Assembly (NCBI GenBank): GCA_017309275.1
Contig: JAFKLT010000039.1
Span: forward strand, 31,746 to 95,745
Reading direction: 5' to 3'
From: Sphingomonadales bacterium
GTDB lineage: Bacteria > Pseudomonadota > Alphaproteobacteria > Sphingomonadales > Sphingomonadaceae
Length of the DNA stretch: 64,000 nt
The position numbers and the translations under genes are program-made. Within the stretch, counting starts at the first letter, position 1, and each line of letters begins with the position of its first letter. Shown here one piece after another: positions 1 to 64,000 of the stretch. Below the pieces are notes generated by a model that was not told the origin of the DNA, did no database searches, and was given only the letters and a program-made list of their open reading frames with translations.

Positions 1-642
1 CGCGAATATGCGGCGGCGGGCGGCTTCATCGTGATCGGTGTCGATTATCCGCTGTCGCCCGAGCATAAATATCCCGTCGCGCTCGATCGGATCGAGGCGC
101 TGATGCTGTGGCTCGGCGCGCATGGTGACCAATGGGGCGTTGATCCTGAATGGCTTGCCATCGGCGGGGATTCGGCGGGCGCCAACCTGTCGTTCGCGAC
201 GGCGCTGCGGCTGCGTGCACGGGGCGAGGGGGGACGCGTGCGCGCGATCCTGTCGAACTACGGCTATTTCACCCCCGACGTATCGGACGAGGCCGAGGCT
301 CAGTTCGGTGGACCGGGGTCGATCATGGATCGGGCCGAGGCGCAAAACTATTACGCCAATTATTTCAGCGATTGGGACAGGGAAAAGGACGATCCTCTCG
401 CTTGTCCGATCCTGGCCGACCTGGGTGCGTTACCGCCGGTGCTGCTCGTGATTCCGGAATGCGATCTGCTGACAGAACAGTCCATCGCAATGGCGGCGCG
501 GCTGGAGGAGGCGGGCGTTGACGTTACCGCCACCACCTATCCGGGCGCGACGCACAGTTTCCTTGAGGCAATGTCGGTGGCGCAAGTCGCGCGCGATGCG
601 ATCGCCGACGGTGCGGCCTTCGTCAGGCGGTCGCTCGGCTGA
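1..642 (+). CDS. alpha/beta hydrolase (HSL/acetylesterase family), 5' end cut
   Basis: C-terminal 213 residues of a hormone-sensitive-lipase-type carboxylesterase; the reading frame is open from base 1, so the oxyanion HGGG region lies outside the window. The nucleophile elbow GDSAG is near residue 57, the acid Asp is probably in the PECDLL stretch near residue 153, and the catalytic His is in ATHSF near residue 184. DYPLSPEHKYP near residue 15 is typical of the family. It would hydrolyse short-chain esters in the cytoplasm; the physiological substrate cannot be told. An internal GTG at 31 could be mistaken for a start, but homology continues upstream of it. Confidence 0.9.
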   Translation, partial: REYAAAGGFIVIGVDYPLSPEHKYPVALDRIEALMLWLGAHGDQWGVDPEWLAIGGDSAGANLSFATALRLRARGEGGRVRAILSNYGYFTPDVSDEAEAQFGGPGSIMDRAEAQNYYANYFSDWDREKDDPLACPILADLGALPPVLLVIPECDLLTEQSIAMAARLEEAGVDVTATTYPGATHSFLEAMSVAQVARDAIADGAAFVRRSLG

Positions 643-725
643 TTGCGCCGCGCCGCGACCGGCATATATTAACCGACTGTCGCTAACAGCCGGATGCGCC
701 TGGTCGCCTGCGTTTGGGGAAGTCA

Positions 726-1538
726 ATGATCCGCCTATTCCTGTCCGTCGACATGGTCGGCTCGACCCAGTTCAAGGCCCGGTTCACCGGGCAGGGCAGC
801 CACGGCTGGCTGGAAATCTTTCGCGCCTTCTTCAGCAATTTTCCGTTGATGCTGGCGGGGCAGGTCGGTTTCGAGTTCATCGACGACGAGCGGACGCCCT
901 CGATCGATATCTGGAAGGCGATGGGCGACGAGGTCATATTTGCCGCCGAACCGCAGAGCGCCGATGAGGCGGCGTCGATCCTGCGTGCGCTGCTGCGCGC
1001 CATGTCGATGTACGAACGCAAATATTTTGAGCGCGTCCCGCTGCGCCTCAAGGGCACCGCGTGGCTGGTCGAATTCGGCGAGCAGAATATCGAACTCGAC
1101 ATCGCCGAACTCGCGGCGGGCGATGGCGCGCGGCATATCGATTATATCGGCCCCGACGTCGATCTGGGCTTTCGTCTTTCCAAATTCGCTCGCCCCTCCA
1201 GCCTTGTCGTTTCGCTCGACCTGCTCGAACAATTGCTTGAGGCTGGCAACGCCGACGCGCTGTCGCTGCACCTCGTCGGCCGGGACGAACTGAAGGGCGT
1301 GATGTTCGGTCGGCCCTATCCGATCGTCTGGGCGAGCGACGCCGACGCCGGTTTCGACTTCATGCCGTGGGAGGTCGAGGAGTGCCCGATGGTGGCGTCG
1401 GCGTCGAACGCTGCGCCGACCGACGCGGTGCGCCTGAAGGACGCGATCACCGACATGCGGCTGTATCTGCGCAAGATGCACGGCGTCGATCGCGCGCCGC
1501 TGGCGCTGGGCGGTCAGGCCGGCGCCGGCCCCTCGTAA
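726..1538 (+). CDS. class III nucleotidyl cyclase-like protein
   Basis: About 270 residues. The N-terminus LSVDMVGSTQFK matches the first metal-binding segment of class III adenylate/guanylate cyclases, WKAMGDEVIFA matches the second (GD pair), and GPDVDLGFRLSKFARPSSLVVS matches the later segment that carries the transition-state Arg. The usual Asn there reads Asp, so activity is likely but not certain. There is no membrane segment. The start is ATG 726; an in-frame TTG at 714 has no better ribosome site. The 3' end overlaps the convergent phosphatase gene by 25 bases. A stand-alone cyclic-nucleotide-binding protein is encoded 5.4 kb downstream, which suggests a local second-messenger circuit (inference). 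Confidence 0.75.
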   Translation: MIRLFLSVDMVGSTQFKARFTGQGSHGWLEIFRAFFSNFPLMLAGQVGFEFIDDERTPSIDIWKAMGDEVIFAAEPQSADEAASILRALLRAMSMYERKYFERVPLRLKGTAWLVEFGEQNIELDIAELAAGDGARHIDYIGPDVDLGFRLSKFARPSSLVVSLDLLEQLLEAGNADALSLHLVGRDELKGVMFGRPYPIVWASDADAGFDFMPWEVEECPMVASASNAAPTDAVRLKDAITDMRLYLRKMHGVDRAPLALGGQAGAGPS

Positions 1539-3133
1539 CAGACCACCAATATCGCGATATCGTCCGACTGCGGTATCTCTCCGACAAAGGTACGGACGCT
1601 GTCGGCGAGCCCCTCCGCGATGAAGCGAGCGGACGGGTTCTCGCGCGTGCGTTCCAGCGCCGAACGAATGCGGTCGGCGGTGTAGAGCTCGTCATCGGGG
1701 CCGGTCGCTTCGGATACGCCGTCGGTGAACAGGATCAGCGCGTCGCCCGGCTGAAGCGAGAAGGCGTCCGCCTGATATTCGACGTCGTCGAATATGCCCA
1801 TCGCCATGCCCTGTTTCTTCTTCAATCGCTCGACGCCGCCATCGGCGCGCACGATGAACGGTGCCTCATGCCCACCGTCGCTGTAGGTTACGCGTCCGTC
1901 GCGCAGATCCAATATGCCGGCAAAGGCGGTGACGAACATCTCGGCGACATTGTCGCGCGCCAGTTCGGCGTTGACGCGGTTCATGATCTCGTCGGTCGAG
2001 GCGGCGGACAGCGCCTGCGCCTTGAACAGCGTCGTCGTCATCGCCATGAACAGCGCCGCTGGCACACCCTTGCCGGCGACGTCGCCGACGACGAAGAACA
2101 GCCGGTTCCGGTCGATCAGGAAATAATCATACAGGTCGCCGCCGACCTGTTTCGCTGGTTCGAGCATCGCGAACACGTCAAGGTCGGTGCGGCCGGGGAA
2201 GGGCGGGAATTTGCGAGGGAGCATTCCGACCTGGATGTCGCGCGCCGCGGTCAGCTCGCCCTCGACGCGTTCGCGCGCGGCGGTCGCGGTCTCGACCTCG
2301 ATCAGATAGCGTTGCAGGCGCGCGATCATCCCCGACATCGCCTCGGCAAGGCTTCCGACCTCGTCGCCGCGTGCGCCGCCGATCTGCTTTATCGCCTCCA
2401 GTTCCTGCTCGTCCGGCTCGAAGCTGCGCTCTTCCATCCCGCGCGTAAAGGCAGTCAGCTGTGCCAGCGGTTCGACGATCCGGCCGATGAGCATCCACCC
2501 CACAGCAAGCGACAGCGCGAACATGATCACGCCGACCGCGATCGACTGAAACAGCGCTTCGCGCAGATTGGCGTCGAGCTGGTGGAGGTCGACGTCGGCG
2601 CCGATGACATAGGTGCGCCCGTCGCGCATCCGCACGGGTTTGTATATCGACCGGAACCGTCCGAAGCTGTCGCTATATTCGTCGAAGCGAACGCGGCCGT
2701 CGGTGAAGCTGTGGTGCAGCTTTGCGGGTGCGGTATCATAGAGCGCGAAAAAGCCGGTCTGCGATCCCGCCTGCATCTCCGCGACCGTCGCGCTGGTCGC
2801 GACGGTGCGGATCTGCGACCCGAATTTCATATAGGTATAGACGTAGGCGAGCCCGGACCGGTTCGCAAAGCGCGACAGCCGGTCCTGCACCGCATCGAAT
2901 TCGCCGTGCTGTACCGAATCCATGTGCTGAATATGGTCGTGATAGCCGTCGGGGATGATTTCACGCACCGCATTCGCTGCGGTGACGAGTTGATTATCGA
3001 TACCGTTGAGGATTTCCGCCCGGTCGATGCTGTAGAGAACGAGCGAATAGGCGGTGGCCGCGATCAGGTTGAGCGCGAACAGCAGCAGCAATAGCTGGGG
3101 CTTGAGCCCGAATTTTCTCTTTCGTCCCGACAT
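1514..3133 (-). CDS. membrane sensor PP2C-type phosphatase (RsbU/SpoIIE family)
   Basis: About 539 residues from ATG 3133 (a start at 3166 is possible). Order: short basic N-terminus, TM near residues 10-32, periplasmic sensor region with the segment GLAYVYTYMKFG, second TM near 205-225, HAMP-like region (IGRIVEPLAQLTAF), coiled linker (ARDIQVGMLPRKFPPFPG), then a complete PP2C domain. Metal-binding Asp motifs GGDLYDYF, VGDVAGKG, TDGVSEA and SDDIAIL are all present, so it should be active. In partner-switching systems this enzyme dephosphorylates a STAS antagonist; an RsbV-like STAS and an RsbW-like kinase lie 5-6 kb away. It is divergent from the transporter gene across a 118-base gap. Confidence 0.9.
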   Translation of the reverse strand: MSGRKRKFGLKPQLLLLLFALNLIAATAYSLVLYSIDRAEILNGIDNQLVTAANAVREIIPDGYHDHIQHMDSVQHGEFDAVQDRLSRFANRSGLAYVYTYMKFGSQIRTVATSATVAEMQAGSQTGFFALYDTAPAKLHHSFTDGRVRFDEYSDSFGRFRSIYKPVRMRDGRTYVIGADVDLHQLDANLREALFQSIAVGVIMFALSLAVGWMLIGRIVEPLAQLTAFTRGMEERSFEPDEQELEAIKQIGGARGDEVGSLAEAMSGMIARLQRYLIEVETATAARERVEGELTAARDIQVGMLPRKFPPFPGRTDLDVFAMLEPAKQVGGDLYDYFLIDRNRLFFVVGDVAGKGVPAALFMAMTTTLFKAQALSAASTDEIMNRVNAELARDNVAEMFVTAFAGILDLRDGRVTYSDGGHEAPFIVRADGGVERLKKKQGMAMGIFDDVEYQADAFSLQPGDALILFTDGVSEATGPDDELYTADRIRSALERTRENPSARFIAEGLADSVRTFVGEIPQSDDIAILVVCYEGPAPA

Positions 3134-3251
3134 TGCCCCGCCGTCGGCATCATTGCCGCTTTGCATCGCCCCTGACAACCGTGCGGCTGACTTCGTCAAT
3201 ATTTTATTGCTATGGCCTCTCAATTGGTACGGGGCGAAGGGGCAAGAAGCG

Positions 3252-5669
3252 TTGATTGACAGGCTGAACCGTCTGTTTCGCGTCGAGCGTGGCGAATGGC
3301 CAAAGCTGATCCAGTTCGGACTGTTCGGCTTTCTGCTGCAGATGGGCCTGGGCGTCGGCTTCAGCGCGGGCGATGCGGCGTTCTTCAGCAACGTCGGCGC
3401 GGATGCGCTGCCCGTGATCTTCATGCTCACCCCTGCGGTGATGCTCGTCTACACCGGTGTATTCTCCGTCCTGATGGTGCGCTTCTCGCTCGATCGCATG
3501 GTGATGGCGACACTGGCCATGCTCGTCGCGGGCGGCGTGCTGCTGTGGGCGCTGCTCGACCGGGCGGGCGACAGTCAGCCGCTCTATTATGCGCTGAAGC
3601 TGTACCTCGCGATGTGGTACATCGCGATCTACAGCCTCTTCTGGAACTACACCGACGCCTATTTCGATATTCAGGACGCGAAACGGTTGTTTCCGCTATT
3701 CGCCGCCTTTTGCGCGCTTGGGACGGCCGCAGGTGCGTTGATCGTCAACCTGTTCGCCGCCACGATCCCGCTGCCGGGCTTTCTGCTCCTGTGGGCCGGC
3801 ATCGCGTTCGTGACGATGCCGCTCGCCTATTCCATCGGTCGGCGCTGGCCGCAGCTTGCTGAAAATGATGCGGAAACGGACGGTCAGGCCGGGGGCATCG
3901 GCGCGCAGTTCGCGATGCTGGTGAAGGCCTTTCGTGGATCGCGTTATACGTTGGCGCTTACCGCGACGTTGTTCGTCACATTGTTGATGACCAACCTGGC
4001 CGAATATCAATATGCCGCCGTGTTGCAGCAAGGACGCAGCGAGACCGAGCTCGCCGCGCTGTTCGGCGCGCTCTATGCCGCCTCGAACATCTTCAATCTT
4101 GTCGTCTGCCTGTTCGTCTTCAACCGGCTGGTAACGCGGCTGGGCGTCCGCAACGTCGCTTTCATTTTGCCCTTCACTTATTTTGCGGTTTTCGGATTCT
4201 TCTTTCTCAGCAGCGGCTATGCGGCGGCGATCGCGGCCTTTTTCGCCTATCATGGCGTGCTGACGTCGATCGAGTACAACAACCAGAATTTGCTGTTCAA
4301 TGCCGTCCCCTCGGCGATCAAGCGGCCGCTTAGGACGGTGGTCGAGGGGATGTGCGAGCCGCTGGCCAGCCTGATCGCGGGCGCCTTTCTGTTATACGCC
4401 GCCAAATATCTCGACCTGCGCGAGCTGTCGGGGATCGGGGTGATGCTGGGCGCGCTGTTGATCGCGATCGTCATGCTGCTGCGCCAGCTCTATCCGGCGG
4501 CGATGGTCGGCAACATGCGGCGCGGCTGGCTGAATTTCGGGCGACCGATTCCGGCGCTGACGGCTGAGGCCGATGCGCGGTTGCGCGAACTGGCGGTTGC
4601 CCCCGATGCGCCGCTCCATCGGCAGGCGGGCGAACTCGACGGTGAGGGCGAGACGGCGCAACTCGCCGATGCCGAGGCGATTGCCGCGCTGCTCGCCGCC
4701 GCGCCGCAACAGACGCCGCGTGAACGTCGCCGCAGCGCCGCGATGCTGGTCGACTTCGGCGAACCCGCGATCCCGCATCTGGTCGCCGCGCTGCGCGACG
4801 CACGACGGTCGCAGGGCGCGCGCGCGGTCGCGGCACGGGGGCTTGCCGCCCTGTCGCAGGCGCAATTCGCCGCGCAATCCGACGCGATCGTGGAAAGTGA
4901 ACTCGATGCGGCGCGGCAGGCGATGGACAGCGCCCGGCGGCTCGATGCAGCGTCCGATGCCTCAGGCCTGACGGGCCTGCTGGCGCGGGCGCAGCGCGAA
5001 CGTGCGAGCGCCACGGTCGACTTCCTGCTCGAGCTGCTCGCGCTTCGCGGACTGCTGCCCGATTCCGACTTGCTGATCGTGTCGCTCCATTCGTCGAATG
5101 CGAAAGTACGCGCGAATGCGATGGAAGCGATCGAGACGGGGATTGGCCATTCGCTGTTCCGCCGCGTCGATGCGGTGCTGCGGCCGAGCGATGATGCAGA
5201 GACATCGCCCCCGATGGAGCCGGAACTGATCGCGCTGATCGAGGCTGCGCTGGATCGGGGTGGACCGGTCGAGGTCGCCGTCTCGCTCGCCATGCTGCAC
5301 CAGCAGCTTTCCGAAGCCGACTTCGTTCGCCGGACCGGTCGCCTGATCCACCCCGGCATGGCGGAGCCGTTGCGCCGCCAGCTGCTGGCCCTGATGGGCA
5401 TGCGGCAGGACGAGGGGGCGGGGCGCGTCGCGCTGATAGACGCATTGCGGCGCACCCCGAACTTCGCCGCAGCGACGCTGGAAGCGCTTGCCGGGCTAGC
5501 CGCTGCGGCGCGATCCGAACCACCGGAGGCGGCGGCATGGAACGGCGCCACCGCGACGGGTGACCGCTTCTGGATCGCGCATGCCGACATCCGCGACACC
5601 GCCGCGCGGTACCCCGACCTCGCGCTGGTGATGCTGCGCCTGCAGGATGGACGCGGTCATGCGGCGTAA
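3252..5669 (+). CDS. nucleotide-translocase/MFS-like transporter fused to a HEAT-repeat domain
   Basis: About 805 residues. The first ~410 residues contain about 12 membrane helices resembling the ATP/ADP translocase (Npt/TLC) branch, opening with RLFRVERGEWPKLIQFGLFGF. The rest is soluble and alanine/leucine-rich with helical repeats (for example ERRRSAAMLVDFGEPAIPHLVAAL), as in HEAT domains. Some family members also carry a C-terminal cyclic-nucleotide-binding domain; here such a domain is a separate gene two positions downstream. I chose the TTG at 3252, preceded by GGGGCAAGAAG; upstream in-frame codons read into the divergent promoter and look non-coding. The substrate is unknown. The 3' end overlaps the next gene by 23 bases, so it is the first gene of an operon. 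Confidence 0.8.
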   Translation: MIDRLNRLFRVERGEWPKLIQFGLFGFLLQMGLGVGFSAGDAAFFSNVGADALPVIFMLTPAVMLVYTGVFSVLMVRFSLDRMVMATLAMLVAGGVLLWALLDRAGDSQPLYYALKLYLAMWYIAIYSLFWNYTDAYFDIQDAKRLFPLFAAFCALGTAAGALIVNLFAATIPLPGFLLLWAGIAFVTMPLAYSIGRRWPQLAENDAETDGQAGGIGAQFAMLVKAFRGSRYTLALTATLFVTLLMTNLAEYQYAAVLQQGRSETELAALFGALYAASNIFNLVVCLFVFNRLVTRLGVRNVAFILPFTYFAVFGFFFLSSGYAAAIAAFFAYHGVLTSIEYNNQNLLFNAVPSAIKRPLRTVVEGMCEPLASLIAGAFLLYAAKYLDLRELSGIGVMLGALLIAIVMLLRQLYPAAMVGNMRRGWLNFGRPIPALTAEADARLRELAVAPDAPLHRQAGELDGEGETAQLADAEAIAALLAAAPQQTPRERRRSAAMLVDFGEPAIPHLVAALRDARRSQGARAVAARGLAALSQAQFAAQSDAIVESELDAARQAMDSARRLDAASDASGLTGLLARAQRERASATVDFLLELLALRGLLPDSDLLIVSLHSSNAKVRANAMEAIETGIGHSLFRRVDAVLRPSDDAETSPPMEPELIALIEAALDRGGPVEVAVSLAMLHQQLSEADFVRRTGRLIHPGMAEPLRRQLLALMGMRQDEGAGRVALIDALRRTPNFAAATLEALAGLAAAARSEPPEAAAWNGATATGDRFWIAHADIRDTAARYPDLALVMLRLQDGRGHAA

Positions 5670-6930
5670 GGGCAGGATCGGCATCCAGGCGCTGTTGCTG
5701 CGCGTGTTCTTGCCCGTTGTGGTGCTCGCGGCGTTGTTGCTGGCGGCTATCGTCTATAACCGGGTCAATGCGACGATCCTTCGTCAGTTCGACGGGCGGC
5801 TGGTCGCAACCAGCGCGTTGACCGGCGCACTGATCGATCCCGCCGATCACGACTGGCTGATCGGCGAGGCCATGGGACCTGAGGCGGCGGCGGTCGCCGC
5901 CGAGCGCGACGTCCGCTATCGCCGCAACGTCGAACCGATGCAGCGGATCCGCCAGCGGCTTGAACTCACCTATATCTATACGCAGGTAACCAGCGGTTCG
6001 GCCGAGGTGCGCTATGTCCTCGACGGGACGGAGGGGGAGGAACACACGCCGCTCGGCTCGCCCGACAGTCTGCCACCCGACACGATGGCCGGGCTGCGCG
6101 ATGTGCAGGCGCGGAACGGCATCTATGTCTCGCCAGTCGAATATCAGGAAAAATGGGGGCTGCTGAAAACCGCGGCGGCGCCAGTCTATGACGCCCGAGG
6201 ACGCATCCGCGGCACGGCGGGCGCCGATGTCAATGTCTCGGTTATCCGGGTCGCGACCCAGAATGCCCTGTTCCTGAGCGCGATGATCGGTCTTGCCTCA
6301 TTGCTCGCCTGCCTGCTGGTGACGCTGCAGATCGTCCGCCGCGTCGCGCGGCCGATCGAGCGGCTGACACAGGAAGCGCTGCGGATCGCCGCCGGCGACC
6401 ATCGCCCGCCCGCTGCGGTCGGCAGCCCGCGTGAGGTCGCCAGCCTTCGCAAGTCGCTGGCGCAGCTCAACGACCATGTCACCGGCGAACTGGAGCAGGC
6501 GGTCGCGGCCGCCGCCCAGCACCGGCTGTCCACTAGCGAGCAAGCGCTGCTCGATAGCGAGGGCGCCAGCGTTGCCGTCACACTCTTCGACGTGCCGGGG
6601 CAGCAGGCAATATGGCTCCCTGTCGGACAGGGCGGGATCGAAGAGGCGCTGGCCGCGCGCGCGATGCAGCGCCTCCGCGATCGGATCGCGGACCGTCCGC
6701 AACTCGCGGAACGGATCGCGATGCTCGCCGATCTTGATCGCGGAATGTTGGTCATCGTCGATCCTACGTCGCGCCGACTGACGCTGGCAGGCCCCGAGCC
6801 GGTCGCGTTCGAGACCGATGATGGCTCCCTGCGCATAGTGCCCGATGAAGAGACGGTCTTGCCCCGCGGCGCCACCTGGCTGCGCCATCGCGGCGCGACG
6901 ATCATGTTGTCGACGGGAGGCGCCCGATGA
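5647..6930 (+). CDS. membrane sensor protein with HAMP and degenerate PP2C-like tail
   Basis: 427 residues (start ATG 5647 or 5659). TM near 15-38, periplasmic sensor to about residue 200, second TM near 205-228, HAMP-like RRVARPIERLTQEALRIAAGD, then a ~160-residue tail. The sensor carries RLELTYIYTQVTS and GTAGADVNVSVI, mirroring GLAYVYTYMKFG and VIGADVDLHQL in the phosphatase at 1514-3133, so the sensors look homologous. The tail also follows the phosphatase (TLFDVPGQQAIWLPVGQGG, then SRRLTLAGPEPVAF, then ATIMLSTGG), but every metal Asp is missing and it ends after the TDG-equivalent position. I infer a pseudophosphatase or receptor. Its stop overlaps the next start as ATGA. Confidence 0.7.
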   Translation: MDAVMRRKGRIGIQALLLRVFLPVVVLAALLLAAIVYNRVNATILRQFDGRLVATSALTGALIDPADHDWLIGEAMGPEAAAVAAERDVRYRRNVEPMQRIRQRLELTYIYTQVTSGSAEVRYVLDGTEGEEHTPLGSPDSLPPDTMAGLRDVQARNGIYVSPVEYQEKWGLLKTAAAPVYDARGRIRGTAGADVNVSVIRVATQNALFLSAMIGLASLLACLLVTLQIVRRVARPIERLTQEALRIAAGDHRPPAAVGSPREVASLRKSLAQLNDHVTGELEQAVAAAAQHRLSTSEQALLDSEGASVAVTLFDVPGQQAIWLPVGQGGIEEALAARAMQRLRDRIADRPQLAERIAMLADLDRGMLVIVDPTSRRLTLAGPEPVAFETDDGSLRIVPDEETVLPRGATWLRHRGATIMLSTGGAR

Positions 6931-7313
6931 TCGCGGTCGACATCATCGACCGCATGGCGGTGCTCGCGGCGATCCCGCCGTTCGACCGGCTGTCGGGTCG
7001 CGAATTGTTGCTGGTCGCCGAACAGGTGCGCCCGCGCACGCTGAAACCCGGCGCGCTGCTGTTCGAGGCGGGGCAGCCCGCGGATATGCTGCACGTCGTC
7101 GCCGACGGTTGGGCGATGGCTGGCCAAGAGCGCGCGCCCGGGCTGTTCGACGTGCCGTCGTTGCTTTTCTCTTTGCCCGTCGCACAGGACTATCGCGCCG
7201 GTCCAAAGGGGATGCAATCACTGTGCCTTGCGCGCCCGCATCTCTTCACCATTGCGCGCGAATGCCCCGAATTCATCGTCGGTCTTCTGGACATGCAGGC
7301 GTTGCAGCGATGA
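6927..7313 (+). CDS. stand-alone cyclic-nucleotide-binding domain protein
   Basis: 128 residues resembling the N-terminal beta-roll of Crp-family proteins (IPPFDRLSGRELLLVAEQVRPRTLKPGALLFEAGQPADMLHVVADGWA) with no DNA-binding helix-turn-helix. The usual phosphate-binding cassette (GE followed by R-S-A) is not clear, so ligand binding is uncertain. It sits between two membrane sensor genes with four-base ATGA overlaps on both sides, implying tight co-translation. It could be the detached third domain of the transporter-HEAT-cNMP architecture, or a reader for the cyclase-like protein at 726-1538; both are inferences. Confidence 0.8.
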   Translation: MIAVDIIDRMAVLAAIPPFDRLSGRELLLVAEQVRPRTLKPGALLFEAGQPADMLHVVADGWAMAGQERAPGLFDVPSLLFSLPVAQDYRAGPKGMQSLCLARPHLFTIARECPEFIVGLLDMQALQR

Positions 7314-8539
7314 GCATAAGGTCGATCATTCTCGCGGCATCGACGCCATTGCTGATCCTGCTCGCGGCAGTGAACGGGGCGCTGCTCTATCACCAGAGCG
7401 AGGCCGAAATGCGTCGCGGGCTGGACGAGCGTGCGCTTGCCGCCGCGATCGTCGCCGCCGAATTCCTGTCGTCGGCGGACGATCCCGCGGCGCTGGCCCG
7501 CAGCCCGACGCGGCGTGCGGCGCTGGCTTCGGCGGCGGGGCATGTCGAGGGATTGGAAGGTTTTTATCTGGTTCAGGGCGATGGTGTCATCCTCACGCTG
7601 GCGCCGTCGAAAATGGGCTGGAAGCCCGCCGTCGCTGAGTCGCCAAAGGGAGCGGCGGTCGGCCCGCTCGCAAGCGCTGACGGACATCGCTACGTCGTCG
7701 CCCGCGCACCGGTTACGGGCGGCGGTCATGTCGTTGCACGGGTCGACGCCGACCCGCTGTACGAACAGTTGGGCGACCTGCTGCGGTGGATCGTCGCGGG
7801 CGTGATCGCGGCGGGCGTCGTCGGCGTGGCTACGGGTTGGCATGTCGCGCACCGGATTCGGCGCGAACTGGCGGCGAGCCGGGGCGTCATCGCAGCCCTC
7901 GACGCCGACGTGCCGCTCCCCGATACATCGGCGCTCACGATCGCCGAAGCCGCCGATCTGGCTGCCGCACTTCGGCTGTTGGATGTCAATCGTCGGACAG
8001 AGTTAACCGCGCTCCATCGACGGCTGGCGCAGGAGGACGGTGCGCGGACCGAGGACGCAGCGCTTGCCACATGGCGCGCAACGCTGTTTGCTCCGGTCGA
8101 CGAGGTGGTCGCGGGCAGGCGCGTTGCGGCGCGGATGCTGGGCGACGCGCGGCCGGGCTGCTTTTTCGCGCTGTACCGCGGCGACGGCCGTGCGACGCTG
8201 GTGGTTGGGGAGTGCGGCGGGGCCGACGCACGCGAAGCGCTCGCGCTGGCCGTTTCGGCGCGGCGCTTTCTGGAAGGCCATTGGCACGAGCTGTGGGATG
8301 CCGGGGCGCTCGACACCCTGCACGAGGCTTTCGGCGCGGAGTGCGTGCGCCATGTGACATGGGCCGAGGTCGACCTGGAAGTGGGGATACATCTGCTGGC
8401 GGTTTCCGATCCCGACAATATGGCGGCGGCGGAAACCTATGTCCGTGCCGATGCGGAAGGCGCGCCGGCCAAGTGCCTGGACGCCATCGCGGCGCTGCTC
8501 GAACCAGATGGCGTCTTTGCTATCGTCGGTCCCGCCTGA
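7310..8539 (+). CDS. second membrane sensor protein with degenerate PP2C-like tail
   Basis: 409 residues from ATG 7310, which overlaps the preceding stop. TM near 5-25, periplasmic region to about 160 (GLEGFYLVQGDGVILTLAPS resembles a small PAS/Cache-like sensor), second TM near 162-182, then a cytoplasmic part. The tail reads PGCFFALYRGDGRATLVVGECGGADAREALALAVSARRFL, which parallels the PP2C core (GDLYDYF...LFFVVGDVAGKGVPAAL) but with Gly-Glu-Cys in place of Gly-Asp-Val and no other metal Asp. It ends LLEPDGVFAIVGPA, matching LQPGDALILFTDG of the active enzyme. I read it as a pseudophosphatase-type receptor. It is the last gene of the 3252-8539 operon and converges on the STAS gene. Confidence 0.65.
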   Translation: MSIRSIILAASTPLLILLAAVNGALLYHQSEAEMRRGLDERALAAAIVAAEFLSSADDPAALARSPTRRAALASAAGHVEGLEGFYLVQGDGVILTLAPSKMGWKPAVAESPKGAAVGPLASADGHRYVVARAPVTGGGHVVARVDADPLYEQLGDLLRWIVAGVIAAGVVGVATGWHVAHRIRRELAASRGVIAALDADVPLPDTSALTIAEAADLAAALRLLDVNRRTELTALHRRLAQEDGARTEDAALATWRATLFAPVDEVVAGRRVAARMLGDARPGCFFALYRGDGRATLVVGECGGADAREALALAVSARRFLEGHWHELWDAGALDTLHEAFGAECVRHVTWAEVDLEVGIHLLAVSDPDNMAAAETYVRADAEGAPAKCLDAIAALLEPDGVFAIVGPA

Positions 8540-8872
8540 TCAGCGTATCGCGGCCAACCCCGCGTCGATGTCAGCCGCGATCGTGAAGATGGCGGTAAAG
8601 CCGCTGATGTCGAACACCTCGTACACCGCGGGGGAGAGGCCGGTCAGGACCAGCTTGTGTCCCGTCGCCTTCGCCGCCTTTACGCCCTTCAGGAACACGC
8701 GCAGCCCGGCCGAGCTGACATAGGCGACGTCGCTCAGGTCCATGACCGTGGCCGCGTGCTGCTGGACGCGATCAGGCAGAACGGTTTCCAGCGCTCCCGC
8801 GCTGTTGCTGTCGATCCGCCCCGACGCCGCGACGAGCCATGCGCCATCGAGCTGCTGTTCCGTAATTTCCAT
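8540..8872 (-). CDS. STAS-domain anti-sigma factor antagonist (RsbV-like)
   Basis: 110 residues forming one STAS domain. The motif MDLSDVAYVSSAGLRVFLKGVKAAK contains the Ser normally phosphorylated by an RsbW-type kinase (S-S-A-G-L). In known partner switching, the unphosphorylated form binds the kinase and frees its target; the PP2C phosphatase at 1514-3133 is the natural reactivating enzyme. It is divergent from the kinase gene across ~130 bases, and its stop abuts the stop of the convergent sensor gene. Confidence 0.92.
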   Translation of the reverse strand: MEITEQQLDGAWLVAASGRIDSNSAGALETVLPDRVQQHAATVMDLSDVAYVSSAGLRVFLKGVKAAKATGHKLVLTGLSPAVYEVFDISGFTAIFTIAADIDAGLAAIR

Positions 8873-8999
8873 TGCCGTTTCCCGTTACCCCTGCGGCGCC
8901 CGTCGCCCCGCACCATTATGTAGCGATTGAGAAATTTTTCCACTCGATTAAGCTGAAGCCCCGCAAGCATTCGTCTTGCATCCTGGAACGATCGGTATC

Positions 9000-9428
9000 G
9001 TGGCGACCGAATTCGACTGTATATTGTCCGACGGACGTGCCGGTTTACAGGGCCTGATGGACGGTGCGGAGACCTTTCTGGCAATGGCCGGCGTGCCCGA
9101 TCGCGCCGCCGCCCAGACTCTGGTCGCGCTGGACGAGGTGGTCAGCAACATCTTCATGCACGGCGTCAGGGAGGGGGAGCCCACCGTTCGCGTCCACCTG
9201 AAGGTAGGGGAAGGACGAATTTCGGGCGCGATCGACGATGACGGCATCGCCTTCGACCCACTGAACGCGCCGGCGCCCGATACGACCCTGCCGGCCGAGG
9301 AGCGGCCGATCGGTGGCCTTGGCCTTCATATCGTCCGAAAAACGATGGATCATATCCGCTATGACCGCGATCACGGACGAAATCGGCTACGATTCCATAA
9401 GACATTTGGGGTAGAGACTCGGGATTAG
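9000..9428 (+). CDS. anti-sigma-factor-type histidine-kinase-like ATPase (RsbW-like)
   Basis: About 143 residues of the HATPase_c fold. LVALDEVVSNIFMHG is the N-box (Glu/Asn for Mg-ATP), AIDDDGIAFDPL is the G1-like box and GGLGLHIVRKTMD is the G2 box. Such proteins phosphorylate STAS antagonists and sequester a sigma factor or another output. No sigma factor gene is visible nearby, so the output is unknown. I used GTG 9000; an in-frame TTG at 8976 is the alternative. It reads toward the SET-domain gene with a 51-base gap and may be co-transcribed. Confidence 0.88.
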   Translation: MATEFDCILSDGRAGLQGLMDGAETFLAMAGVPDRAAAQTLVALDEVVSNIFMHGVREGEPTVRVHLKVGEGRISGAIDDDGIAFDPLNAPAPDTTLPAEERPIGGLGLHIVRKTMDHIRYDRDHGRNRLRFHKTFGVETRD

Positions 9429-9479
9429 GGACCGCATCGCCGTGGCGACGAACGACACGGCGGCGAAGGGGGTTGGTAA

Positions 9480-9956
9480 ATGTTCATGTCATCGCGCGCA
9501 TGCGTGGCCGACACTGCTGTCGACACGCCGCTGCTTGCGGTCTGCCGCGACGACGGCGTCGGGCTGTGCGTTCGCGCGCTTCACGATTGCGCGTCGGGTG
9601 CCGTCGTCGAATCCTTCGATGGAGAGATCGGCCCCGACCTGTCGCAGCACAGCCTGCAGGTGCGACCAGGCCTGCACATCTCGGGCACGCAGCACATCGG
9701 CTATCTGTCGCACGGCTGCGACCCCAATTGCCGCCTCGACATGGTGCGGTTCGAACTCGTGACGCTGCGCGCGGTTACGGCAGGCGAGCTTTTGACGATC
9801 GATTATGCCGCGACCGAGGATCGGCTTTTTGCCCAGTTCGCCTGCGCCTGTGGCGCCGCCGACTGCCGTCGCTGGATCACCGGCCGCGACGAGACGATGA
9901 ACGGCGAGGGCCTGAATTTCCTGGCCGTGCACGAGGGCGCGGCCGCGTCGGTGTGA
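9480..9956 (+). CDS. SET-domain protein (putative lysine methyltransferase)
   Basis: 158 residues. YLSHGCDPNC corresponds to the SET signature NHSCxPN, TAGELLTIDYAATED to the ELxxDY motif, and FACACGAADCRRWITG to the post-SET CxCx4C zinc cluster. S-adenosylmethionine-dependent methylation of a protein lysine is therefore likely; the substrate is unknown. AAGGGGG precedes the ATG. The stop TGA overlaps a GTG start option for the decarboxylase, so the two are probably translationally linked. Bacterial SET proteins are uncommon, and pairing with a signalling cassette is notable. Confidence 0.85.
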   Translation: MFMSSRACVADTAVDTPLLAVCRDDGVGLCVRALHDCASGAVVESFDGEIGPDLSQHSLQVRPGLHISGTQHIGYLSHGCDPNCRLDMVRFELVTLRAVTAGELLTIDYAATEDRLFAQFACACGAADCRRWITGRDETMNGEGLNFLAVHEGAAASV

Positions 9957-9970
9957 CGGCGGAACCGGAT

Positions 9971-11176
9971 ATGTCGGAATTCTGGTGGGAACGCGCGGAT
10001 CTTCGCTATGAATCCGGGCGGCTGGTCTTTGCTGGCTGCGATGCTGCGGCGCTCGCGGAGGAGGCCGATGGGCCGCTCTATCTCTATTCGGCGGCGCGCA
10101 TCCAGGCGAACCTCGACCGTGTCGCCGCGGCGCTGGATACGACCGGATGCGCCCATCGTATCTATTATGCGATGAAGGCCAATCGCAATCCGGCGTTGCT
10201 TGCGATGCTGGCGATGACCGGCCGGTGCGGAATCGATATCTGTTCACCGCGCGAGCTGGACCATGCGCTGGCGCAGGGGTTCGGTGCCGACCAGATCAGC
10301 TTCACGGGCACGGGGGTGTCGCGCCGCGATCTGGCGCATCTGCTCGCTCATGACGGACTGACTATCAACTGCGATTCGATCGGCATGATCCGCCGCATCG
10401 GCGAACAAACGCCGGGCCGTGCGATCGGCATTCGCGTCAATCCGGCGCGAGGCGTCGGCTATGGCGACAGCGAACGGCTGACCTATGCGGGCGCGCGAAC
10501 CACCAAATTCGGTATCTATCGCGAACAATGGGGCGAGGCGCTGGCGGTGGCGCGGCAGTATCGCCTGCGCGTGACGAGCCTGCATTTCCATGTCGGCTGC
10601 GGCTATCTGAACGACCAGCTCGAAAGCTGGGAGGCAGCGCTGGCGGCGGGCCTTTCCTTTCTCGACGACCTGCCGGACGTTCGCGTGGTGAACATCGGCG
10701 GAGGGTTGGGCCTGCCGCACCGCGCAACCGATCGACCGCTCGATCTCGCGCTATGGGCCGGGCTGTTGCGGCGACATTTCGCGGGCCGCACGCTCGAAAT
10801 CGCGGTCGAGCCGGGCGACTATATCGTGAAGGATGCCGGCATGCTGATCCTCGGCGTCACCAACGTCGAAACGAAGCGCGACACGCTGTTCGTCAGCGTC
10901 GACGGCGGGTTCAACCTGCATCCGGAGCCGGTCTTCTATGACCTGCCGTGCGAACCCGTGGCCTGCGCCCCGCGTGGCGCTGACCGGGCAACATGGCGCG
11001 ATTGCACGATCGCGGGCAACATCAACGAAGCGCTCGACCTGTGGGCGGAGGATGTCACGATGCCGCCGTTGGAGGAGGGTGATTTCATCGCCTTCCTCAA
11101 CGCCGGCGGCTATGGCGCGGCGATGAGTTCGGACCATTGCATGCGCGGCGCGTTCCAGGAAATCCTGCTCGACTGA
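9971..11176 (+). CDS. fold-type III PLP-dependent decarboxylase, divergent DAP/ornithine decarboxylase-like
   Basis: About 401 residues. YYAMKANRNPALLAML holds the PLP-binding Lys, ICSPRELDHALAQG the usual following segment, LHFHVGCG the HxHxG motif, NIGGGLGLP the phosphate loop and EPGDYIV the EPGR-like segment (Arg replaced by Asp). The C-terminal substrate region departs from LysA: the usual CES motif reads AGNINEALD and the terminal YN reads DHC. The substrate is therefore probably not meso-diaminopimelate; a related amino acid or a conjugate is possible. ATG 9971 has GGCGGAA upstream; GTG 9953 overlapping the SET stop is the alternative. Confidence 0.8.
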   Translation: MSEFWWERADLRYESGRLVFAGCDAAALAEEADGPLYLYSAARIQANLDRVAAALDTTGCAHRIYYAMKANRNPALLAMLAMTGRCGIDICSPRELDHALAQGFGADQISFTGTGVSRRDLAHLLAHDGLTINCDSIGMIRRIGEQTPGRAIGIRVNPARGVGYGDSERLTYAGARTTKFGIYREQWGEALAVARQYRLRVTSLHFHVGCGYLNDQLESWEAALAAGLSFLDDLPDVRVVNIGGGLGLPHRATDRPLDLALWAGLLRRHFAGRTLEIAVEPGDYIVKDAGMLILGVTNVETKRDTLFVSVDGGFNLHPEPVFYDLPCEPVACAPRGADRATWRDCTIAGNINEALDLWAEDVTMPPLEEGDFIAFLNAGGYGAAMSSDHCMRGAFQEILLD

Positions 11177-11183
11177 AGGAGCG

Positions 11184-11199
11184 GCCGACCGAGGTCGGC
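11184..11199. terminator. candidate hairpin between convergent genes
   Basis: GCCGACC and GGTCGGC form a short GC-rich hairpin just after the decarboxylase stop, facing the stop of the convergent TPR gene. There is no long T-run, so its role as a terminator is tentative. Confidence 0.4.
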
Positions 11200-11209
11200 G
11201 CGCACCGTT

Positions 11210-12148
11210 TCAATAGGCTTTCCGGTTCGGCTGGGCGAGTTCGGCCTCCGACGGCCAATGGCCCTGCGGATTTTCCCGTACGATCTCGGTCAGCAACGCC
11301 TTCGCGCCTTTCTCGTCGCCGGCAAAGCGGCGTTCCATCGCGATGGCGAATTTGATCGTGCTGTCGCGCGTATCCTTAAGACTGGCGGGGTCAAGGCGAC
11401 CCTGCATGATCTGGACCGCCTGATAGTAAGTAAAATTCTCGATCAGCTTCAGTCCCGGCTCGATCGCGTCGATCGCGGCGCGTGCCTTGGCGTGCTCGCC
11501 CATCTTGCGATAGGCGATATAGGTCCAATAGGCGGTCGGCACGCGCATGTCGTCGCGCGCGAAGTCGGCGGCTAGGTCCAGCGACTTTGCCATGCCGGCA
11601 ATCACCGTCGGATAGTCCCCGGTCGCGAAACTCGTCTGCGCGTGATAATAGACGATGTTCCCGCGATAGGTGCTGATCGTCAGCCCGATCGGATTGGGCA
11701 TGCCGTCGGGTTCGAAGCTGTCGGGGCGGTCGCCCATCAACTCCAGCGCCTTTTCATAATCGGCGATCGCTTCGGCGAAACGCCGCGCGCGCGTCAGGTC
11801 GCGGGCGCGAAAGCGATAGAGTTTGTAGCTGTCGGGGAACTGTTTGATCCCGGCGCTGAAGGCGTCGACGGCGTCGCAGATACGCCCCGCATAATCGAGC
11901 CGGCGGCCATACCAGATATGCGAATCCTCGCGGTCGGGGGCAATACGCAGCGCCGCCGCGGCAATCTCGATATCCTCGTCCAGCGTCTTCTGCGTCGCGG
12001 GCAGAAAGCTGGGGATCGTCAGCGGCGTGCCGATCATGCTGGTGGCGCATTTCCCCGCGTCGGCTCCGGGGAGTGCCGACGCGGGGGCTGCCATAAGCAG
12101 CAAGGGAAGGGCGAGGGCGGGAAGGCGGATGGCGACGCGCGGGCTCAT
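11210..12148 (-). CDS. exported TPR-repeat protein
   Basis: About 312 residues. A clear signal peptide (MSPRVAIRLPALALPLLLMAAPASA) is followed by tetratricopeptide-type helices (SHIWYGRRLDYAGRICDAVDAFSAGIKQFPDSYKLYRFRARDLTRARRFAEAIADYEKAL). The start overlaps the dipeptidase stop as ATGA, so it is the second gene of that operon. It shares wording and order with the TPR protein at 19652-20638 (WYGR, A..AF..G.K.FP.S.KL.R.RA), so the two are paralogues. Function unknown; a periplasmic accessory role in the peptide island is inferred. Confidence 0.85.
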   Translation of the reverse strand: MSPRVAIRLPALALPLLLMAAPASALPGADAGKCATSMIGTPLTIPSFLPATQKTLDEDIEIAAAALRIAPDREDSHIWYGRRLDYAGRICDAVDAFSAGIKQFPDSYKLYRFRARDLTRARRFAEAIADYEKALELMGDRPDSFEPDGMPNPIGLTISTYRGNIVYYHAQTSFATGDYPTVIAGMAKSLDLAADFARDDMRVPTAYWTYIAYRKMGEHAKARAAIDAIEPGLKLIENFTYYQAVQIMQGRLDPASLKDTRDSTIKFAIAMERRFAGDEKGAKALLTEIVRENPQGHWPSEAELAQPNRKAY

Positions 12149-13209
12149 CCGATCACCTCCTGATAGATGCGGTGGAGGTTTGCTCCCATGATCTTTTCGA
12201 CGACGCCTTCCGGATAGCCGAGCTTGCGCACGCCGTCCCACACGACCTCCATACGCCGCGGGCCGTTCAGCTCGTTGATGAACAGCGGCCAGTCGGCCTC
12301 GTTGAAATTGGCGCCCTCTTCGCGCTTCAGCTCGGCGACATAGGCGTCGGTCATCTCGACGACGCGGTGGTCGCGGTCGCTGCCGATCGCGACATGGTCG
12401 GTGCCCATTACCTTGACCGCATGGTCGATGTGCCGGAAATATTCGGGCAGCGCATCGGCGCGCTTCGTCGTCAGGAAGGGGCGCATCTGACAGATGCCCG
12501 CGACGCCGCCCCGGTCGGCCAGCAGGCGCAGGTTTGCGTCGGTGGTGTTGCGGATGTTGCTGTGCACCGCCATGCACGCCGTGTGCGAGACGATGACGGG
12601 GCTTTTCGACGCCGCGATCGTGTCGCCCATCGTCTGCATATTGGCGTGCGACAGATCGATCAGCATCCGGCGCTCGTTCATCCGTGCCACCATGTCGCGG
12701 CCGAAGTGTGTCAGGCCGTTCGCGCCCAGCTCCTTGCAGCCCGCACCCGCCCAATTCTGCTCGTTGTAGGTGATCTGCGCCGACCGCACGCCCAGCTTGT
12801 GGAACAGGTCGATATTGTCGAGGTCGCGCCCGAACTGGGTGCTGTTCTGAAACAGATAGAAGAGCGCGATCTGGCCGTTCTTGCGCGCCAGATCGATGTC
12901 GGCGACGCTGGTCGCTTTCCGGAACAACTCGGGATGCGCGGTGATATGCGCGTCGTGGTCCAGTACCGCCTGAATGGCCTCTTCATAGGCCTGACCCTCA
13001 TAGACCTTGGGATCGCAGAGTGTCACCGCGATGGCATCCAGCCCGCTCGCGCGCATCTCCCCGATCAGGGCGGCATCATATTCGAAACGGACCTCGCCCA
13101 TCGCGTCGAAGGTGAGGGGACGCGCCTTCGGCGTACGCGCCGCTGCGGGTGCAAAGGCCATGGCGGCCGACAAAGCCGCCCCCGACAGCATGAAATTCCG
13201 TCTGTCCAT
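12145..13209 (-). CDS. exported membrane dipeptidase-like protein (peptidase family M19)
   Basis: 354 residues. A Tat-like leader (MDRRNFMLSGAALSAAMAF) indicates export. M19 landmarks are LTYN-like ITYNEQNWAGAGC, LIDLSHANMQTM (metal His), VIVSHTACMAVHSNIRN (second His) and HVAIGSDRDH. The canonical N-terminal DGHND metal motif reads FDAMGEVRFEYD, and the bridging Glu segment reads LFYLFQNST, so the binuclear site differs from renal dipeptidase. Expected activity is hydrolysis of dipeptides in the periplasm, unless the altered site changes this. First gene of a two-gene operon with the TPR gene. Confidence 0.82.
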   Translation of the reverse strand: MDRRNFMLSGAALSAAMAFAPAAARTPKARPLTFDAMGEVRFEYDAALIGEMRASGLDAIAVTLCDPKVYEGQAYEEAIQAVLDHDAHITAHPELFRKATSVADIDLARKNGQIALFYLFQNSTQFGRDLDNIDLFHKLGVRSAQITYNEQNWAGAGCKELGANGLTHFGRDMVARMNERRMLIDLSHANMQTMGDTIAASKSPVIVSHTACMAVHSNIRNTTDANLRLLADRGGVAGICQMRPFLTTKRADALPEYFRHIDHAVKVMGTDHVAIGSDRDHRVVEMTDAYVAELKREEGANFNEADWPLFINELNGPRRMEVVWDGVRKLGYPEGVVEKIMGANLHRIYQEVIG

Positions 13210-13245
13210 CGCTAATCCTCTCCGATTTCTTTATCGGAAAAGAAA

Positions 13246-13262
13246 TAGCCTATAGGAAAATT
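13246..13262 (-). promoter_or_regulatory. candidate XRE-cupin operator before the dipeptidase operon
   Basis: On the minus strand this reads AATTTTCCTATAGGCTA, nearly identical to sequences at 14024-14040 and 14074-14090. A second partial copy, TTTTCCGATAA, lies at 13231-13241. Both are within 55 bases of the dipeptidase start. Confidence 0.55.
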
Positions 13263-13295
13263 AATGCAAGCAGTCTTCGCAGCCGTTCGATGGGG

Positions 13296-13928
13296 TCAGG
13301 CGGTGTTGACCCACAGCACGACGGCATCCTTCTCGCTCGTCGAATAGCAGGCGTGCTGCATGCTGCTGTTGATATAGATGCTGTCGCCGACCCCCAGGAT
13401 CGCGGGTTCGTAATGCTCGGTCTGAAAGCAGATTTCGCCTTCGAGCACATAGAGGAATTCCTCGCCGCTGTGCTGCGACCAGCTCTTGAAATCCTCCAGC
13501 GTGCGCGCCTTGATCGTGGTCACGAACGGCAGGATCTTCTTGTTTTTGAGCTCCGCGGCGATCAGCCGGTGGCGATAGACTTCGGTTTCCATCAACCGCC
13601 CCGCACCCGCCATCGTCACGCTTCGCCGTCCAGCGGCATCCTGCGCCGAATTGCTGGCGAAAAGCTCGGTGATGTCGATATCGAAACCAACGGCCAGCTT
13701 TTGGACGACGTCGAAGGTCGGCGACATCTGATCGTTTTCTATCTTCGAGAGCGTAGAGGCGGCCAATCCCGTCAGCTTGCCCGCATCCTCCAGCGTCATC
13801 CCGCGTTCGCGGCGCAAATGGCGCAGGCGCTCGCCCAGATGAAAGCCTTCGGACCTGGGGCGTTTGGTGGTGCGCACGGCGCCCAGAATTTCAGGCTCGT
13901 CTCCATTCCTGGGCGGCATATGTCTCAT
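13296..13928 (-). CDS. XRE-family regulator with cupin domain
   Basis: 210 residues. Helix-turn-helix near 30-85 (LGERLRHLRRERGMTLEDAGKLTGLAASTLSKIENDQMSPTFDVVQKLAVGFDIDITELF) and a C-terminal cupin near 140-205 (SGEEFLYVLEGEICFQTEHYEPAILGVGDSIYINSSMQHACYS). Regulators of this plan, such as PuuR, commonly control amino acid or polyamine catabolism and sense a small ligand in the cupin. It lies between the dipeptidase operon and the TonB receptor, and a shared motif appears before all three units and before the divergent amidohydrolase. It is a likely local, self-regulating repressor (inference). Confidence 0.88.
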   Translation of the reverse strand: MRHMPPRNGDEPEILGAVRTTKRPRSEGFHLGERLRHLRRERGMTLEDAGKLTGLAASTLSKIENDQMSPTFDVVQKLAVGFDIDITELFASNSAQDAAGRRSVTMAGAGRLMETEVYRHRLIAAELKNKKILPFVTTIKARTLEDFKSWSQHSGEEFLYVLEGEICFQTEHYEPAILGVGDSIYINSSMQHACYSTSEKDAVVLWVNTA

Positions 13929-14023
13929 TCCTTGTCTAGTTCGAGATCTTGGTTACCGCGGATCGGGAGGGCGGCTCGGGGGGAAAGAAGTCCGGCCAAT
14001 CAGCGGCACCACATATAAAACAC

Positions 14024-14040
14024 AAATTTCCGATAGGCTA
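14024..14040 (+). promoter_or_regulatory. candidate XRE-cupin operator, upstream of the regulator (copy 1)
   Basis: Reads AAATTTCCGATAGGCTA, matching the minus-strand site at 13246-13262 in 14 of 17 positions. It is about 95 bases before the regulator start and suggests autoregulation. Confidence 0.5.
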
Positions 14041-14073
14041 CGAAATTGGCATTTACGCTATGCCGTCTTCGCA

Positions 14074-14090
14074 TTGCCTACCGGAAATCA
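14074..14090 (-). promoter_or_regulatory. candidate XRE-cupin operator, upstream of the regulator (copy 2)
   Basis: On the minus strand it reads TGATTTCCGGTAGGCAA. With the copy at 14024-14040 it forms a head-to-head pair about 50 bases apart. Confidence 0.45.
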
Positions 14091-14112
14091 TGCTCATCCC
14101 GAACGGGCGAGA

Positions 14113-16554
14113 TCAGAACCTGAATTTCGCATTCAGATAGTAGAAGCCACCCGCGACCCCAAACACGCTGTGGTTGTCATAGATCAGGCCTGCGCGTGCG
14201 CGTGCCGGACCGCGACCCGGGGGGAAGATGTTGAACAGGTTGCGTGCGCCGATGCTCAGATCGACGTCCTGAATGCCCGAATAGGTCACCTCGGCGTCGA
14301 ACAGCGTCACGGCCTTGCGCGGCAGGAAGCTGGCCCCGTCCAGACGGCGCCACGCACCGTAATGGATCGCGCGACCCATGAAGGCGAAGTCGCCGACCTT
14401 GGTCGTTGCCGAGAAGTTTCCGCGCCAACGCGGCGTGCCACGTTCGAATTCGGTGACGATTGCCGGGCTGAAGCCGACCGGCGGCGCACCGCGCAGATGC
14501 TGTTCGTTATAGTTCACGGCCAAGCTGAAATCGGTCGAGGCATTGTCCGACCAGCTGTGACGATAGGTGCTGACCAGGTCGAAACCGCGCACGCGCGTGT
14601 TCATCTCGTTCTGGAAATAACGCACCTGTTCGATGTCCGCGCCGTTCGGGAAGCCGATGGCGGCCAACGCCGCGCGTTCGGCCGCCGTGGTGTTGCGCGA
14701 CGGCGTCAACAGCAGGCGATCGTCGACGTCGATCTGATAGAAATCGAGCGTGGCGAGAAAGCCGTCGAGGCCGGTGAAGACCATGCCGGCGGACATGTTG
14801 AACGATGTTTCCGGCTTCAGCGCCTGCGAACCGAACACGCGGGCCGCAGGCGAACCCGGAACCAGAACGGCGTCGAGAATGAAGCCGCCCACGCCGTCGA
14901 GCTGCGAGGTGAGGCTGGTTCCGAACACCTGGCCGGCGGCCGGGGCACGGAAACCGGTGCTGACCGAACCGCGAAGCGCGAAGGCGTCGCTCAGCTCGAA
15001 CCGGGTTGCGGCCTTGTAGCTGAAGTTGTCGCCGAACTGATCATAGTCCTCATAGCGGGCAGCGACCGACAGGTTCCACCACGGAGTGATGTCGGCATCG
15101 ATTTCGCCGAACACCGCATAGCTCTTTGAATCGAAGCTGCCCGCGAACTCGGGCGAGAAGCCTTGGAAGCCGTTCGACCCGGCGGGCAGATCCTGCAGCG
15201 GACCCGTGAGGTAGCTGGCGAGGTCGCCCTGGCCGATGACATAGGTTTCCTTGCGATAGCTGGCACCGGCGAAGGCGAGGATGTTGTCGGTCAGATCATA
15301 GGAGATTTCGCCATCGAACTGCAGTTCGCGCTGGGTCAGCGAGCCCGGCTTGAACGAGGTCGGCGAATTCACGCCCATCGAAGCGTTGATCGTGCCGGTG
15401 ATCGTATAATCGACGGTGTTGGTGCCATAGCGCGCCGACAGGTCCCACTTCAACCGGCCGACTTCGTCGCGCAGACCGACGAGCGCGCTGAAATCCTCGA
15501 GATCGCCGGAGAATTCCGGGGTGAAGCCGCCCGGATAGATCGCCGCAAGGTTGAACAGCTGCGGATGCGCCGGGCTGAGGTCGAAGGCCGAATTGGCATA
15601 GGTGCTGTGGCCGTTCAGGCCGCCGGCGGCGAAAGGCTGGCGTAGGCCGAAGGTGACCGAGCTTTTGCCCGTCATATAGTTGCCGAAGCTATAGGCTTCG
15701 AGTTCATCGCCCAGTTCGACGCCGGCGTTCCAGACAGCCTTGAAGGCCATGTAACGCGGGTCGAGGTTGCCCTCGGGATGTTCCGGCACGCCGGGAACGC
15801 CTGCCGCCCGCAGGGCCGCGGCGCCGGAGTGGCTGGCCTTCTTGGCATAAGCCTTCGCCTGGTCGGTGTATTGGGCCGCCAGGTTGAAATAGGCGTTGTC
15901 GCCGACGGGGACGGCGATGTGGCCCTGAATGTCATAGGTGCGGCCGCCCGACTGATAATATTGGCCGACCTGGCCGATGATCGAACCGCCGCTCCTGGCC
16001 TTTTTCAGCTCCATGTTGATCACGCCGGCGATCGCGTCGGAGCCATATTGTGCCGACGCACCGTCGCGCAGCACTTCGACGCTGGACAGGGCGATCGGCG
16101 GAATTACGTTGAAATCCTGGCCCTGCGAGCCCGACGTCGACGCGTGGCCGGTGCCGATCTGGACGATCGAGGCACGGTGGCGGCGCTTGCCGTTCATCAG
16201 CAGAAGGACATGGTCGGCCGGCGAACCGCGCAGCGTAACCGGGCGCACGAACGAGGAGCCGTCATTGCCCTGCAGGCGCTGGGCGTTGAAGGCTGGCACC
16301 AGCGTGCGCAGCGCGTCGTTTACGTCCGAATAGCCGGTCGTGTTGATCTGTTCCGGCGAAATGACGTCGATGGCCACCGAGCTGTCGGTGATCGAGCGGT
16401 CCTTGCGACGCGAGCCGATGACGACGATATCGCTGCCGGCTTCGCTGGTTTCGGCGCCATCTTCTTCGAGCGGCGCCGTCTGCGCCTGCGCCATTGGCGT
16501 GATTGCAAACCCGAGAGCTGACGACAGCAACAGGCGTGACACGAACTTCGACAT
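14113..16554 (-). CDS. TonB-dependent outer-membrane receptor
   Basis: About 813 residues from ATG 16554, which has a strong AAGGAGGGAAG ribosome site; an in-frame codon at 16593 has no such site. Signal peptide MSKFVSRLLLSSALGFAITPMAQA, plug domain with DIVVIGSRRKDRSITDSSVAIDVISPEQI and SSVEVLRDGASAQYGSDAIAGVINMELKK, then a long barrel ending in ...NAKFRF with terminal Phe. There is no N-terminal signalling extension. From its neighbours (dipeptidase, amidohydrolase, permease) the cargo may be peptides; this is inference. Divergent from the amidohydrolase gene. Confidence 0.93.
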   Translation of the reverse strand: MSKFVSRLLLSSALGFAITPMAQAQTAPLEEDGAETSEAGSDIVVIGSRRKDRSITDSSVAIDVISPEQINTTGYSDVNDALRTLVPAFNAQRLQGNDGSSFVRPVTLRGSPADHVLLLMNGKRRHRASIVQIGTGHASTSGSQGQDFNVIPPIALSSVEVLRDGASAQYGSDAIAGVINMELKKARSGGSIIGQVGQYYQSGGRTYDIQGHIAVPVGDNAYFNLAAQYTDQAKAYAKKASHSGAAALRAAGVPGVPEHPEGNLDPRYMAFKAVWNAGVELGDELEAYSFGNYMTGKSSVTFGLRQPFAAGGLNGHSTYANSAFDLSPAHPQLFNLAAIYPGGFTPEFSGDLEDFSALVGLRDEVGRLKWDLSARYGTNTVDYTITGTINASMGVNSPTSFKPGSLTQRELQFDGEISYDLTDNILAFAGASYRKETYVIGQGDLASYLTGPLQDLPAGSNGFQGFSPEFAGSFDSKSYAVFGEIDADITPWWNLSVAARYEDYDQFGDNFSYKAATRFELSDAFALRGSVSTGFRAPAAGQVFGTSLTSQLDGVGGFILDAVLVPGSPAARVFGSQALKPETSFNMSAGMVFTGLDGFLATLDFYQIDVDDRLLLTPSRNTTAAERAALAAIGFPNGADIEQVRYFQNEMNTRVRGFDLVSTYRHSWSDNASTDFSLAVNYNEQHLRGAPPVGFSPAIVTEFERGTPRWRGNFSATTKVGDFAFMGRAIHYGAWRRLDGASFLPRKAVTLFDAEVTYSGIQDVDLSIGARNLFNIFPPGRGPARARAGLIYDNHSVFGVAGGFYYLNAKFRF

Positions 16555-16597
16555 TCTTCCCTCCTTTTGGACCCGATTCCCCTGACCGGTCATTTAC

Positions 16598-16674
16598 TGA
16601 TTTCCGGCCTTAGCAGTAATTTCTAGAATTTTCCTATCATAAAAATTATTGCTCAACTAGCAAAAACTTCCTAT
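16598..16674. promoter_or_regulatory. candidate operator cluster between receptor and amidohydrolase genes
   Basis: Three partial copies of the motif found near the XRE-cupin gene: TGATTTCCGG at 16598-16607, AATTTTCCTAT at 16627-16637 and ACTTCCTATGC near 16666-16676. The AT-rich stretch 16615-16680 should hold both divergent promoters. Confidence 0.4.
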
Positions 16675-16732
16675 GCAAATGGGGAGGGCTGCCGAGGGTG
16701 GCCGGAAGGCGTAAGCCGACGGGAGGATTCGC

Positions 16733-18004
16733 TTGAGCAGCATGTTCGCTTTGTTGATGCTGGCTATGGGGACGTCGGGGGATGTTTTGATCCAGGCCGG
16801 CGATATTATTGCGATTCCTGGAGAAAAATCGATCGGCCCGGGGACGGTCGTGGTGCGTGACGGGCGGATTGCGGAGATCTTGCCTGGGTTTGTGGAGCGG
16901 GAAGGGGTACGGTCGGTCGATCTCAGGACGCAGACTTTGCTGCCCGGACTGATCGACACTCATGTCCATTTCAGCTTCTCGCCCGAGACCAAGCTCTGGT
17001 CGGCCGCGATCGACACGCCCGAGGATGTCGCACTGTTTGCTTTTTCCAATGCGAAAAAGACGCTGGAGGCTGGGTTCACGACGGTTCGCGACGTCGGGTC
17101 GGACGGCTATTCGATCCACGCGCTGCGCGACGCGGTCAACGAGGGCACCGTCGTTGGTCCGCGCATCTTTCTGTCGGGAACGTCGCTGTCGATTGTCGGC
17201 GGCCACGGCGACATGTCGGGCCTCAACCGCAAGGCGACCGAGGCGCTGTACCCTTACGATTATACCGGAGCGTGCACCGGAGCCGTCGAATGCGCGCTGC
17301 GGGTGCGCGAAGCGGCGAAATATGGCGCCGACCTGATCAAGATCACGTCGACCGGCGGTATCATGTCGCAGCAGGCGCGCGGGCTGGGTCAGCATCTGAC
17401 CAACGAGGAACTCGACGCGATCGTCACCACCGCGCACAGCCTGGGACTGAAGGTCGCGGCGCACGCACACGGCGCCGAGGGCGTCACCGCCTCGGTCCGT
17501 GCGGGGGTCGATTCGATCGAACACGGCACCTATCTGGACGAGGAAACCGCGAAGCTGATGGCAAAGCGCGGAACCTGGCTCGTGCCGACGCTGGGCCTAC
17601 TCGACGGGCGGAAGGACGCCGATGCCAGTCCGGCGGTGCGCGCGAAGATGGCCGAGGCGCGCCGCGTCGCGGGCCAGAACATCCGCCTGGCGGTCAAGTA
17701 CAAGCTCAACATCGCCTTCGGCACCGACGCCGGCGTGTCGCCGCACGGCGAGAATGCACGGCAGTTCCGCCATATGGTGGAGCAGGGACCGATGACGCCG
17801 ATGGCGGCGCTCCGTTCGGCGACGGTCGATGCCGCCGCGCTGTTGGATCAGTCGGACAATATCGGCACGATCGAAGTCGGGAAATATGCCGACATGGTGG
17901 CGGTCGCCGGCGATCCCTATCGCGACATAACCGTGCTGGAACATGTCTCGACAGTGATCAAGGGCGGGCAGATCATCGTGCGCGATAGCGACGGGCGCCC
18001 GTAA
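16733..18004 (+). CDS. COG1228 amidohydrolase (prolidase / Xaa-Arg-Lys carboxypeptidase type)
   Basis: 423 residues. Start TTG 16733 has an ideal GGGAGGA site seven bases upstream; the ATG at 16742 is too far from it. A short hydrophobic N-terminus may be a signal peptide. Metal ligands are in place: DTHVHFS (HxH), LIKITSTGG (carboxylated Lys), VAAHAHG, SIEHGT and GTDAGV (catalytic Asp). Characterised members of this COG1228 branch, including Caulobacter Cc2672 and related prolidases, cleave dipeptides ending in Arg, Lys or Pro. Beside an ALDH7 gene and a cationic amino acid permease, Xaa-Lys/Arg peptides are a reasonable substrate guess. First gene of a rightward operon. Confidence 0.85.
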   Translation: MSSMFALLMLAMGTSGDVLIQAGDIIAIPGEKSIGPGTVVVRDGRIAEILPGFVEREGVRSVDLRTQTLLPGLIDTHVHFSFSPETKLWSAAIDTPEDVALFAFSNAKKTLEAGFTTVRDVGSDGYSIHALRDAVNEGTVVGPRIFLSGTSLSIVGGHGDMSGLNRKATEALYPYDYTGACTGAVECALRVREAAKYGADLIKITSTGGIMSQQARGLGQHLTNEELDAIVTTAHSLGLKVAAHAHGAEGVTASVRAGVDSIEHGTYLDEETAKLMAKRGTWLVPTLGLLDGRKDADASPAVRAKMAEARRVAGQNIRLAVKYKLNIAFGTDAGVSPHGENARQFRHMVEQGPMTPMAALRSATVDAAALLDQSDNIGTIEVGKYADMVAVAGDPYRDITVLEHVSTVIKGGQIIVRDSDGRP

Positions 18005-18052
18005 CTGCACTGTTCAAAAACCATATCACTCCCCCTTTCAACGGACGAAAAG

Positions 18053-19621
18053 ATGAATGCTCTCGATACGATGATGTCTTCCAATACTGCCAACTCCGCC
18101 GAGGCGCCGTTTGCCGGCACGGTCGCTGCTCTATTCGATCGGCTGGGCCTGTCGCTGGGTGGGCGGCAGGGAACGGAACTGACGGTCTTTTCGCCGATCG
18201 ACGGCTCGACGCTCGCCGGGCTGCGCACCGACAAGGCGGCTGACATGGATGCGATGGTCGCGAACGCGCGCGCCGCATTTTCGGCCTGGAAGGATGTGCC
18301 CGCCCCGCATCGCGGCGAGCTGATCCGCCGTTACGGCCTGCTCGTGCGCGAGCATAAGGAGGAATTGTCGCAGCTTCTGACGATCGAAAACGGCAAGATC
18401 CTGACCGAAGCGCGCGGCGAGGTGCAGGAGGTCATCGACATCTGCGAATATGCCGTTGGCCTGTCGCGCCAGCTTTTCGGCCTGACCATCGCGTCTGAGC
18501 GCGCCGAGCACCGGCTGACCGAATATTGGCATCCGCTGGGCGTGCTCGGGCTGATCTCCGCCTTCAATTTTCCTGCCGCCGTCTGGGCATGGGGCACCAC
18601 TGTCGCGCTCGTCTGTGGCGATAGCGCGATCTGGAAGCCGTCCGAAAAGACGCCGCTGACCGCGCTAGCCTTTTGCGGCCTGCTGCAAAAGGTCGCCGCA
18701 GACTATGAGCTTGCGCCCGATCATCTGGTGCAGATCGCCATCGGCGATGCCGCATGCGGAACGATGCTGGCCGATCATCCCGACGTCGCGATCGTCAGCG
18801 CGACGGGCAGCGTCCGCATGGGACAGGATGTCGGCGTGCGCGTCCAGCGCCGCTTCGGCCGCCCGGTCCTGGAACTTGGCGGGAATAATGCCGCGATCAT
18901 CGCGCCGAGCGCCGACATCGGCCTGGCCCTGCGCGGAACCATCTTTGCCGCGACCGGCACCTGCGGCCAGCGCTGCACGACGCTGCGCCGCCTGATCGTT
19001 CACGAGGATATCCGTGCCGACTTCGTCAAGCGCCTGGTCGCCGCCGTCGGCAGCCTCAACATCGGCAGCCCGCTGGACGATGCGACGCACGTCGGGCCGC
19101 TGATCGACAAGGCGGCGTTCGACGCGATGCAGCGCGCGCTTGAGCAGGCGCGCCGCGATGGCGGGATCGTCCACGGCGGCGACCGCATCGAGATCGAGGG
19201 TTCAGACGCTTATTATGTCCGCCCCGCGATCGTCGAGATGCCGGCGCAGAGCGATATCGTGCGCGAGGAAACCTTTGCGCCGATCCTCTATGTCCTGCCG
19301 TACACGGCTTTCGACGAAGCGATCGCGCTGCAGAATGGCGTGCCGCAGGGCCTGTCGTCGTGCGTCTTTACCAGCGACGTGCGCGAGGCGGAGAAATTCC
19401 AGTCGGCGCAGGGCAGCGACTGCGGCATCGTCAACGTCAACATCGGGACGAGTGGTGCCGAGATCGGCGGCGCGTTCGGCGGCGAAAAGGTGACCGGCGG
19501 CGGCCGCGTGTCGGGGTCCGACAGCTGGAAGAATTATATGCGCCGCGTCACCGCGACGGTTAATTATTCGACATCGCTTCCGCTCGCACAGGGCGTGAAG
19601 TTCGATCTCGACATCGATTGA
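18053..19621 (+). CDS. amaB: ALDH7-type aldehyde dehydrogenase, L-aminoadipate-semialdehyde dehydrogenase-like
   Basis: 522 residues. FNFPAAVWAWGTTVALVCGDSAIWKPSEKTPLT binds NAD, LELGGNNAAIIAP carries the general-base Glu, and GTCGQRCTTLRRL holds the catalytic Cys in the wording typical of ALDH7/antiquitin. The C-terminal segment IVNVNIGTSGAEIGGAFGGEKVTGGGRVSGSDSWKNYMRR is diagnostic for the AmaB/Pcd branch, which oxidises piperidine-6-carboxylate/aminoadipate semialdehyde to L-2-aminoadipate in lysine breakdown. Closely related semialdehydes cannot be excluded. No lysine dehydrogenase or aminotransferase feeding it is in the window. It lies 48 bases after the amidohydrolase. Confidence 0.88.
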   Translation: MNALDTMMSSNTANSAEAPFAGTVAALFDRLGLSLGGRQGTELTVFSPIDGSTLAGLRTDKAADMDAMVANARAAFSAWKDVPAPHRGELIRRYGLLVREHKEELSQLLTIENGKILTEARGEVQEVIDICEYAVGLSRQLFGLTIASERAEHRLTEYWHPLGVLGLISAFNFPAAVWAWGTTVALVCGDSAIWKPSEKTPLTALAFCGLLQKVAADYELAPDHLVQIAIGDAACGTMLADHPDVAIVSATGSVRMGQDVGVRVQRRFGRPVLELGGNNAAIIAPSADIGLALRGTIFAATGTCGQRCTTLRRLIVHEDIRADFVKRLVAAVGSLNIGSPLDDATHVGPLIDKAAFDAMQRALEQARRDGGIVHGGDRIEIEGSDAYYVRPAIVEMPAQSDIVREETFAPILYVLPYTAFDEAIALQNGVPQGLSSCVFTSDVREAEKFQSAQGSDCGIVNVNIGTSGAEIGGAFGGEKVTGGGRVSGSDSWKNYMRRVTATVNYSTSLPLAQGVKFDLDID

Positions 19622-19651
19622 AGACCCAGGATTTTTCGGAGAGGATTTAAG

Positions 19652-20638
19652 ATGAACCCCAGGCATTTGAAATTGCTGGCATCGGCCTGTTTGCTGATGG
19701 TCGCCGCACCGGCAGCCGCGCAGGAGGGCAGCTTTCAGGGCACGTCGCTGCTCGGTCAGCCGATGGTCACCGGCCCCGCGCGTAACGCGAACGTCGCCGC
19801 GACCGAAACGCTGGAGCGCGCCGCGCGCGAAGCGAAGGCGGCGTTCGAGGCGAACATGACCGTCGACAATGCGACCTGGTATGGCCGCGTGCTCTTCTAT
19901 CAGGGCTATACCAAGGAATCGGCGGCAGTTTACGATCAGGCGCTCAAGCGCTTTCCCAATTCGGGCAAGCTGCTCCGCCACCGCGCGCATCGGCACTTTT
20001 CGCTGCGCGAGTTCGACAAGTCGATCGAGCTGGGGCTGAAGGCGGCGAAGCTGTACGAAAACCAGCCGCTGGAACGCGAAAAGCCGGGCCCGGACTATTT
20101 CCCGGGCGACCCTGACGTGGTGCAATATTATCTCTATTACCACCTCGGCCAGGCCTATTTCGGCAAGCATGACTTCGACAATGCGGCGAAGTGGTTCGCC
20201 AAGTCGGCGGAGGCGGCATCCTTCACGCACGACCTGGATGCGCGGACGGCCAATGGCTATTGGGAATATCTGTCGCTGGCGCGCGGCGGGCGGATGCGCG
20301 ACGCGCAGAAGGTACTCGACAGCTATGACCTGACGCTGTTCGAGGTGCACCCGAACGGCGGATCGGACACTTATTTCGACGGCCTGCAACTGTTCAAGGG
20401 CAACCGCGCCGCCGACAGCTTCTTCAGCGACAAGGACAGCGGCCGCGCTTTTGCGACCGCCGACGGGGTCGCGGCTTCGACGGCTTACAGCCTGGCCAAT
20501 TACTACATCCTGCGCGGCGAGGCGGAGAAGGCGAAGCCGTGGCTGAAGCGGTCGATCAACGTCGATAGCTGGGGCTTCTTCGCGCGCATCCAGGCCGAAG
20601 CCGATTGGTTGCTGCTGTTTCCGAACGAAAAGCCGTGA
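19652..20638 (+). CDS. exported TPR-repeat protein, paralogue of the 11210-12148 product
   Basis: 328 residues with signal peptide MNPRHLKLLASACLLMVAAPAAAQ and TPR-like helices (ATWYGRVLFYQGYTKESAAVYDQALKRFPNSGKLLRHRAHRHFSLREFDKSIELGLKAAKL, then YYLYYHLGQAYFGKHDFDNAAKWFAKSAEAA). Order and wording match the other exported TPR protein of the island. It follows the dehydrogenase by 30 bases and precedes the permease by 60. Function unknown. Confidence 0.85.
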   Translation: MNPRHLKLLASACLLMVAAPAAAQEGSFQGTSLLGQPMVTGPARNANVAATETLERAAREAKAAFEANMTVDNATWYGRVLFYQGYTKESAAVYDQALKRFPNSGKLLRHRAHRHFSLREFDKSIELGLKAAKLYENQPLEREKPGPDYFPGDPDVVQYYLYYHLGQAYFGKHDFDNAAKWFAKSAEAASFTHDLDARTANGYWEYLSLARGGRMRDAQKVLDSYDLTLFEVHPNGGSDTYFDGLQLFKGNRAADSFFSDKDSGRAFATADGVAASTAYSLANYYILRGEAEKAKPWLKRSINVDSWGFFARIQAEADWLLLFPNEKP

Positions 20639-20698
20639 GCTGAAACGCTGGGATGAAGGACGGACCCGAACAACGGGCCGGATATCTGGGAGACGCAC

Positions 20699-22111
20699 GT
20701 GAACAATTGGACCCGCCGTAAACCCATGGCGCCGGCCGGCGAGCGCAGCGCCGACGCGCTGCCGCCCAGCCTGTCCTGGCCGCAGCTCATGGCCCTCGGC
20801 GTCGGCGCGATCATCGGGACAGGCATCCTGACCCTGATCGGCGTCGGCGTCGATCGGGCGGGTCCCGCCGTGCTGGTATCGTTCGCGATCGCGGGCGCAG
20901 TGTGCGCCTGCGCCGCGCTCGCCTATGCCGAGCTGTCGTCGATGATGCCGGCGGCGGGCAGCGCCTACAGCTATTCCTATGCCGGGCTGGGCGAGGCCTT
21001 TGCGTGGATTGTCGGCTGGAGCCTGATCCTCGAATATTCGCTCGTCGTGTCGACCGTGGCGGTCGGATGGTCGGGCTATGCGTCGCCTTTGTTGATGGGG
21101 ATCGGTTTCCCGGAGGCATTGACGCGCGGGCCCGAGCTCGGCGGGCTGATCAATCTGCCCGCCATTGCGATCATTGCGGTGGTAGCCGGCCTGTTATTGC
21201 TGGGGACGCGCGAAAGCGCTCGGATCAATTCGGTGCTGGTCGTCGTGAAGATCGTCACGCTGATGCTGTTCGTCGGTTACACGCTGCCCCATTTCGATGC
21301 CGCGAACCTCGATCCCTTCATGCCCTATGGCTATCCGGCGACCGTCGGCAGCGACGGCGTGCAGCGCGGGGTGATGGCGGCCGCCGCGATCATCTTCTTT
21401 GCCTTCTATGGCTTCGACGCGATTTCGACGGCCGCCGAGGAAACCAAGCGGCCGTCGCGCGATCTGCCGATCGCGATTATCGGATCGATGGCCGTCTGCA
21501 CGCTGATCTATATGCTCGTCGCCGCCGCCGCCGTCGGCGCGGTTCCGTTTGCGCGTTTCGCCGACAGCCCCGAGCCGCTGGCACTGATCCTTCGCTCGAT
21601 GGGGCAGGGTGGTATCGCGCAGATCGTGGCGACGACCGCTGTGGTGGCGTTGCCTACCGTCCTGCTGGCCTTTCTTTACGGGCAAAGCCGGATTTTCCTG
21701 GCGATGGCGCGCGATGGCTTTCTGCCGTCGCGGCTCGCGCATATCTCGCGGCGCGGGACACCGGTGCGGATCACGTTGCTCACGGCGGTGATCGTGGCGG
21801 TGCTCGCCGGGCTGCTCCCGATCGGCAAGGTTGCGGCGTTGGCGAATGCGGGAACGTTGATCGCCTTCATCGCGGTCGGCATCTGCCTGCTGGTCCTGCG
21901 CCGCCGCGCGCCCGATGCACCCCGGCCGTTCCGCGTTCGCGCGGCGTGGCTGGTCGGGTTGGGGACGATCGGCGGCTGCCTCTATCTGTTTTTCAGCCTT
22001 CCGTTCGAAACTTTGCTCTGGTGCCTGGTCTGGAACCTGATCGGCCTGGCGATCTATGCCGTCTATGGCCAGCGGCGCAGCAAGCTGCAGCAACAGGACC
22101 CCGCCATCTAA
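20699..22111 (+). CDS. APC-family cationic amino acid permease
   Basis: 470 residues, about 12 membrane helices. GVGAIIGTGILTLIGVGVDRAGPAVLVSFAIAGAVCACAALAYAELSSMMPAAGSAYSYSYAGLGEAFAWIVGWSLILEY is typical of the CAT/YhdG branch that imports lysine, arginine or ornithine. GTG 20699 has GGGAG six bases upstream. As last gene of the amidohydrolase-ALDH7-TPR operon it would bring the released amino acid into the cytoplasm. Confidence 0.9.
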   Translation: MNNWTRRKPMAPAGERSADALPPSLSWPQLMALGVGAIIGTGILTLIGVGVDRAGPAVLVSFAIAGAVCACAALAYAELSSMMPAAGSAYSYSYAGLGEAFAWIVGWSLILEYSLVVSTVAVGWSGYASPLLMGIGFPEALTRGPELGGLINLPAIAIIAVVAGLLLLGTRESARINSVLVVVKIVTLMLFVGYTLPHFDAANLDPFMPYGYPATVGSDGVQRGVMAAAAIIFFAFYGFDAISTAAEETKRPSRDLPIAIIGSMAVCTLIYMLVAAAAVGAVPFARFADSPEPLALILRSMGQGGIAQIVATTAVVALPTVLLAFLYGQSRIFLAMARDGFLPSRLAHISRRGTPVRITLLTAVIVAVLAGLLPIGKVAALANAGTLIAFIAVGICLLVLRRRAPDAPRPFRVRAAWLVGLGTIGGCLYLFFSLPFETLLWCLVWNLIGLAIYAVYGQRRSKLQQQDPAI

Positions 22112-22189
22112 AGATCGTGCCTTCCGCTCGCGATGGCAGGCGGAGGGTATCGTGCTTGACTGCCGCTGCGGCGGGACTAGCAGTTTGGC

Positions 22190-23230
22190 ATGTTCGATCT
22201 GTCGCGCGGCCGCTCCGGCACGGAGCCCACCATCAACGATGTCGCCGCCGCAGCCGGGGTGTCGATCCGTACCGTATCGCGCGTCCTCAACAATTCGCCG
22301 AAGGTCAATGACGAGACGCGGACGCGGATAAAGGAGGCGATCGCCAGCCTGGGGTTTCGGCCCAGCGCGCGCGCGCGCGGCCTTGCCACCGGGCGATCCT
22401 ATCTGATTGGCGCGATCCACAATGATCGGAACGCGTTGGTCATCGACACGATACAGCGCGGCATCGTCGCCGAGGCGTCGGCGCGCGGGTATGAACTCGT
22501 CGTCCACCCGACGCCTACAGGCAATGACGGATCGGTCGAGGATGTGCTCGATTTCGTGCACCGGTCGCGCGTCGATGGCGTGATCGTCATGCCGCCGGTG
22601 TCGGGCGTCGCTGGCATGGGTCAGGCGCTTGCCGAGGCAAAGGTGCCGGCGGTGGCGCTGTCCGCCGTGGCGATCCCCGATTTCTCATCGATCCTGCTGT
22701 CCGACGAACGCGCGGCGGCGGCGGAGGTCGCGCGCTATTTCATCGCGCATGGGCACCGTCGGATCGCGCTGATCAACGGTCCGCTGGGCGTCGTTTCTGC
22801 CGCCGAACGCCGCGCAGGCTTCGTTGCCGCCCTTGCCGAGGCGGGCCTCGATCCGGCGGGAGAGGCCGAGGGGGATTATGATTTCGATTCGGGCTTTGCC
22901 GCGGCGGAAAAGCTGCTCGCGCTCGACCCGCGTCCGACCGCGATCTTCGCGGCGAACGACATCATGGCGGCAGCGCTGCTGAAGGCCGCGGCAGCGCGCA
23001 GTATTGCGGTGCCTGCCGAGCTTTCGGTGGTCGGCTTTGACGGCAGCGCGATCGCGCGCATGCTTGCCCCGGCGCTGACGACCGTGGCGCGTCCGTTGGG
23101 GGATATGGCGGTGCAGGCGACGCGCCGCCTGATCGACCTGATCGAGGGCGGCGACGATCGCTCCGACCTTGCCGCCGTGCTGCGCCTGGTCGAGGGCGGA
23201 TCGAGCGGCGCGGTGCCAGCCGAGGGCTAG
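22190..23230 (+). CDS. LacI-family regulator of the hexuronate cluster
   Basis: 346 residues. DNA-binding head PTINDVAAAAGVSIRTVSRVLNNSPKVNDETRTRIKEAIASLGFRPSARARGLATGRSYLIG, followed by a periplasmic-binding-like sensor domain (AIFAANDIMAAALL, ELSVVGFDGSAIARMLAPALTTVARPLGDMA). It converges on the reductase gene with a four-base overlap. The two perfect palindromes in the uxaC/uxaA promoter (26096-26109 and 26138-26151) are the expected operators; a hexuronate-derived inducer is inferred. Confidence 0.9.
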   Translation: MFDLSRGRSGTEPTINDVAAAAGVSIRTVSRVLNNSPKVNDETRTRIKEAIASLGFRPSARARGLATGRSYLIGAIHNDRNALVIDTIQRGIVAEASARGYELVVHPTPTGNDGSVEDVLDFVHRSRVDGVIVMPPVSGVAGMGQALAEAKVPAVALSAVAIPDFSSILLSDERAAAAEVARYFIAHGHRRIALINGPLGVVSAAERRAGFVAALAEAGLDPAGEAEGDYDFDSGFAAAEKLLALDPRPTAIFAANDIMAAALLKAAAARSIAVPAELSVVGFDGSAIARMLAPALTTVARPLGDMAVQATRRLIDLIEGGDDRSDLAAVLRLVEGGSSGAVPAEG

Positions 23231-24648
23231 GCGGGTTCCCGCGCGAAGCCCGCCGGATCGGCGAGAGCGGCATGGGCACGCTCGATCGCCGACAGAAAAG
23301 CGGGGGCGTTCGCCAGATCGCCGAAGATTTCACGCATCGCCACGATCGCGCGCCAATCGCCACCGGCAGCGAGCAAACGGTCGGCCAGGGGATCGGTGAT
23401 CGGCTCGTCTGCCGATGCCGCGCGTTCGATGAACCGCAGCCACGCCGCGACCGGAACGGCGAGGCGGTCGACAGGGCGACCGGCGGCGAGGGCGTCGCGG
23501 ACCGTATCGAGGATGCGATAGGGCAGCTTTTGCGAACCGTCCCATGCGATCTGCGACAGGCGGTGCTCGATCGCCGGATTGGCGAAGCGCGCCAGGATCG
23601 ATCCGATATAGGCCGCGACGTCGAGGCCGGGCGGCGGAGCAAGCGACGGCGCGACATCCTCGCGCATCATTCGCTCGGCGAAACCGGCGAGGCGGTCGTC
23701 GGCCATCGCCGCCGCGACGGTCGCGTGACCGAGAGCGAGGCCGATATAAGCTAGGCTGGAATGCGCGCCGTTCAGCAGGCGCAGCTTCGCCGCCTCATAG
23801 CCGTGGACGTCACCCGCGAAGGTCACGCCCGCGACCTCCAGCGTCGGGCGCTCGCCCGCGAAATCATCCTCGATCACCCATTGGCTGAAGCGCTCGCGCT
23901 GAATCGGCCAGGCGTCGACCATGCCGGTCGCGTCGGAGACGCGCCGGCGCAGCATGTCGTCGGTCGCCGGGGTGATCGAATCGACCATTGCGTTGGGAAA
24001 GCGGACTTCGCCGTCGATCCAGCGCGTGGTCTCCGGGTCGGTCGCGGCGGCGAAGGCGCGGACCGCGCCGCCGAGCTTGCGGCCGTTGTTGGCGAGATTG
24101 TCGCACGACAAGAGCGTCGGTGCGGGCAGGCCGCGCCGTCGCCGCTCGCCCAGGCCCGCCGCCAGCCAGCCGATGATCGATCGCGGTTCGGCGGGGTTTT
24201 GCAGGTCCGACTGGATCGCGGGATGTCCGAAATCCAGCTCGCCCGCTGCGGTCAGGCAATATCCTTTCTCGGTGACGGTCATCGATATGATCCGCGTGTC
24301 CTCGCTCGCCAGGGCGGCGAGAATGGCGGCGCGCTCGTCGCCCGTCAGGATGCCGCGGATCGCGCCGATCACGCGATAGTCGGCTTCGGCATCGAGCCGT
24401 GCCAGCGTGTAGAGCCCGTCCTGCGGCGCAAGCGCGTCGGCGACGCCCCGCGAATTGAGGCTGATGGCGGTGATGCCCCAGCGCGGATCGTCGGCGAGCA
24501 ACCTGTCGAAGGCGGCGGCCTGGTGCGCGCGGTGAAAGGCGCCGGGGCCGAAATGGACCACGCCGCTGCGGACGCTCCGCCGGTCGTAATCGGGGCGGCC
24601 GATCGCGGCTGGAAGCGTGCCGAGCGCGGCATCGGACAGCCGGGTCAT
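23227..24648 (-). CDS. uxaB: mannitol-dehydrogenase-family hexuronate reductase (UxaB/UxuB type)
   Basis: 473 residues. VVHFGPGAFHRAHQAAAFDRLL is the family N-terminal signature; AKLRLLNGAHSSLAYIGLALGHATV carries the conserved Lys-x-x-x-x-N-x-x-H catalytic set. The family includes tagaturonate reductase (UxaB), fructuronate reductase (UxuB) and polyol dehydrogenases. Because UxaA but no mannonate dehydratase is present, tagaturonate to altronate is the best fit; the symbol is tentative. Start overlaps the uxaC stop by four bases. Confidence 0.82.
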   Translation of the reverse strand: MTRLSDAALGTLPAAIGRPDYDRRSVRSGVVHFGPGAFHRAHQAAAFDRLLADDPRWGITAISLNSRGVADALAPQDGLYTLARLDAEADYRVIGAIRGILTGDERAAILAALASEDTRIISMTVTEKGYCLTAAGELDFGHPAIQSDLQNPAEPRSIIGWLAAGLGERRRRGLPAPTLLSCDNLANNGRKLGGAVRAFAAATDPETTRWIDGEVRFPNAMVDSITPATDDMLRRRVSDATGMVDAWPIQRERFSQWVIEDDFAGERPTLEVAGVTFAGDVHGYEAAKLRLLNGAHSSLAYIGLALGHATVAAAMADDRLAGFAERMMREDVAPSLAPPPGLDVAAYIGSILARFANPAIEHRLSQIAWDGSQKLPYRILDTVRDALAAGRPVDRLAVPVAAWLRFIERAASADEPITDPLADRLLAAGGDWRAIVAMREIFGDLANAPAFLSAIERAHAALADPAGFAREPA

Positions 24649-26084
24649 GCAGCCTTCCGCGCCGGGGCGGCGGCGTCGAGCCCGTACGCTTTGCGGACCA
24701 GCCCGTTGGTAAGCTCATGCGCCAGCTCGGCCGCCTCCCAGTCGAGCAACCGATGTTCGGCGACGAGCCGCGCGAGGAAGCTGCAATCGATACGCCGCGC
24801 GACGTCGTGCCGCGCAGGGATCGACAGAAAGGCGCGCGTGTCGTCGTTGAAGCCGACGCTGTTGTAAAAGCCCGCGGTCTCCGTCGTCATCTCGCGGAAA
24901 CGGCGCATCGCCTCGGGGCTGTCGTGAAACCACCAGCTCGGGCCAAGGCGGAGGCAGGGATAATGCCCCGCCAGCGGCGCGAGTTCGCGCGCATAGGTCG
25001 ACTCGTCGAGGGTGAAGAGGATGATCGTGAGGTGGGGCTCGTTGCCGACGACGTCGAGCAGCGGCTTCAGCGCGTGGACATAGTCGGTGCGCATCGGGAT
25101 GTCGGCGCCCTTGTCGCGGCCGTGACTGTCGAACAGCCGCGCATTGTGGTTGCGGCACGCGCCGGGGTGGATCTGCATCGTCATGCCGTCCTCCACGCTC
25201 ATCTTCGCCATTTCGGTGAGCATCTGCGCGCGGAACAGCTCGGCGTCGGCGGCGTCGGCGCGGCCCGCCATCACGCGGCCGAACAGCGCCTCGCATGCGG
25301 CCGGCGACAGGTTGGCAGTCTGCGCGGTGGCAAAGCCATGGTCGGTCGCGGTGGCGCCGGCGGCGCGGAAATCGGCGCGGCGCTTTCGGTGCGCGGCGAG
25401 ATAGCCCGTCCAGCTTTCGACATCTTCGCCAGTCAACTCGGCGAAGCGGGCGAGGGCGGGGCGGAATTCCTCATGGTCGGGGTCGATCACCGAGTCGGGA
25501 CGATAGGTGGTGACGACGCGGCCCCGCCAGCCCGAACGCCGGATCGCCGCATGATGGTCGAGCGGATCGTCGGCGCCCTCGGTCGTGGCGAGAAAGTCGA
25601 TGTCGAACCGCTCGAAAAGCGCGCGCGGGCGAAAGGCGGGAGTGGCAAGGCTCGCGTTGATCCGGTCGTAATAATCGTCGGCGTTCGCCGCATCGAGCAG
25701 CGTGTCGAAACCGAAGACCTCTGCGAACACGTGGTCCAGCCACATCCGCGAAGGCGTCCCGCGAAACAGGTGGTAGTTGCCGGCGAAAAGCCGCCACGCC
25801 TCGCGGGGGTCGGTTGCTGGCGTGCCGTCGCGACGCGGCACGCGGAGCGCGTCCAGATCGACGCCCTGGCTGTAGAGCATGCGGAAGACATAATGGTCGG
25901 GCGCCAGCAGCAGCTCGGTCGCATTGTCCCACGGCGCGTCGGTCGCAAACCAGGCGGGGTCGGTGTGGCCATGCGGGCTGATGATCGGCAGGTCGGCGAC
26001 CTCCGCATAGAGCGCCCGCGCGATGTCGCGCGTCGTGGCATCGGCGGGAAAAAGGCGGTCGGGATGCAGGGTAAGGGCGGCCAT
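24645..26084 (-). CDS. uxaC: uronate isomerase UxaC
   Basis: 479 residues, full length. IISPHGHTDPAWF supplies the HxH metal pair, GTPSRMWLDHVF, FLATTEGADDPLDHH and GMTMQIHPGACRNHN are family signatures, and LFTLDESTYARELAPLAGHYP with GPSWWFHDSPEAM closes the barrel. It interconverts glucuronate/fructuronate and galacturonate/tagaturonate in the cytoplasm. Transcribed divergently from uxaA through a promoter region with two LacI-type operators, and followed by the reductase gene. Confidence 0.95.
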   Translation of the reverse strand: MAALTLHPDRLFPADATTRDIARALYAEVADLPIISPHGHTDPAWFATDAPWDNATELLLAPDHYVFRMLYSQGVDLDALRVPRRDGTPATDPREAWRLFAGNYHLFRGTPSRMWLDHVFAEVFGFDTLLDAANADDYYDRINASLATPAFRPRALFERFDIDFLATTEGADDPLDHHAAIRRSGWRGRVVTTYRPDSVIDPDHEEFRPALARFAELTGEDVESWTGYLAAHRKRRADFRAAGATATDHGFATAQTANLSPAACEALFGRVMAGRADAADAELFRAQMLTEMAKMSVEDGMTMQIHPGACRNHNARLFDSHGRDKGADIPMRTDYVHALKPLLDVVGNEPHLTIILFTLDESTYARELAPLAGHYPCLRLGPSWWFHDSPEAMRRFREMTTETAGFYNSVGFNDDTRAFLSIPARHDVARRIDCSFLARLVAEHRLLDWEAAELAHELTNGLVRKAYGLDAAAPARKAA

Positions 26085-26095
26085 GACGATTCCTG

Positions 26096-26109
26096 TGCTA
26101 GCGCTAGCA
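26096..26109. promoter_or_regulatory. LacI-type operator 1 (uxaC side)
   Basis: Perfect 14-base palindrome TGCTAGCGCTAGCA with the central CG typical of LacI-family sites. It lies 12 bases upstream of the uxaC start codon. Confidence 0.8.
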
Positions 26110-26137
26110 TGCGTTAAGTGTGACGCTTAGGCGCTTG

Positions 26138-26151
26138 TGCCAGCGCTGGCA
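26138..26151. promoter_or_regulatory. LacI-type operator 2 (uxaA side)
   Basis: Perfect 14-base palindrome TGCCAGCGCTGGCA. Its centre is 42 bases (about four helical turns) from operator 1, so both sites face the same side of the helix. It covers a GTG that could be taken as an early uxaA start. Confidence 0.78.
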
Positions 26152-26169
26152 ATATCCTATTCGAGCAAG

Positions 26170-27681
26170 ATGAGCGATGCTGCCGACATGCTGAAACCGC
26201 GCGTTCTTCGCGTTGCCGCGGAGGATGACGTCGCCGTTGCGCTGGAGCCGCTCGCCGCGGGTGAGGCGGTCGATGTGGACGGGCAGGCGGTGGTGATTGT
26301 CGACCCCGTGCCGGCGGGGCACAAGTTCGCGCTGCGCGCCGTTTCCATCTGTGAACGGGTCCATCGCTATCGCGCGCCGATCGGCGTTGCGACGCGTGCC
26401 ATCGCTCGCGGCGAGCATGTTCACAGCCACAATCTTTCGACCGCGCTGTCAGGCGAACTCGACTATCGCTTCGTGGGCGTGGCGAAAGGCGAGGCGGCGG
26501 CGCTGCCTCTGTCTGAGCGAAGCTTCCGCGGTTATCGCCGCGCCGACGGCAGCGTCGGGACGCGCAACGAGCTGTGGATATTGCCGACGGTCGGCTGTGT
26601 CGGCCGGCTGGGCGAGCGGCTGGCGCGCGAGGGCGAGGGCGTCGCGGGGCAGGCGATCGACGGCGTGCACGCGTTCAACCATCCCTTCGGCTGTTCGCAG
26701 CTAGGCGCCGACCTGGATGGCACCGCCGCGATCCTGGCAGCGCTGGCGCAGAACCCGAACGCGGGCGGCGTGCTGATCCTTGGCCTCGGTTGCGAATCGA
26801 ACCAGCTCGACGCGTTGCTAGCCCGTATTCCCGAAGAGCGGCGCGGCCGGATCCGTACGCTTCGCGCGCAGCAGGAGGGCGACGAATTCGCCGCCGGGCT
26901 GGCGCTGGTCGAAGAGCTGATAGCGTTGATGGCGGGCGACAGCCGCGAAGCGGTGCCGTTGTCGGGCCTGCGCCTGGGCGTGAAATGCGGGGGTTCGGAC
27001 GCGATGAGCGGCCTGACCGCGAACCCGCTGATCGGACGGATGGCCGATGCGGTGACCTCGGCGGGCGGCCAGGCGGTCCTGACTGAGATACCCGAGATGT
27101 TCGGCGCCGAAGCCTTGCTCCTCGAACGCGCGGAGAGTGAGGAGGTGTTCGACCGGCTGGCGGCGATGATCAACCGGTTCAAACGCTATTTCCTGGATCA
27201 CGGCGAGCCGGTGTCGGAGAATCCCAGCCCCGGCAACATCGCGGGCGGCATCACCACGCTGGAGGAAAAGTCGCTGGGTGCGGTCCAGAAGGGCGGCTTG
27301 GCGACGGTCACTGACGTCATCGCCTATGGCGAGCGGGCGGAGCGCGCGGGGCTCACGATATTGGAGGCGCCGGGCAATGACGCGGTATCGACGACCGCGC
27401 TCGCTGCGGCGGGCGTCACAATGACGCTGTTTTCCACTGGGCGTGGCACGCCGCTTGGCAGCCCGGTCCCGACGGTCAAGATCGCTTCCAACAGCGCGCT
27501 CGCCGCGCACAAGCCGCGCTGGATCGACTTCGACGCGGGCCGGGTTCTGGGCGAGGGGATGGAGGCCGCGGCAGAGGCGCTGATGGACCGCATCGTCGCG
27601 ATCGCCAGCGGCGAGCCCGCTTGCAACGAGACGAACGACGAGCGCGCGATAGGCATATGGAAGCGCGGCGTGACGCTTTAG
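26170..27681 (+). CDS. uxaA: altronate dehydratase UxaA
   Basis: About 503 residues. N-terminal SAF-like domain (VALEPLAAGEAVDVDG...VPAGHKFALRAV), then the UxaA core with RADGSVGTRNELWILPTVGC, HPFGCSQLGAD, ILGLGCESNQ, LGVKCGGSDAMSGLTANPLIG and EIPEMFGAE. It dehydrates altronate to 2-keto-3-deoxygluconate. I placed the start at ATG 26170 because the GTG at 26137 is inside operator 2; ATG 26188 is also possible. The KDG kinase and aldolase are not in the window. Confidence 0.93.
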   Translation: MSDAADMLKPRVLRVAAEDDVAVALEPLAAGEAVDVDGQAVVIVDPVPAGHKFALRAVSICERVHRYRAPIGVATRAIARGEHVHSHNLSTALSGELDYRFVGVAKGEAAALPLSERSFRGYRRADGSVGTRNELWILPTVGCVGRLGERLAREGEGVAGQAIDGVHAFNHPFGCSQLGADLDGTAAILAALAQNPNAGGVLILGLGCESNQLDALLARIPEERRGRIRTLRAQQEGDEFAAGLALVEELIALMAGDSREAVPLSGLRLGVKCGGSDAMSGLTANPLIGRMADAVTSAGGQAVLTEIPEMFGAEALLLERAESEEVFDRLAAMINRFKRYFLDHGEPVSENPSPGNIAGGITTLEEKSLGAVQKGGLATVTDVIAYGERAERAGLTILEAPGNDAVSTTALAAAGVTMTLFSTGRGTPLGSPVPTVKIASNSALAAHKPRWIDFDAGRVLGEGMEAAAEALMDRIVAIASGEPACNETNDERAIGIWKRGVTL

Positions 27682-27723
27682 CCGCGGGCTGGAAATCAGC
27701 AGCGCCGCCGGAAAACCGCCGCG

Positions 27724-28638
27724 CTAGAAAATCGTCCGATACCCCTGTGGCAGGCTCAGCTCGCGCGCGACCGCCAGCACCGACTGTGCGAGCGGGCTCA
27801 TCGGCGTGCGGTCGGACACGATGACGCCGATCCGGTTCGGCTCGCCGGTGTCGGGCAGCGGCGTCGCCACCGCCCAGTCGAGCCCGCCGAACAGCATCGC
27901 GTGGCTGTCGGGCATGATCGAGCAAAGCTGGCCCTGCCGCACGATCGCTAGCAGCGCGACATAGGAATCGGCGGTGACCACCGGCCGCAGCGCCAAGCCC
28001 AGCGCGGCCAGGCGCGCGTCGAGGATGCGGCGGTTCTGCATCCCCTGATGCAGCAGGCAGAGCGGCAGTGTCGCAAGGTCGCGCCAGTCCGGATCGGGCG
28101 GTACGGCGATGCCGTCGCGGGCGCTGACCAATATGCTGCGCTCGCTATAGAGCGGCACCGACAGCGCATGCGCGGGCGGCTCGAAATCCAGATAGGTGAT
28201 GCCCGCGTCGAGCTCGAACGCCTCCAGCTCGCGTTCGATCTGGCGCGAGGTCAGCGCACGAAGCTGGACGTTCACGCCGGGAAAGCGCGCGCGGATGGCC
28301 TCGACGAGCAAGCCGGTCGCGGGCATTGATGCGGGGATCGCGCCCAGCCGAAGCTCGCCCTTCAGCGGCCCCTGCGCCGTACTTGCCGCCTGTCCCAGCG
28401 CCTCCGCCGCGGCGACGAGTTGTTGCGCCCATGGCAGTATCGCCTCGCCCTCCGGCGTGAGGCCGGCATATTTGCGGTCGCGGACGATCAGCCGTCGGCC
28501 GAGCTGCGCCTCCAGCATCGCGATGCCCGCCGACAGCGTGGGCTGCGCGACGTTGCACGACGCGGCCGCGCGGCCGAAATGGCGTTCGCGGTGCAGCGCG
28601 AGGAAATATTCGATCAGGCGCGTTTGCATCCCGTTCAT
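27724..28638 (-). CDS. LysR-family regulator
   Basis: 304 residues. N-terminal wHTH MQTRLIEYFLALHRERHFGRAAASCNVAQPTLSAGIAMLEAQLGRRLIVRDR, followed by a substrate-binding domain (LKGELRLGAIPASMPATGLLVEAIRARFPGVNVQLRALTSRQIERELEAFELDAGITY). It is on the same strand as and downstream of dctA, 63 bases away, so it may share its transcript or regulate it; the ligand is unknown. Confidence 0.9.
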   Translation of the reverse strand: MNGMQTRLIEYFLALHRERHFGRAAASCNVAQPTLSAGIAMLEAQLGRRLIVRDRKYAGLTPEGEAILPWAQQLVAAAEALGQAASTAQGPLKGELRLGAIPASMPATGLLVEAIRARFPGVNVQLRALTSRQIERELEAFELDAGITYLDFEPPAHALSVPLYSERSILVSARDGIAVPPDPDWRDLATLPLCLLHQGMQNRRILDARLAALGLALRPVVTADSYVALLAIVRQGQLCSIMPDSHAMLFGGLDWAVATPLPDTGEPNRIGVIVSDRTPMSPLAQSVLAVARELSLPQGYRTIF

Positions 28639-28701
28639 TAGGCGTGGGGAGCGTCCTTTGTCACCGGCCGCTTTTCGTTTTGGCTCCCCGGGGTCCCGAT
28701 C

Positions 28702-30042
28702 CTAATCCATGTCCTGTTCGATCGGCGGCGCGGCGATGGTCGCCGGGGGTTTGCCGTCGAGCGCGCGGGCAAGCTGGTCGCGGTCGAGTGCATTGTCCCA
28801 GCGCGCGACGACGACGGTCGCGACGGCGTTACCGATGAAATTGGTGAGGCTGCGGCATTCGGACATGAACCGGTCGACGCCGAGGATCAGCGCCATGCCC
28901 GCGACGGGCACCGACGGCACGATCGACAGCGTCGCGGCCAGCGTGACGAAACCCGCGCCGGTGACTCCCGCGGCGCCCTTCGAACTCACCATAGCGACCA
29001 GCAGCAGGGCGATCTGGTCGCCTAGCGACAGATGGACGTTGCACGCCTGCGCGATGAACAGCGCGGCAAGGGTCATATAGATGTTGGTGCCGTCGAGATT
29101 GAACGAATAGCCGGTCGGAACGACCAGCCCGACGACCGATTTCTTGCAGCCCGCGCGCTCCATTTTTTCCATCAGACTGGGCAGCGCGCTTTCGGACGAG
29201 GAGGTGCCGAGCACGAGCAGCAGCTCGGCCTTCAGATAGCGGATGAGCTTGAAGATCGAAAAGCCGGCCAGCCGCGCCGCGATGCCGAGTATGACGACAA
29301 CGAAGATCAGCGAGGTGAGATAGAAGGTCGCGACCAGTCCGGCGAGGTTCGCCAGCGCTTCGATCCCATATTTGCCGATCGTAAATGCCATCGCGCCAAA
29401 GGCGCCGACCGGCGCCGCGCGCATCAATATGGCGACCAGCCGGAACACGACCAGCCCGACGCGTTCCAGCAGGTCGCGGACCGGCGCGGCGGGTTCGCCG
29501 ACCATCGACAACGCGATCCCGAACAGGATCGACACGAACAACACTTGCAACAACGATTCGCCCGCCAGCGCGGAGACCATCGTCGTCGGGATGATCGACA
29601 TCAGGAATTCGACGATGCTGCTGTGCTTCGCCTTTTCGACATAGGTGCTGACGGTCCCGGTATCGAGCGTGGCGGGCTCGACGTTCATCCCCGCGCCCGG
29701 CTGGACCGTGTTGGCGACGATCAGGCCGACGATCAGCGCGAGGGTCGAGAAGAAGAGGAAATAGGCGAAGGCCTTGCCCGCGACGCGGCCGACCGCGCGA
29801 AGCTCGGTCATGCCTGCGATCCCGGTGACGAGGGTCAGAAAGATTACCGGGGCGATGATCATCTTCACCAGCTTGATGAAGGCATCGCCCAGCGGCTTCA
29901 GCGCCTCGCCGGTCGCCGGCCAGAAATGGCCGATGACGACGCCAAGCAGGATGGCGACCAGCACCTGGACATAGAGATGGCGATAGAATGGAACGGGTTT
30001 GATCGGCGCCTGTCCGGATTGGTCGATTGCGATGACGGCCAC
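28702..30042 (-). CDS. dctA: C4-dicarboxylate:cation symporter DctA
   Basis: 446 residues, inner-membrane protein of the dicarboxylate/amino acid:cation symporter family. [86 protein letters not shown] and [19 protein letters not shown] are DctA signatures (serine-rich re-entrant loop and NLDGT). It imports succinate, fumarate and malate. It stands before the LysR gene on the same strand; the 230 bases upstream hold no gene. Confidence 0.93.
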
Positions 30043-30274
30043 GCGTTACATCCTCCCAAGCGCGGTGCGCCGCGCTGCCCCTTGGTCCAGGTCGTCCCTG
30101 TTGCAGGGCCAGCGCCCAGACCCCTCGCTGGATGCTGTACGACAAGATCGGCCGCCATGCCATTGAACCGGTGGCCGACAGGAAATAAGCATCCTGTCAG
30201 AGCCGCCAGCTATCGCTTTGCGCCGCCTGTGCCCAAAGTCGAGGCCTGGGAAATGAAAAAGAGGGAGGGGCCGC

Positions 30275-31294
30275 ATGGGGCTCGATCTGGCACTTAGCGA
30301 TGACCAATGCTTGCTGCGGGACAATATCCAGCGCTTTCTTGCGGGCAACGACCGGCCGTCGGCGAGCGAGTTGTTCGACGTGCTGGGCCTCGGCGGCGTG
30401 ACGGTGCCCGAGGATGCCGGCGGTTTCGGCGGCGGGGTCGTCGACATGAGCCTGGTCGTGGCCGAACTGGGGCCGGTGCTGGCGGGCGCCGACTGGCTTT
30501 CGCACGCGATGGCGGCGTGGCTGCTGGGACAGGTGGCGCCGGGGCATGCGGCTCTTTCGGATCTCGCGAGCGGGCGTCGGCGGGCGGCGGTCATCTGCCA
30601 TGCATCGACGGCGCGCATGCCCGATATCGACGACGGGCTTCCGCGCGGTTCGGCCGAACTGGTCGCGGGCGGCGCCGAAGCCGATCTTTTCCTGTTCGCC
30701 GGCGTCGACATGATTGCGCTGATCGAAGCCGATCCGGCGATGATCGAGCAACGGCATCGTATCATGCACGACGGCAATGTCTGCGCCGACCTGGTCTTCA
30801 CGCTGAAGACCGGGGATGTCGAGCCTCTGGCATCCGGCACCCTTGCGCGCGACCTGATCGAAGCGGCGAACGACATGATGCTCGTGGCGCGCTGTGCCGA
30901 GGCCATCGGGTTGATGCGGCGGATGATGACCGACAGCGCCGACTATCTGGCGCAGCGCAAGCAGTTCGGCCGGGCGATCGGAACCTTTCAGGTACTGCGC
31001 CATCGCGCGGCCGACATGCAGATCGCGCTGATGAAGGCGGGCGCGCTGACCGAGGTCGCCATTCTTGCCGCCGCCGGCAAAGGCGGCGATCCCGGCCGCC
31101 TGACCAGCGCGGCCTGTGTCGAGGTGGCCGACGCGGTCCGGATCGTCGGCGAGGGCGCCGTGCAAATTCACGGCGCGATGGGACTGACCGAGGAACTGAG
31201 CCTGGGCGGACATTTCAAGCGCGGGCTGGCGATCGCCGCGGCCTTTGGTCCACAGGCGGCGCATCTGGCGCGCTTTGCCGAAGAGGCAGCCTAG
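30275..31294 (+). CDS. acyl-CoA dehydrogenase family protein, short form
   Basis: 339 residues. Recognisable are the N-terminal helical domain (LSDDQCLLRDNIQRFLAG...GVTVPEDAGGFGGGVVDMSLVVAELGPVLAG) and the C-terminal domain (YLAQRKQFGRAIGTFQVLRHRAADMQIALMKAG, AVQIHGAMGLTEELSLGGHFKRG). The middle beta domain lacks the usual WITN/GS FAD contact motifs, as in the smaller partner of heteromeric acyl-CoA dehydrogenases. The stop shares a CTAG with the convergent dehydrogenase gene. Substrate unknown. Confidence 0.85.
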   Translation: MGLDLALSDDQCLLRDNIQRFLAGNDRPSASELFDVLGLGGVTVPEDAGGFGGGVVDMSLVVAELGPVLAGADWLSHAMAAWLLGQVAPGHAALSDLASGRRRAAVICHASTARMPDIDDGLPRGSAELVAGGAEADLFLFAGVDMIALIEADPAMIEQRHRIMHDGNVCADLVFTLKTGDVEPLASGTLARDLIEAANDMMLVARCAEAIGLMRRMMTDSADYLAQRKQFGRAIGTFQVLRHRAADMQIALMKAGALTEVAILAAAGKGGDPGRLTSAACVEVADAVRIVGEGAVQIHGAMGLTEELSLGGHFKRGLAIAAAFGPQAAHLARFAEEAA

Positions 31295-32421
31295 TCGAGG
31301 ACGATGCGCGCGATCAGGTCGCGCTGGATTTCGTTCGATCCGGCATAGATGCTCGCCGCGCGATCGTTGAGATAGCGCGGCACCGCGACCGCCAGGTCGG
31401 CGGGCATTTGTCCGTCTGCGTCGGCCCAGGCGGCCGGGCCGCCGACGTCGCAGGCCAGCACGTCGATCCGCTGCGCAGCCTCGGTTCCCATGATCTTCAG
31501 CGCGGAGGCATAGAGCGCGGTGCTGCCGCCGACGCCCCGCATCGCTTTCAGCTCCAGCGCCTGCAGCGCCTGCAGGCCGATGGCCTCGCGGTCGGCGCGC
31601 GCGCGCATCACGGGGTCCAGGTCGGCGCGGGCCCGCAGCCGTTCCAGCCGCCCGATCAGCCCGGGCGCATATTTGCCTCCACGCTCGAACGTCAGCAGAT
31701 GCTTGGCGACCGACCAGCCCTCATTTTCCGCGCCCAGACGGTTCGCCTGCGGCACGCGCACATCGTCGAAGAAGACCTGGTTGAACTCATGATCGCCCGC
31801 CAGGGTGCGGATCGGTTCGACGCTGATCCCCGGCGTCGCCATGTCGAGCAGCAGAAAGCTGATGCCCGCCTGTGCCTTGCCTTCGGTAGAGGTGCGGACG
31901 AGCGCGAACATGCGGTTCGCGAAATGCGCGTGCGTCGTCCATATCTTTGATCCGTTGAGGATATAATCGGCGCAGTCGGGCGTCGCCCGAAGCTGGAGCG
32001 AGGCCAGGTCCGACCCCGCGCCGGGCTCGGAAAAGCCCTGGCACCAATAATCCTCGCCTGACAAGATGCGCGGCAGATAATGGGCGCGCTGGTCGGGCGT
32101 GCCATAATGCATGATTACCGGCGCAACCATCTTCAACCCCATTGGCGCCAGCCCGGGCGCACCCGCGCGCGCGCATTCGGCGGCGAAGATATAGCGCTGG
32201 ATCTCGTCCCATCCGGGGCCGCCGAACTCGGCGGGCCAATCGGGCGCCGCCCAGCCGTGCGCGTTCAGGATGCGCTGCCACGGCAGGGTGACGGCGGGGT
32301 CGATGAAGACGCTGGTTGCGCGCGCCGCGGCCGCGCGCAGCGTGTCGGTCAGGTTCGCGTCGAGGAAGGCGCGAACCTCGTTCTGAAAGGCTTTCAGCGC
32401 CGGGTCGTTCAGCATGTCCAT
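31291..32421 (-). CDS. acyl-CoA dehydrogenase
   Basis: 376 residues, full length. WPAEFGGPGWDEIQRYIFAAECARAGAPG, CQGFSEPGAGSDLASLQLRA and LNGSKIWTTHAHFANRMFALVRT are the FAD/substrate motifs; the C-terminus has YAGSNEIQRDLIARIVLD. The Glu base seen in medium-chain enzymes (YEGT) reads YAGS, so the base would lie elsewhere, as in several fatty/steroid side-chain types. It could pair with the product of the convergent gene. Cytoplasmic beta-oxidation step, chain specificity unknown. Confidence 0.9.
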   Translation of the reverse strand: MDMLNDPALKAFQNEVRAFLDANLTDTLRAAAARATSVFIDPAVTLPWQRILNAHGWAAPDWPAEFGGPGWDEIQRYIFAAECARAGAPGLAPMGLKMVAPVIMHYGTPDQRAHYLPRILSGEDYWCQGFSEPGAGSDLASLQLRATPDCADYILNGSKIWTTHAHFANRMFALVRTSTEGKAQAGISFLLLDMATPGISVEPIRTLAGDHEFNQVFFDDVRVPQANRLGAENEGWSVAKHLLTFERGGKYAPGLIGRLERLRARADLDPVMRARADREAIGLQALQALELKAMRGVGGSTALYASALKIMGTEAAQRIDVLACDVGGPAAWADADGQMPADLAVAVPRYLNDRAASIYAGSNEIQRDLIARIVLD

Positions 32422-32469
32422 GCGCCGTTTATCGGCCAGCGCGCCGCGCCGGCCAAGCTGGCACCTGCA

Positions 32470-33219
32470 TCAGGCCGCACGCGCACCGACGAAACCCAGC
32501 CCGGCGGCGATCTGGATCGATTGCGCGCGCCCCGTCGCGCCGAGTTTTGCCGCCGCATTGCGCAGATGGAAACGCACCGTCGAAACCGACAGCGACAGGA
32601 TGATGCCGATCTCGCCATCGGTCTTGCCCGCCGCCGCCCAGCGCAGACACTGGACCTCGCGCCGCGTCAGCGTCTGCGGCACGGTGGCGTTGCGCGGTCG
32701 CCCGCGCGCCTCATTGTGCGTCGCGACCAGCTTGAGCGCCAGATTGTGGAGGTCGCCGGCATGGCGTTCGAACAGCGACTCGACCCCGACCGGTTCGCGC
32801 GAGCACCAGAAAACGGCGCCGACCAGCCCGCGCGGCAGGTGGACGGGGGCAATGATCGCCTCGCCGAAATTGGGCGTATTCTTTGCCTGCTCGCAATCGA
32901 CCGCTTCCAGCAACTGCGTCGGCCGCCAGGTTCGGAGCCGCCCGTCGCTGTAGAAAAAGGGTTCGGCGACCAGCCGGGCGGCGGTCAGAAAGGCGATGTG
33001 CAGCGCAAGCTTGCGGTCGCGCCAATAGGCATGGTCGGGATCGACCCAGTGAAAGCTGGTCTCCGCATAGGGTTTTCCGTCGGCGTCGCTCATCGGTTCA
33101 GGGTCGCCAAGATCGGCCTGCGCGGCGACATAGGGCAGGCCGATCCGGTCGCCCGCCGCCTGAACCGCGGTGATCAAGGCGGGCATCTCTGCCCAGCATT
33201 GCGCCCGATAATCCGTCAC
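32470..33219 (-). CDS. LuxR-family regulator with autoinducer-binding-like domain
   Basis: 249 residues. The C-terminus is a LuxR HTH (TLTRREVQCLRWAAAGKTDGEIGIILSLSVSTVRFHLRNAAAKLGATGRAQSIQIAAGLGFV). The N-terminal ~160 residues have the length and layout of an autoinducer-binding domain (FHWVDPDHAYWRDRKLALHIAF, FGEAIIAPVHLPRGLVGAVFWCS). No LuxI synthase is near, so it would be a LuxR solo. It is divergent from the TonB receptor gene at 33356 and could regulate it. Confidence 0.8.
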   Translation of the reverse strand: MTDYRAQCWAEMPALITAVQAAGDRIGLPYVAAQADLGDPEPMSDADGKPYAETSFHWVDPDHAYWRDRKLALHIAFLTAARLVAEPFFYSDGRLRTWRPTQLLEAVDCEQAKNTPNFGEAIIAPVHLPRGLVGAVFWCSREPVGVESLFERHAGDLHNLALKLVATHNEARGRPRNATVPQTLTRREVQCLRWAAAGKTDGEIGIILSLSVSTVRFHLRNAAAKLGATGRAQSIQIAAGLGFVGARAA

Positions 33220-33355
33220 GCGCCCAATCCTCCCTTATCCTGACACAGGTGTCAGCTTGTCTGCCCCGCCGCAATTCTGTCCTCTGTCACGGTCCGGTTC
33301 ATGCGCGACGCTCGCAAAAGACGAGCCCCGCGACAAGCCGTTTGAGGGAGGATGA

Positions 33356-35812
33356 ATGATGAAGGCAACCCGTATTTTCCTGCTCGCTGGTGCGAGCCTC
33401 TCCTTTGCCATGCCCGCGTTCGCGACCGAGGCGGCAGCAGACGGGGGCGCCGATACCGCATCGACCGAGGGTGAGATTATCGTCACGGCGCAGCGCCGCG
33501 CGGAATCGATCAACGACGTCGGCATGGCGATCCAGGCCGTCGACGGCAAAACGCTCGAGAGCCTGCGCGTCACCGACGTTCGCGACCTGACCGCCGTCGC
33601 ACCCAGCTTCACCGTGTCGCAAAGTTATCAGGGCGTGCCGACCTATACGCTGCGCGGGATCGGCTTCAACACGATCAACCTGTCGTCGACCTCGACCGTC
33701 GGCACCTATGTCGACGAGGTCGCTTATGCCTATCCGATCATGAACACCGGTCCGGTGATGGACCTCGAACGCGTCGAGGTGCTGAAGGGGCCGCAGGGCA
33801 CGCTCTATGGCCGCAATACGACCGCGGGGCTGATCAACTTCATCACCGGCAAGCCGACCGACAGCTTCGAGGGAAGCATCCGCGCCGACCTGGGCAATTA
33901 TCAGACCTACAACATCGGCGGGCATATCTCGGGCCCGCTTGGCGAGGGGATCGCCGCGCGCATCGCCTTCCGCAGCGAGAACAGCGACAAGGGCTGGCAG
34001 GTCAGTAACACGCGCGGCGAGCGCCAGGGTGAGGTCGAAAAGCTGGGCGTTCGGGGCTCGCTGGCGATCGATCCCGCCGCCGGCACGCATTTCGATCTGT
34101 CGGTGACATGGTGGCAGAACAAGTCCGATACGGTGGTCGGGCAGGGGATCGGTTTCACCCCGGCGACCAACCCCACGACCGGCACCAGCAATTCGCGCTT
34201 CTTCAACGCGCCTGGGCTCGCCGCCTATCTGGCGGGCAACGCGCCGACGAAGGCGACGCAGGCCGACTGGGCGCCTTATGCGCAGCGATCGGCCGACATC
34301 GGAACTGGCCTCGGCCTCGACGGCCCGCTTGCCGAGGACAATCGCTTCTGGGGCCTGAAGTTGCGCTGGGACCAGGATTTGGGCGACACGATGAAGCTCG
34401 TCTCGCTCACCAGCTACAACGACTTCAAGCGCAACGCGCTGTCCGACTGGAGCGGCGCGCCGTACGAAATCCTGCTCCAGAACACGGTCGGGCGGATCAA
34501 GAGCTTTGCGCAGGACCTGCATGTCGAGGGTGAGAGCGGACCCGTTACCTGGCTGGTGGGCGCCTATTATGCGAAGGACCGCATCATCGATTCCAACCGC
34601 ACGATGCTGGGCCAGAATGCCAATGTTGGCCTGATCCGCGCGGCGGGCGCGCCGTTGCTCGCCAGCCCGATCTTCAATGCGCAGGGCTATACGCTGGCAC
34701 AGCTTCAGCAGGCATTCCGCACTTATGAGGATTTCGGGCATATACGCACGCGGACGTGGAGCGTCTTCGCCAACGCCGACTGGGAACTCAGCGATCAGTT
34801 CAAGGTCAGCGGCGGCATCCGCTATACCGAGGACAAGCAGCGCTACAACGGCTGTTCGCGCGACTTCAACGGCAACATGCTGCCGAACGTCAACGTCGTG
34901 AACCGCGCGCTCTATCTCCAGACCTATGGCGTGCTCGCCGCGCCGATCAGCCAGGGACAGTGCAACACCTTCGATCCCGCGACAGGCACCTTCGGCGAGG
35001 TTCGCTCGCTACTCGACGAGAATAATGTCGCGTGGCGCGTTGCGCTCAACTGGTCCCCGAACAGCGACACGCTGCTCTACACCTCGGTTTCGCGCGGGTA
35101 CAAGTCGGGGACGACGCCGATCAACGCCGCAAACCTCGCGCGCCAGAATGCGCCGGTGACGCAGGAAAAGCTGACCGCCTATGAAGCCGGCATCAAGGCG
35201 ACGCTTGCCGACCGCATGGTCCAGGCCAATCTGTCGGTGTTCTACTATGACTATGCCGACAAGCAGATCAGCACCTATTTCGCCGACCCGATCTACACCG
35301 CGCTCTCGCGCCTCGACAATGTGCCGAAGTCGAAGGCCTATGGCGTCGAGGGCGAACTGACCGTCCGTCCGGCGACGGGGCTGACGATGTCGGCGAACGC
35401 GCTGTGGCTGAAGACGCGGATCAGCAATTACATCGGCACCAACGCGGCGGGGCAGCCCGAGAATTTCGACGGCGCCGAATTCATCTACAGCCCCGAATTC
35501 CAGGGCAGCCTGACGCTGGCCTATGACACGCCGGTTTCGGACAGCCTCAGCCTGACCGGCGCGGTCAGCGCGCGGTATCAGAGCCAGTCGAACACGATCT
35601 TCGAGGATCTGCCGCTCTACAAGGTCAAGGCCTATGGCACCGTCAACGCCAGCCTGGGTCTGAAGAGCGAGAGCGGCTGGTCGGTGTCGCTGTGGGCCAA
35701 GAATCTGTTCAACAATTATTACTGGTCGGCAGTCGCCAGCAATGCCAACGTCGTGGTCCGGTTCCCGAACCCGCCGCGGACCTATGGCCTGACGCTGGGC
35801 TTCGATTTCTGA
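33356..35812 (+). CDS. TonB-dependent outer-membrane receptor
   Basis: 818 residues. Signal peptide MMKATRIFLLAGASLSFAMPAFA, plug with GEIIVTAQRRAESINDVGMAIQAVDGKTLESLRVTDVRDLTAVAPSFTVSQ and MDLERVEVLKGPQGTLYGRNTTAGLINFITGKPTD, and a barrel ending GLTLGFDF. GGGAGGA is just before the start (ATG 33356 or 33359). The MpaB-family gene follows at 16 bases, so they are probably one transcript. Ligand unknown; the barrel family is the one common in sphingomonad catabolic islands. Confidence 0.93.
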   Translation: MMKATRIFLLAGASLSFAMPAFATEAAADGGADTASTEGEIIVTAQRRAESINDVGMAIQAVDGKTLESLRVTDVRDLTAVAPSFTVSQSYQGVPTYTLRGIGFNTINLSSTSTVGTYVDEVAYAYPIMNTGPVMDLERVEVLKGPQGTLYGRNTTAGLINFITGKPTDSFEGSIRADLGNYQTYNIGGHISGPLGEGIAARIAFRSENSDKGWQVSNTRGERQGEVEKLGVRGSLAIDPAAGTHFDLSVTWWQNKSDTVVGQGIGFTPATNPTTGTSNSRFFNAPGLAAYLAGNAPTKATQADWAPYAQRSADIGTGLGLDGPLAEDNRFWGLKLRWDQDLGDTMKLVSLTSYNDFKRNALSDWSGAPYEILLQNTVGRIKSFAQDLHVEGESGPVTWLVGAYYAKDRIIDSNRTMLGQNANVGLIRAAGAPLLASPIFNAQGYTLAQLQQAFRTYEDFGHIRTRTWSVFANADWELSDQFKVSGGIRYTEDKQRYNGCSRDFNGNMLPNVNVVNRALYLQTYGVLAAPISQGQCNTFDPATGTFGEVRSLLDENNVAWRVALNWSPNSDTLLYTSVSRGYKSGTTPINAANLARQNAPVTQEKLTAYEAGIKATLADRMVQANLSVFYYDYADKQISTYFADPIYTALSRLDNVPKSKAYGVEGELTVRPATGLTMSANALWLKTRISNYIGTNAAGQPENFDGAEFIYSPEFQGSLTLAYDTPVSDSLSLTGAVSARYQSQSNTIFEDLPLYKVKAYGTVNASLGLKSESGWSVSLWAKNLFNNYYWSAVASNANVVVRFPNPPRTYGLTLGFDF

Positions 35813-35827
35813 TCCGGATGGACTAGG

Positions 35828-36724
35828 GTGCAGGCAGGCATGCAGGACAATTATCTGGGCACGATAGTCGACTTCGCCTCTCCCGCCGGCGAGCCGGCCC
35901 TGCTTGCGCCCGACAGCGTCCAGTGGCGCGTGTACAAGAACCCGATCGCGCTGGGCGTCGGGGGCATCGCGGCGGTGCTGCTGGAATTCGCCGAGCCGCG
36001 CATCCGGTCGGGGGTCTGGGACCATTCGACGTACAAGGTTGACCCGATCGGCCGGTCGCGACGCACCGGCCTGGTCGCGATGCTCGCCTGCTATGGCCCC
36101 GCCAGCGTGGCGAAGGAGGTGATCGGCAAGGTCAACCGCCTGCACGGACAGGTAAAGGGCGAGACGCCGGGCGGGGAGGCGTATCGTGCGCTCGATCCCG
36201 TGCTGCTCGACTGGGTCGCCGCCACCGCCTCCTATGGTTTCCTGATGGCCTATGACCGCTTCGTCGAGCCACTGGACGAGGCCGACAAGACCCGCTTCAT
36301 GCGCGACAGCGCGATCATCGGACGCGAGTTCGGGGCACGGCACACGCCCGCCAGCGTCGACGAATTCATGAGTATGATGGATGCGCTGGAACCGCGTTTC
36401 GAGCCGCATCCGATCATCTTCGAATTCCTCTCGATCATCGAATCGGGCCGCGCCGCACCGGGCGTCCCGCGCTTCCTGCACCGCGCCATCGCCCGCGCCG
36501 CGGTTTCGCTGTTGCCCGATCATATCCGGCGCAAGCTGGAACTGGGCGATCGCTATCGGCTGAAGCGGCGCGATCGCTGGATGCTGGGGGCGGCGGGTCG
36601 CCTTGCCGACCGGCGTGCCGACCCGGTGTCACCGCCGTGCCAGGCGAGCGTGCGGTTGGGCCTGCCGCACGACTTTCTGTTCCGCCGCGGCGCGCAGTCG
36701 GCATTTAGTCTTGCCGCAACTTAA
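35828..36724 (+). CDS. MpaB-family oxygenase (DUF2236)
   Basis: 298 residues. WRVYKNPIALGVGGIAAVLLEFAEPRIRSGVWDHSTYKVDPIGRSRRTG and HGQVKGETPGGEAYRALDPVLLDWVAATASYGFLMAYDRF match the DUF2236/MpaB signature, whose conserved His (DHS and HG) bind heme in characterised latex-clearing/MpaB-type proteins. Probable heme oxygenase acting on a lipid or terpenoid. It follows the TonB receptor directly, suggesting the receptor supplies a hydrophobic substrate (inference). Start GTG 35828; ATG 35840 is an alternative. Confidence 0.85.
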   Translation: MQAGMQDNYLGTIVDFASPAGEPALLAPDSVQWRVYKNPIALGVGGIAAVLLEFAEPRIRSGVWDHSTYKVDPIGRSRRTGLVAMLACYGPASVAKEVIGKVNRLHGQVKGETPGGEAYRALDPVLLDWVAATASYGFLMAYDRFVEPLDEADKTRFMRDSAIIGREFGARHTPASVDEFMSMMDALEPRFEPHPIIFEFLSIIESGRAAPGVPRFLHRAIARAAVSLLPDHIRRKLELGDRYRLKRRDRWMLGAAGRLADRRADPVSPPCQASVRLGLPHDFLFRRGAQSAFSLAAT

Positions 36725-36785
36725 CATGGGTGAATGTCGGCAGCGCGCGTAGCCTGCATCTGGTCCTCCTAAAAACGGGGGGCGC

Positions 36786-37574
36786 ATGGCATTTGGGGAC
36801 ATCGTGAACGGGCTGCTGACCCTGCGCGAGCGAATGTCGTGGGAAGCCAGCCTGGCGCGCAACGCTCGCGAATATTCGAAGGGCGTCGACCTGGTGCGCG
36901 AGGGCGACCGACCCGCTGCGTTGCGGATCGTGCTGTCGGGGTGGGCCCAGAAATACAAGCAGCTTCCCGATGGTCGGCGTCAGATCCTGGCGGTTGTGCT
37001 GCCGGGGCAGCTCTGCGACCTGGACCTGTTCACTGTCGCGCGCGCGGATCATTCGATCGCCGCGGTCCGCCGCCTTTCGATCGCCGAGATCAACCGCGCC
37101 GAGGCGCAGCGCCTGTTCGACCTGTGCCCGAACCTCGCGCCCGCGCTCAGCCTGGCGGAGATCGTCGGCGCGTCGGTGCAGCGCGAATGGACGATCAACG
37201 TCGGCCAGCGCAACGCGCTCGAACGCGTCGCGCAGCTCATGTGCGAAATCTATGTGCGCCAGCATGGCGTGCCGCTGGTCGGCGGCGGCGCGTGCGACTT
37301 TCTGCTGACGCAGGGGCAGATGGCCGAAGCGACCGGGCTGACGCAAGTCCATGTCAACCGCATCGTCCAGCAGCTTCGCCTGCGCTGCGCCGTGCAGCTT
37401 CAGAACCTGCGGCTGGAAATCCCCGATTTTGCGCAGCTCGCCGCGCTTGCCTCGTTCAACGCCAATTATCTTCACCTGGGCGAGGTGCAGGCGCTGGCCG
37501 AGCGGGCGTCTCCGCTCTTCTCGCCGGAGGTGGTCAGCCGGCGTGATTATGCCGGTGGAGATAGGTGTCCGTAA
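36786..37574 (+). CDS. Crp/Fnr-family regulator (first of a convergent pair)
   Basis: 262 residues. Effector beta-roll (EYSKGVDLVREGDRPAALRIVLSGWAQKYKQLPDGRRQILAVVLPGQLCDLDLF), dimerisation helix (QREWTINVGQRNALERVAQLMCEIYVR) and a winged HTH (LTQGQMAEATGLTQVHVNRIVQQLRLR). Fnr iron-sulfur cysteines are absent. Its 3' end overlaps the opposite Crp/Fnr gene by 41 bases. Signal unknown. Confidence 0.9.
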   Translation: MAFGDIVNGLLTLRERMSWEASLARNAREYSKGVDLVREGDRPAALRIVLSGWAQKYKQLPDGRRQILAVVLPGQLCDLDLFTVARADHSIAAVRRLSIAEINRAEAQRLFDLCPNLAPALSLAEIVGASVQREWTINVGQRNALERVAQLMCEIYVRQHGVPLVGGGACDFLLTQGQMAEATGLTQVHVNRIVQQLRLRCAVQLQNLRLEIPDFAQLAALASFNANYLHLGEVQALAERASPLFSPEVVSRRDYAGGDRCP

Positions 37575-38277
37575 AATCCGCGAGCGCGCGCAGTTGCGCC
37601 AGATTGCCGATGCGGACCCGCCGCCCGTTGCGTGCGATCGCGCCGCGGCGTTCCAGTTCCTTCAGCGTGCGGTTGATGTGTACCGGCGTCAGGCCGAGCA
37701 GGTCCGCCAATTGCTCCTGCGTCATCGGCACGTCGCTGACGTCCAGCCCGTCTGTACGCGTATCGAGCAGCCGATAGTGCAGCTCGCACAGCAGATGCGC
37801 CAGGCGAGCCAGCGCATTGCGGCGACCCATGTTGAGCAGCCACTCGCGGCCGATCGACGCCTCGATCAATATGTCGACGATGACGGCGCGCGCGATCGCG
37901 GGCCGCGTGTGGATCAGCCGTTCGAAATCCGACAGCGCAAAGACAATCAGGTCGACCGCCGTCAGCGCCTGCAGATTATGGTCGGTGGTCCGCACGTACA
38001 TCGACTGAAAGTCCATCGGGTCGCCCGGAATCTTCAGCGCGACGATCTGTCGTCCGCCTTCTTCGGTCGCTTTCTGGCGATAGGCAAAACCCGACCAGAG
38101 GATGGGGCAGGTGTCCGACCGGTCGCCCTCGCGCAGGATATATTCATTGGGCTCCAGATGGCGATAGCTGTGCGGCAGGGCCGCGATCGCATCCTGATCC
38201 TCATCGGACAGGAGGCTGTGGCTCAGCAGCTTACGCAGAAATATGTCGTGCCGTCGCAACTCTGCCCTGGTTCCCAT
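37534..38277 (-). CDS. Crp/Fnr-family regulator (second of a convergent pair)
   Basis: 247 residues, same plan as its neighbour: EYILREGDRSDTCPILWSGFAYRQKATEEGGRQIVALKIPGDPMDFQSMY, EWLLNMGRRNALARLAHLLCELHYR and an HTH MTQEQLADLLGLTPVHINRTLKELERRGAI. No iron-sulfur cysteines. The two proteins share the dimerisation and HTH wording, so they are likely paralogues. It is upstream of, and on the same strand as, nothing closer than the YeiH gene, from which it is separated by ~110 bases. Confidence 0.9.
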   Translation of the reverse strand: MGTRAELRRHDIFLRKLLSHSLLSDEDQDAIAALPHSYRHLEPNEYILREGDRSDTCPILWSGFAYRQKATEEGGRQIVALKIPGDPMDFQSMYVRTTDHNLQALTAVDLIVFALSDFERLIHTRPAIARAVIVDILIEASIGREWLLNMGRRNALARLAHLLCELHYRLLDTRTDGLDVSDVPMTQEQLADLLGLTPVHINRTLKELERRGAIARNGRRVRIGNLAQLRALADFTDTYLHRHNHAG

Positions 38278-38386
38278 CCGTCCCGTGCTCCCTGCCGCCG
38301 GACGATGGTCCGGCTTCTTGGCACGCTGTCCAACGAAGCTCGGCCAAGAGGGTTGCGCGGGCGCGAAGCGGCCCGCGAGGTGGTGT

Positions 38387-39487
38387 CTAGATCGCGGTCA
38401 GGGCAAAGAGCAGGGCGATGCCGAAACTGGTGAGCGTCGCTAGCGCAACCGGTACGGTCGCGCGCCATCCCATTTCCAGCAACAGGTCCAGCCGTGTGCG
38501 CATGGCGGTGGCAGTCACTGCCAGCAGCAACAGCGCCTTCGACCCCGACAGCGCCCATTCACGCGCAGCCTCCGGAACCGCGATGGCGCTGTTCAGCGTC
38601 ACGACGGCCAGAAACGCGACGATGAACCAGGGCAGCGCCAGGCGGCGCCAGAACCGGGTATTCGTGCCGCTTTCGGGCCGCAAGATCAGGCTGACCAGCG
38701 CCACGACGGGGGCGAGCAGGGCGACGCGGGCCAGCTTGACGATCGTCGCGCTCGCGCCCGCCGTGTCGGAAAAGGCGTAGCCGCCGCCGATCGCCTGCGC
38801 GACGTCATGGATCGACGCGCCGATCAGGAATCCCGCCTGGGCATCGTTCAGCCCGAATTCGCCCGCGATCAGCGGGTAAATCGTCATCGCCAGCGCGCTG
38901 GCCAGCGAAATGCCGACCAGAGTCAGGGCGAATTGCGCCTGCGATAGCCGTTGGCGGCCGATTACCCCATACAGCGCCAGCGCCGCGCTCGCGCCGCAGA
39001 TCGCGGTCGCGCCGCCCGCCAGCAGCCCGGCATAGGGCGACTGCCCGGCCAGGCGCGCGCCCAGCAAGCCCGCGCCCATCGTCAGCGCCATCACGACGAT
39101 CAACGCGCCAAATGGTATGGGGCCGAGCACGGCGATCTGCGCGAACGTCACCTGCAGCCCCAGCACGACGATCCCGATCCTCAGAAAGGTTCTCGATGCG
39201 AAATCCAGTCCGCGATGCGTCGCTTCGTTGGCCGAGATGAAATTGAGCGACAGGCCCACCAGCAACCCCAGCAGGATGATCGGAAAGCCGTAATGATCGG
39301 ACAGCCACGCCGCCGCCGCAGAGCCCGCGGCGCAGGCCGCGAGCCCGGGGAACAGGCGATGACCTTGCTCCTCAGTGGGCCGGGTATCCGCCAGATGCAA
39401 CTCGCCGAACAGGTCGCCGCCGCTGGGCAGGTCGTTCCAATGCGCGTGGCGCATCGACGTTCCAATATTTCTGTCCAACGCTGTCAT
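38387..39487 (-). CDS. YeiH-family putative sulfate/sulfite exporter
   Basis: 366 residues with about ten membrane helices. FPIILLGLLVGLSLNFISANEATHRGLDFASRTFLRIGIVVLGLQVTFAQIAVLGP, AGGATAICGASAALALYGVIGR and IGASIHDVAQAIGGGYAFSD are the UPF0324/YeiH signatures. The family is annotated as a putative sulfate exporter; direct proof of substrate is limited. Standing at the edge of the sulfoquinovose-type island, it could remove sulfite or sulfate freed by the monooxygenase (inference). It is divergent from the LacI gene. Confidence 0.85.
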   Translation of the reverse strand: MTALDRNIGTSMRHAHWNDLPSGGDLFGELHLADTRPTEEQGHRLFPGLAACAAGSAAAAWLSDHYGFPIILLGLLVGLSLNFISANEATHRGLDFASRTFLRIGIVVLGLQVTFAQIAVLGPIPFGALIVVMALTMGAGLLGARLAGQSPYAGLLAGGATAICGASAALALYGVIGRQRLSQAQFALTLVGISLASALAMTIYPLIAGEFGLNDAQAGFLIGASIHDVAQAIGGGYAFSDTAGASATIVKLARVALLAPVVALVSLILRPESGTNTRFWRRLALPWFIVAFLAVVTLNSAIAVPEAAREWALSGSKALLLLAVTATAMRTRLDLLLEMGWRATVPVALATLTSFGIALLFALTAI

Positions 39488-39635
39488 AAGGCGCTGCCAT
39501 AATCGCGGGCGGGGCAGGGACGCAAGGCTTCTCTTGCGAAAGGGCGGCGGGAACGCCTAAGCAGACAGCGTTGGCCAGCAGGGGAAGCAGAGCCGTGAAG
39601 CCGAATTGCCTCGCCGGGAAGGAGCGCGTGCGCGC

Positions 39636-40640
39636 ATGACCCGGGCGACGATCAAGGATGTCTCGCGCGTCGCGGGCGTGTCGATCAAGACCGTGTCGCG
39701 CGTGCTGAACAAGGAACGCTATGTCAGCGACGAGATGCGGCAAAAGGTCGAGGAAGCGGTCGCGCGCCTCAACTACCACCCCAGCCTTGCCGCGCGCACG
39801 CTGGCGGGCAAGCGATCGTTCCAGATCGGGCTGATCCACGACAACCCCAGCCCCTATTATATCTTCAATATGCAGGCCGGCGTCGGGCAGCGTTGCCGCG
39901 AGGCGAATTTCCGCATGATCATTCAGCCGTGCGACGTGAACTCCCCGGGGCTGATCGACGACATCGGCGCGCTGATCGACCAGGCGCAACTCGACGGCAT
40001 CATCATGACGCCGCCGGTGACCGATGTCGGCACCGCGCTTGCCGAGCTGTTTCGCCGCAAGATTCCGGTCGTGCGTGTCCAGCCGGGGACCGATTTGACT
40101 GCTACCTCAGCGGTTTACATCGACAACGTCCAGGCGGCCGACGACATGACCGCCTATCTGATATCGCTCGGTCATCGCCGCATCGGGCTGGTGACCGGTC
40201 ACGCGAATTATTTCGCCAGCGGGCAGCGCCTGACCGGCTATCGGCAGGCGCTCCAGCGCGCGGGCATCGGCTTCGACGCCTCGCTGGTCTTCCCGGGGCA
40301 GTTCGATTTCCAATCGGGTTCCGCCGCGGCCGAGGCGCTGCTCGCGCTCGACGATCCGCCGACGGCGATCTTCGCGAGCAGCGACGAAATGGCGGCGGGC
40401 GTGCTCGCGGCGGCGCACCGTATGGGCGTGTCGGTGCCCGACCAGCTCTCGGTCGCCGGTTTCGACGACACCGACCTGGCACAGGTTGTCTGGCCTTCGC
40501 TGACCACCGTGCGCCAGCCGATCCGCGATCTCGGCTATGCCGCCGCCGACCTGTTGCTCGAATTCGGCGAGCGGATCGAACGCAGGCAGTTGCCGCACGA
40601 ACTGATCGTACGCGGATCGACGGCTGCTCCGAAAAATTAG
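39636..40640 (+). CDS. LacI-family regulator of the sulfoquinovose-type island
   Basis: About 334 residues from ATG 39636 (AAGGAG upstream; the TTG at 39606 adds ten unlikely residues). HTH MTRATIKDVSRVAGVSIKTVSRVLNKERYVSDEMRQKVEEAVARLNYHPSLAARTLAGKRSFQIGLI and sensor domain with AIFASSDEMAAGVLAAAHRMGVSVPDQLSVAGFDDTDLAQVVWPSLTTVRQPI. Three similar palindromes at 40754, 42107 and 47525 are its probable operators. The inducer could be sulfoquinovose or a derivative. Confidence 0.88.
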   Translation: MTRATIKDVSRVAGVSIKTVSRVLNKERYVSDEMRQKVEEAVARLNYHPSLAARTLAGKRSFQIGLIHDNPSPYYIFNMQAGVGQRCREANFRMIIQPCDVNSPGLIDDIGALIDQAQLDGIIMTPPVTDVGTALAELFRRKIPVVRVQPGTDLTATSAVYIDNVQAADDMTAYLISLGHRRIGLVTGHANYFASGQRLTGYRQALQRAGIGFDASLVFPGQFDFQSGSAAAEALLALDDPPTAIFASSDEMAAGVLAAAHRMGVSVPDQLSVAGFDDTDLAQVVWPSLTTVRQPIRDLGYAAADLLLEFGERIERRQLPHELIVRGSTAAPKN

Positions 40641-40666
40641 GGTCATTTCGAGGATCTGAAGGCGAC

Positions 40667-40707
40667 GCGGCAATCCAGCGTTGCGCCGATCGCTCTGGAT
40701 TGCGCCG
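40667..40707. repeat. intergenic inverted repeat (CAATCCAG type)
   Basis: GCGGCAATCCAGCG and CGCTCTGGATTGCGCCGC form a hairpin right after the LacI gene. It shares the CAATCCAG/CTGGATTG core with the longer repeat at 48413-48501. Possible transcription terminator. Confidence 0.6.
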
Positions 40708-40753
40708 CTCCGCTCGCAAGGGCTACCGAAGAAAAGCCTTGTCCTTTCGAGTA

Positions 40754-40767
40754 TGACAACGTTATCT
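40754..40767. promoter_or_regulatory. LacI-type operator before the MFS gene
   Basis: TGACAACGTTATCT, an imperfect palindrome with AACGTT core, 36 bases before the GTG start. It belongs to the same set as the sites at 42107 and 47525. Confidence 0.6.
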
Positions 40768-40802
40768 CATCGACCAGACATAAGAGATTCGGGGAGAAGG
40801 CC

Positions 40803-42056
40803 GTGACGACAATCGCCGACAAGCGGCGCTGGCTGGTGGTGGGGCTCGTCTTCATCGCGATCGTCCTCAACTATGTCGATCGTCAGATTCTGGCGCTGCT
40901 CAAGCCGACGCTGCAGGCCGAATTCGACTGGACCGACCGCGATTACAGCCACATGGCCTCGGCCTTTCAGTTCGCCGCCGCGCTCGCGTTTCTCGGCACC
41001 GGCTGGTTCATCGACAAGGTCGGGTTGCGCTGGGGCTTCGCGATCGGCGTTGGCGTATGGAGCCTTGCCGGCATGGCGCACGCCTTCGCGACCACTGTCG
41101 CGGGTTTCGTGACCTCGCGTGCGGTCCTCGGCGCCGCCGAATCGATCGGCACCCCCGCGGCCGTGAAGACCGCGGCCACCTATTTCAACGCGAAGGAGCG
41201 CAGCTTCGTGCTCGGCCTCGGCGGCATCGCGCCGAATGTCGGCGCGATCCTGACGCCCCTGCTGATCCCGTTGATGGCGATGATGTGGGGGTGGCAGGCG
41301 ACGTTCCTGATCGCGGGCGGCCTCGGCCTCGTCTGGGTCGTCGTCTGGCTGTGGGTGCGTATCCCTGAACAGCCGAACGCCGCGCGCGACGCCGCCGCGC
41401 CCAGGATCGCCTGGGCCAGCCTGCTGCGCGATCGCCGCCAATGGGCGATCATCCTGGGTAAGGCGCTGACCGACCAGGTCTGGTGGTTCCTGCTCTTCTT
41501 CATGCCCGACCTGTTCCACCGCGTCTTCGGGTTGACGCAGGGGACGCTCGGCCTTCCGGTCGCTTTCGTCTATTTCATGGCCGCTCTCGGCGGTATTACC
41601 GGCGGTTTTCTGCCGTCGTATCTCATGGGGCGCCGCGGCTGGACCGTGAATGCGGCGCGAAAGACGACGATGTTGATCTATGCGCTGCTCATCCTGCCGG
41701 TGCCGCTGCTCGTCGGCGTCGACAGCGCTTGGGTCGCCGCGATGATTCTGGGCCTGGCGCTCTTTGCGCATCAGGGCTTTTCGACCAACATCTTCGGGCT
41801 GACGACCGACGTCTTTCCGGCGCGGATCGTGGGCTCGGCGATCGGCATCGGCGCCTTTGCCGGCAATCTGTCGGGGATGGCGATGATCGAGTTCGCGGGC
41901 TGGTCGCTCGACACCGGCCGCGGGTATCTGCCGATGATGCTCGTCTGCGCCTTCACCTATCTCGCCGCGCTTGCCGCGATCCACCTCATCCTGCCCCGCA
42001 TCGTCGCGGTCGATGAGGAGGAGGATGGCGAGGCTGGGCCGATATTGGCCCACTGA
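40803..42056 (+). CDS. MFS transporter, hexuronate/anion:cation symporter type
   Basis: 417 residues, 12 membrane helices. RRWLVVGLVFIAIVLNYVDRQILALLKPTLQAEFDWTDRDYSHMASAFQFAAALAFLGTGWFIDKVGLRWGF is characteristic of the ExuT/ACS branch that carries hexuronates and other acidic sugars. GTG 40803 is preceded by GGGGAGAAGG. First gene after the LacI regulator and followed by the reductase and monooxygenase genes, so it may import sulfoquinovose, an acidic sugar (inference). Confidence 0.88.
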   Translation: MTTIADKRRWLVVGLVFIAIVLNYVDRQILALLKPTLQAEFDWTDRDYSHMASAFQFAAALAFLGTGWFIDKVGLRWGFAIGVGVWSLAGMAHAFATTVAGFVTSRAVLGAAESIGTPAAVKTAATYFNAKERSFVLGLGGIAPNVGAILTPLLIPLMAMMWGWQATFLIAGGLGLVWVVVWLWVRIPEQPNAARDAAAPRIAWASLLRDRRQWAIILGKALTDQVWWFLLFFMPDLFHRVFGLTQGTLGLPVAFVYFMAALGGITGGFLPSYLMGRRGWTVNAARKTTMLIYALLILPVPLLVGVDSAWVAAMILGLALFAHQGFSTNIFGLTTDVFPARIVGSAIGIGAFAGNLSGMAMIEFAGWSLDTGRGYLPMMLVCAFTYLAALAAIHLILPRIVAVDEEEDGEAGPILAH

Positions 42057-42106
42057 TCCAACCGCATACGAAAAGCCGCTTCACTCGTCCCGTATTATGG
42101 AGTATA

Positions 42107-42120
42107 TGACAGCGATGTCA
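42107..42120. promoter_or_regulatory. LacI-type operator at the reductase start
   Basis: TGACAGCGATGTCA, a palindrome apart from one central pair. It overlaps the probable start codon of the reductase gene, so bound repressor would block initiation or early elongation. Confidence 0.65.
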
Positions 42121-43017
42121 GATTTTCTTCCCGCTCCCGCCAATGTGACCATCGCCGGTCATGAAGTTCCGCCCATCGCCTGGGGCATGTGGCGCTTCGC
42201 CGGCGTCGATGTCGCCACGGCGCGCGCGCGGGTCGACGCCGCGTTCGAGGCGGGTGTCACGCTGTTCGATACCGCCGACATCTATGGCTGCGACACGCCC
42301 GGTGGTTTCGGTTCGGCCGAGGCGCTGCTCGGCGACGTCTTTGCGGAGGCGCCGGGGCTGCGCGACCGGATGGTGCTCGCGACCAAGGGCGGCATCGTCC
42401 TGGGCGTGCCTTATGACAGCAGCGCCGCCTATCTGACCTCGGCGATTGATATCTCGCTGAAGCGCCTGCGCACCGACCATGTCGAACTGTGGCAGATCCA
42501 CCGTCCCGACCTGCTGACCCATCCGCAGGAGATTGCGCGGACGCTGGAGGAGGCGCACCGCGCTGGCAAGATCGGGGCGATCGGCGTGTCGAACTTCACG
42601 CCCGCGCAGACCGCGGCGCTCGCCAAATTTCTGCCCGTTCCGGTGGTCAGCCACCAGAGCGAATTTTCGCCGCTTCACCTCAGCCCGCTTTTCGACGGCA
42701 TCTTCGATCAGTCGATGGCGGAGGGCATGAGCTTCCTCGCCTGGTCGCCGCTCGGCGGCGGCCGGCTCGGCGATCCGGCCGACGAGCGCACGCGCGCAGT
42801 CGCCGGACTGCTCGACGCGAAGGCGGCCGAATATGGCGTCTCGCGCGCCGCCGCAACCTATAGCTGGGTGATGGCGCATCCCGCGCGCCCGGTCCCGATC
42901 GTCGGCACGCAGAATGTCGACAGGATCAAGGAAATTCCGCAGGCCTTCGCCCCGCGCTGGACGCGCGCCGAATGGTACGCGGTGCTGCAAACATCGATGG
43001 GGGAGAATCTGCCATGA
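42115..43017 (+). CDS. aldo/keto reductase, 6-oxo-glucose reductase (SmoB-like) candidate
   Basis: 300 residues from ATG 42115; ATG 42106 or 42097 are alternatives. (beta/alpha)8 AKR motifs: LFDTADIYG (Asp, Tyr), VLATKGG (Lys), VELWQIHRPD (His), GKIGAIGVSNF and the NADPH-binding tail VPIVGTQNVDRIKE. In the described sulfo-SMO pathway an AKR reduces 6-dehydroglucose, made by the monooxygenase, to glucose. Here the monooxygenase start overlaps this stop as ATGA, which is the main reason for the assignment. Confidence 0.78.
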   Translation: MSDFLPAPANVTIAGHEVPPIAWGMWRFAGVDVATARARVDAAFEAGVTLFDTADIYGCDTPGGFGSAEALLGDVFAEAPGLRDRMVLATKGGIVLGVPYDSSAAYLTSAIDISLKRLRTDHVELWQIHRPDLLTHPQEIARTLEEAHRAGKIGAIGVSNFTPAQTAALAKFLPVPVVSHQSEFSPLHLSPLFDGIFDQSMAEGMSFLAWSPLGGGRLGDPADERTRAVAGLLDAKAAEYGVSRAAATYSWVMAHPARPVPIVGTQNVDRIKEIPQAFAPRWTRAEWYAVLQTSMGENLP

Positions 43018-44081
43018 CCGACCGCACGTGCGAAGTCAGCTGGTTTTCGGCGCTCTGCGACGACGACTATGAATTTCTGGGGGTTCCCGATCCGATGCTC
43101 AAGTCGAGCTGGGAGCATTGCCGCGACATCGTGATGCAGGCCGACAGCCTGGGCTTCGACAACATCCTGCTGCCCTCGGGCTATGCGCTCGGCATCGACA
43201 CCACCGCCTTTGCCGCGGCGATCGCGACGATGGTGAAGCGCATCCGCCTGTTGATGGCGGTGCGCATCGGCGAAAGCTGGCCGCCGCAGCTCGCGCGCCA
43301 GATCGCGACGATCGATCGCATCCTGGGCGGCCGCCTGACGGTCAACATCATCTCGTCCGACATGCCGGGCGAGGCGATGGACTCCGAACCGCGCTATCGT
43401 CGCACGGTCGAGGCGATGCACATATTGAAGACGCTGCTCAACGGCGAGGCGCTCGACCATGACGGCGAGTTCTGGAAGCTGCAGCTCGACCCCCCGCGTA
43501 TCGGAATGGTGTCGGGCAAGGCGCCGCCACTCTATTTCGGCGGCCTCTCGCCCGCCGCGCGCGACGCCGCGGCAAAGGGCTGCGACGTCTTCCTGATGTG
43601 GCCCGACCGCGAGGAGGTGGTGAGGGAGATCATCGCTGACATGACCGCCCGCGCCGCCGCCTATGGCCGCACGCTCAAATTCGGCTACCGAGCGCACATG
43701 GTCGTCCGCGACACCGAGGACGAGGCCCGGGCCGCCGCCGATCGCCTGCTGTCCAAGCTCGACGCCGACAAGGGCGCCGCGATCAAGGCCAAGTCGCTAG
43801 ACTCGCAGTCGTTCGGGGTGAACGCGCAGGTTGCGCTGCGCGAAGCGGCGTCCGACGACGGTTATGTCGAGGATAATCTCTGGACCGGCGTCGGCCGCGC
43901 CCGCTCGGGCTGCGGCGCCGCGATCGTCGGCGACCCCGATCAGGTGCTGGCAAAGCTGAACCGCTATCAGGACATGGGCATCGAGGCGTTCATCCTCTCC
44001 GGCTACCCGCACGCTGCCGAAGCCGACCTCTTCGCCCGCCACGTGCTGCCGAAGATGACGCACGGCCCGCTTGAGCTCTAA
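43014..44081 (+). CDS. SsuD-like FMNH2-dependent sulfonate monooxygenase, SmoC-like candidate
   Basis: 355 residues, luciferase-like fold. In my numbering, R226 and H228 (FGYRAHMVV), R297 (GVGRARSG) and Y331 (LSGYPH) coincide with the active-site positions I recall for E. coli alkanesulfonate monooxygenase SsuD. The SsuD Cys54 and N-terminal His are not kept, which fits a different sulfonate. With the AKR, MFS and a GH31 sulfoquinovosidase, sulfoquinovose oxidation to 6-dehydroglucose plus sulfite is the best-supported role. It needs a flavin reductase; none is adjacent, but one is encoded at 62089-62697. Confidence 0.8.
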   Translation: MTDRTCEVSWFSALCDDDYEFLGVPDPMLKSSWEHCRDIVMQADSLGFDNILLPSGYALGIDTTAFAAAIATMVKRIRLLMAVRIGESWPPQLARQIATIDRILGGRLTVNIISSDMPGEAMDSEPRYRRTVEAMHILKTLLNGEALDHDGEFWKLQLDPPRIGMVSGKAPPLYFGGLSPAARDAAAKGCDVFLMWPDREEVVREIIADMTARAAAYGRTLKFGYRAHMVVRDTEDEARAAADRLLSKLDADKGAAIKAKSLDSQSFGVNAQVALREAASDDGYVEDNLWTGVGRARSGCGAAIVGDPDQVLAKLNRYQDMGIEAFILSGYPHAAEADLFARHVLPKMTHGPLEL

Positions 44082-44106
44082 ATCGTCGACGCAATAAGCC
44101 TGTTTT

Positions 44107-44186
44107 GTCACCCCGGACTTGATCCGGGGCCACGAAAGCCAGCGCGGCCCTCCACGTTATGAATCCCGGATCAAGTCCGGGATGAC
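44107..44186. repeat. intergenic palindromic element (CCCGGACTTGATCCGGG type)
   Basis: GTCACCCCGGACTTGATCC and TCCCGGATCAAGTCCGGGA form long inverted arms with a ~32-base centre. Elements of this wording recur at 47394 and 58828; they are typical dispersed intergenic palindromes of alphaproteobacteria. Confidence 0.8.
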
Positions 44187-44336
44187 GATGGTTTGTGGAG
44201 AGATACCCCGCCTCCACGGTGAGACGTAGGAGAGGGAGGCGGGGCGAGCGCCCTTAAGCAGGGCACGGCTTGCGGGATGATGAACAAAGCTCGGCAGCGA
44301 TAGCGAATTGTGCGGAACAGCACTAAATGCGTCGCA

Positions 44337-44855
44337 ATGCTGTCGCTCGATGATTCCCGCTGGACAACATTGACCCATGCTTATGGGAGCGCTGCCGATA
44401 TTCCGGATTTGATCCGCAGCCTCGCCCAAGCCCCAGCGCCCCAGGATGATGCTAGGAGCGAGCCTTGGTTCAGCATCTGGTCCAGCCTCTGTCATCAAGA
44501 TGATGTCTTCGACGCGTCCTATGCGGCGGTTCCACATATCGTCGATATCGCCTGCCGATCAGACGGCCCGGTCGATTTCAGCTTTTTTCAGCTTCCGGCT
44601 TCAGTCGAGGTGGCGCGGAGAAATGGCCGGGGCCCTGCGCTGCCCGCCGACCTTGCCGAAGCCTACGACCATTCTCTCGAAAAACTGGCGGACTGCATCG
44701 CGCGCCATCGGCATGAAGCATGGGACGAAGCGACGCTTCTCTCCGTTCTCGCGGCGCAGGCGGTCGCAAAGGGACATCATCGGATTGCCGAGGCGATCAT
44801 GAACCTCGACGATGATTTGATCGAGCGACTGATCTTGCTCGATTTCGATGCTTGA
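44337..44855 (+). CDS. conserved hypothetical protein
   Basis: About 172 residues from ATG 44337 (GTG 44310 possible). LSLDDSRWTTLTHAYGSAADIPDLIRSLAQ...EPWFSIWSSLCHQDDVFDASYAAVPHIVDIACR resembles a family of small uncharacterised proteins scattered among bacteria; I know no function. No signal or membrane segment. Base composition is less GC-rich than its neighbours and it is bounded upstream by a palindromic element, so it may be an insertion into the island. Converges on the alcohol dehydrogenase gene. Confidence 0.7.
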   Translation: MLSLDDSRWTTLTHAYGSAADIPDLIRSLAQAPAPQDDARSEPWFSIWSSLCHQDDVFDASYAAVPHIVDIACRSDGPVDFSFFQLPASVEVARRNGRGPALPADLAEAYDHSLEKLADCIARHRHEAWDEATLLSVLAAQAVAKGHHRIAEAIMNLDDDLIERLILLDFDA

Positions 44856-44867
44856 CCGGCGTTCGAA

Positions 44868-46034
44868 CTACCCCGCCCAAACCGCCGCATAAAGCTTCGC
44901 CATTTCCTCCGCATCGGGCACGCGCGGGTTGTTCGCGGGGGAGCCCGATGCCGCCGCCTGCGCGCACATCGTCGGGACCAGCGCGTCCCAGCGCGCCGCT
45001 TCGATGCCCCACGCCGCCGGTCCGGGCACGTCCAGCTCGCGGTTCAGCGCCGCCAGTTCGTCGAGCAACCGCGCCACCGCCGACTGGTCGCCCTCGGCCT
45101 GGTCGGCGACCCCCATCGCCCTTGAACAATCGGCATAGCGGTGCAGCGCAGCGGGTGCCGACCAGGCGGTCACCGCGGGCAGCAGCATCGCGTTAGACAG
45201 GCCGTGCGGGACATGGAAATGCGCGCCGATCGGCCGGCTCATCCCGTGCACCAGCGCGACCGAGCTGTTCGAGAAGGCGATCCCCGCCTGCGTCGCGCCC
45301 AGCATCATCGCCTCGCGCGCCGCCGCATCCATCGGGTCGGCGCACACGCGGCGCAGGTTCGGCGCGATCGCGCGCATCGCGAGCAGCGCCATGCCGTCGC
45401 TGAATGCGTTGGCGCGCTTGGAAACATAGGCTTCGATCGCGTGGGTCAGCGAATCGATCCCGGTATCGGCGGTCAGCCGCACCGGCTTGGTAAAGGTCAG
45501 CTCATAGTCGACGAGCGCCGCGACCGGCAGATAGGCAAGCCCCGGACAAAGCATCTTTTCGTCGGTCGTCTCGTCGGTGATGATCGTGAAGCGCGTCGCC
45601 TCCGACCCCGTGCCCGCGGTCGTGGGGATCGCGATGATCGGCAGGCCTGGGGCATCCTGCACGTGCGGCGCCTTGTAATCGGCCATCGCCCCGCCATGCA
45701 GACCCAGCAGCGCGATCGCCTTTGCGCTGTCGAGCGGGCTGCCGCCTCCGAAGCCGACGACGCAGTCGTGATCGCCTTCCAGCAAATAGGCGACCCCGGC
45801 GTCGATCGACGCGACGGTCGGATCGGGCACCGTGTCCGCGAACACCCGCGCCGCGATCCCCGCCGCCGCCAGCCCGTCGGTCAGCTCGGTCACGCGCCCG
45901 CTGTTCACCAGCCAGCCGTCGGTGACGATCAGCGGCCGCGACAGGCCCAGCGTCGCCAGCACCTCGGGCAGCGCTTTCGACGCACCGCCGCCGATGCGGA
46001 GGATGCGGGGCAGGGCAATGCTGGCGATACTCAA
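44868..46034 (-). CDS. iron-containing alcohol dehydrogenase
   Basis: 388 residues of the group III Fe-dependent family. GFGGGSPLDSAKAIALL (NAD loop), IPTTAGTGSEATRF, DTGIDSLTHAIEAYVS (metal His), HGMSRPIGAHFHVPHGLSNAMLLP (metal His pair). Start overlaps the MFS stop as ATGA, so it is the second gene of that operon. The substrate is not evident; a C3 alcohol/aldehyde such as glycerol-like or lactaldehyde-like compounds fits the context. Confidence 0.88.
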   Translation of the reverse strand: MSIASIALPRILRIGGGASKALPEVLATLGLSRPLIVTDGWLVNSGRVTELTDGLAAAGIAARVFADTVPDPTVASIDAGVAYLLEGDHDCVVGFGGGSPLDSAKAIALLGLHGGAMADYKAPHVQDAPGLPIIAIPTTAGTGSEATRFTIITDETTDEKMLCPGLAYLPVAALVDYELTFTKPVRLTADTGIDSLTHAIEAYVSKRANAFSDGMALLAMRAIAPNLRRVCADPMDAAAREAMMLGATQAGIAFSNSSVALVHGMSRPIGAHFHVPHGLSNAMLLPAVTAWSAPAALHRYADCSRAMGVADQAEGDQSAVARLLDELAALNRELDVPGPAAWGIEAARWDALVPTMCAQAAASGSPANNPRVPDAEEMAKLYAAVWAG

Positions 46035-47365
46035 CTGACCATCTCCTCACGGATCGTTTTCCGCGCCATCCAGAACAGGGCGGAAGCGAGCGCGCCAAAG
46101 AGGATGAAGATCATCAACGACCAGCGCACGCCCTCCGCCGACCCTAGCCCCATCGGTCCCGATAGGAAATCGCTGACCGCACCGACGCCGAGCGGACCCA
46201 GGCCAAGGCCCAGCAGGTTGATGATGAACAGCAGCACCGCCGACGCCGTCGCGCGCGTCTGCGGCCGCACCAGGCCTTGCACCGCCGCAAAGCCCGGACC
46301 GTACCACAATGTGTTCAGCACGGGTGGAAAGGCGAACATGATCAGCGCGAAAACCGCCGAATCGGTCAGCAGTCCGGCGATATAGAAGGGGATGCCGAGA
46401 AAGGTCGAAACCGCCGGAATCGCGACATAGGCGCGCAGGTCGCGCGCGCCATATTTGTCGGCAAGCTGCCCGCCCATCCATGTTCCCACTGCGCCGGTCA
46501 GCCCCAGCACGATGCCCAAGGCGACCCCCAGCAGCCCGGTCAGCCCCAGCCCGAACCCCTCGGCGATAACCGTCAGTTCCTCGGCATGATTGCGAAAGAA
46601 GAAGGGTGCCAGGAACGCCGCGGCGCCATAGCCGATGAAGGCCTTGATCGCGGCCGCAAAGGCAATCAGCCAAAAGGTCCGCTTGCTACGGATCTCCGCC
46701 ATTGCGGTCTTGAAGTCGGGCCGCGCCGCCTTGAGCGTGGCCAGGTCGGCGTGCATCTGCCGTCGCGGTTCCTTCAGCGTCGTCCAGGCGATGATCGCCA
46801 TCAGCAGGCCGGGTGCGCCGGCGACCAGAAACGCGGTTCGCCACCCATAGGCATCGGCGATCAATCCGCCGAGCGCGAGCCCCAACAACCCGCCGAGCGG
46901 AATGCCGAGCGAATAGAAGGCAAGGGCGGAGGCGCGCTTTTCCTTCGGCGTATAATCGGTGATCAGCGAATGCGCGGGCGGCGTGCAGCCCGCCTCGCCG
47001 ATCCCGACGCCGATGCGGCAAAGGACGAGCTGCACGAAATTCTGCGTATGACCGCAAGCGATGGTGAACAGGCTCCACAGCCCTGCCGCCACGGCGATGA
47101 TCCGCGGCCGGTCCCCGGTCTCGGCAAAGCGCGCGATCGGAATGCCCAGCACCGTATAGAAAAGCGCGAAGGCAAGCCCGGTCATCACGCCGAGTTGCCA
47201 GTCGGCCAGATGCAGCTCGTTCTTGATAGGCTCGGCCAGGATCGACACGATCTGCCGATCGAGGAAATTGAGGATATAGATGATCAGCAGCACCGTCAGC
47301 GCATAACGGCGATACGCCGGCGATACGGGTGATAGGACGGGCGGGGTGGGGGCTTCACTGGTCAT
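46031..47365 (-). CDS. MFS transporter, spinster-like
   Basis: About 444 residues from ATG 47365 (GAGAGGATGTG upstream; the ORF extends to 47398 without a better site). YRRYALTVLLIIYILNFLDRQIVSILAEPIKNELHLADWQLGVMTGLAFALFYTVLGIPIARFAETGDR is the spinster-type N-terminus found in many sphingomonads; 12 helices. Substrate unknown. It is divergent from the isomerase gene, with a LacI-type site in the shared upstream region. Confidence 0.88.
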   Translation of the reverse strand: MTSEAPTPPVLSPVSPAYRRYALTVLLIIYILNFLDRQIVSILAEPIKNELHLADWQLGVMTGLAFALFYTVLGIPIARFAETGDRPRIIAVAAGLWSLFTIACGHTQNFVQLVLCRIGVGIGEAGCTPPAHSLITDYTPKEKRASALAFYSLGIPLGGLLGLALGGLIADAYGWRTAFLVAGAPGLLMAIIAWTTLKEPRRQMHADLATLKAARPDFKTAMAEIRSKRTFWLIAFAAAIKAFIGYGAAAFLAPFFFRNHAEELTVIAEGFGLGLTGLLGVALGIVLGLTGAVGTWMGGQLADKYGARDLRAYVAIPAVSTFLGIPFYIAGLLTDSAVFALIMFAFPPVLNTLWYGPGFAAVQGLVRPQTRATASAVLLFIINLLGLGLGPLGVGAVSDFLSGPMGLGSAEGVRWSLMIFILFGALASALFWMARKTIREEMVS

Positions 47366-47393
47366 CACATCCTCTCGACTATGTCTTTTCTTC

Positions 47394-47474
47394 GTCACCC
47401 CGGATTTGATCCGGGGTCCCGCCTTGTCCGTTGAGGCAATAAGCGGGATGCCGGGTCACCTCCGGCATGGCGAG
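47394..47474. repeat. intergenic palindromic element, right arm decayed
   Basis: GTCACCCCGGATTTGATCC is intact; the opposite arm survives as GGGATGCCGGGTCACCTCC with mismatches. Same family as 44107-44186. Confidence 0.7.
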
Positions 47475-47524
47475 GGTTTTCCTGTTTGTTCGGACGCCGA
47501 TTGACTCCCTCTTCTGGCACGATA

Positions 47525-47538
47525 TGACAGCGTTGTCT
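47525..47538. promoter_or_regulatory. LacI-type operator before the isomerase gene
   Basis: TGACAGCGTTGTCT, an imperfect palindrome of the same type as the site at 42107-42120. It is 14 bases before the TTG start and 160 before the divergent MFS start, so it may control both. Confidence 0.62.
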
Positions 47539-47551
47539 GAAAGGAAACACC

Positions 47552-48391
47552 TTGCCCGAATTGCTCGTTCTCCAATCGGTATGGGGCCTCGACAAATGCC
47601 CCGGATTCGACATCGAAGACCGCCTCGACGAGGCGCTGGAGACGGTCGCCGCCGCGGGTTTCGACGGCGTCGGCGTCAACCTTGCGCGCACCGCGCGGAC
47701 CGACGGCGTGGCGCGCGTCATGAACCCGCTCGGCCTGGCGTGGGAGGGGCAGGTGCTCGTCCATGACGCCGATCAGCTTCGGCATTGGATCGGCGAGGCG
47801 CACCGGCTGGGCGCGCATCACCTCAATGTCCAGATTGCCGGCCCGACCGCCGACTTCCGCGCCGCGCTTCGCCTGATCGACAGCCTTGTCGCTGCGGCGA
47901 AGGATGCTCCGCTGCCCGTCTGGTTCGAAACGCATCGCGGCCGCCTGACCAACGATCTGCTCTTTACGTTGCAATTGCTCGAGGAGCGTCCCGGCCTGCC
48001 GCTCACCGCCGACCTGTCGCACTATCCGGTCGCGGGCGAGATGGAGCTGCCGCTTCGCGCCGACCAGCTCGCGGCGATCGAAACAATCCTTCAGGGTAGC
48101 CACAATTTCCACGGGCGCGTCTCGACGACGCATCAGGTGCAGGTTGCGCTCGATGCCCCGCAGCATCGGGGATGGCTCGACCAGCATGTCGCCTGGTGGC
48201 GCCGCGGATTCGAACTGTGGCTTGAACAGGCGCGAAGCGACGATGCGCTCACCTTCATGTGCGAACTCGGGCCGCCGCCCTATGCGATCACCGCGCCCGA
48301 CGGCAGCGAACTGACCGACCGCTGGGACGAGGCGCAGCGGATGCGCGATATCGTGCGCGGATTGTGGCGCGAGGTGACAGGCTCGCCTTAG
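47552..48391 (+). CDS. sugar phosphate isomerase/epimerase family TIM-barrel protein
   Basis: 279 residues of the AP-endonuclease-2 superfamily. Metal-ligand segments include VWFETHRGRLTND, TADLSHYPVAGE and MCELGPPPYAI. Start TTG 47552 with AAAGGAAA upstream; no in-frame ATG is near. Enzymes of this group isomerise or epimerise free or phosphorylated sugars; the exact substrate cannot be told. A LacI-type site precedes it, linking it to the island regulon. Confidence 0.82.
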   Translation: MPELLVLQSVWGLDKCPGFDIEDRLDEALETVAAAGFDGVGVNLARTARTDGVARVMNPLGLAWEGQVLVHDADQLRHWIGEAHRLGAHHLNVQIAGPTADFRAALRLIDSLVAAAKDAPLPVWFETHRGRLTNDLLFTLQLLEERPGLPLTADLSHYPVAGEMELPLRADQLAAIETILQGSHNFHGRVSTTHQVQVALDAPQHRGWLDQHVAWWRRGFELWLEQARSDDALTFMCELGPPPYAITAPDGSELTDRWDEAQRMRDIVRGLWREVTGSP

Positions 48392-48412
48392 CGAAGGCAC
48401 GAAGCCCATAAG

Positions 48413-48501
48413 AGCCGCGTCATGGCGAGCGAATCGACGCAATCCAGAGTGGCGTAAACCGCCCTGGATTGCGTCGATTCGCTCGCAATCACGCGGCTTT
48501 T
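48413..48501. repeat. long perfect-arm hairpin between convergent genes
   Basis: Arms of about 35 bases (core GCGAATCGACGCAATCCAG and CTGGATTGCGTCGATTCGC, extended by AGCCGCGT and ACGCGGCT) around a 16-base loop, ending in CTTTT on the plus strand. It sits between the convergent isomerase and kinase genes and probably works as a bidirectional terminator. Its core recurs at 40667-40707. Confidence 0.8.
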
Positions 48502-48507
48502 GGTCTT

Positions 48508-49926
48508 TCACACCACCACCGCATCCCGCCAGCGCGCGAACGCCGCATCGGCTTCGTCGCGCGACACGTGCGGTAGGAACTCCGCATCATATCGCGCCAG
48601 CCGCTTCAAATCGCCCTCGCCGAACAGACCCGCACCCATGCCCGCCGCCAGCGCCGCGCCATAGGCGCTCGCTTCGCGCACCGCATGGCGCCGGACCGGT
48701 CGCTGCAGCGCATCGGCTTGCAACTGCAACAGCGTGTCGCTCGCCGACAGCCCGCCCGCGACGGGCAGGGCGTCGGGAACCGGCAGCGCCGCCGCGATGA
48801 TCTCCGCAATCTCGCGAAAGCGAAAGGCGATGCCCTGCAGGGCGGCGCGGGCGACCTGTTGCGGCCCGTCGGCAAAGCTCAGTCCGGCGATCAGGCCGCG
48901 TGCCTCGAACTTGCCGTGCGGTGCCCCCATCCCCGCCAGCGACGGGCGGACGACGACATTCCCGGCGGTTTCGACCGATGCCGCCGCCGCCTCCATTGCG
49001 GCCGGCGAGGCGAAAAGCCCCAGTCCGCCGCACAGCCATTCGATCAGCGATCCGGTCGTGATCACCATCCCCTCGACACAGAAGCGCGGGCGTCCAGCGG
49101 CAAAGACCAGCGCCTCGGCGGGCATGCTGTTGTGGATCGTCTCGGGCGTGTCGCCCGTTCCCGCCATCAGCACGCCCGACGTGCCATAGGTCGCCTTCCA
49201 GTCGCCGCGTTCCAGCGCGCCATGCGCGACCATCGCGGCCTCCTGATCGGCGATCAGCGCGGTGATCGGCACGCGGGCACCCAGCACGGCGGGGTCGGTC
49301 TGCGCGATCATGCCCCAGCTTTCGACCTGCTCGGGAAACATCGTCGCGGGCAGCGTCTGGTGCGCCAGCAGCGCGGCGTCCCAGCCGCGCCCGTTCGCAT
49401 AGTCGTAATAGCCCGTCAGCCACGCCGCCGAGGCATCGGTGACATGCGCGCCGCTCAGCTTGTAGGTCAGCCAGCTATCGAGCGTCCCCCATTGCAGCTC
49501 CTTGGGATCGCATCCCGACAGCGCGATCGCGGCGGGCAGTTTCGCGGACGGCACTTGCGGCCAGCCGGTAAACCCTGCCGCGCGCAGGGCCTTGAACGCC
49601 TCCATTCCGCGCAGGTCGCTCCACACCAGCATCGGCGCAACCGGTTCGCCGGTGGTTTGGTCCCACAATATGATGCTCGCGCGCTGGGTCGTCACCCCGA
49701 TCGCCGCGACATCGGCGATCGTGCGGCCCGCCGCCGTCAGCGCGCCGTCGATCACGGCGCGGCAGATGGTCCACACCTCGGCGGGATCCTGCTCGACCAG
49801 TCCGGGGGCGGGGTAGTGGCTGACGATCGGCCTTTTATCGACGCCCAGCACCGCGCCCGCCGGATCGACCAGCATCGCGCGGGCACCCGTCGTGCCCGCG
49901 TCGAGCGCGAGCAGAAGCTCAGGCAT
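48508..49926 (-). CDS. FGGY-family carbohydrate kinase, glycerol kinase-like
   Basis: 472 residues. LLALDAGTTGARAMLVD (phosphate-1 loop), AIGVTTQRASIILWDQTTGEPVAPMLVWSDLRG, LIADQEAAMVAHGALERGDWKATYGTSGV and VVRPSLAGMGAPHGKFEARG follow the glycerol kinase branch. The ATP-binding GGLSASDTLLQLQADAL is intact. It overlaps the FAD-oxidase gene stop by eight bases and is third in the GlpD-oxidase-kinase operon. Glycerol to glycerol-3-phosphate is the likely reaction; another polyol is possible. Confidence 0.82.
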   Translation of the reverse strand: MPELLLALDAGTTGARAMLVDPAGAVLGVDKRPIVSHYPAPGLVEQDPAEVWTICRAVIDGALTAAGRTIADVAAIGVTTQRASIILWDQTTGEPVAPMLVWSDLRGMEAFKALRAAGFTGWPQVPSAKLPAAIALSGCDPKELQWGTLDSWLTYKLSGAHVTDASAAWLTGYYDYANGRGWDAALLAHQTLPATMFPEQVESWGMIAQTDPAVLGARVPITALIADQEAAMVAHGALERGDWKATYGTSGVLMAGTGDTPETIHNSMPAEALVFAAGRPRFCVEGMVITTGSLIEWLCGGLGLFASPAAMEAAAASVETAGNVVVRPSLAGMGAPHGKFEARGLIAGLSFADGPQQVARAALQGIAFRFREIAEIIAAALPVPDALPVAGGLSASDTLLQLQADALQRPVRRHAVREASAYGAALAAGMGAGLFGEGDLKRLARYDAEFLPHVSRDEADAAFARWRDAVVV

Positions 49927-51322
49927 CGGGTATCAGATTGCCCGGGTTCATGATCCCCTCCGGGTCGAGAGCATGTTTCACCTGCCGCAGCAACGCAACG
50001 CCGCTCTCGCCCAGATCGTGGTGCAGATAGGGTTTGCGCAGCCGCCCCGCGCCATGATGGTGCGCGACGCCGCCGCCATGCTTCGCGGTTGCTTCCATGA
50101 TCGCGCGCCAGCCGGCGAAATAGGCGGGCTCCATCTGCGCGCTGTCTTCGAACGTCGCGGCGAAGCTGAAATACAGGTTGATGCCCGATCGATACACATG
50201 GCTGCTGTGTGCCGAGGCGTTGATCACGCCGGGGATCCGGTTCAGCGCGGCGATACTGTCGTCATAGATCGCGCCGATCTCGCTCCACCGGCCCGAAATC
50301 TCGACGGTGTCGGCGACATAGCCGCGCTCGAACATGTCGCGCCAACTCGGCACATGGTTGCGCTTTTCGATCCATTGTTTCGCCGCCATCGGATCGCCGG
50401 CTTCCAGTCCTGCGGCGCCGCAGATTTCGTGCATCGCTACCAGTTCGGCGTCGACGCGCGCCTGCGGTCCTTCATGGACCATCAGCAGCATCGCCTTGCC
50501 GTCGCGCTCATGATCGCGGAACAGGCGCCGGACCTCGCGCCCGTCATATTGGCGCATCACCGGCGGGCGCCAGTCGGCGCGCACGATCTGACGCTGCGCC
50601 TCGAAGCCTGCGCGCATGTCATCGGCATAGAAGATGCTGTAATCGCGGTGCGGTGCCTTCGCGCGCAGCGACAGCGTCACGCCGGTGACCACGCCCATCA
50701 CGCCCTCCGCGCCCATCAACAGGTGGCGAAGGTCGGGGCCGGCCGCGGCGCGCACCGCCTTGCCCAGCGTCACCAACTCGCCGTTCGGCAGCACCGCCTC
50801 GATCGAATGGACGATATCCTCGATATTGCCATAGGCGGTCGAGAATTGCCCCGACGCGCGCGTCGATACCCAGCCGCCGACGCTGCTGATCGCGATCGAC
50901 TGCGGCCAGTGGCCGATCGTCATTCCGTGCGCCGCAACGGCTTCTTCGGCTTCCAGACCGTTCAGCCCGGCATCGAAGCTGGCGAGCAGGTCGTCGCTGT
51001 CGATGTAACGCACGCGGTTCATGCCGCTCATGTCGAGCAGGATCGCGTCGGGCGTCGGTTCGATCCCGCCGCACACCCCGCTGCCCAGACCATAGGGGAT
51101 CAGCGGCACGCGCTTCTCGGCGGCCAGGTGCACGACCGTCTGCACGTCTTCGACCGATCGCGGCCGCACGACGCAGCCCGGCCCGGGCACGGTCTCTCCG
51201 CGCCAGTCGCGCAGATGCTTGACCGCCCACTGGTCGTATCGGCGCGCGTTCAGCGCATCGGCGTCGCTCGCGACGCGGTCGGCGCCGATGGCGCTGGCAA
51301 GGGCTGCGGCAATCGAACTCAT
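49919..51322 (-). CDS. FAD-linked oxidase, alkylglycerone-phosphate-synthase-like
   Basis: About 467 residues from ATG 51322 (GGGAGAGTGAT upstream). VCO/PCMH-type FAD domain with PLIPYGLGSGVCGGI, GHWPQSIAISSVGGWVSTRASGQFSTAYGNIEDIV and MGAEGVMGVVTGVTLSLR; the C-terminus has the HHHGAGRLRKPYLHHDLGE motif seen in AGPS-like proteins. It is one base downstream of glpD. Bacterial relatives beside GlpD have no settled reaction; oxidation of a hydroxyacid or glycerol derivative is the safest statement. Confidence 0.83.
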   Translation of the reverse strand: MSSIAAALASAIGADRVASDADALNARRYDQWAVKHLRDWRGETVPGPGCVVRPRSVEDVQTVVHLAAEKRVPLIPYGLGSGVCGGIEPTPDAILLDMSGMNRVRYIDSDDLLASFDAGLNGLEAEEAVAAHGMTIGHWPQSIAISSVGGWVSTRASGQFSTAYGNIEDIVHSIEAVLPNGELVTLGKAVRAAAGPDLRHLLMGAEGVMGVVTGVTLSLRAKAPHRDYSIFYADDMRAGFEAQRQIVRADWRPPVMRQYDGREVRRLFRDHERDGKAMLLMVHEGPQARVDAELVAMHEICGAAGLEAGDPMAAKQWIEKRNHVPSWRDMFERGYVADTVEISGRWSEIGAIYDDSIAALNRIPGVINASAHSSHVYRSGINLYFSFAATFEDSAQMEPAYFAGWRAIMEATAKHGGGVAHHHGAGRLRKPYLHHDLGESGVALLRQVKHALDPEGIMNPGNLIPDA

Positions 51323-51323
51323 A

Positions 51324-52883
51324 TCACTCTCCCAAAAGCCTGCGGCTCTCATCGTTGATCCGGCGGCAATGCGCGATCTCGGCCGCCGTCATGGCGTCAT
51401 CCCAGCCCAGCAGCGCGCCCATCGCCTCGGCGGCGGGGGCGAGCGCGGCCAGACCGGCGCCATGGTCGAACCAGGCGCGCGCGCTGCGCCGCACCCAATA
51501 ATCCTCCAGCGTCGCCGCGCCCTCGTGCGTTACCGCGCGCGCGGCCTCGGCGGCGATATCGCCGCCCGCAATCACGATCTCGTTCGCCTCGTCGCCGTAC
51601 AGCCCCGCCAGCCGCTCGGCGGCGCGCGGGTCGAGGCGGCTCAGGCTATCGCCCAGGCCGCGCGATCCGCCGGGCAGCGGCGCTTCGGCGGTCGAGCAGG
51701 GCAGGGCGCGCTGTCCCAGCCGTTCGACCACCAGGTCGACGACGCGTTCGGCCATCGCGCGATAGGCGCTCAGCTTGCCGCCGGCGATCGAGATCAGGCC
51801 GCTTGGCGCGGTCCATATTTCGTCCTTGCGCGACACCTCGTTCGCCTTTTTTCCCGGCTGCGCGATCAGCGGGCGCACGCCCGACCACAGCGACACGATC
51901 TCGGCATCGCGGATCGGCTCGATGCGCAGTGCCGCCTCGGTCGCGCGGAGCAGATAGTCGATGTCCTCGCGCGTCGGCGCGGGCCAGTAATCGGCACCGT
52001 CGTGAAACACGTCGGTCGTGCCGATATAGGTAAATGCCCCGCGCGGCACCGCAAAGATGCTGCGCTTGTCCGGCGCGCGGATGATGATCGTCGCGTCGAT
52101 CGGCAGCCGTTCGCGCGGCAGCACCAGGTGGATGCCGCGGCTCAGCGACAGGCGCGTATCGCCTTCGCCCGCCTCAAGCCCGCGCACCTGGTCGACCCAC
52201 GCGCCCGCGGCGTTCACCACCAGCGTCGCCTTGATCCGCGCGCCCAGCCCGTCGTCCAGCGTCGAGGTCGTGACCAGCCCGTCGCCCGTCAGTGCCGACG
52301 CCGCCGCATGGTTGATCACCACCGCGCCCGCCGCCTGCGCGCTGCGCACATTCGCCAGCACCAGCCGCGCGTCGTCGGTCAGGAATTCGGGATAGAGCAC
52401 CGCACCGTTCAGCCGGTCGGTGCGCATCAACGGCTCGCGCCGCTGCAGCTCGGCCAGGCCGATCACCTCGTGCCGCTCCGCCTCCGGCACGCCGCCCAGC
52501 TTTTCAAAGGTCCACAGCCCGGTGCGCAGCTTCGCCGTCATCGCCATGTTCGTCGTGGGGATCAGAAAGGGCGACAGCCGCGTCAGATGGGGCGCTATCC
52601 GCCGCACGACCTGCCGCTCCGACGCTGCCTCCTTGACCAGCGCGATGTCGCCTTGGCCGAGGTAGCGCAGCCCGCCGTGGATCATCTTTGAACTGCGGCT
52701 GCTCGTCCCGCAGGCATAGTCGCGCGCCTCGACCAGCGCGACCGACAGCCCGCGCATGGCGGCGTCGCGCGCGATCCCGGCGCCGGTGATCCCGCCGCCG
52801 ATGACCGCCAGGTCGAACCGGCGCGCCTCGAGTTCGGCAAAGACCCGGCGCCGCGCGCGGGTGTCGAGGGAGGAACTGCTCAT
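51324..52883 (-). CDS. glpD: FAD-dependent glycerol-3-phosphate dehydrogenase GlpD
   Basis: 519 residues. AVIGGGITGAGIARDAAMRGLSVALVEARDYACGTSSRSSKMIHGGLRYL is the GlpD Rossmann/FAD signature; IIIRAPDKRSIFAVPRGAFTYIGTTD and LWSGVRPLI continue the pattern, with the C-terminal helical domain carrying DYWVRRSARAWFD. Peripheral membrane enzyme that oxidises glycerol-3-phosphate to dihydroxyacetone phosphate. First gene of the operon and divergent from a LysR gene. Confidence 0.92.
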   Translation of the reverse strand: MSSSSLDTRARRRVFAELEARRFDLAVIGGGITGAGIARDAAMRGLSVALVEARDYACGTSSRSSKMIHGGLRYLGQGDIALVKEAASERQVVRRIAPHLTRLSPFLIPTTNMAMTAKLRTGLWTFEKLGGVPEAERHEVIGLAELQRREPLMRTDRLNGAVLYPEFLTDDARLVLANVRSAQAAGAVVINHAAASALTGDGLVTTSTLDDGLGARIKATLVVNAAGAWVDQVRGLEAGEGDTRLSLSRGIHLVLPRERLPIDATIIIRAPDKRSIFAVPRGAFTYIGTTDVFHDGADYWPAPTREDIDYLLRATEAALRIEPIRDAEIVSLWSGVRPLIAQPGKKANEVSRKDEIWTAPSGLISIAGGKLSAYRAMAERVVDLVVERLGQRALPCSTAEAPLPGGSRGLGDSLSRLDPRAAERLAGLYGDEANEIVIAGGDIAAEAARAVTHEGAATLEDYWVRRSARAWFDHGAGLAALAPAAEAMGALLGWDDAMTAAEIAHCRRINDESRRLLGE

Positions 52884-52936
52884 CGGCTTACGCTATGAGA
52901 ATGACAGGGGGATTGGTATTGCATAATGGGAATGAT

Positions 52937-53866
52937 ATGGTGCGGACCGTGAACCTCCGCCGCCTTCGCCATTTCGATACGCTCTATCGCCTGGGCAGCT
53001 ATGCGCGCGCCGCCGACGAGCTTGGCCTCACCCAGTCGGCGCTCACCCGCTCGATCCAGAAGCTGGAGGGGGAGCTTGGCACGACGCTGTTCGACCGCAC
53101 GACCCATTATGTCCGGCCGACAGGCGACGCCGACCGCCTGATCCGCTCGGCGCGCGACGTCATCGCCGCGTCGGCGAACCTCGAGCAGGAGGCGCGCGGC
53201 CTCGGCCATCCCAGCAGCGGCACCGTCGCGGTGGGCAGCGGACCGTACCCGCTGCAACCCTTGCTGACGCGCGCGATCGCCCGTTTCGCCGCCGTGCATC
53301 CCGGTGTGCGCGTCACCGTCACCGGCGGGCCGTCGGAGCAGTTGCTCGAAACATTGGTCGACCGCCGCCTCGACCTGGTTGTCTGCAACCGCGCGAAATT
53401 CGCCGCGTCGGGCCATGCCGACGAGGTGCTGTGCATCCCGCTGCCGCCGGAGCCGCTGATGCTCGTCTGTGCGCCCGATCATCCGCTTGCGAAGGGGCAG
53501 GGCGACAGCGCCGATTTCCCCTGGGCCTTGCCGCGACCCGCGCCGGGCAGCAACCTGCCCCGCGCGCTCCGCGCCCGCTTCGCCGCGGGCCAGTTTCCCG
53601 ATTATGAGCTGGATTCGACCGCGGCGTGCCTCGACATGGCGAAAAGCGGGCAGGCGATTACCGTCGTCCCGCGCGCGCTTGCGGTCGACAGCGGTCTTCA
53701 CATGATCGCGCTTCCCGCGACCGAGGTCACGCGCGACGCGATCCACCTCCTCCGCAACCGCAGCCGCAGCGCGCTGGTCGCCGCGTTCGTCGAGGTGCTG
53801 CGCGCCGTTGCTCAGGCGGAGGGGATCCCGGCAAACAGCGCCGCGTCCGCCGATCCCTCGCGATAA
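52937..53866 (+). CDS. LysR-family regulator
   Basis: About 309 residues from ATG 52937 (an upstream in-frame start at 52895 would intrude on the divergent promoter). HTH VNLRRLRHFDTLYRLGSYARAADELGLTQSALTRSIQKLEGELGTTLFDRTTHYVRPT; ligand domain with GTVAVGSGPYPLQPLLTRAIARFAAVHPGVRVTVTGG. Divergent from glpD, which it probably regulates. Its 3' end overlaps the convergent GH31 gene by 55 bases. Confidence 0.88.
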   Translation: MVRTVNLRRLRHFDTLYRLGSYARAADELGLTQSALTRSIQKLEGELGTTLFDRTTHYVRPTGDADRLIRSARDVIAASANLEQEARGLGHPSSGTVAVGSGPYPLQPLLTRAIARFAAVHPGVRVTVTGGPSEQLLETLVDRRLDLVVCNRAKFAASGHADEVLCIPLPPEPLMLVCAPDHPLAKGQGDSADFPWALPRPAPGSNLPRALRARFAAGQFPDYELDSTAACLDMAKSGQAITVVPRALAVDSGLHMIALPATEVTRDAIHLLRNRSRSALVAAFVEVLRAVAQAEGIPANSAASADPSR

Positions 53867-55821
53867 AAGACCGGCGGCTGCCCGAACGGCGCCGCGACCG
53901 TCACGTCGCTGCCGCCGACATAGGCGCGGCCCGACCAGACATGGACCCACGTCGCCCCGGCGGGCAGATAGGTGGTCCACTCGCGCTTCGCCGCCGCGAT
54001 CACCGGTGCGACCAGCAGGTCGGGGCCCAACAGATAGGCGGTCTGGATCGCATAGGTTTCGGGATCGTCCTCGAAATGCAGGAACAGCGGCCGCTGCACC
54101 GGCAGTCCGCTTTCCGACGCCTCGCGCGACAACCGCCGGATGTGAGGTGCCAGATGCGCATAGATCCGCGTCATCTTCGCAAAATGCGCCAGCAGCTCGG
54201 GGTCGTCGTCATACTGCACATTCTGCCGCGGCCGGTTCCCCTCATGCGTGCGGATCATCGCGGTAAAGGCCGACATCTCGGCCCAGCGCATCGCCAGTTC
54301 GGCATCACGCGTCGTGTCGAACAGGCTGGTATAGCCGCCGCAGTCGCTGTGATGATGCGCGTTGCCCAGCATCCCCGCCGACAGCGCGGCGCAGATCACC
54401 GTACCGATCCCGTCGTGCCGGCTGAAATCGACCGACTGGTCGCCCGCCCACAGCATCGGGCAATGGCCCTGTACCCCGGCGGCGCCCGATCGCATGAACA
54501 CCATCATCTCGCCGGTCTGGCCGCGCCCAGCGATGCCTCGCGCGTTGACCTCGCCCCACAGCGCGGGCCAGCGGTTGTGCGCCGTCATCCCGCTCTCGCC
54601 ATTGGCCAGCCGCACGTCGACTGGCAGATATTCGCCAAAGTCGGCCATCCAGCCCGAAAGGCCGAAATCGATCATCTTCTCGCCGATGATCGTGTCGGCG
54701 AACCAGGCAGCGGCGGCCGGGTTGGTAAAGTCGACATGCCCGCAATCGAACTCACCGAAATCAATGATATAGGGCTCGTCCCTGTCGGGGCGCATGACCA
54801 TGAAACCCTGCGCCGCCGCTTCGGCATAGAGCGGCCCGTCGACCGCCAGATAGGGGTTAACATAGCCCAGAAAACGGATGTCTCGCGCCTTCATCTCGGC
54901 GATCCGCGCGGGCAGGTCGGGATAGCGATCGGCATTCCACTGCCAGTCCCAGAACAGCCGGTTCCCGAAGCTGGTGATGCGCAGCCCCACCCAATCCTCG
55001 CACCACAGACCCGACACCGCGACCCCGGCATCTTCATAGGCCTTCAGCCGCGCAAAGCTGTTGTCGCCGTCCTTCAACCCGATGACCGCGCCTTTCAGCA
55101 GCCATTCGGGCAGCGGCGGCTGGCGTCCGAAGCGTTCGGATAGCGCCGATACCAGCTCGGCGAAGCGCGGCCGCGCCCATAGTTCGATCCGCGCGGGAAT
55201 CTCCCACACCTCGACCTCATGATGGCCGGCGGCGCGGAAATCGAACGCGGCATAGGCAAAGCTGTCGACATGCAGCGCATAGCGGCGCGAACTGATATAG
55301 GTCGGCTGCGGATAATTGGTGTGGGCATAGCTGCCGCCGCCGCCCTTGCGGTGCGCCTCGACCTGCTGGAACAATGGCGAGGCGGGGTCGCGCCCGACGC
55401 CGGGCTCGCTCGACCACAGCGAGAAATGCCGGCTTTTCAGGTCGAAATAGGAAAATTGCTCGCCGCCGCCCCACACATGCTCGTCGGCCGTCGCGTCTAT
55501 GCGCAGCCACAGCCGGTTCAGCGTTGGATCGAGCGCGGTCAGCGCGACGACCGCATTGTCGCCGTCGCCCGAAACCGTCGCTTCCAGCAGCCACGGCGCG
55601 CCCGGCGCCTCGGCCATGCGGACGACGTTGCCCGCGACCTCGACATGCATCAGCCCGCGGCGCTCGATCACGTCCTGCGATACGTCGAAATGGCCCAGTT
55701 TCGCATGGACATGCGGCTCGCCGCGCCCGACGAAGAAACAGGGCGCGGCCGCGCTGTGCGTCAGGATCGTCTGCCCGCCCAGGTAAAGGGCAAAACCGGT
55801 GTCGCGCGCCTCAAGCGCCAT
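53812..55821 (-). CDS. GH31 sulfoquinovosidase (YihQ/SmoI family)
   Basis: About 669 residues from ATG 55821. The sequence follows E. coli YihQ: LWCEDWVGLRITSFGNRLFWDWQWN, YVNPYLAVDGPLYAEAAAQGFMV, GWMADFGEYLPVDV (nucleophile Asp394), MLWAGDQSVDFS (acid/base Asp461), HHHSDCGGYTSLF and RTHEGNRPRQN. Lys250, Glu275, Arg288, Trp291 and Tyr497 match the K-E-R-W-Y set that recognises the sulfonate in Agrobacterium-type sulfoquinovosidases. It releases sulfoquinovose from sulfoquinovosyl glycerol or sulfolipid. No signal peptide is seen. It lies 179 bases downstream of a TonB receptor on the same strand. Confidence 0.92.
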   Translation of the reverse strand: MALEARDTGFALYLGGQTILTHSAAAPCFFVGRGEPHVHAKLGHFDVSQDVIERRGLMHVEVAGNVVRMAEAPGAPWLLEATVSGDGDNAVVALTALDPTLNRLWLRIDATADEHVWGGGEQFSYFDLKSRHFSLWSSEPGVGRDPASPLFQQVEAHRKGGGGSYAHTNYPQPTYISSRRYALHVDSFAYAAFDFRAAGHHEVEVWEIPARIELWARPRFAELVSALSERFGRQPPLPEWLLKGAVIGLKDGDNSFARLKAYEDAGVAVSGLWCEDWVGLRITSFGNRLFWDWQWNADRYPDLPARIAEMKARDIRFLGYVNPYLAVDGPLYAEAAAQGFMVMRPDRDEPYIIDFGEFDCGHVDFTNPAAAAWFADTIIGEKMIDFGLSGWMADFGEYLPVDVRLANGESGMTAHNRWPALWGEVNARGIAGRGQTGEMMVFMRSGAAGVQGHCPMLWAGDQSVDFSRHDGIGTVICAALSAGMLGNAHHHSDCGGYTSLFDTTRDAELAMRWAEMSAFTAMIRTHEGNRPRQNVQYDDDPELLAHFAKMTRIYAHLAPHIRRLSREASESGLPVQRPLFLHFEDDPETYAIQTAYLLGPDLLVAPVIAAAKREWTTYLPAGATWVHVWSGRAYVGGSDVTVAAPFGQPPVFYREGSADAALFAGIPSA

Positions 55822-55851
55822 GGGGAGCATCCTTTCGCACATCTTTTACGA

Positions 55852-55963
55852 TCCTCCCCGCCGTAACGCGATGGGGAGGGGCCATCCGCGGGATGGTGGA
55901 GGGGCCGCGACGTCGCGTCAAAGCCCCTCCGTCGGCGTTTCACGCCATATTCTCACGCCATCT
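55852..55963. repeat. repeated TCCTCCCCG / GGGGAGG intergenic element
   Basis: Contains CCTCCCCGCC, GATGGGGAGGGGCC and GGATGGTGGAGGGGCCGCG. Very similar wording occurs at 58916-58953 (CCTCCCCGTCGCGTGGCG then GGGGTGGAGGGGCC). A second dispersed palindromic family distinct from the CCCGGA type. Confidence 0.6.
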
Positions 55964-55991
55964 CCTCCCCATGCCGTGCGGCACGGGGAGG
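55964..55991 (-). terminator. candidate terminator hairpin after the TonB receptor gene
   Basis: CCTCCCC and GGGGAGG pair around an inner TGCC/GGCA stem, forming a strong 28-base hairpin nine bases past the receptor stop. It would separate the receptor from the sulfoquinovosidase gene, at least partly. No clear U-run. Confidence 0.55.
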
Positions 55992-55999
55992 ATATTCGA

Positions 56000-58318
56000 T
56001 CAGAAGTTCACGCGGCCCGTGACGCCGAAATAGCGTTCGGCATCGCGCGGGGTGATCTGGCGCATGAAGCTGGTGCCGTTCGGGATCCGCTGGATCACGA
56101 ACTGCTTGTCGGTCAGGTTCTTGACGATGAACGACAGGCTGTACTTGTCGTCCGACGTGCTGACGCGCAGCCCGGCATCCCAGATGGCATAGGCGTTCTG
56201 GAACGCATTGGGGTTCTGGTTGATGTCGAAATTGGTCTTGCTCTGATAGACGAGCGAGCTGTTCAGATCGACGTTGAAACCCTCGATATTCAGCGGCAGG
56301 CGCCAATCCATCGTCACCGTGCCCTTGTACTTGGGAGCAAAGGGCAGGGGCTTGCCGTTGATCGCGTCGGCACAGGTCACCGCCGCGCCTGCGGGACAGA
56401 TGAACTTGTTGATGTGCGCGTCGGTATAGTTGAAGCCGCCCGAGAGCGAGAAGTCATCGGTGATCGCCGCGTTGAAATCCATCTCGATGCCGCGCGTCGA
56501 CACCGAACCGGCGTTGGTCAGGCGAGTGACGACCTGGCCTGCGACGATATCCAGGAAGTTCGCCTGGTAATTGTCGTACTTGGCGTAAAAGGTTGCCAGG
56601 TTCAGCGTCAGGCGACGGTCAAACAGCCGCATCTTCAGACCCGCTTCATAGGCGTTCGACTTTTCGGGGTCGATGCGGCCGGTGTCGCGCGCCAGCATGT
56701 TGAAGAAGATGTTGAGCGCCGGACCCTTGTAGCCGCGGGTATAGGTGGCATAGGCGACAATATCGTCGCTCAGGTCGTATTGCAGGCCCGCATTGCCCGA
56801 CCAGCCATTGTCCTTGATCGACCCGGTGGAGGCGAACGCCGGGTTGACGCCGGTAAAGGCGGTCAGCGACGTCGATCGGCGCGCAAAGTCATAGCTGACC
56901 TTGTCCTCGGTATAACGCAGGCCCAGGATGCCGCGGAAGGCGTCGGTAAAGTTGAACGTGCCCTGGCCGAACGCCGAATAGCTGGTCAGCTTCGTCGTAA
57001 AGTCCGCATTGCCTTCGTTGGTGGTATAGGTCGACGATCCCTGGGCGCAGGGGGTCAGCCCGCCCACGGTGGGCAGCGTCGACGCGGTGCAGGCCGTGAC
57101 CGTGCGGTTGAAGAAATCGACTTCCTTCGTGCGATAGTAATAAAGCCCCGCAACATATTCGAAGAACTGCGGATTTGCCGATGCCAGGCGCAGTTCCTGC
57201 GTGAACTGATCGAATTTCAGGTCGCCGCGATCGTGCGACCGGACGTCGCCCGCCGCGGTGCCGGTGTTGACATATTTCGGCGAATCCGACCGGAAATCGC
57301 CGTCGCGCTGCTGGAAATTATACCAGTGACGATAGGCGGTGATCGACGTCAGCGTCGCGCCGCCCAGGTCCAGGTCGAACTGACCCGACACGCCGCTGTT
57401 CTTGTCCTTGGTATAAGGATCCAGGTCGTTGTCGATATTCTTGTTCTTGCCGTCCAGCACCAGCGGAGCCAGGCTGGGGATGAACACAGCATTGTTGAAC
57501 GCGGAGGAAAAGACCGTGCCGATGCTGTCGGCATAGCCATTGTCGCTGTTCTTCGAATAATCGGCGATCAGCGTGATCTTCAGCGCATCGGTCGGCTCGG
57601 CGATCAGCTTGCCGCGCACGCCCCAATGTTCGTACCCGTTGACCTTGTGGTTGTTGAACACGTTGCGGCCGTTGCCGTCGAACTGCGACCAGAATCCGGT
57701 GACCGACGCGCGGACGCTGTCGGACAGCGGTCCGCCGACGCTGCCGCGGATGCGATATTCATTGCCCTGATACCACGCCGCGTCGACATAGCCGCCCAGC
57801 TCGTTGCCGGGTTCGCGCGATATGATGTTGATCACGCCCGCGCTGGCGTTCTTGCCGAACAGGCTGCCCTGCGGACCGCGCAGCACTTCGATCCGTTCGA
57901 CGTCCAGAAAGTCCGACGTCTGCTGGCCGGTACGGGCATAGACCACGCCGTCGATGACGGTGGACACCGACGGTTCGACGCCCGACGAAAAGCTGATCGT
58001 GCCGACGCCGCGGATCGACAGCGCCGAATCCTTGTTGGTGTTGCCCTTGCGAAAGGTCAGGGTGGGGACGCGCTGGAAAAGCTGCTCGGCCGAATTGACG
58101 TTCGAACGCTCCAACTGGTCGCCGGACACGACCGAAATGGCGACGGGAACATCCTGCAAATTCTGCTCGCGCTTTTGCGCGGTGACGATGATGTCGGTGG
58201 TGGCGAAGGGCGCATCGGCCTCGGCGGCGCTCCCTTGGGCGTGGGCCGGGACGGCGGCCAGCGCCATTCCCAATGCCGATGTGACCGCGAGATACGCTTT
58301 GGCGTTCGACGAAACCAT
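56000..58318 (-). CDS. TonB-dependent outer-membrane receptor of the sulfoquinovose-type island
   Basis: About 772 residues from ATG 58318, with GGGAGGA seven bases upstream. Signal peptide (MVSSNAKAYLAVTSALGMALAAVPAHA), plug with TDIIVTAQKREQNLQDVPVAISVVSGDQLERSNVNSAEQLFQRVPTLTFRKG and LDVERIEVLRGPQGSLFGKNASAGVINIISREPG, barrel ending FGVTGRVNF with terminal Phe. Placed directly upstream of the sulfoquinovosidase; probable uptake of sulfoquinovosyl glycerol or sulfoquinovose across the outer membrane (inference). Confidence 0.93.
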   Translation of the reverse strand: MVSSNAKAYLAVTSALGMALAAVPAHAQGSAAEADAPFATTDIIVTAQKREQNLQDVPVAISVVSGDQLERSNVNSAEQLFQRVPTLTFRKGNTNKDSALSIRGVGTISFSSGVEPSVSTVIDGVVYARTGQQTSDFLDVERIEVLRGPQGSLFGKNASAGVINIISREPGNELGGYVDAAWYQGNEYRIRGSVGGPLSDSVRASVTGFWSQFDGNGRNVFNNHKVNGYEHWGVRGKLIAEPTDALKITLIADYSKNSDNGYADSIGTVFSSAFNNAVFIPSLAPLVLDGKNKNIDNDLDPYTKDKNSGVSGQFDLDLGGATLTSITAYRHWYNFQQRDGDFRSDSPKYVNTGTAAGDVRSHDRGDLKFDQFTQELRLASANPQFFEYVAGLYYYRTKEVDFFNRTVTACTASTLPTVGGLTPCAQGSSTYTTNEGNADFTTKLTSYSAFGQGTFNFTDAFRGILGLRYTEDKVSYDFARRSTSLTAFTGVNPAFASTGSIKDNGWSGNAGLQYDLSDDIVAYATYTRGYKGPALNIFFNMLARDTGRIDPEKSNAYEAGLKMRLFDRRLTLNLATFYAKYDNYQANFLDIVAGQVVTRLTNAGSVSTRGIEMDFNAAITDDFSLSGGFNYTDAHINKFICPAGAAVTCADAINGKPLPFAPKYKGTVTMDWRLPLNIEGFNVDLNSSLVYQSKTNFDINQNPNAFQNAYAIWDAGLRVSTSDDKYSLSFIVKNLTDKQFVIQRIPNGTSFMRQITPRDAERYFGVTGRVNF

Positions 58319-58355
58319 CTTCAAATCCTCCCTTGCATGCGCTGCCGGATCATTA

Positions 58356-58376
58356 TGTCAATCTATTTGATTGACA
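58356..58376. promoter_or_regulatory. inverted repeat and promoter region of the TonB receptor gene
   Basis: TGTCAATC and GATTGACA are perfect 8-base arms around TATTT, 38 bases before the receptor start. On the minus strand TTGTCA followed after 16 bases by TAATGA gives a plausible -35/-10 pair overlapping the repeat. It does not match the LacI-type sites of the island, so another regulator may act here. Confidence 0.55.
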
Positions 58377-58391
58377 ATTGCGAGGCGATCC

Positions 58392-58461
58392 ATGCGCGCA
58401 ATTATGATTGTGGTCCAATAGAGAAATGTCGTGATGTCATGTCTAGATGCTATGACTTACG
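58392..58461 (+). repeat. imperfect direct repeat, copy 1
   Basis: Begins ATGCGCGCAATTATGATTG and continues with GTCCAATAGAGAAATGTCG and ATGCTATGAC. Copy 2 is at 58637-58702 with roughly three quarters of bases identical. Both keep ATTG-GTCCAAT and AAATGTCG. Confidence 0.65.
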
Positions 58462-58636
58462 CGACAATGCGCGGCGCGGTGCGATCACGTCCCGATGGTA
58501 TCTGGAATTCGTCATCCGCAACCTCCCCACGTCGTGACGGATCGTTCGTCCGCTTCGACTTTCAGGCCGCGGCCAGGGCATCGCCCACGGCCGCGAATCG
58601 TCTGACCGGCGCCTTCACCCGTCAGCCTCTATAGGG

Positions 58637-58702
58637 ATGCGCGCCATTATCATTGCAGTCCAATCAAGAAATGTCGGTATCATATGTCCAAATGCTATGA
58701 CC
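58637..58702 (+). repeat. imperfect direct repeat, copy 2
   Basis: Begins ATGCGCGCCATTATCATTG and continues with GTCCAATCAAGAAATGTCG and ATGCTATGAC. See copy 1. Possible tandem control regions or a remnant of duplication. Confidence 0.65.
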
Positions 58703-58827
58703 TCATCGATGACCGACCGGGACAGCAATTGTCGCGACATTGTCCGCACATCGATGGCCGGCCCGCCTGCTGGGTAGAGAGGGGGCTCGCAATAAGGTCG
58801 GAAGCAGAGTTTGGGTCGCAAATCATC

Positions 58828-58906
58828 GTCACCCAGGGCTTGACCCGGGGGCCCGCTTTTCACCGTCGCTCAGCGGGATCCCGGGTCAGACCCGGGATGA
58901 CGACGG
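58828..58906. repeat. intergenic palindromic element (CCCGGG type)
   Basis: CGTCACCCAGGGCTTGACC and the opposing GGGTCAGACCCGGGATGAC are the arms. Same family as 44107-44186; a single-arm relative (CGTCATCCCCGGCTCGACG) is at 60251-60298. Confidence 0.7.
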
Positions 58907-59161
58907 CGCGAATATCCTCCCCGTCGCGTGGCGATGGGGTGGAGGGGCCGCCTAACAGTACTTTCGCCAGCGCCCCACGCGATCTCCGGCGCCAGCATAC
59001 CCATGTGATCCCCGGCGAAGGGTGTCGCAGCGGGTGCGGACGATCCACGGCATCGGCGCGAGAGCCGATTGTCTGCTTCCGGGGTCACAACTGAGGCAAG
59101 CCGACGCAGTCATGCTCGGCAATGTTCGAGGGCTAGCCGCGCAGCATCCCGGAATGGCTGG

Positions 59162-59196
59162 TTGACAATTGCTGTATTGTCCATGCAATACAGCAA
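59162..59196 (+). promoter_or_regulatory. promoter with perfect palindromic operator before the CPBP protease gene
   Basis: TTGACA at 59162-59167 is followed after 17 bases by GCAATA. Inside and over this lies a perfect inverted repeat, TTGCTGTATTG (59169-59179) and CAATACAGCAA (59186-59196), spacer six. A bound TetR/MarR-like or similar repressor would cover the -10 region. Transcription from here implies the downstream ATG 59225 as start. Confidence 0.7.
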
Positions 59197-59224
59197 CGTA
59201 ATTTCACTGGTATCGCGAGCTCGC

Positions 59225-60178
59225 ATGGAACGACAATCGATCGATAAGCCGGACATCATCGCCGCACCCGAGCCAATCGGGGGACGCTCCAAGATCGCGT
59301 TCCTCACCAGTCTATGGCCGGTAAGGCTGATTGCCTATCTGGGCGCTTTGATGCTGGTGGTTGTCTTCACGAGGCTCGTTTCGCTCCCGCTCGTTCCGGC
59401 AGCATCGGCTCCGGCACATGAAGCGATCGCGACGGTTCGCAATCTTCTTCAAACGGTCGCCATGATCGCCGCCTATTCCTTTGTGGCTTCCAGGCTGGAG
59501 AGCCGGAACGTGACCGAGACGGCTATCCGTGGAGCAGCGACCGCGTTCCTTCTGGGCCTTGCGATGGGTGTCGGCCTGATCGTTTCGGCTTATGTTGCCC
59601 TGTACGGATTGGGGGTCGCCGAGTTTCGTGCCGGAACCGACGTATCCGGGATTGTGATGGCCATATTGAAACCCGGCGTCGTCGGGAAGCTCGAAGAGCT
59701 GGTCTTTCGCGTTATCCTGTTCCGGATACTCCAGCATATGTCGGGAACTTTTGTGGCTGTCCTGATTTCCGCAAGCCTTTTCGGACTGGCCCACATCGCA
59801 AACCCTGGCGCTACCCCGCTCGCCATGACGTTTCTGGCCGTCGAAATGGGCGTGTTTCTGGCGCTGGTCTATGTGCTGACGCAAAGCCTCTGGGTCGTGG
59901 CCGGCAGTCACATGGGTTGGAACTTTGCACTTGGTTTCGTCTTCGGCAGCGACGTGTCCGGCCTCGAGTCACCAAACGCCATGATGGTGACAACCCTCCG
60001 AGGGTCAGACTTGTTGACGGGCGGCGCATTCGGACCGGAAGGCTCGATCGTCACACTCGTGGTCAGCCTCGTCGCGATATCCGTCGCTGCCTGGCTCATA
60101 GCCCGCAGAAACTTGTGGCAGCCCGCGAAGTTCGAACTACGCGCAGGGCCTTCGCCGGCAAAGAAGATGCTCGGATAG
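59225..60178 (+). CDS. CPBP-family intramembrane metalloprotease (CAAX protease-like)
   Basis: About 317 residues from ATG 59225; the in-frame ATG 59183 lies inside the operator. About seven or eight membrane helices. Motif 1 KLEELVFRVILFR (Glu-Glu and Arg), motif 2 SLFGLAHIANPG (His) and motif 3 GSHMGWNFALGFVFG (His and Asn) are all present, so it should be an active membrane protease of the CPBP/Abi group. Members act in bacteriocin self-immunity or membrane protein processing; its substrate is unknown. Confidence 0.85.
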   Translation: MERQSIDKPDIIAAPEPIGGRSKIAFLTSLWPVRLIAYLGALMLVVVFTRLVSLPLVPAASAPAHEAIATVRNLLQTVAMIAAYSFVASRLESRNVTETAIRGAATAFLLGLAMGVGLIVSAYVALYGLGVAEFRAGTDVSGIVMAILKPGVVGKLEELVFRVILFRILQHMSGTFVAVLISASLFGLAHIANPGATPLAMTFLAVEMGVFLALVYVLTQSLWVVAGSHMGWNFALGFVFGSDVSGLESPNAMMVTTLRGSDLLTGGAFGPEGSIVTLVVSLVAISVAAWLIARRNLWQPAKFELRAGPSPAKKMLG

Positions 60179-60250
60179 TTGCTCTAGCTTACGCTGAATT
60201 CTGGTCGCGGCTATTATCCGACAGCTTATTTTACCCCCGGGATTGCGACA

Positions 60251-60298
60251 CGTCATCCCCGGCTCGACGGGATCCCGCTTCTCGCCGCCGCTCAGGAC
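60251..60298. repeat. single-arm relic of the CCCGGG palindromic family
   Basis: CGTCATCCCCGGCTCGACG followed by GGATCCCG and CTCAGGACGACG. It resembles one arm plus centre of 58828-58906 and runs up to the LysR stop. Confidence 0.45.
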
Positions 60299-61212
60299 GA
60301 CGAAATCACCTTCCGTACATGCGCCAGGCACGCCGCGGTTTCGCGCTGCACGTCGGCGTTCAGCCAGGCTACGATCTCCGGCGTCGGGCCGATGTCGGGC
60401 TCCAGCAACGCAAAGTCCAGATAGACGGGCGGCGCGATCGGGCGGATCGCGACGTTCAGGCGGTGGAACAGCGGCGCGCTGAACGGTTCGGCGATCGATA
60501 CGCCCAGACCAGCCTCGACGAACGCGTACAGGATTTGCGAATGCTGCGTTTCCAGGCGTCGCGACACCGGGATGCCCGACGTTTCCAGCGCGGCGTCGAT
60601 GCCGTTCCACAGCGCGTCGGCCTCGTGCATCGGGCCGATGAACTCCTCGCCCGCCAAGTCCGCGACCGCCAGTTGCTCGCGCGCCGCCAGCGGGTGACTG
60701 GCGGGCAGGATGCAGACATATTCGGCGCGCGCCAGCAGGGTCGACCTTATGCCTTCGCGGCCCTGAACATCGACGCCGATGCCCAGGTCGGCCTGGCCCA
60801 GGAACACGCGTTCCTCGATCGCGCGCTGGCCGAGCGACTCCACCGTGATCTTGATGTCGGGGTACAGGATGCGAAAGCGCGCGATCACCGCCGGCAATAT
60901 CGCCATCGCGATCGCCGCCAGCGCCGCGATCCGGACCGTGCCCACCGGATGCGCGCGGATACGCCGCGCCGCCTGGTCGAGCAGGTCCAGGCCCGCGTAG
61001 CTGCGCCGCACTGCTTCGTACAGCGCCTGCGCCTGCGCCGTGGGGTGCACGCGCGCGCCGCGCCGGTCGAACAGCCGGAAACCGACCGCGCGCTCCATAT
61101 CGGCGATCAGCCGGCTCACCGACGGCTGGCTGATGTTGAGCATCGATGCCGCGGCGGTAATCCCCCCGCTCATCATGACGGCGCGAAACGCCTCGACCTG
61201 TCTCATTCGCAT
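60292..61212 (-). CDS. LysR-family regulator
   Basis: About 306 residues from ATG 61212 (or 61206). HTH MRMRQVEAFRAVMMSGGITAAASMLNISQPSVSRLIADMERAVGFRLFDRRGARVHPT; ligand domain with GTVRIAALAAIAMAILPAVIARFRILYPDIKITVESLGQRAIEERVFLGQADLGIG. Divergent from the dioxygenase-like gene across 100 bases, with a GCCATA/TATGGC inverted repeat immediately upstream. Confidence 0.9.
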   Translation of the reverse strand: MRMRQVEAFRAVMMSGGITAAASMLNISQPSVSRLIADMERAVGFRLFDRRGARVHPTAQAQALYEAVRRSYAGLDLLDQAARRIRAHPVGTVRIAALAAIAMAILPAVIARFRILYPDIKITVESLGQRAIEERVFLGQADLGIGVDVQGREGIRSTLLARAEYVCILPASHPLAAREQLAVADLAGEEFIGPMHEADALWNGIDAALETSGIPVSRRLETQHSQILYAFVEAGLGVSIAEPFSAPLFHRLNVAIRPIAPPVYLDFALLEPDIGPTPEIVAWLNADVQRETAACLAHVRKVISSS

Positions 61213-61214
61213 AG

Positions 61215-61235
61215 GCCATAGTATAGACGTATGGC
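61215..61235. promoter_or_regulatory. candidate LysR-type binding site
   Basis: Inverted repeat GCCATA-N9-TATGGC, fitting the T-N11-A/ATA-TAT pattern of LysR boxes, three bases upstream of the LysR start and 78 before the dioxygenase-like start. Confidence 0.55.
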
Positions 61236-61312
61236 TGTGGGATGCAATTCGATTGGATACGATGGATGTACTTACGCTACGTGGCATTTTAACAAACATC
61301 GGGAGAGACAAG

Positions 61313-62077
61313 ATGGATTATGCGGCCCAGCGCGACCAGTTCCAGGCCGAAGGCTATGCGGTGTTCGACCGCATCCTCGAAGGCCCCTTGCTCGATCTGC
61401 TGCGCGAGGAATGCGGCCGCGTGATCGACCGCGAAGACGCCCGCCTCGACGCGCTCGGCGTCGAAGTCGACGGCATCAGCCACAAGGGCAAGCGCTATTT
61501 CGCCGGCGAATGCCAACGCAAACAGCCCGACCTGCGCAAGATGCTGTTCAGCGAAGTCATGGCCGACGTCTGCCGCGCGACGCTCGGCGACGACGCCTAT
61601 TTCTTCTACGACCAATATGTCGTGAAGGGCGCCGACAAGGGCATGCCGTTCAGCTGGCATCAGGATTCGGGCTATGTCGTCGGCAACGGCGGCCCCGCGG
61701 ATCACAAACCCTATCTGACCTGCTGGTGCACGCTCGACGACACCACCGTCGCCAACGGTACGGTGCGCATCATGCCCTTCTCGCAGGCCCCCGAAACCCG
61801 CGAGGGCATCGTCCCGCACATCCGTCAGCCGGGCAGCAACGACCTGGTCGGCTATACCGGCGACAATCAGGGCGTGACGCTGGAGGTCCCCGCCGGTAGC
61901 ATCGTCGCCTTCTCCAGCCTCGCGCTCCACGCCACCGGATCGAATTCGACGCCGAACATGCGCCGCGTCTATCTCGCGCAATATTCGCCCGAACCGATCC
62001 TGAACCCCGGCACCAATCACCTCCGCCGCAACGCGATCGCCTTTCTGCGCGGCGGCAGCCAGGTGACCTTCAACTGA
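61313..62077 (+). CDS. phytanoyl-CoA-dioxygenase-family Fe(II)/2-oxoglutarate oxygenase
   Basis: 254 residues. SWHQDSGYVV gives the HxD facial pair, LALHATGSNSTPNMRRVYLAQYS the distal His and the Arg that binds 2-oxoglutarate; GTVRIMPFSQ and VPAGSIVAFSS are family wording. GGGAGAGA precedes ATG 61313. Substrate unknown. The FMN-reductase gene follows at 11 bases. Related proteins hydroxylate lipids, antibiotics or small acids; an oxygenolytic role on a sulfonate is speculative. Confidence 0.85.
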   Translation: MDYAAQRDQFQAEGYAVFDRILEGPLLDLLREECGRVIDREDARLDALGVEVDGISHKGKRYFAGECQRKQPDLRKMLFSEVMADVCRATLGDDAYFFYDQYVVKGADKGMPFSWHQDSGYVVGNGGPADHKPYLTCWCTLDDTTVANGTVRIMPFSQAPETREGIVPHIRQPGSNDLVGYTGDNQGVTLEVPAGSIVAFSSLALHATGSNSTPNMRRVYLAQYSPEPILNPGTNHLRRNAIAFLRGGSQVTFN

Positions 62078-62088
62078 CGGAGGAAAAG

Positions 62089-62697
62089 ATGATCGAGCGT
62101 CCCTCGAAATCCGGAAAGCCGCGGGTCGTCGCGCTCGGCGGCAATGCGACGCCCGGCGGATCGGCCGAACGCCTGCTTCGCCATGCGCTCGCACGCTGCG
62201 AGGCGCATGGTGCAGAAACGGCGCTGTTCGCCGGCCCCGCGATCGACCTGCCGATGTATGCTCCGCACCGCAGCGAACGCGATCCCAAGGCGCAGGCTCT
62301 GATCGGCGCGTTGCGGCAGGCGAACGGCATCATCATCGCGTCGCCCGGCTATCATGGCACCGTTTCCGGGCTGGTGAAAAACGCGCTCGACTATGTGCAG
62401 GACATGGCGGGCGACGATGCCGCCTATTTCGATGGCCGTTCGGTGGGGCTGATCGCGGTTGCGGGCGGATGGCAGGCGACCGGCACGACGCTTGGCACGC
62501 TACGTTCGATCACTCACGCGCTCCGCGGCTGGCCGACGCCGATGGCCGTGACGGTGAATTCGTCGCAGCCGGTCTTTTGCGACGAGGGTAACGTCGTCGA
62601 TGCGGCCATTGCGACGCAGCTCGACCTGATGGCGCAGCAGGTGGTCAAATTCGCCGAGATGCAGGCGATGCACGCGTCGGTCGCGACCGCCGCCTGA
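62089..62697 (+). CDS. NADPH-dependent FMN reductase family protein
   Basis: 202 residues. Flavodoxin-like SsuE/ArsH-type fold with VVALGGNATPGGSAERLLRHAL (phosphate loop), IIIASPGYHGTVSGLVKNALDYV (the SPxYHGxxxGxLKNxLD signature) and VGLIAVAGGWQATGTTLGTLRSI. GGAGGAAAAG precedes the ATG. It could supply FMNH2 to a two-component monooxygenase; the only one in the window is the SsuD-like protein 18 kb away. Confidence 0.9.
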   Translation: MIERPSKSGKPRVVALGGNATPGGSAERLLRHALARCEAHGAETALFAGPAIDLPMYAPHRSERDPKAQALIGALRQANGIIIASPGYHGTVSGLVKNALDYVQDMAGDDAAYFDGRSVGLIAVAGGWQATGTTLGTLRSITHALRGWPTPMAVTVNSSQPVFCDEGNVVDAAIATQLDLMAQQVVKFAEMQAMHASVATAA

Positions 62698-62704
62698 CCG
62701 ATCG

Positions 62705-63616
62705 TCAGACCGTGGCGAGAAGGGCAAGGACGACGCCGACCGCCACGAGCAACAGGCCGACCGCCTCGTGCCACCGCACCGGCTCGCGCAGATAGAAATG
62801 CGCAAAGGCGATGGTGAAGATGACCTCGACTTGCCCGACAATCCGGACGAGCGCGGCGGGAGCGGCGGCGAAGCCGGTATACCAGCAAGCCGAACCCAGC
62901 GCCGAGAGCAGGCCGACCTGGCTCGAACTGCGCCACGATCGTCGTATTGCGTGGAGCGTCTCACGATCGCGGGCGACGATCCACGCCAGGTGAAGCCCGC
63001 TCTGAATCGCCATGACGACGACCAGCGTGACGAGCGCAGACCCGACCGTGTCGACCCCGGCAAGTTCGGCGGTCGCCAGCTTGATGGCAATGGCGGCAAA
63101 GGCGAACATCGAGCCGGCGCCAAGCCCGCAAAGCGCCGCGGGTTGACGCAGCGCGTGCCATATCTGGCGCGCGGTGATGCCCTGGCCGGCGAGCGCCAGA
63201 ATCAGCACGCCCGCAACGCCCGCGAGAATGCCGGCCCATGCCAGCGGCGGCAGATGCTCGTCGAGAAGCAGGGCAGTGACCAGCGCAGCCTGGATCGCTT
63301 CGGTTTTCGAAAAAGCGGTGCCGACGACGAAACCGCGATGGCCGAATGCCATGATCAGCAGGATCGTTCCCGCCATTTGCGTGACCGCGCCGATGGTCGA
63401 GAAGCCGAAGAAGCCTAGGCTCGGCATCTCCACGCTCATGTCCCGGATCGATAGCCACACAGCTGCGAAAAGAAGCGCGAACGGCAAGCCGTAGAGATAG
63501 CGGACCAGCCCGGCTCCGCTGACGCTGAGCTCGGCGCGCAGGCGCTGTTGTAGCGCCGTACGCCAAGCCTGGAAGAGCCCGCCGAGGAGCGATGCCGGAA
63601 GCCAGATGGGATTCAC
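62705..63616 (-). CDS. EamA/DMT-family transporter
   Basis: 303 residues, ten membrane helices as two EamA repeats (first around GLFQAWRTALQQRL...GRQ region, second around GLLSALGSACWYTGFAAAPAALVRIVGQVEVIFTIAFAHFYLREPVRWHEAVGLLLVAVGVVL). Exporter-like drug/metabolite transporter, substrate unknown. It converges on the FMN-reductase gene. Confidence 0.88.
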   Translation of the reverse strand: MNPIWLPASLLGGLFQAWRTALQQRLRAELSVSGAGLVRYLYGLPFALLFAAVWLSIRDMSVEMPSLGFFGFSTIGAVTQMAGTILLIMAFGHRGFVVGTAFSKTEAIQAALVTALLLDEHLPPLAWAGILAGVAGVLILALAGQGITARQIWHALRQPAALCGLGAGSMFAFAAIAIKLATAELAGVDTVGSALVTLVVVMAIQSGLHLAWIVARDRETLHAIRRSWRSSSQVGLLSALGSACWYTGFAAAPAALVRIVGQVEVIFTIAFAHFYLREPVRWHEAVGLLLVAVGVVLALLATV

Positions 63617-63700
63617 GCGTCGCGTTTCCGGTAGCCGAAAATCATGGGCAATCGTGGAATGTCGCGTCTCCCCCTTGCGTCTGCTCGCCGACGCCGTCTA

Positions 63701-63717
63701 TATAATTAGCATACTAA
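63701..63717 (+). promoter_or_regulatory. candidate -10 box and palindrome before the phosphotransferase gene
   Basis: TATAAT at 63701-63706 overlaps TTAGCATACTAA (63706-63717), a near-palindrome like TetR/MarR sites, about 95 bases before the ATG. Confidence 0.45.
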
Positions 63718-63812
63718 GTAAATGCTGATCGAGGCGCAACTGTGCAGACCGTGTCGGGAGAAATTTCGCAAAAGGCAATGCGGGCGACGGCCCGCAATGG
63801 ATTGAAGCGACC

Positions 63813-64000
63813 ATGAGTAGTTTTGCATCTTTGCTGACGTCGGCGATGATTGAGTTTGCCGGTTGTGGCGAGCTGGCGGGTTTGCGTCGCTTGTCTGGCG
63901 GGGCGAACATGGAGAGCTGGTCGTTCGACTGGGGCGGTGTGGGTTATGTTCTGCGGCGTGCGCCGTCGGCGGATTATATGGTGGGGCGGCCCTATGGTCA
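63813..64000 (+). CDS. APH-like phosphotransferase family protein, 3' end cut
   Basis: First 62 residues of a gene running off the window. LRRLSGGANMESWSFDWGGVGYVLRRAPSADYMVGRP resembles the N-terminal lobe of aminoglycoside-phosphotransferase-like proteins (LSGGxxxxxW and LRR) often found beside acyl-CoA dehydrogenases. The catalytic loop is outside the window, so function is open. Confidence 0.7.
   Translation, partial: MSSFASLLTSAMIEFAGCGELAGLRRLSGGANMESWSFDWGGVGYVLRRAPSADYMVGRPYG

Follow-up and report, generated by a model that had tools for sequence, protein, structure and literature searches.

A sphingomonad gene island predicted to act on the plant sulfolipid sugar sulfoquinovose, and an attached unit of glycerol-kinase-like, GlpD-like and alkyl-DHAP-synthase-like genes

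Some 20 kb of a Sphingomonadales contig, lying within a stretch of 64,000 nucleotides that was analysed as a whole (hereafter the window), raise two questions: whether the genes found there degrade sulfoquinovose (SQ), the sugar of plant sulfolipid, and what the genes that accompany them might do. The stretch is very probably a sphingomonad sulfo-ASMO (sulfo-SMO) island for this sugar, a judgement that covers the SQ core. The core is one further case of an already published pathway. Liu reportedly described the sulfo-ASMO pathway of Novosphingobium aromaticivorans in 2021, and two reviews present that organism as the sphingomonad case (PMC12890257, PMC9594981). Novosphingobium is also named among the bacteria labelled by 13C-SQ in a 2026 study.

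The GH31 enzyme of the island (53812-55842, minus strand) carries all five residues of the K-E-R-W-Y set that an earlier note on this DNA had ascribed to it. Alignment placed them at K257, E282, R295, W298 and Y504, together with both catalytic Asp residues, D401 and D468, and the set recurred in all 15 rows, made up of the window enzyme and 14 fetched relatives. Following the earlier note, we take this set to be the sulfoquinovosidase (SQase) motif. The protein scores 851 bits against NCBIfam PRK10426 (cut-off 553), a model named alpha-glucosidase that we read as YihQ because the best solved relatives of the window enzyme, 5ohy and 5ohs, are YihQ structures. The monooxygenase (SMO, SquD/SmoC type; 43014-44081, plus strand) has R, H, R and Y aligned with R226, H228, R297 and Y331 of E. 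coli SsuD (chain 1m41), as had been noted before, but these four residues are no mark of SQ specificity since ordinary SsuD has them too. Its assignment to the SQ type follows instead from its scores, since 7olf gives 390 bits and 7oh2 gives 386, as against 209 for SsuD. We take 7olf and 7oh2 to be SMO structures; their PDB titles read 'methanesulfonate sulfonatase' and 'alkanesulfonate monooxygenase'. The match to alk_sulf_monoox (TIGR03565) is under its cut-off. Upstream lies an aldo-keto reductase (AKR; PF00248) of SquF/SmoB type by context, at about 42106-43017 on the plus strand (starts at 42097 or 42115 are also possible), whose stop is overlapped by the SMO start as ATGA. The coupling and the enzyme core of the sulfo-SMO pathway, namely SQase, SQ-type monooxygenase and AKR, were correctly recognized by the earlier note. 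By analogy with published homologues, we infer that these enzymes would desulfonate SQ and form glucose.

A survey of 298 genomes of the family, the source genome included, found SMO at near full length and with at least 69% identity in 77, one of which (G134) has an internal TGA; two additional genomes (G007 and G176) hold only a split or partial SMO, and the next near-full matches fall to 36-37% identity. GH31 SQase (E <= 1e-100) occurs in 48 of the 298 genomes, 41 of which also hold SMO, and is present without SMO in G037, for instance. Of 16 SMO loci fetched, 14 carry AKR, 14 a TonB receptor, 14 MFS1, 12 LacI (at least 50%), 10 GH31 and 8 YeiH; three of the stretches were short, and TonB and MFS matches reached down to 38%. 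That the monooxygenase acts on a different sulfonate beside an unrelated GH31 enzyme would fit the occurrence of its cited catalytic residues in SsuD, but is exceedingly improbable in view of the bit scores, of the 41 in 48 SQase genomes that share SMO, and of the AKR adjoining SMO in 14 of 16 loci.

Uptake appears to follow the usual layout of the SMO loci fetched from the family, since a TonB receptor, an MFS transporter and LacI are found in most of the 16 loci. The earlier note had proposed an ExuT-like MFS and a TonB receptor in place of an ABC importer; both are there, and the ORFs scanned from 33 to 62 kb of the window include no ABC family match. The TonB-dependent receptor (56000-58324, minus strand, ATG at 58318) is supported by profile matches. 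MFS1 (40803-42056, plus strand; PF07690, galactonate/ExuT-like, TIGR00893 under cut-off) is a putative importer of SQ or SQ-glycerol. At the outer edge, a YeiH-family putative sulfate exporter (38387-39487, minus strand; PF03601, TIGR00698 under cut-off) might, as a guess, export sulfite or sulfate. No flavin reductase was seen among the island ORFs scanned, and a search with PF01613 only found three such genes in the source genome, all outside this contig. A local reductase does not define the family because some published clusters go without: many SMO clusters have one and others do not, the N. aromaticivorans SQ cluster being without SsuE (PMC12890257, PMC9594981).

Control of the island seems to be divided. 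A LacI-family regulator (39606-40640, plus strand; PF00356 and PF13377) precedes MFS1, and putative LacI operators lie 5' of MFS1 (TGACAACGTTATC, 40754-40766) and in the divergent MFS2/TIM promoter (TGACAGCGTTGTC, 47525-47537); a third operator-like palindrome with one mismatch (42107-42120) overlaps the AKR start. When the intergenic stretches were scanned strictly for palindromes, the only two obtained, at 47397 and 58356, were unlike each other; a shared operator surfaced only with a looser LacI-type consensus. The pattern has two matches in 64 kb where 0.01 are expected, an expectation that is too favourable because the consensus was drawn up after reading the sequence upstream of MFS1. 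With up to three mismatches allowed, a site lay 5' of MFS1 in 14 of the 16 module-bearing loci tested for it and 5' of TIM in 15 of 17, as against 48 of 3000 random windows; these loci come from 27 hand-chosen sources (L088, L090 and L145 left out), and most positive ones are close Sphingopyxis relatives, hence not independent. At the same tolerance no site occurs in the window 5' of the TonB receptor, GH31, GlpD, LacI or YeiH, and in G201 and L065 the attached unit is present and the operator absent (six mismatches). The LacI control claimed earlier is backed by an operator-like palindrome for the SMO operon and is unsupported on the SQase side. Half of the island has a LysR regulator of its own, overlooked before (52895-53866, plus strand; profile match), divergent from the GlpD-like gene.

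In the scheme that we propose, SQ glycosides such as SQ-glycerol would enter via the TonB receptor and MFS1, and the GH31 SQase would release free SQ. The FMNH2-dependent monooxygenase, its reduced flavin supplied by a reductase encoded elsewhere in the genome, would convert SQ to sulfite and 6-dehydroglucose, and the AKR would reduce the latter to glucose, while YeiH may dispose of sulfite or sulfate. LacI, acting at the same predicted operator, would repress both the MFS1-AKR-SMO operon and the divergent TIM/MFS2-ADH promoter. The LysR-GlpD-ADPS-FGGY unit probably passes a glycerol moiety of SQ lipids on to central metabolism.

Part of the genes that had been called extra form a conserved unit, in which the supposed FAD oxidase resembles alkyl-DHAP synthase (ADPS). 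The unit comprises an FGGY kinase (48508-49926), the FAD enzyme (49919-51352) and a GlpD-like FAD dehydrogenase (51324-52883; profile matches, GlpD nearest), all on the minus strand. Its company in the window includes, besides LysR, an iron-containing alcohol dehydrogenase (Fe-ADH; 44868-46034, minus) and the transporter MFS2 (46031-47398, minus), both identified by profile matches, and a xylose-isomerase-like TIM barrel (47552-48391, plus). The last is under the PF01261 cut-off; sequence comparison with solved structures yielded no match under E 0.13, and the best Foldseek match of its predicted model was UlaE (TM 0.59). Two further ORFs were rejected as genes, 47456-48511 (minus), antisense to TIM, and 52880-53980 (minus), antisense to LysR, neither with a Pfam or NCBIfam match. 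The roles of MFS2, TIM, Fe-ADH and the unit are ones that we infer. Among the literature matches listed, none describes the GlpD-ADPS-FGGY unit, and a literature search for sulfoquinovose with Sphingopyxis found nothing.

The nearest solved homologue of the FAD enzyme is ADPS, both by sequence and by Foldseek E-value. In ADPS, the catalytic residues are R352 and Y508 (Dictyostelium numbering) and an HHH triplet. The window enzyme has R267, Y394 and H431-H433, kept in 80 of 80 relatives; a third catalytic residue, Arg447, corresponds to R338 and is Arg in 34 of the 80. Fold alone is indecisive because LDHD folds match the model well too: TM normalised to the target is 0.81-0.84 for LDHD, above the 0.66-0.74 of ADPS, and query TM is 0.78-0.81 and 0.74-0.83, respectively. 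Assignment as a GlcD/lactate dehydrogenase was rejected: the best NCBIfam match, GlcD TIGR00387, reaches 164 bits against a cut-off of 568, and HHH stands where 3pm9 has EHG. The kinase scores 332 bits against GlpK TIGR01311 (cut-off 590). In its glycerol site QRA replaces QRE, whose Glu belongs to the glycerol site of GlpK, and A, S or T takes the place of this Glu in 48 of 48 aligned sequences, FGGY proteins under 35% identity (e.g. Halieaceae, 24-27%) being left out of the count.

Genes of the unit co-occur across phyla, in Alphaproteobacteria, Halieaceae, Acidimicrobiales, Acidobacteriota and Myxococcota. When ORFs of 66 non-close loci were clustered, the partners were GlpD (58), FGGY-like (55) and LysR (22), other recurring clusters reaching at most 15 of 66, evident antisense ORFs apart. 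SQase adjoins the unit in 12 of 16 close sphingomonad loci, and this neighbourhood recurs in several lineages. Sphingobium boeckii DSM 25079 and Sphingopyxis panaciterrae DSM 27164 (L087 and L153) carry the island as well. G201 (one contig, 100% complete) holds an SQase with K-E-R-W-Y together with GlpD, ADPS, FGGY and TIM, its best SMO-like match being 32%, with no TauD (SDO-like) and no AKR match, and the unit also occurs in a MAG (L083) in which no SQase reached E <= 1e-40. Since these two carry it, the unit is not merely an appendix of the SMO pathway.

On a bold reading, which is less likely than not, the three genes may make up a catabolic unit, so far undescribed, that acts on O-substituted glycerols and cleaves the C-O bond via a flavin adduct. 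The substrate, SQ-glycerol, lyso-sulfolipid or some other glycoside or ether of glycerol, would be phosphorylated at its free end by the kinase and oxidised at C2 by the GlpD-like enzyme; the ADPS-like enzyme, running the ether-lipid reaction in reverse, would form a flavin-N5 adduct by which the substituent would be expelled and DHAP released. No less likely is a role in ordinary glycerol use. It is quite possible, short of an even chance, that the unit is a second glycerol-utilisation set burning the glycerol of SQ-glycerol, with the FAD enzyme an incidental oxidase: the kinase most resembles GlpK and the dehydrogenase GlpD, hydrolysis of SQ-glycerol gives glycerol, and the unit often adjoins SQase. 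What weighs against this role, besides the Glu lost throughout the aligned kinases and the Arg, Tyr and HHH retained in every ADPS-like relative, is a more canonical GlpK elsewhere in all five genomes examined (the source and four others), over cut-off in four and at 560 against 590 bits in the source genome.

It is unlikely that the unit amounts to a new SQ-degrading route of its own. G201 and G470 do combine SQase and unit without SMO, G470 holding the same SQase and GlpD/ADPS/FGGY/TIM set with a best SMO-like match of 30% and an AKR at 56%. Against this, GH31 is found in only 14 of 80 FAD-enzyme loci (many contigs being short), and, of the possible sulfoglycolysis genes, the search covered only SMO-like and AKR ones in these two genomes, and SDO-like ones in G201. 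Very unlikely, too, is an ether-lipid biosynthesis set, as with eukaryotic ADPS, placed here by chance; ADPS is indeed the closest solved homologue, but a kinase with an FAD dehydrogenase suggests a catabolic direction, the SQase neighbourhood recurs, the adjoining TIM and MFS2 have an operator in common with the SMO operon, and no acyltransferase family was matched among the island ORFs scanned.

The attached unit is of more consequence than the SQ core. Should glycerol conjugates prove to be its substrates, the unit would break glyceryl ether or glycoside bonds in a new way, which would bear on how sulfolipid, galactolipid and betaine-lipid headgroups are turned over; SQ-glycerol or lipid remnants would be cut without glycosidase or oxygenase in the SQ island, and outside such islands it would constitute a general bacterial ether- or glycoside-cleaving route. 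Abstracts call the oxygenase AGMO the sole enzyme known to break alkylglycerols.

Set beside known systems, the core agrees with the sulfo-ASMO cluster of N. aromaticivorans, as described in reviews, in having a YihQ-type SQase, a SquD monooxygenase and a SquF AKR and no SsuE. With the Agrobacterium sulfo-SMO system (SmoA, SmoB, SmoC) it shares, by prediction, the SQ monooxygenase and reductase activities and a GH31 SQase; it differs in having MFS1 and a TonB receptor where Agrobacterium has an SQ-glycerol ABC importer, and in its lack of a local flavin reductase, its LacI and its extra unit. Compared with ADPS/AGPS, the FAD enzyme likewise has equivalents of R352 and Y508 and the HHH triplet, but is shorter (477 against 584 and 658) and adjoins a kinase and GlpD instead. 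Kinase and dehydrogenase belong to the same families as GlpK and GlpD, both under the curated cut-offs, and, in GlpK numbering, the kinase keeps the equivalents of Arg83, Trp103 and Asp245 and is without those of Glu84 and Phe270.

The sulfoquinovose (SQ) island (38387-58324) holds the genes that the earlier note listed, to which a LysR gene (52895-53866, plus strand, between GlpD and GH31) and the plus-strand reading of the sugar isomerase-like TIM-barrel gene (TIM, 47552-48391) are added. Ahead of it (33356-38277) come genes for a further TonB receptor, for a protein with an MPAB/Lcp domain and for a convergent pair of CRP/FNR-type regulators. A 181-aa ORF without family match (44310-44855) separates the SQ monooxygenase (SMO) from the Fe-alcohol dehydrogenase (ADH), and intergenic CCCCGGA...TCCGGGG inverted repeats (44090-44200 and 47397-47417) resemble dispersed palindromic elements.

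The GlpD, FAD enzyme and FGGY kinase genes overlap one another on the minus strand. The best NCBIfam name for the FAD enzyme is GlcD, with a score of 164 bits where the cut-off is 568. Its best solved relatives are alkyl-DHAP synthases (ADPS; 2uuu, E 2.9e-54; 4bby, 3.7e-50), followed by D-lactate-type enzymes (3pm9, E 6.5e-30). Foldseek E-values ranked ADPS first on a predicted model as well (pLDDT 76, built with nine sequences); LDHD folds also superpose well on it, with the higher target-normalised TM. In the printed alignment, the ADPS catalytic residues R352, Y508 and R447 (Dictyostelium numbering) correspond to R267, Y394 and R338, a placement with an offset of three deduced from residue numbers; two of these three places are occupied by F and H in the mammalian Tyr578Phe and Arg419His mutants. 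All of the best 80 of 98 relatives from a scan of named genomes retain R267, Y394 and the HHH triplet, and position 338 is Arg in 34 of these 80.

At E <= 1e-60, the FAD enzyme is present in only 4 of 298 family genomes, each time with the GH31 sulfoquinovosidase (SQase) within a few kb, and in 8 of 385 genomes at class level (own genome included in both counts). Among the best 80 of 98 relatives, for which neighbour counts are lower bounds because many contigs are short, GlpD (at least 45%) is the immediate upstream neighbour in at least 65 and FGGY (35% identity or higher) the immediate downstream one in at least 48; GH31, SMO and LysR share the locus in at least 14, 11 and 25, respectively. 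Lower-identity FGGY-like genes (24-27%) are found downstream in part of the remaining loci. GH31 is present in 12 of the 16 close sphingomonad loci (FAD enzyme at least 82%; L074-L087, L116, L153). Of the other four, L078 is a contig of only 6 kb, L084 and L085 come from two Novosphingobium genomes with SQase and SMO elsewhere, and L083 belongs to a MAG in which neither an SQase (E <= 1e-40) nor a close SMO was found. The same type of island as in the window is present in Sphingopyxis strains, in Sphingomonas 67-36 (in whose island MFS2 was not found), in S. colocasiae and in Sphingobium boeckii. Novosphingobium MD-1 has its parts split between two sites on a single contig, separated by about 240 kb, one with LacI, MFS1, MFS2, TIM, FGGY, ADPS, GlpD and LysR, the other with GH31, an acyl-CoA ligase, TonB receptor, AKR and SMO. 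In a Niveispirillum MAG with MFS2 at 76% (L090:2128-11122), the unit adjoins another GlpD with another FGGY, which share 35 and 33% identity with those of the window.

Glycerol kinases are nearest to the island FGGY kinase, but all three aligned have QRE, and Phe after YGTGA, where the island kinase has QRA and Val. In the 48 module kinases (FGGY genes below 35% identity left out), among positions that we take to be glycerol contacts, Arg, Trp and Asp are always kept, Glu is always replaced by Ala, Ser or Thr, and Phe is always lost. The unit may possibly serve plain glycerol; against this stand the altered kinase site, the conserved ADPS residues and a second GlpK in the own genome, which is fuller and just under cut-off (each of four other genomes examined has a glycerol kinase over it). 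Kinase, C2 dehydrogenase and ADPS could also be read as steps of ether-lipid synthesis in reverse. The simplest use would turn R-O-glycerol into R-O-glycerol phosphate and then into R-O-DHAP, from which ROH and DHAP would be released, where R in the island could be SQ, or an acyl or alkyl remnant after SQase action. Such handling of an O-substituted glycerol is rather unlikely, and plain glycerol is at least as probable.

SQase occurs with GlpD and ADPS, at a locus without SMO, in G201, AAP38, G470 and a Caulobacteraceae MAG (L145), and FGGY joins them in the first three. SMO-like matches reach at most 32% in the G201 genome, which yielded no TauD or AKR match, and 30% in G470, which has an AKR at 56%; only a 38% SMO-like gene is present in the L145 genome, and AAP38 has an SMO at 70%, away from the SQase locus. 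In the complete G201 genome (L038:2651-15236), an SQase with intact KERWY accompanies a GlpD-ADPS-FGGY-TIM unit. Between SQase and TonB receptor, several of these loci carry an acyl-CoA ligase; it is FadD-like in the relatives L038:5031-6644, L039:2138-3784, L040:16082-17725 and L065:15810-17438 (63-72% identical to the L038 copy), and the window gave no match for it. Five genomes of the family that lack a close SMO have the SQase beside an AKR and a TauD-family dioxygenase (L053:7719-11829, L054:7750-11630, L055:7692-11554, L072:8977-12840, L073:6901-10750; Pfam run on L053-L055), the dioxygenases being 61-67% identical to the L055 copy. These are candidate sulfo-SDO clusters in sphingomonads, a pathway that two papers assign to Gammaproteobacteria.

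MFS1 and TIM are each preceded by a LacI-type palindrome, at 36 bp and 14 bp respectively, the latter within the divergent MFS2/TIM promoter; with this pattern, drawn up after seeing the sites, no further site of the same stringency was found in 64 kb. A third, with one mismatch, overlaps the AKR start. Allowing three mismatches (background 48 of 3000 random windows), the palindrome precedes MFS1 in 14 of 16 and TIM in 15 of 17 module-bearing loci, the failures being L038 and L065 (six mismatches each), where no LacI was seen. It precedes MFS1 in 2 of 8 SMO loci without the module. None at this stringency precedes the window's TonB receptor, GH31, GlpD, LacI or YeiH. LacI may thus govern the SMO operon together with TIM, MFS2 and ADH, and GlpD-ADPS-FGGY may be under the divergent LysR. 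A palindrome that differs from the LacI-type sites, TGTCAATCTATTTGATTGACA, occupies 58356-58376, upstream of the TonB receptor gene.

The monooxygenase (43014-44081) is assigned to SQ because it scores 390 bits to 7olf and 386 to 7oh2, presumably SMO structures, versus 209 to SsuD; the SsuD-like residues cited earlier are present, but are common to any SsuD. The ATGA overlap of AKR stop and SMO start was confirmed at 43014, and all five residues of the sulfonate site, with the two catalytic Asp, are present in the GH31 and in 14 fetched relatives (15/15 rows). Near-full-length SMO (identity at least 69%) occurs in 77 of 298 family genomes (own included), with split or partial copies only in two more. 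SQase occurs in 48, of which 41 also have SMO (split in G007) and seven do not (G037, G048, G132, G179, G201, G222, G236). The proposed TonB/MFS/LacI set does accompany the core, but this layout is usual in the family, given the counts in 16 fetched SMO loci (LacI at 50% identity or more in 12, GH31 in 10, YeiH in 8, AKR in 14); three stretches are short, and TonB receptor and MFS1, in 14 each, match as low as 38% identity, and, both families being large, some of these matches could be to other members.

Sulfo-ASMO has been reported from Agrobacterium and N. aromaticivorans, and the cluster of the latter is described in reviews as lacking SsuE, other flavin reductases presumably standing in (PMC12890257, PMC9594981). 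The island likewise has no flavin reductase among the ORFs scanned, and the three PF01613 genes of the own genome are all on other contigs. Novosphingobium is named among 13C-SQ-labelled bacteria in a 2026 study. The SQ core is of a known kind and the island, as given, adds a new member to the published pathway, one whose conserved glycerol-type unit and shared operator make it a variant worth testing.
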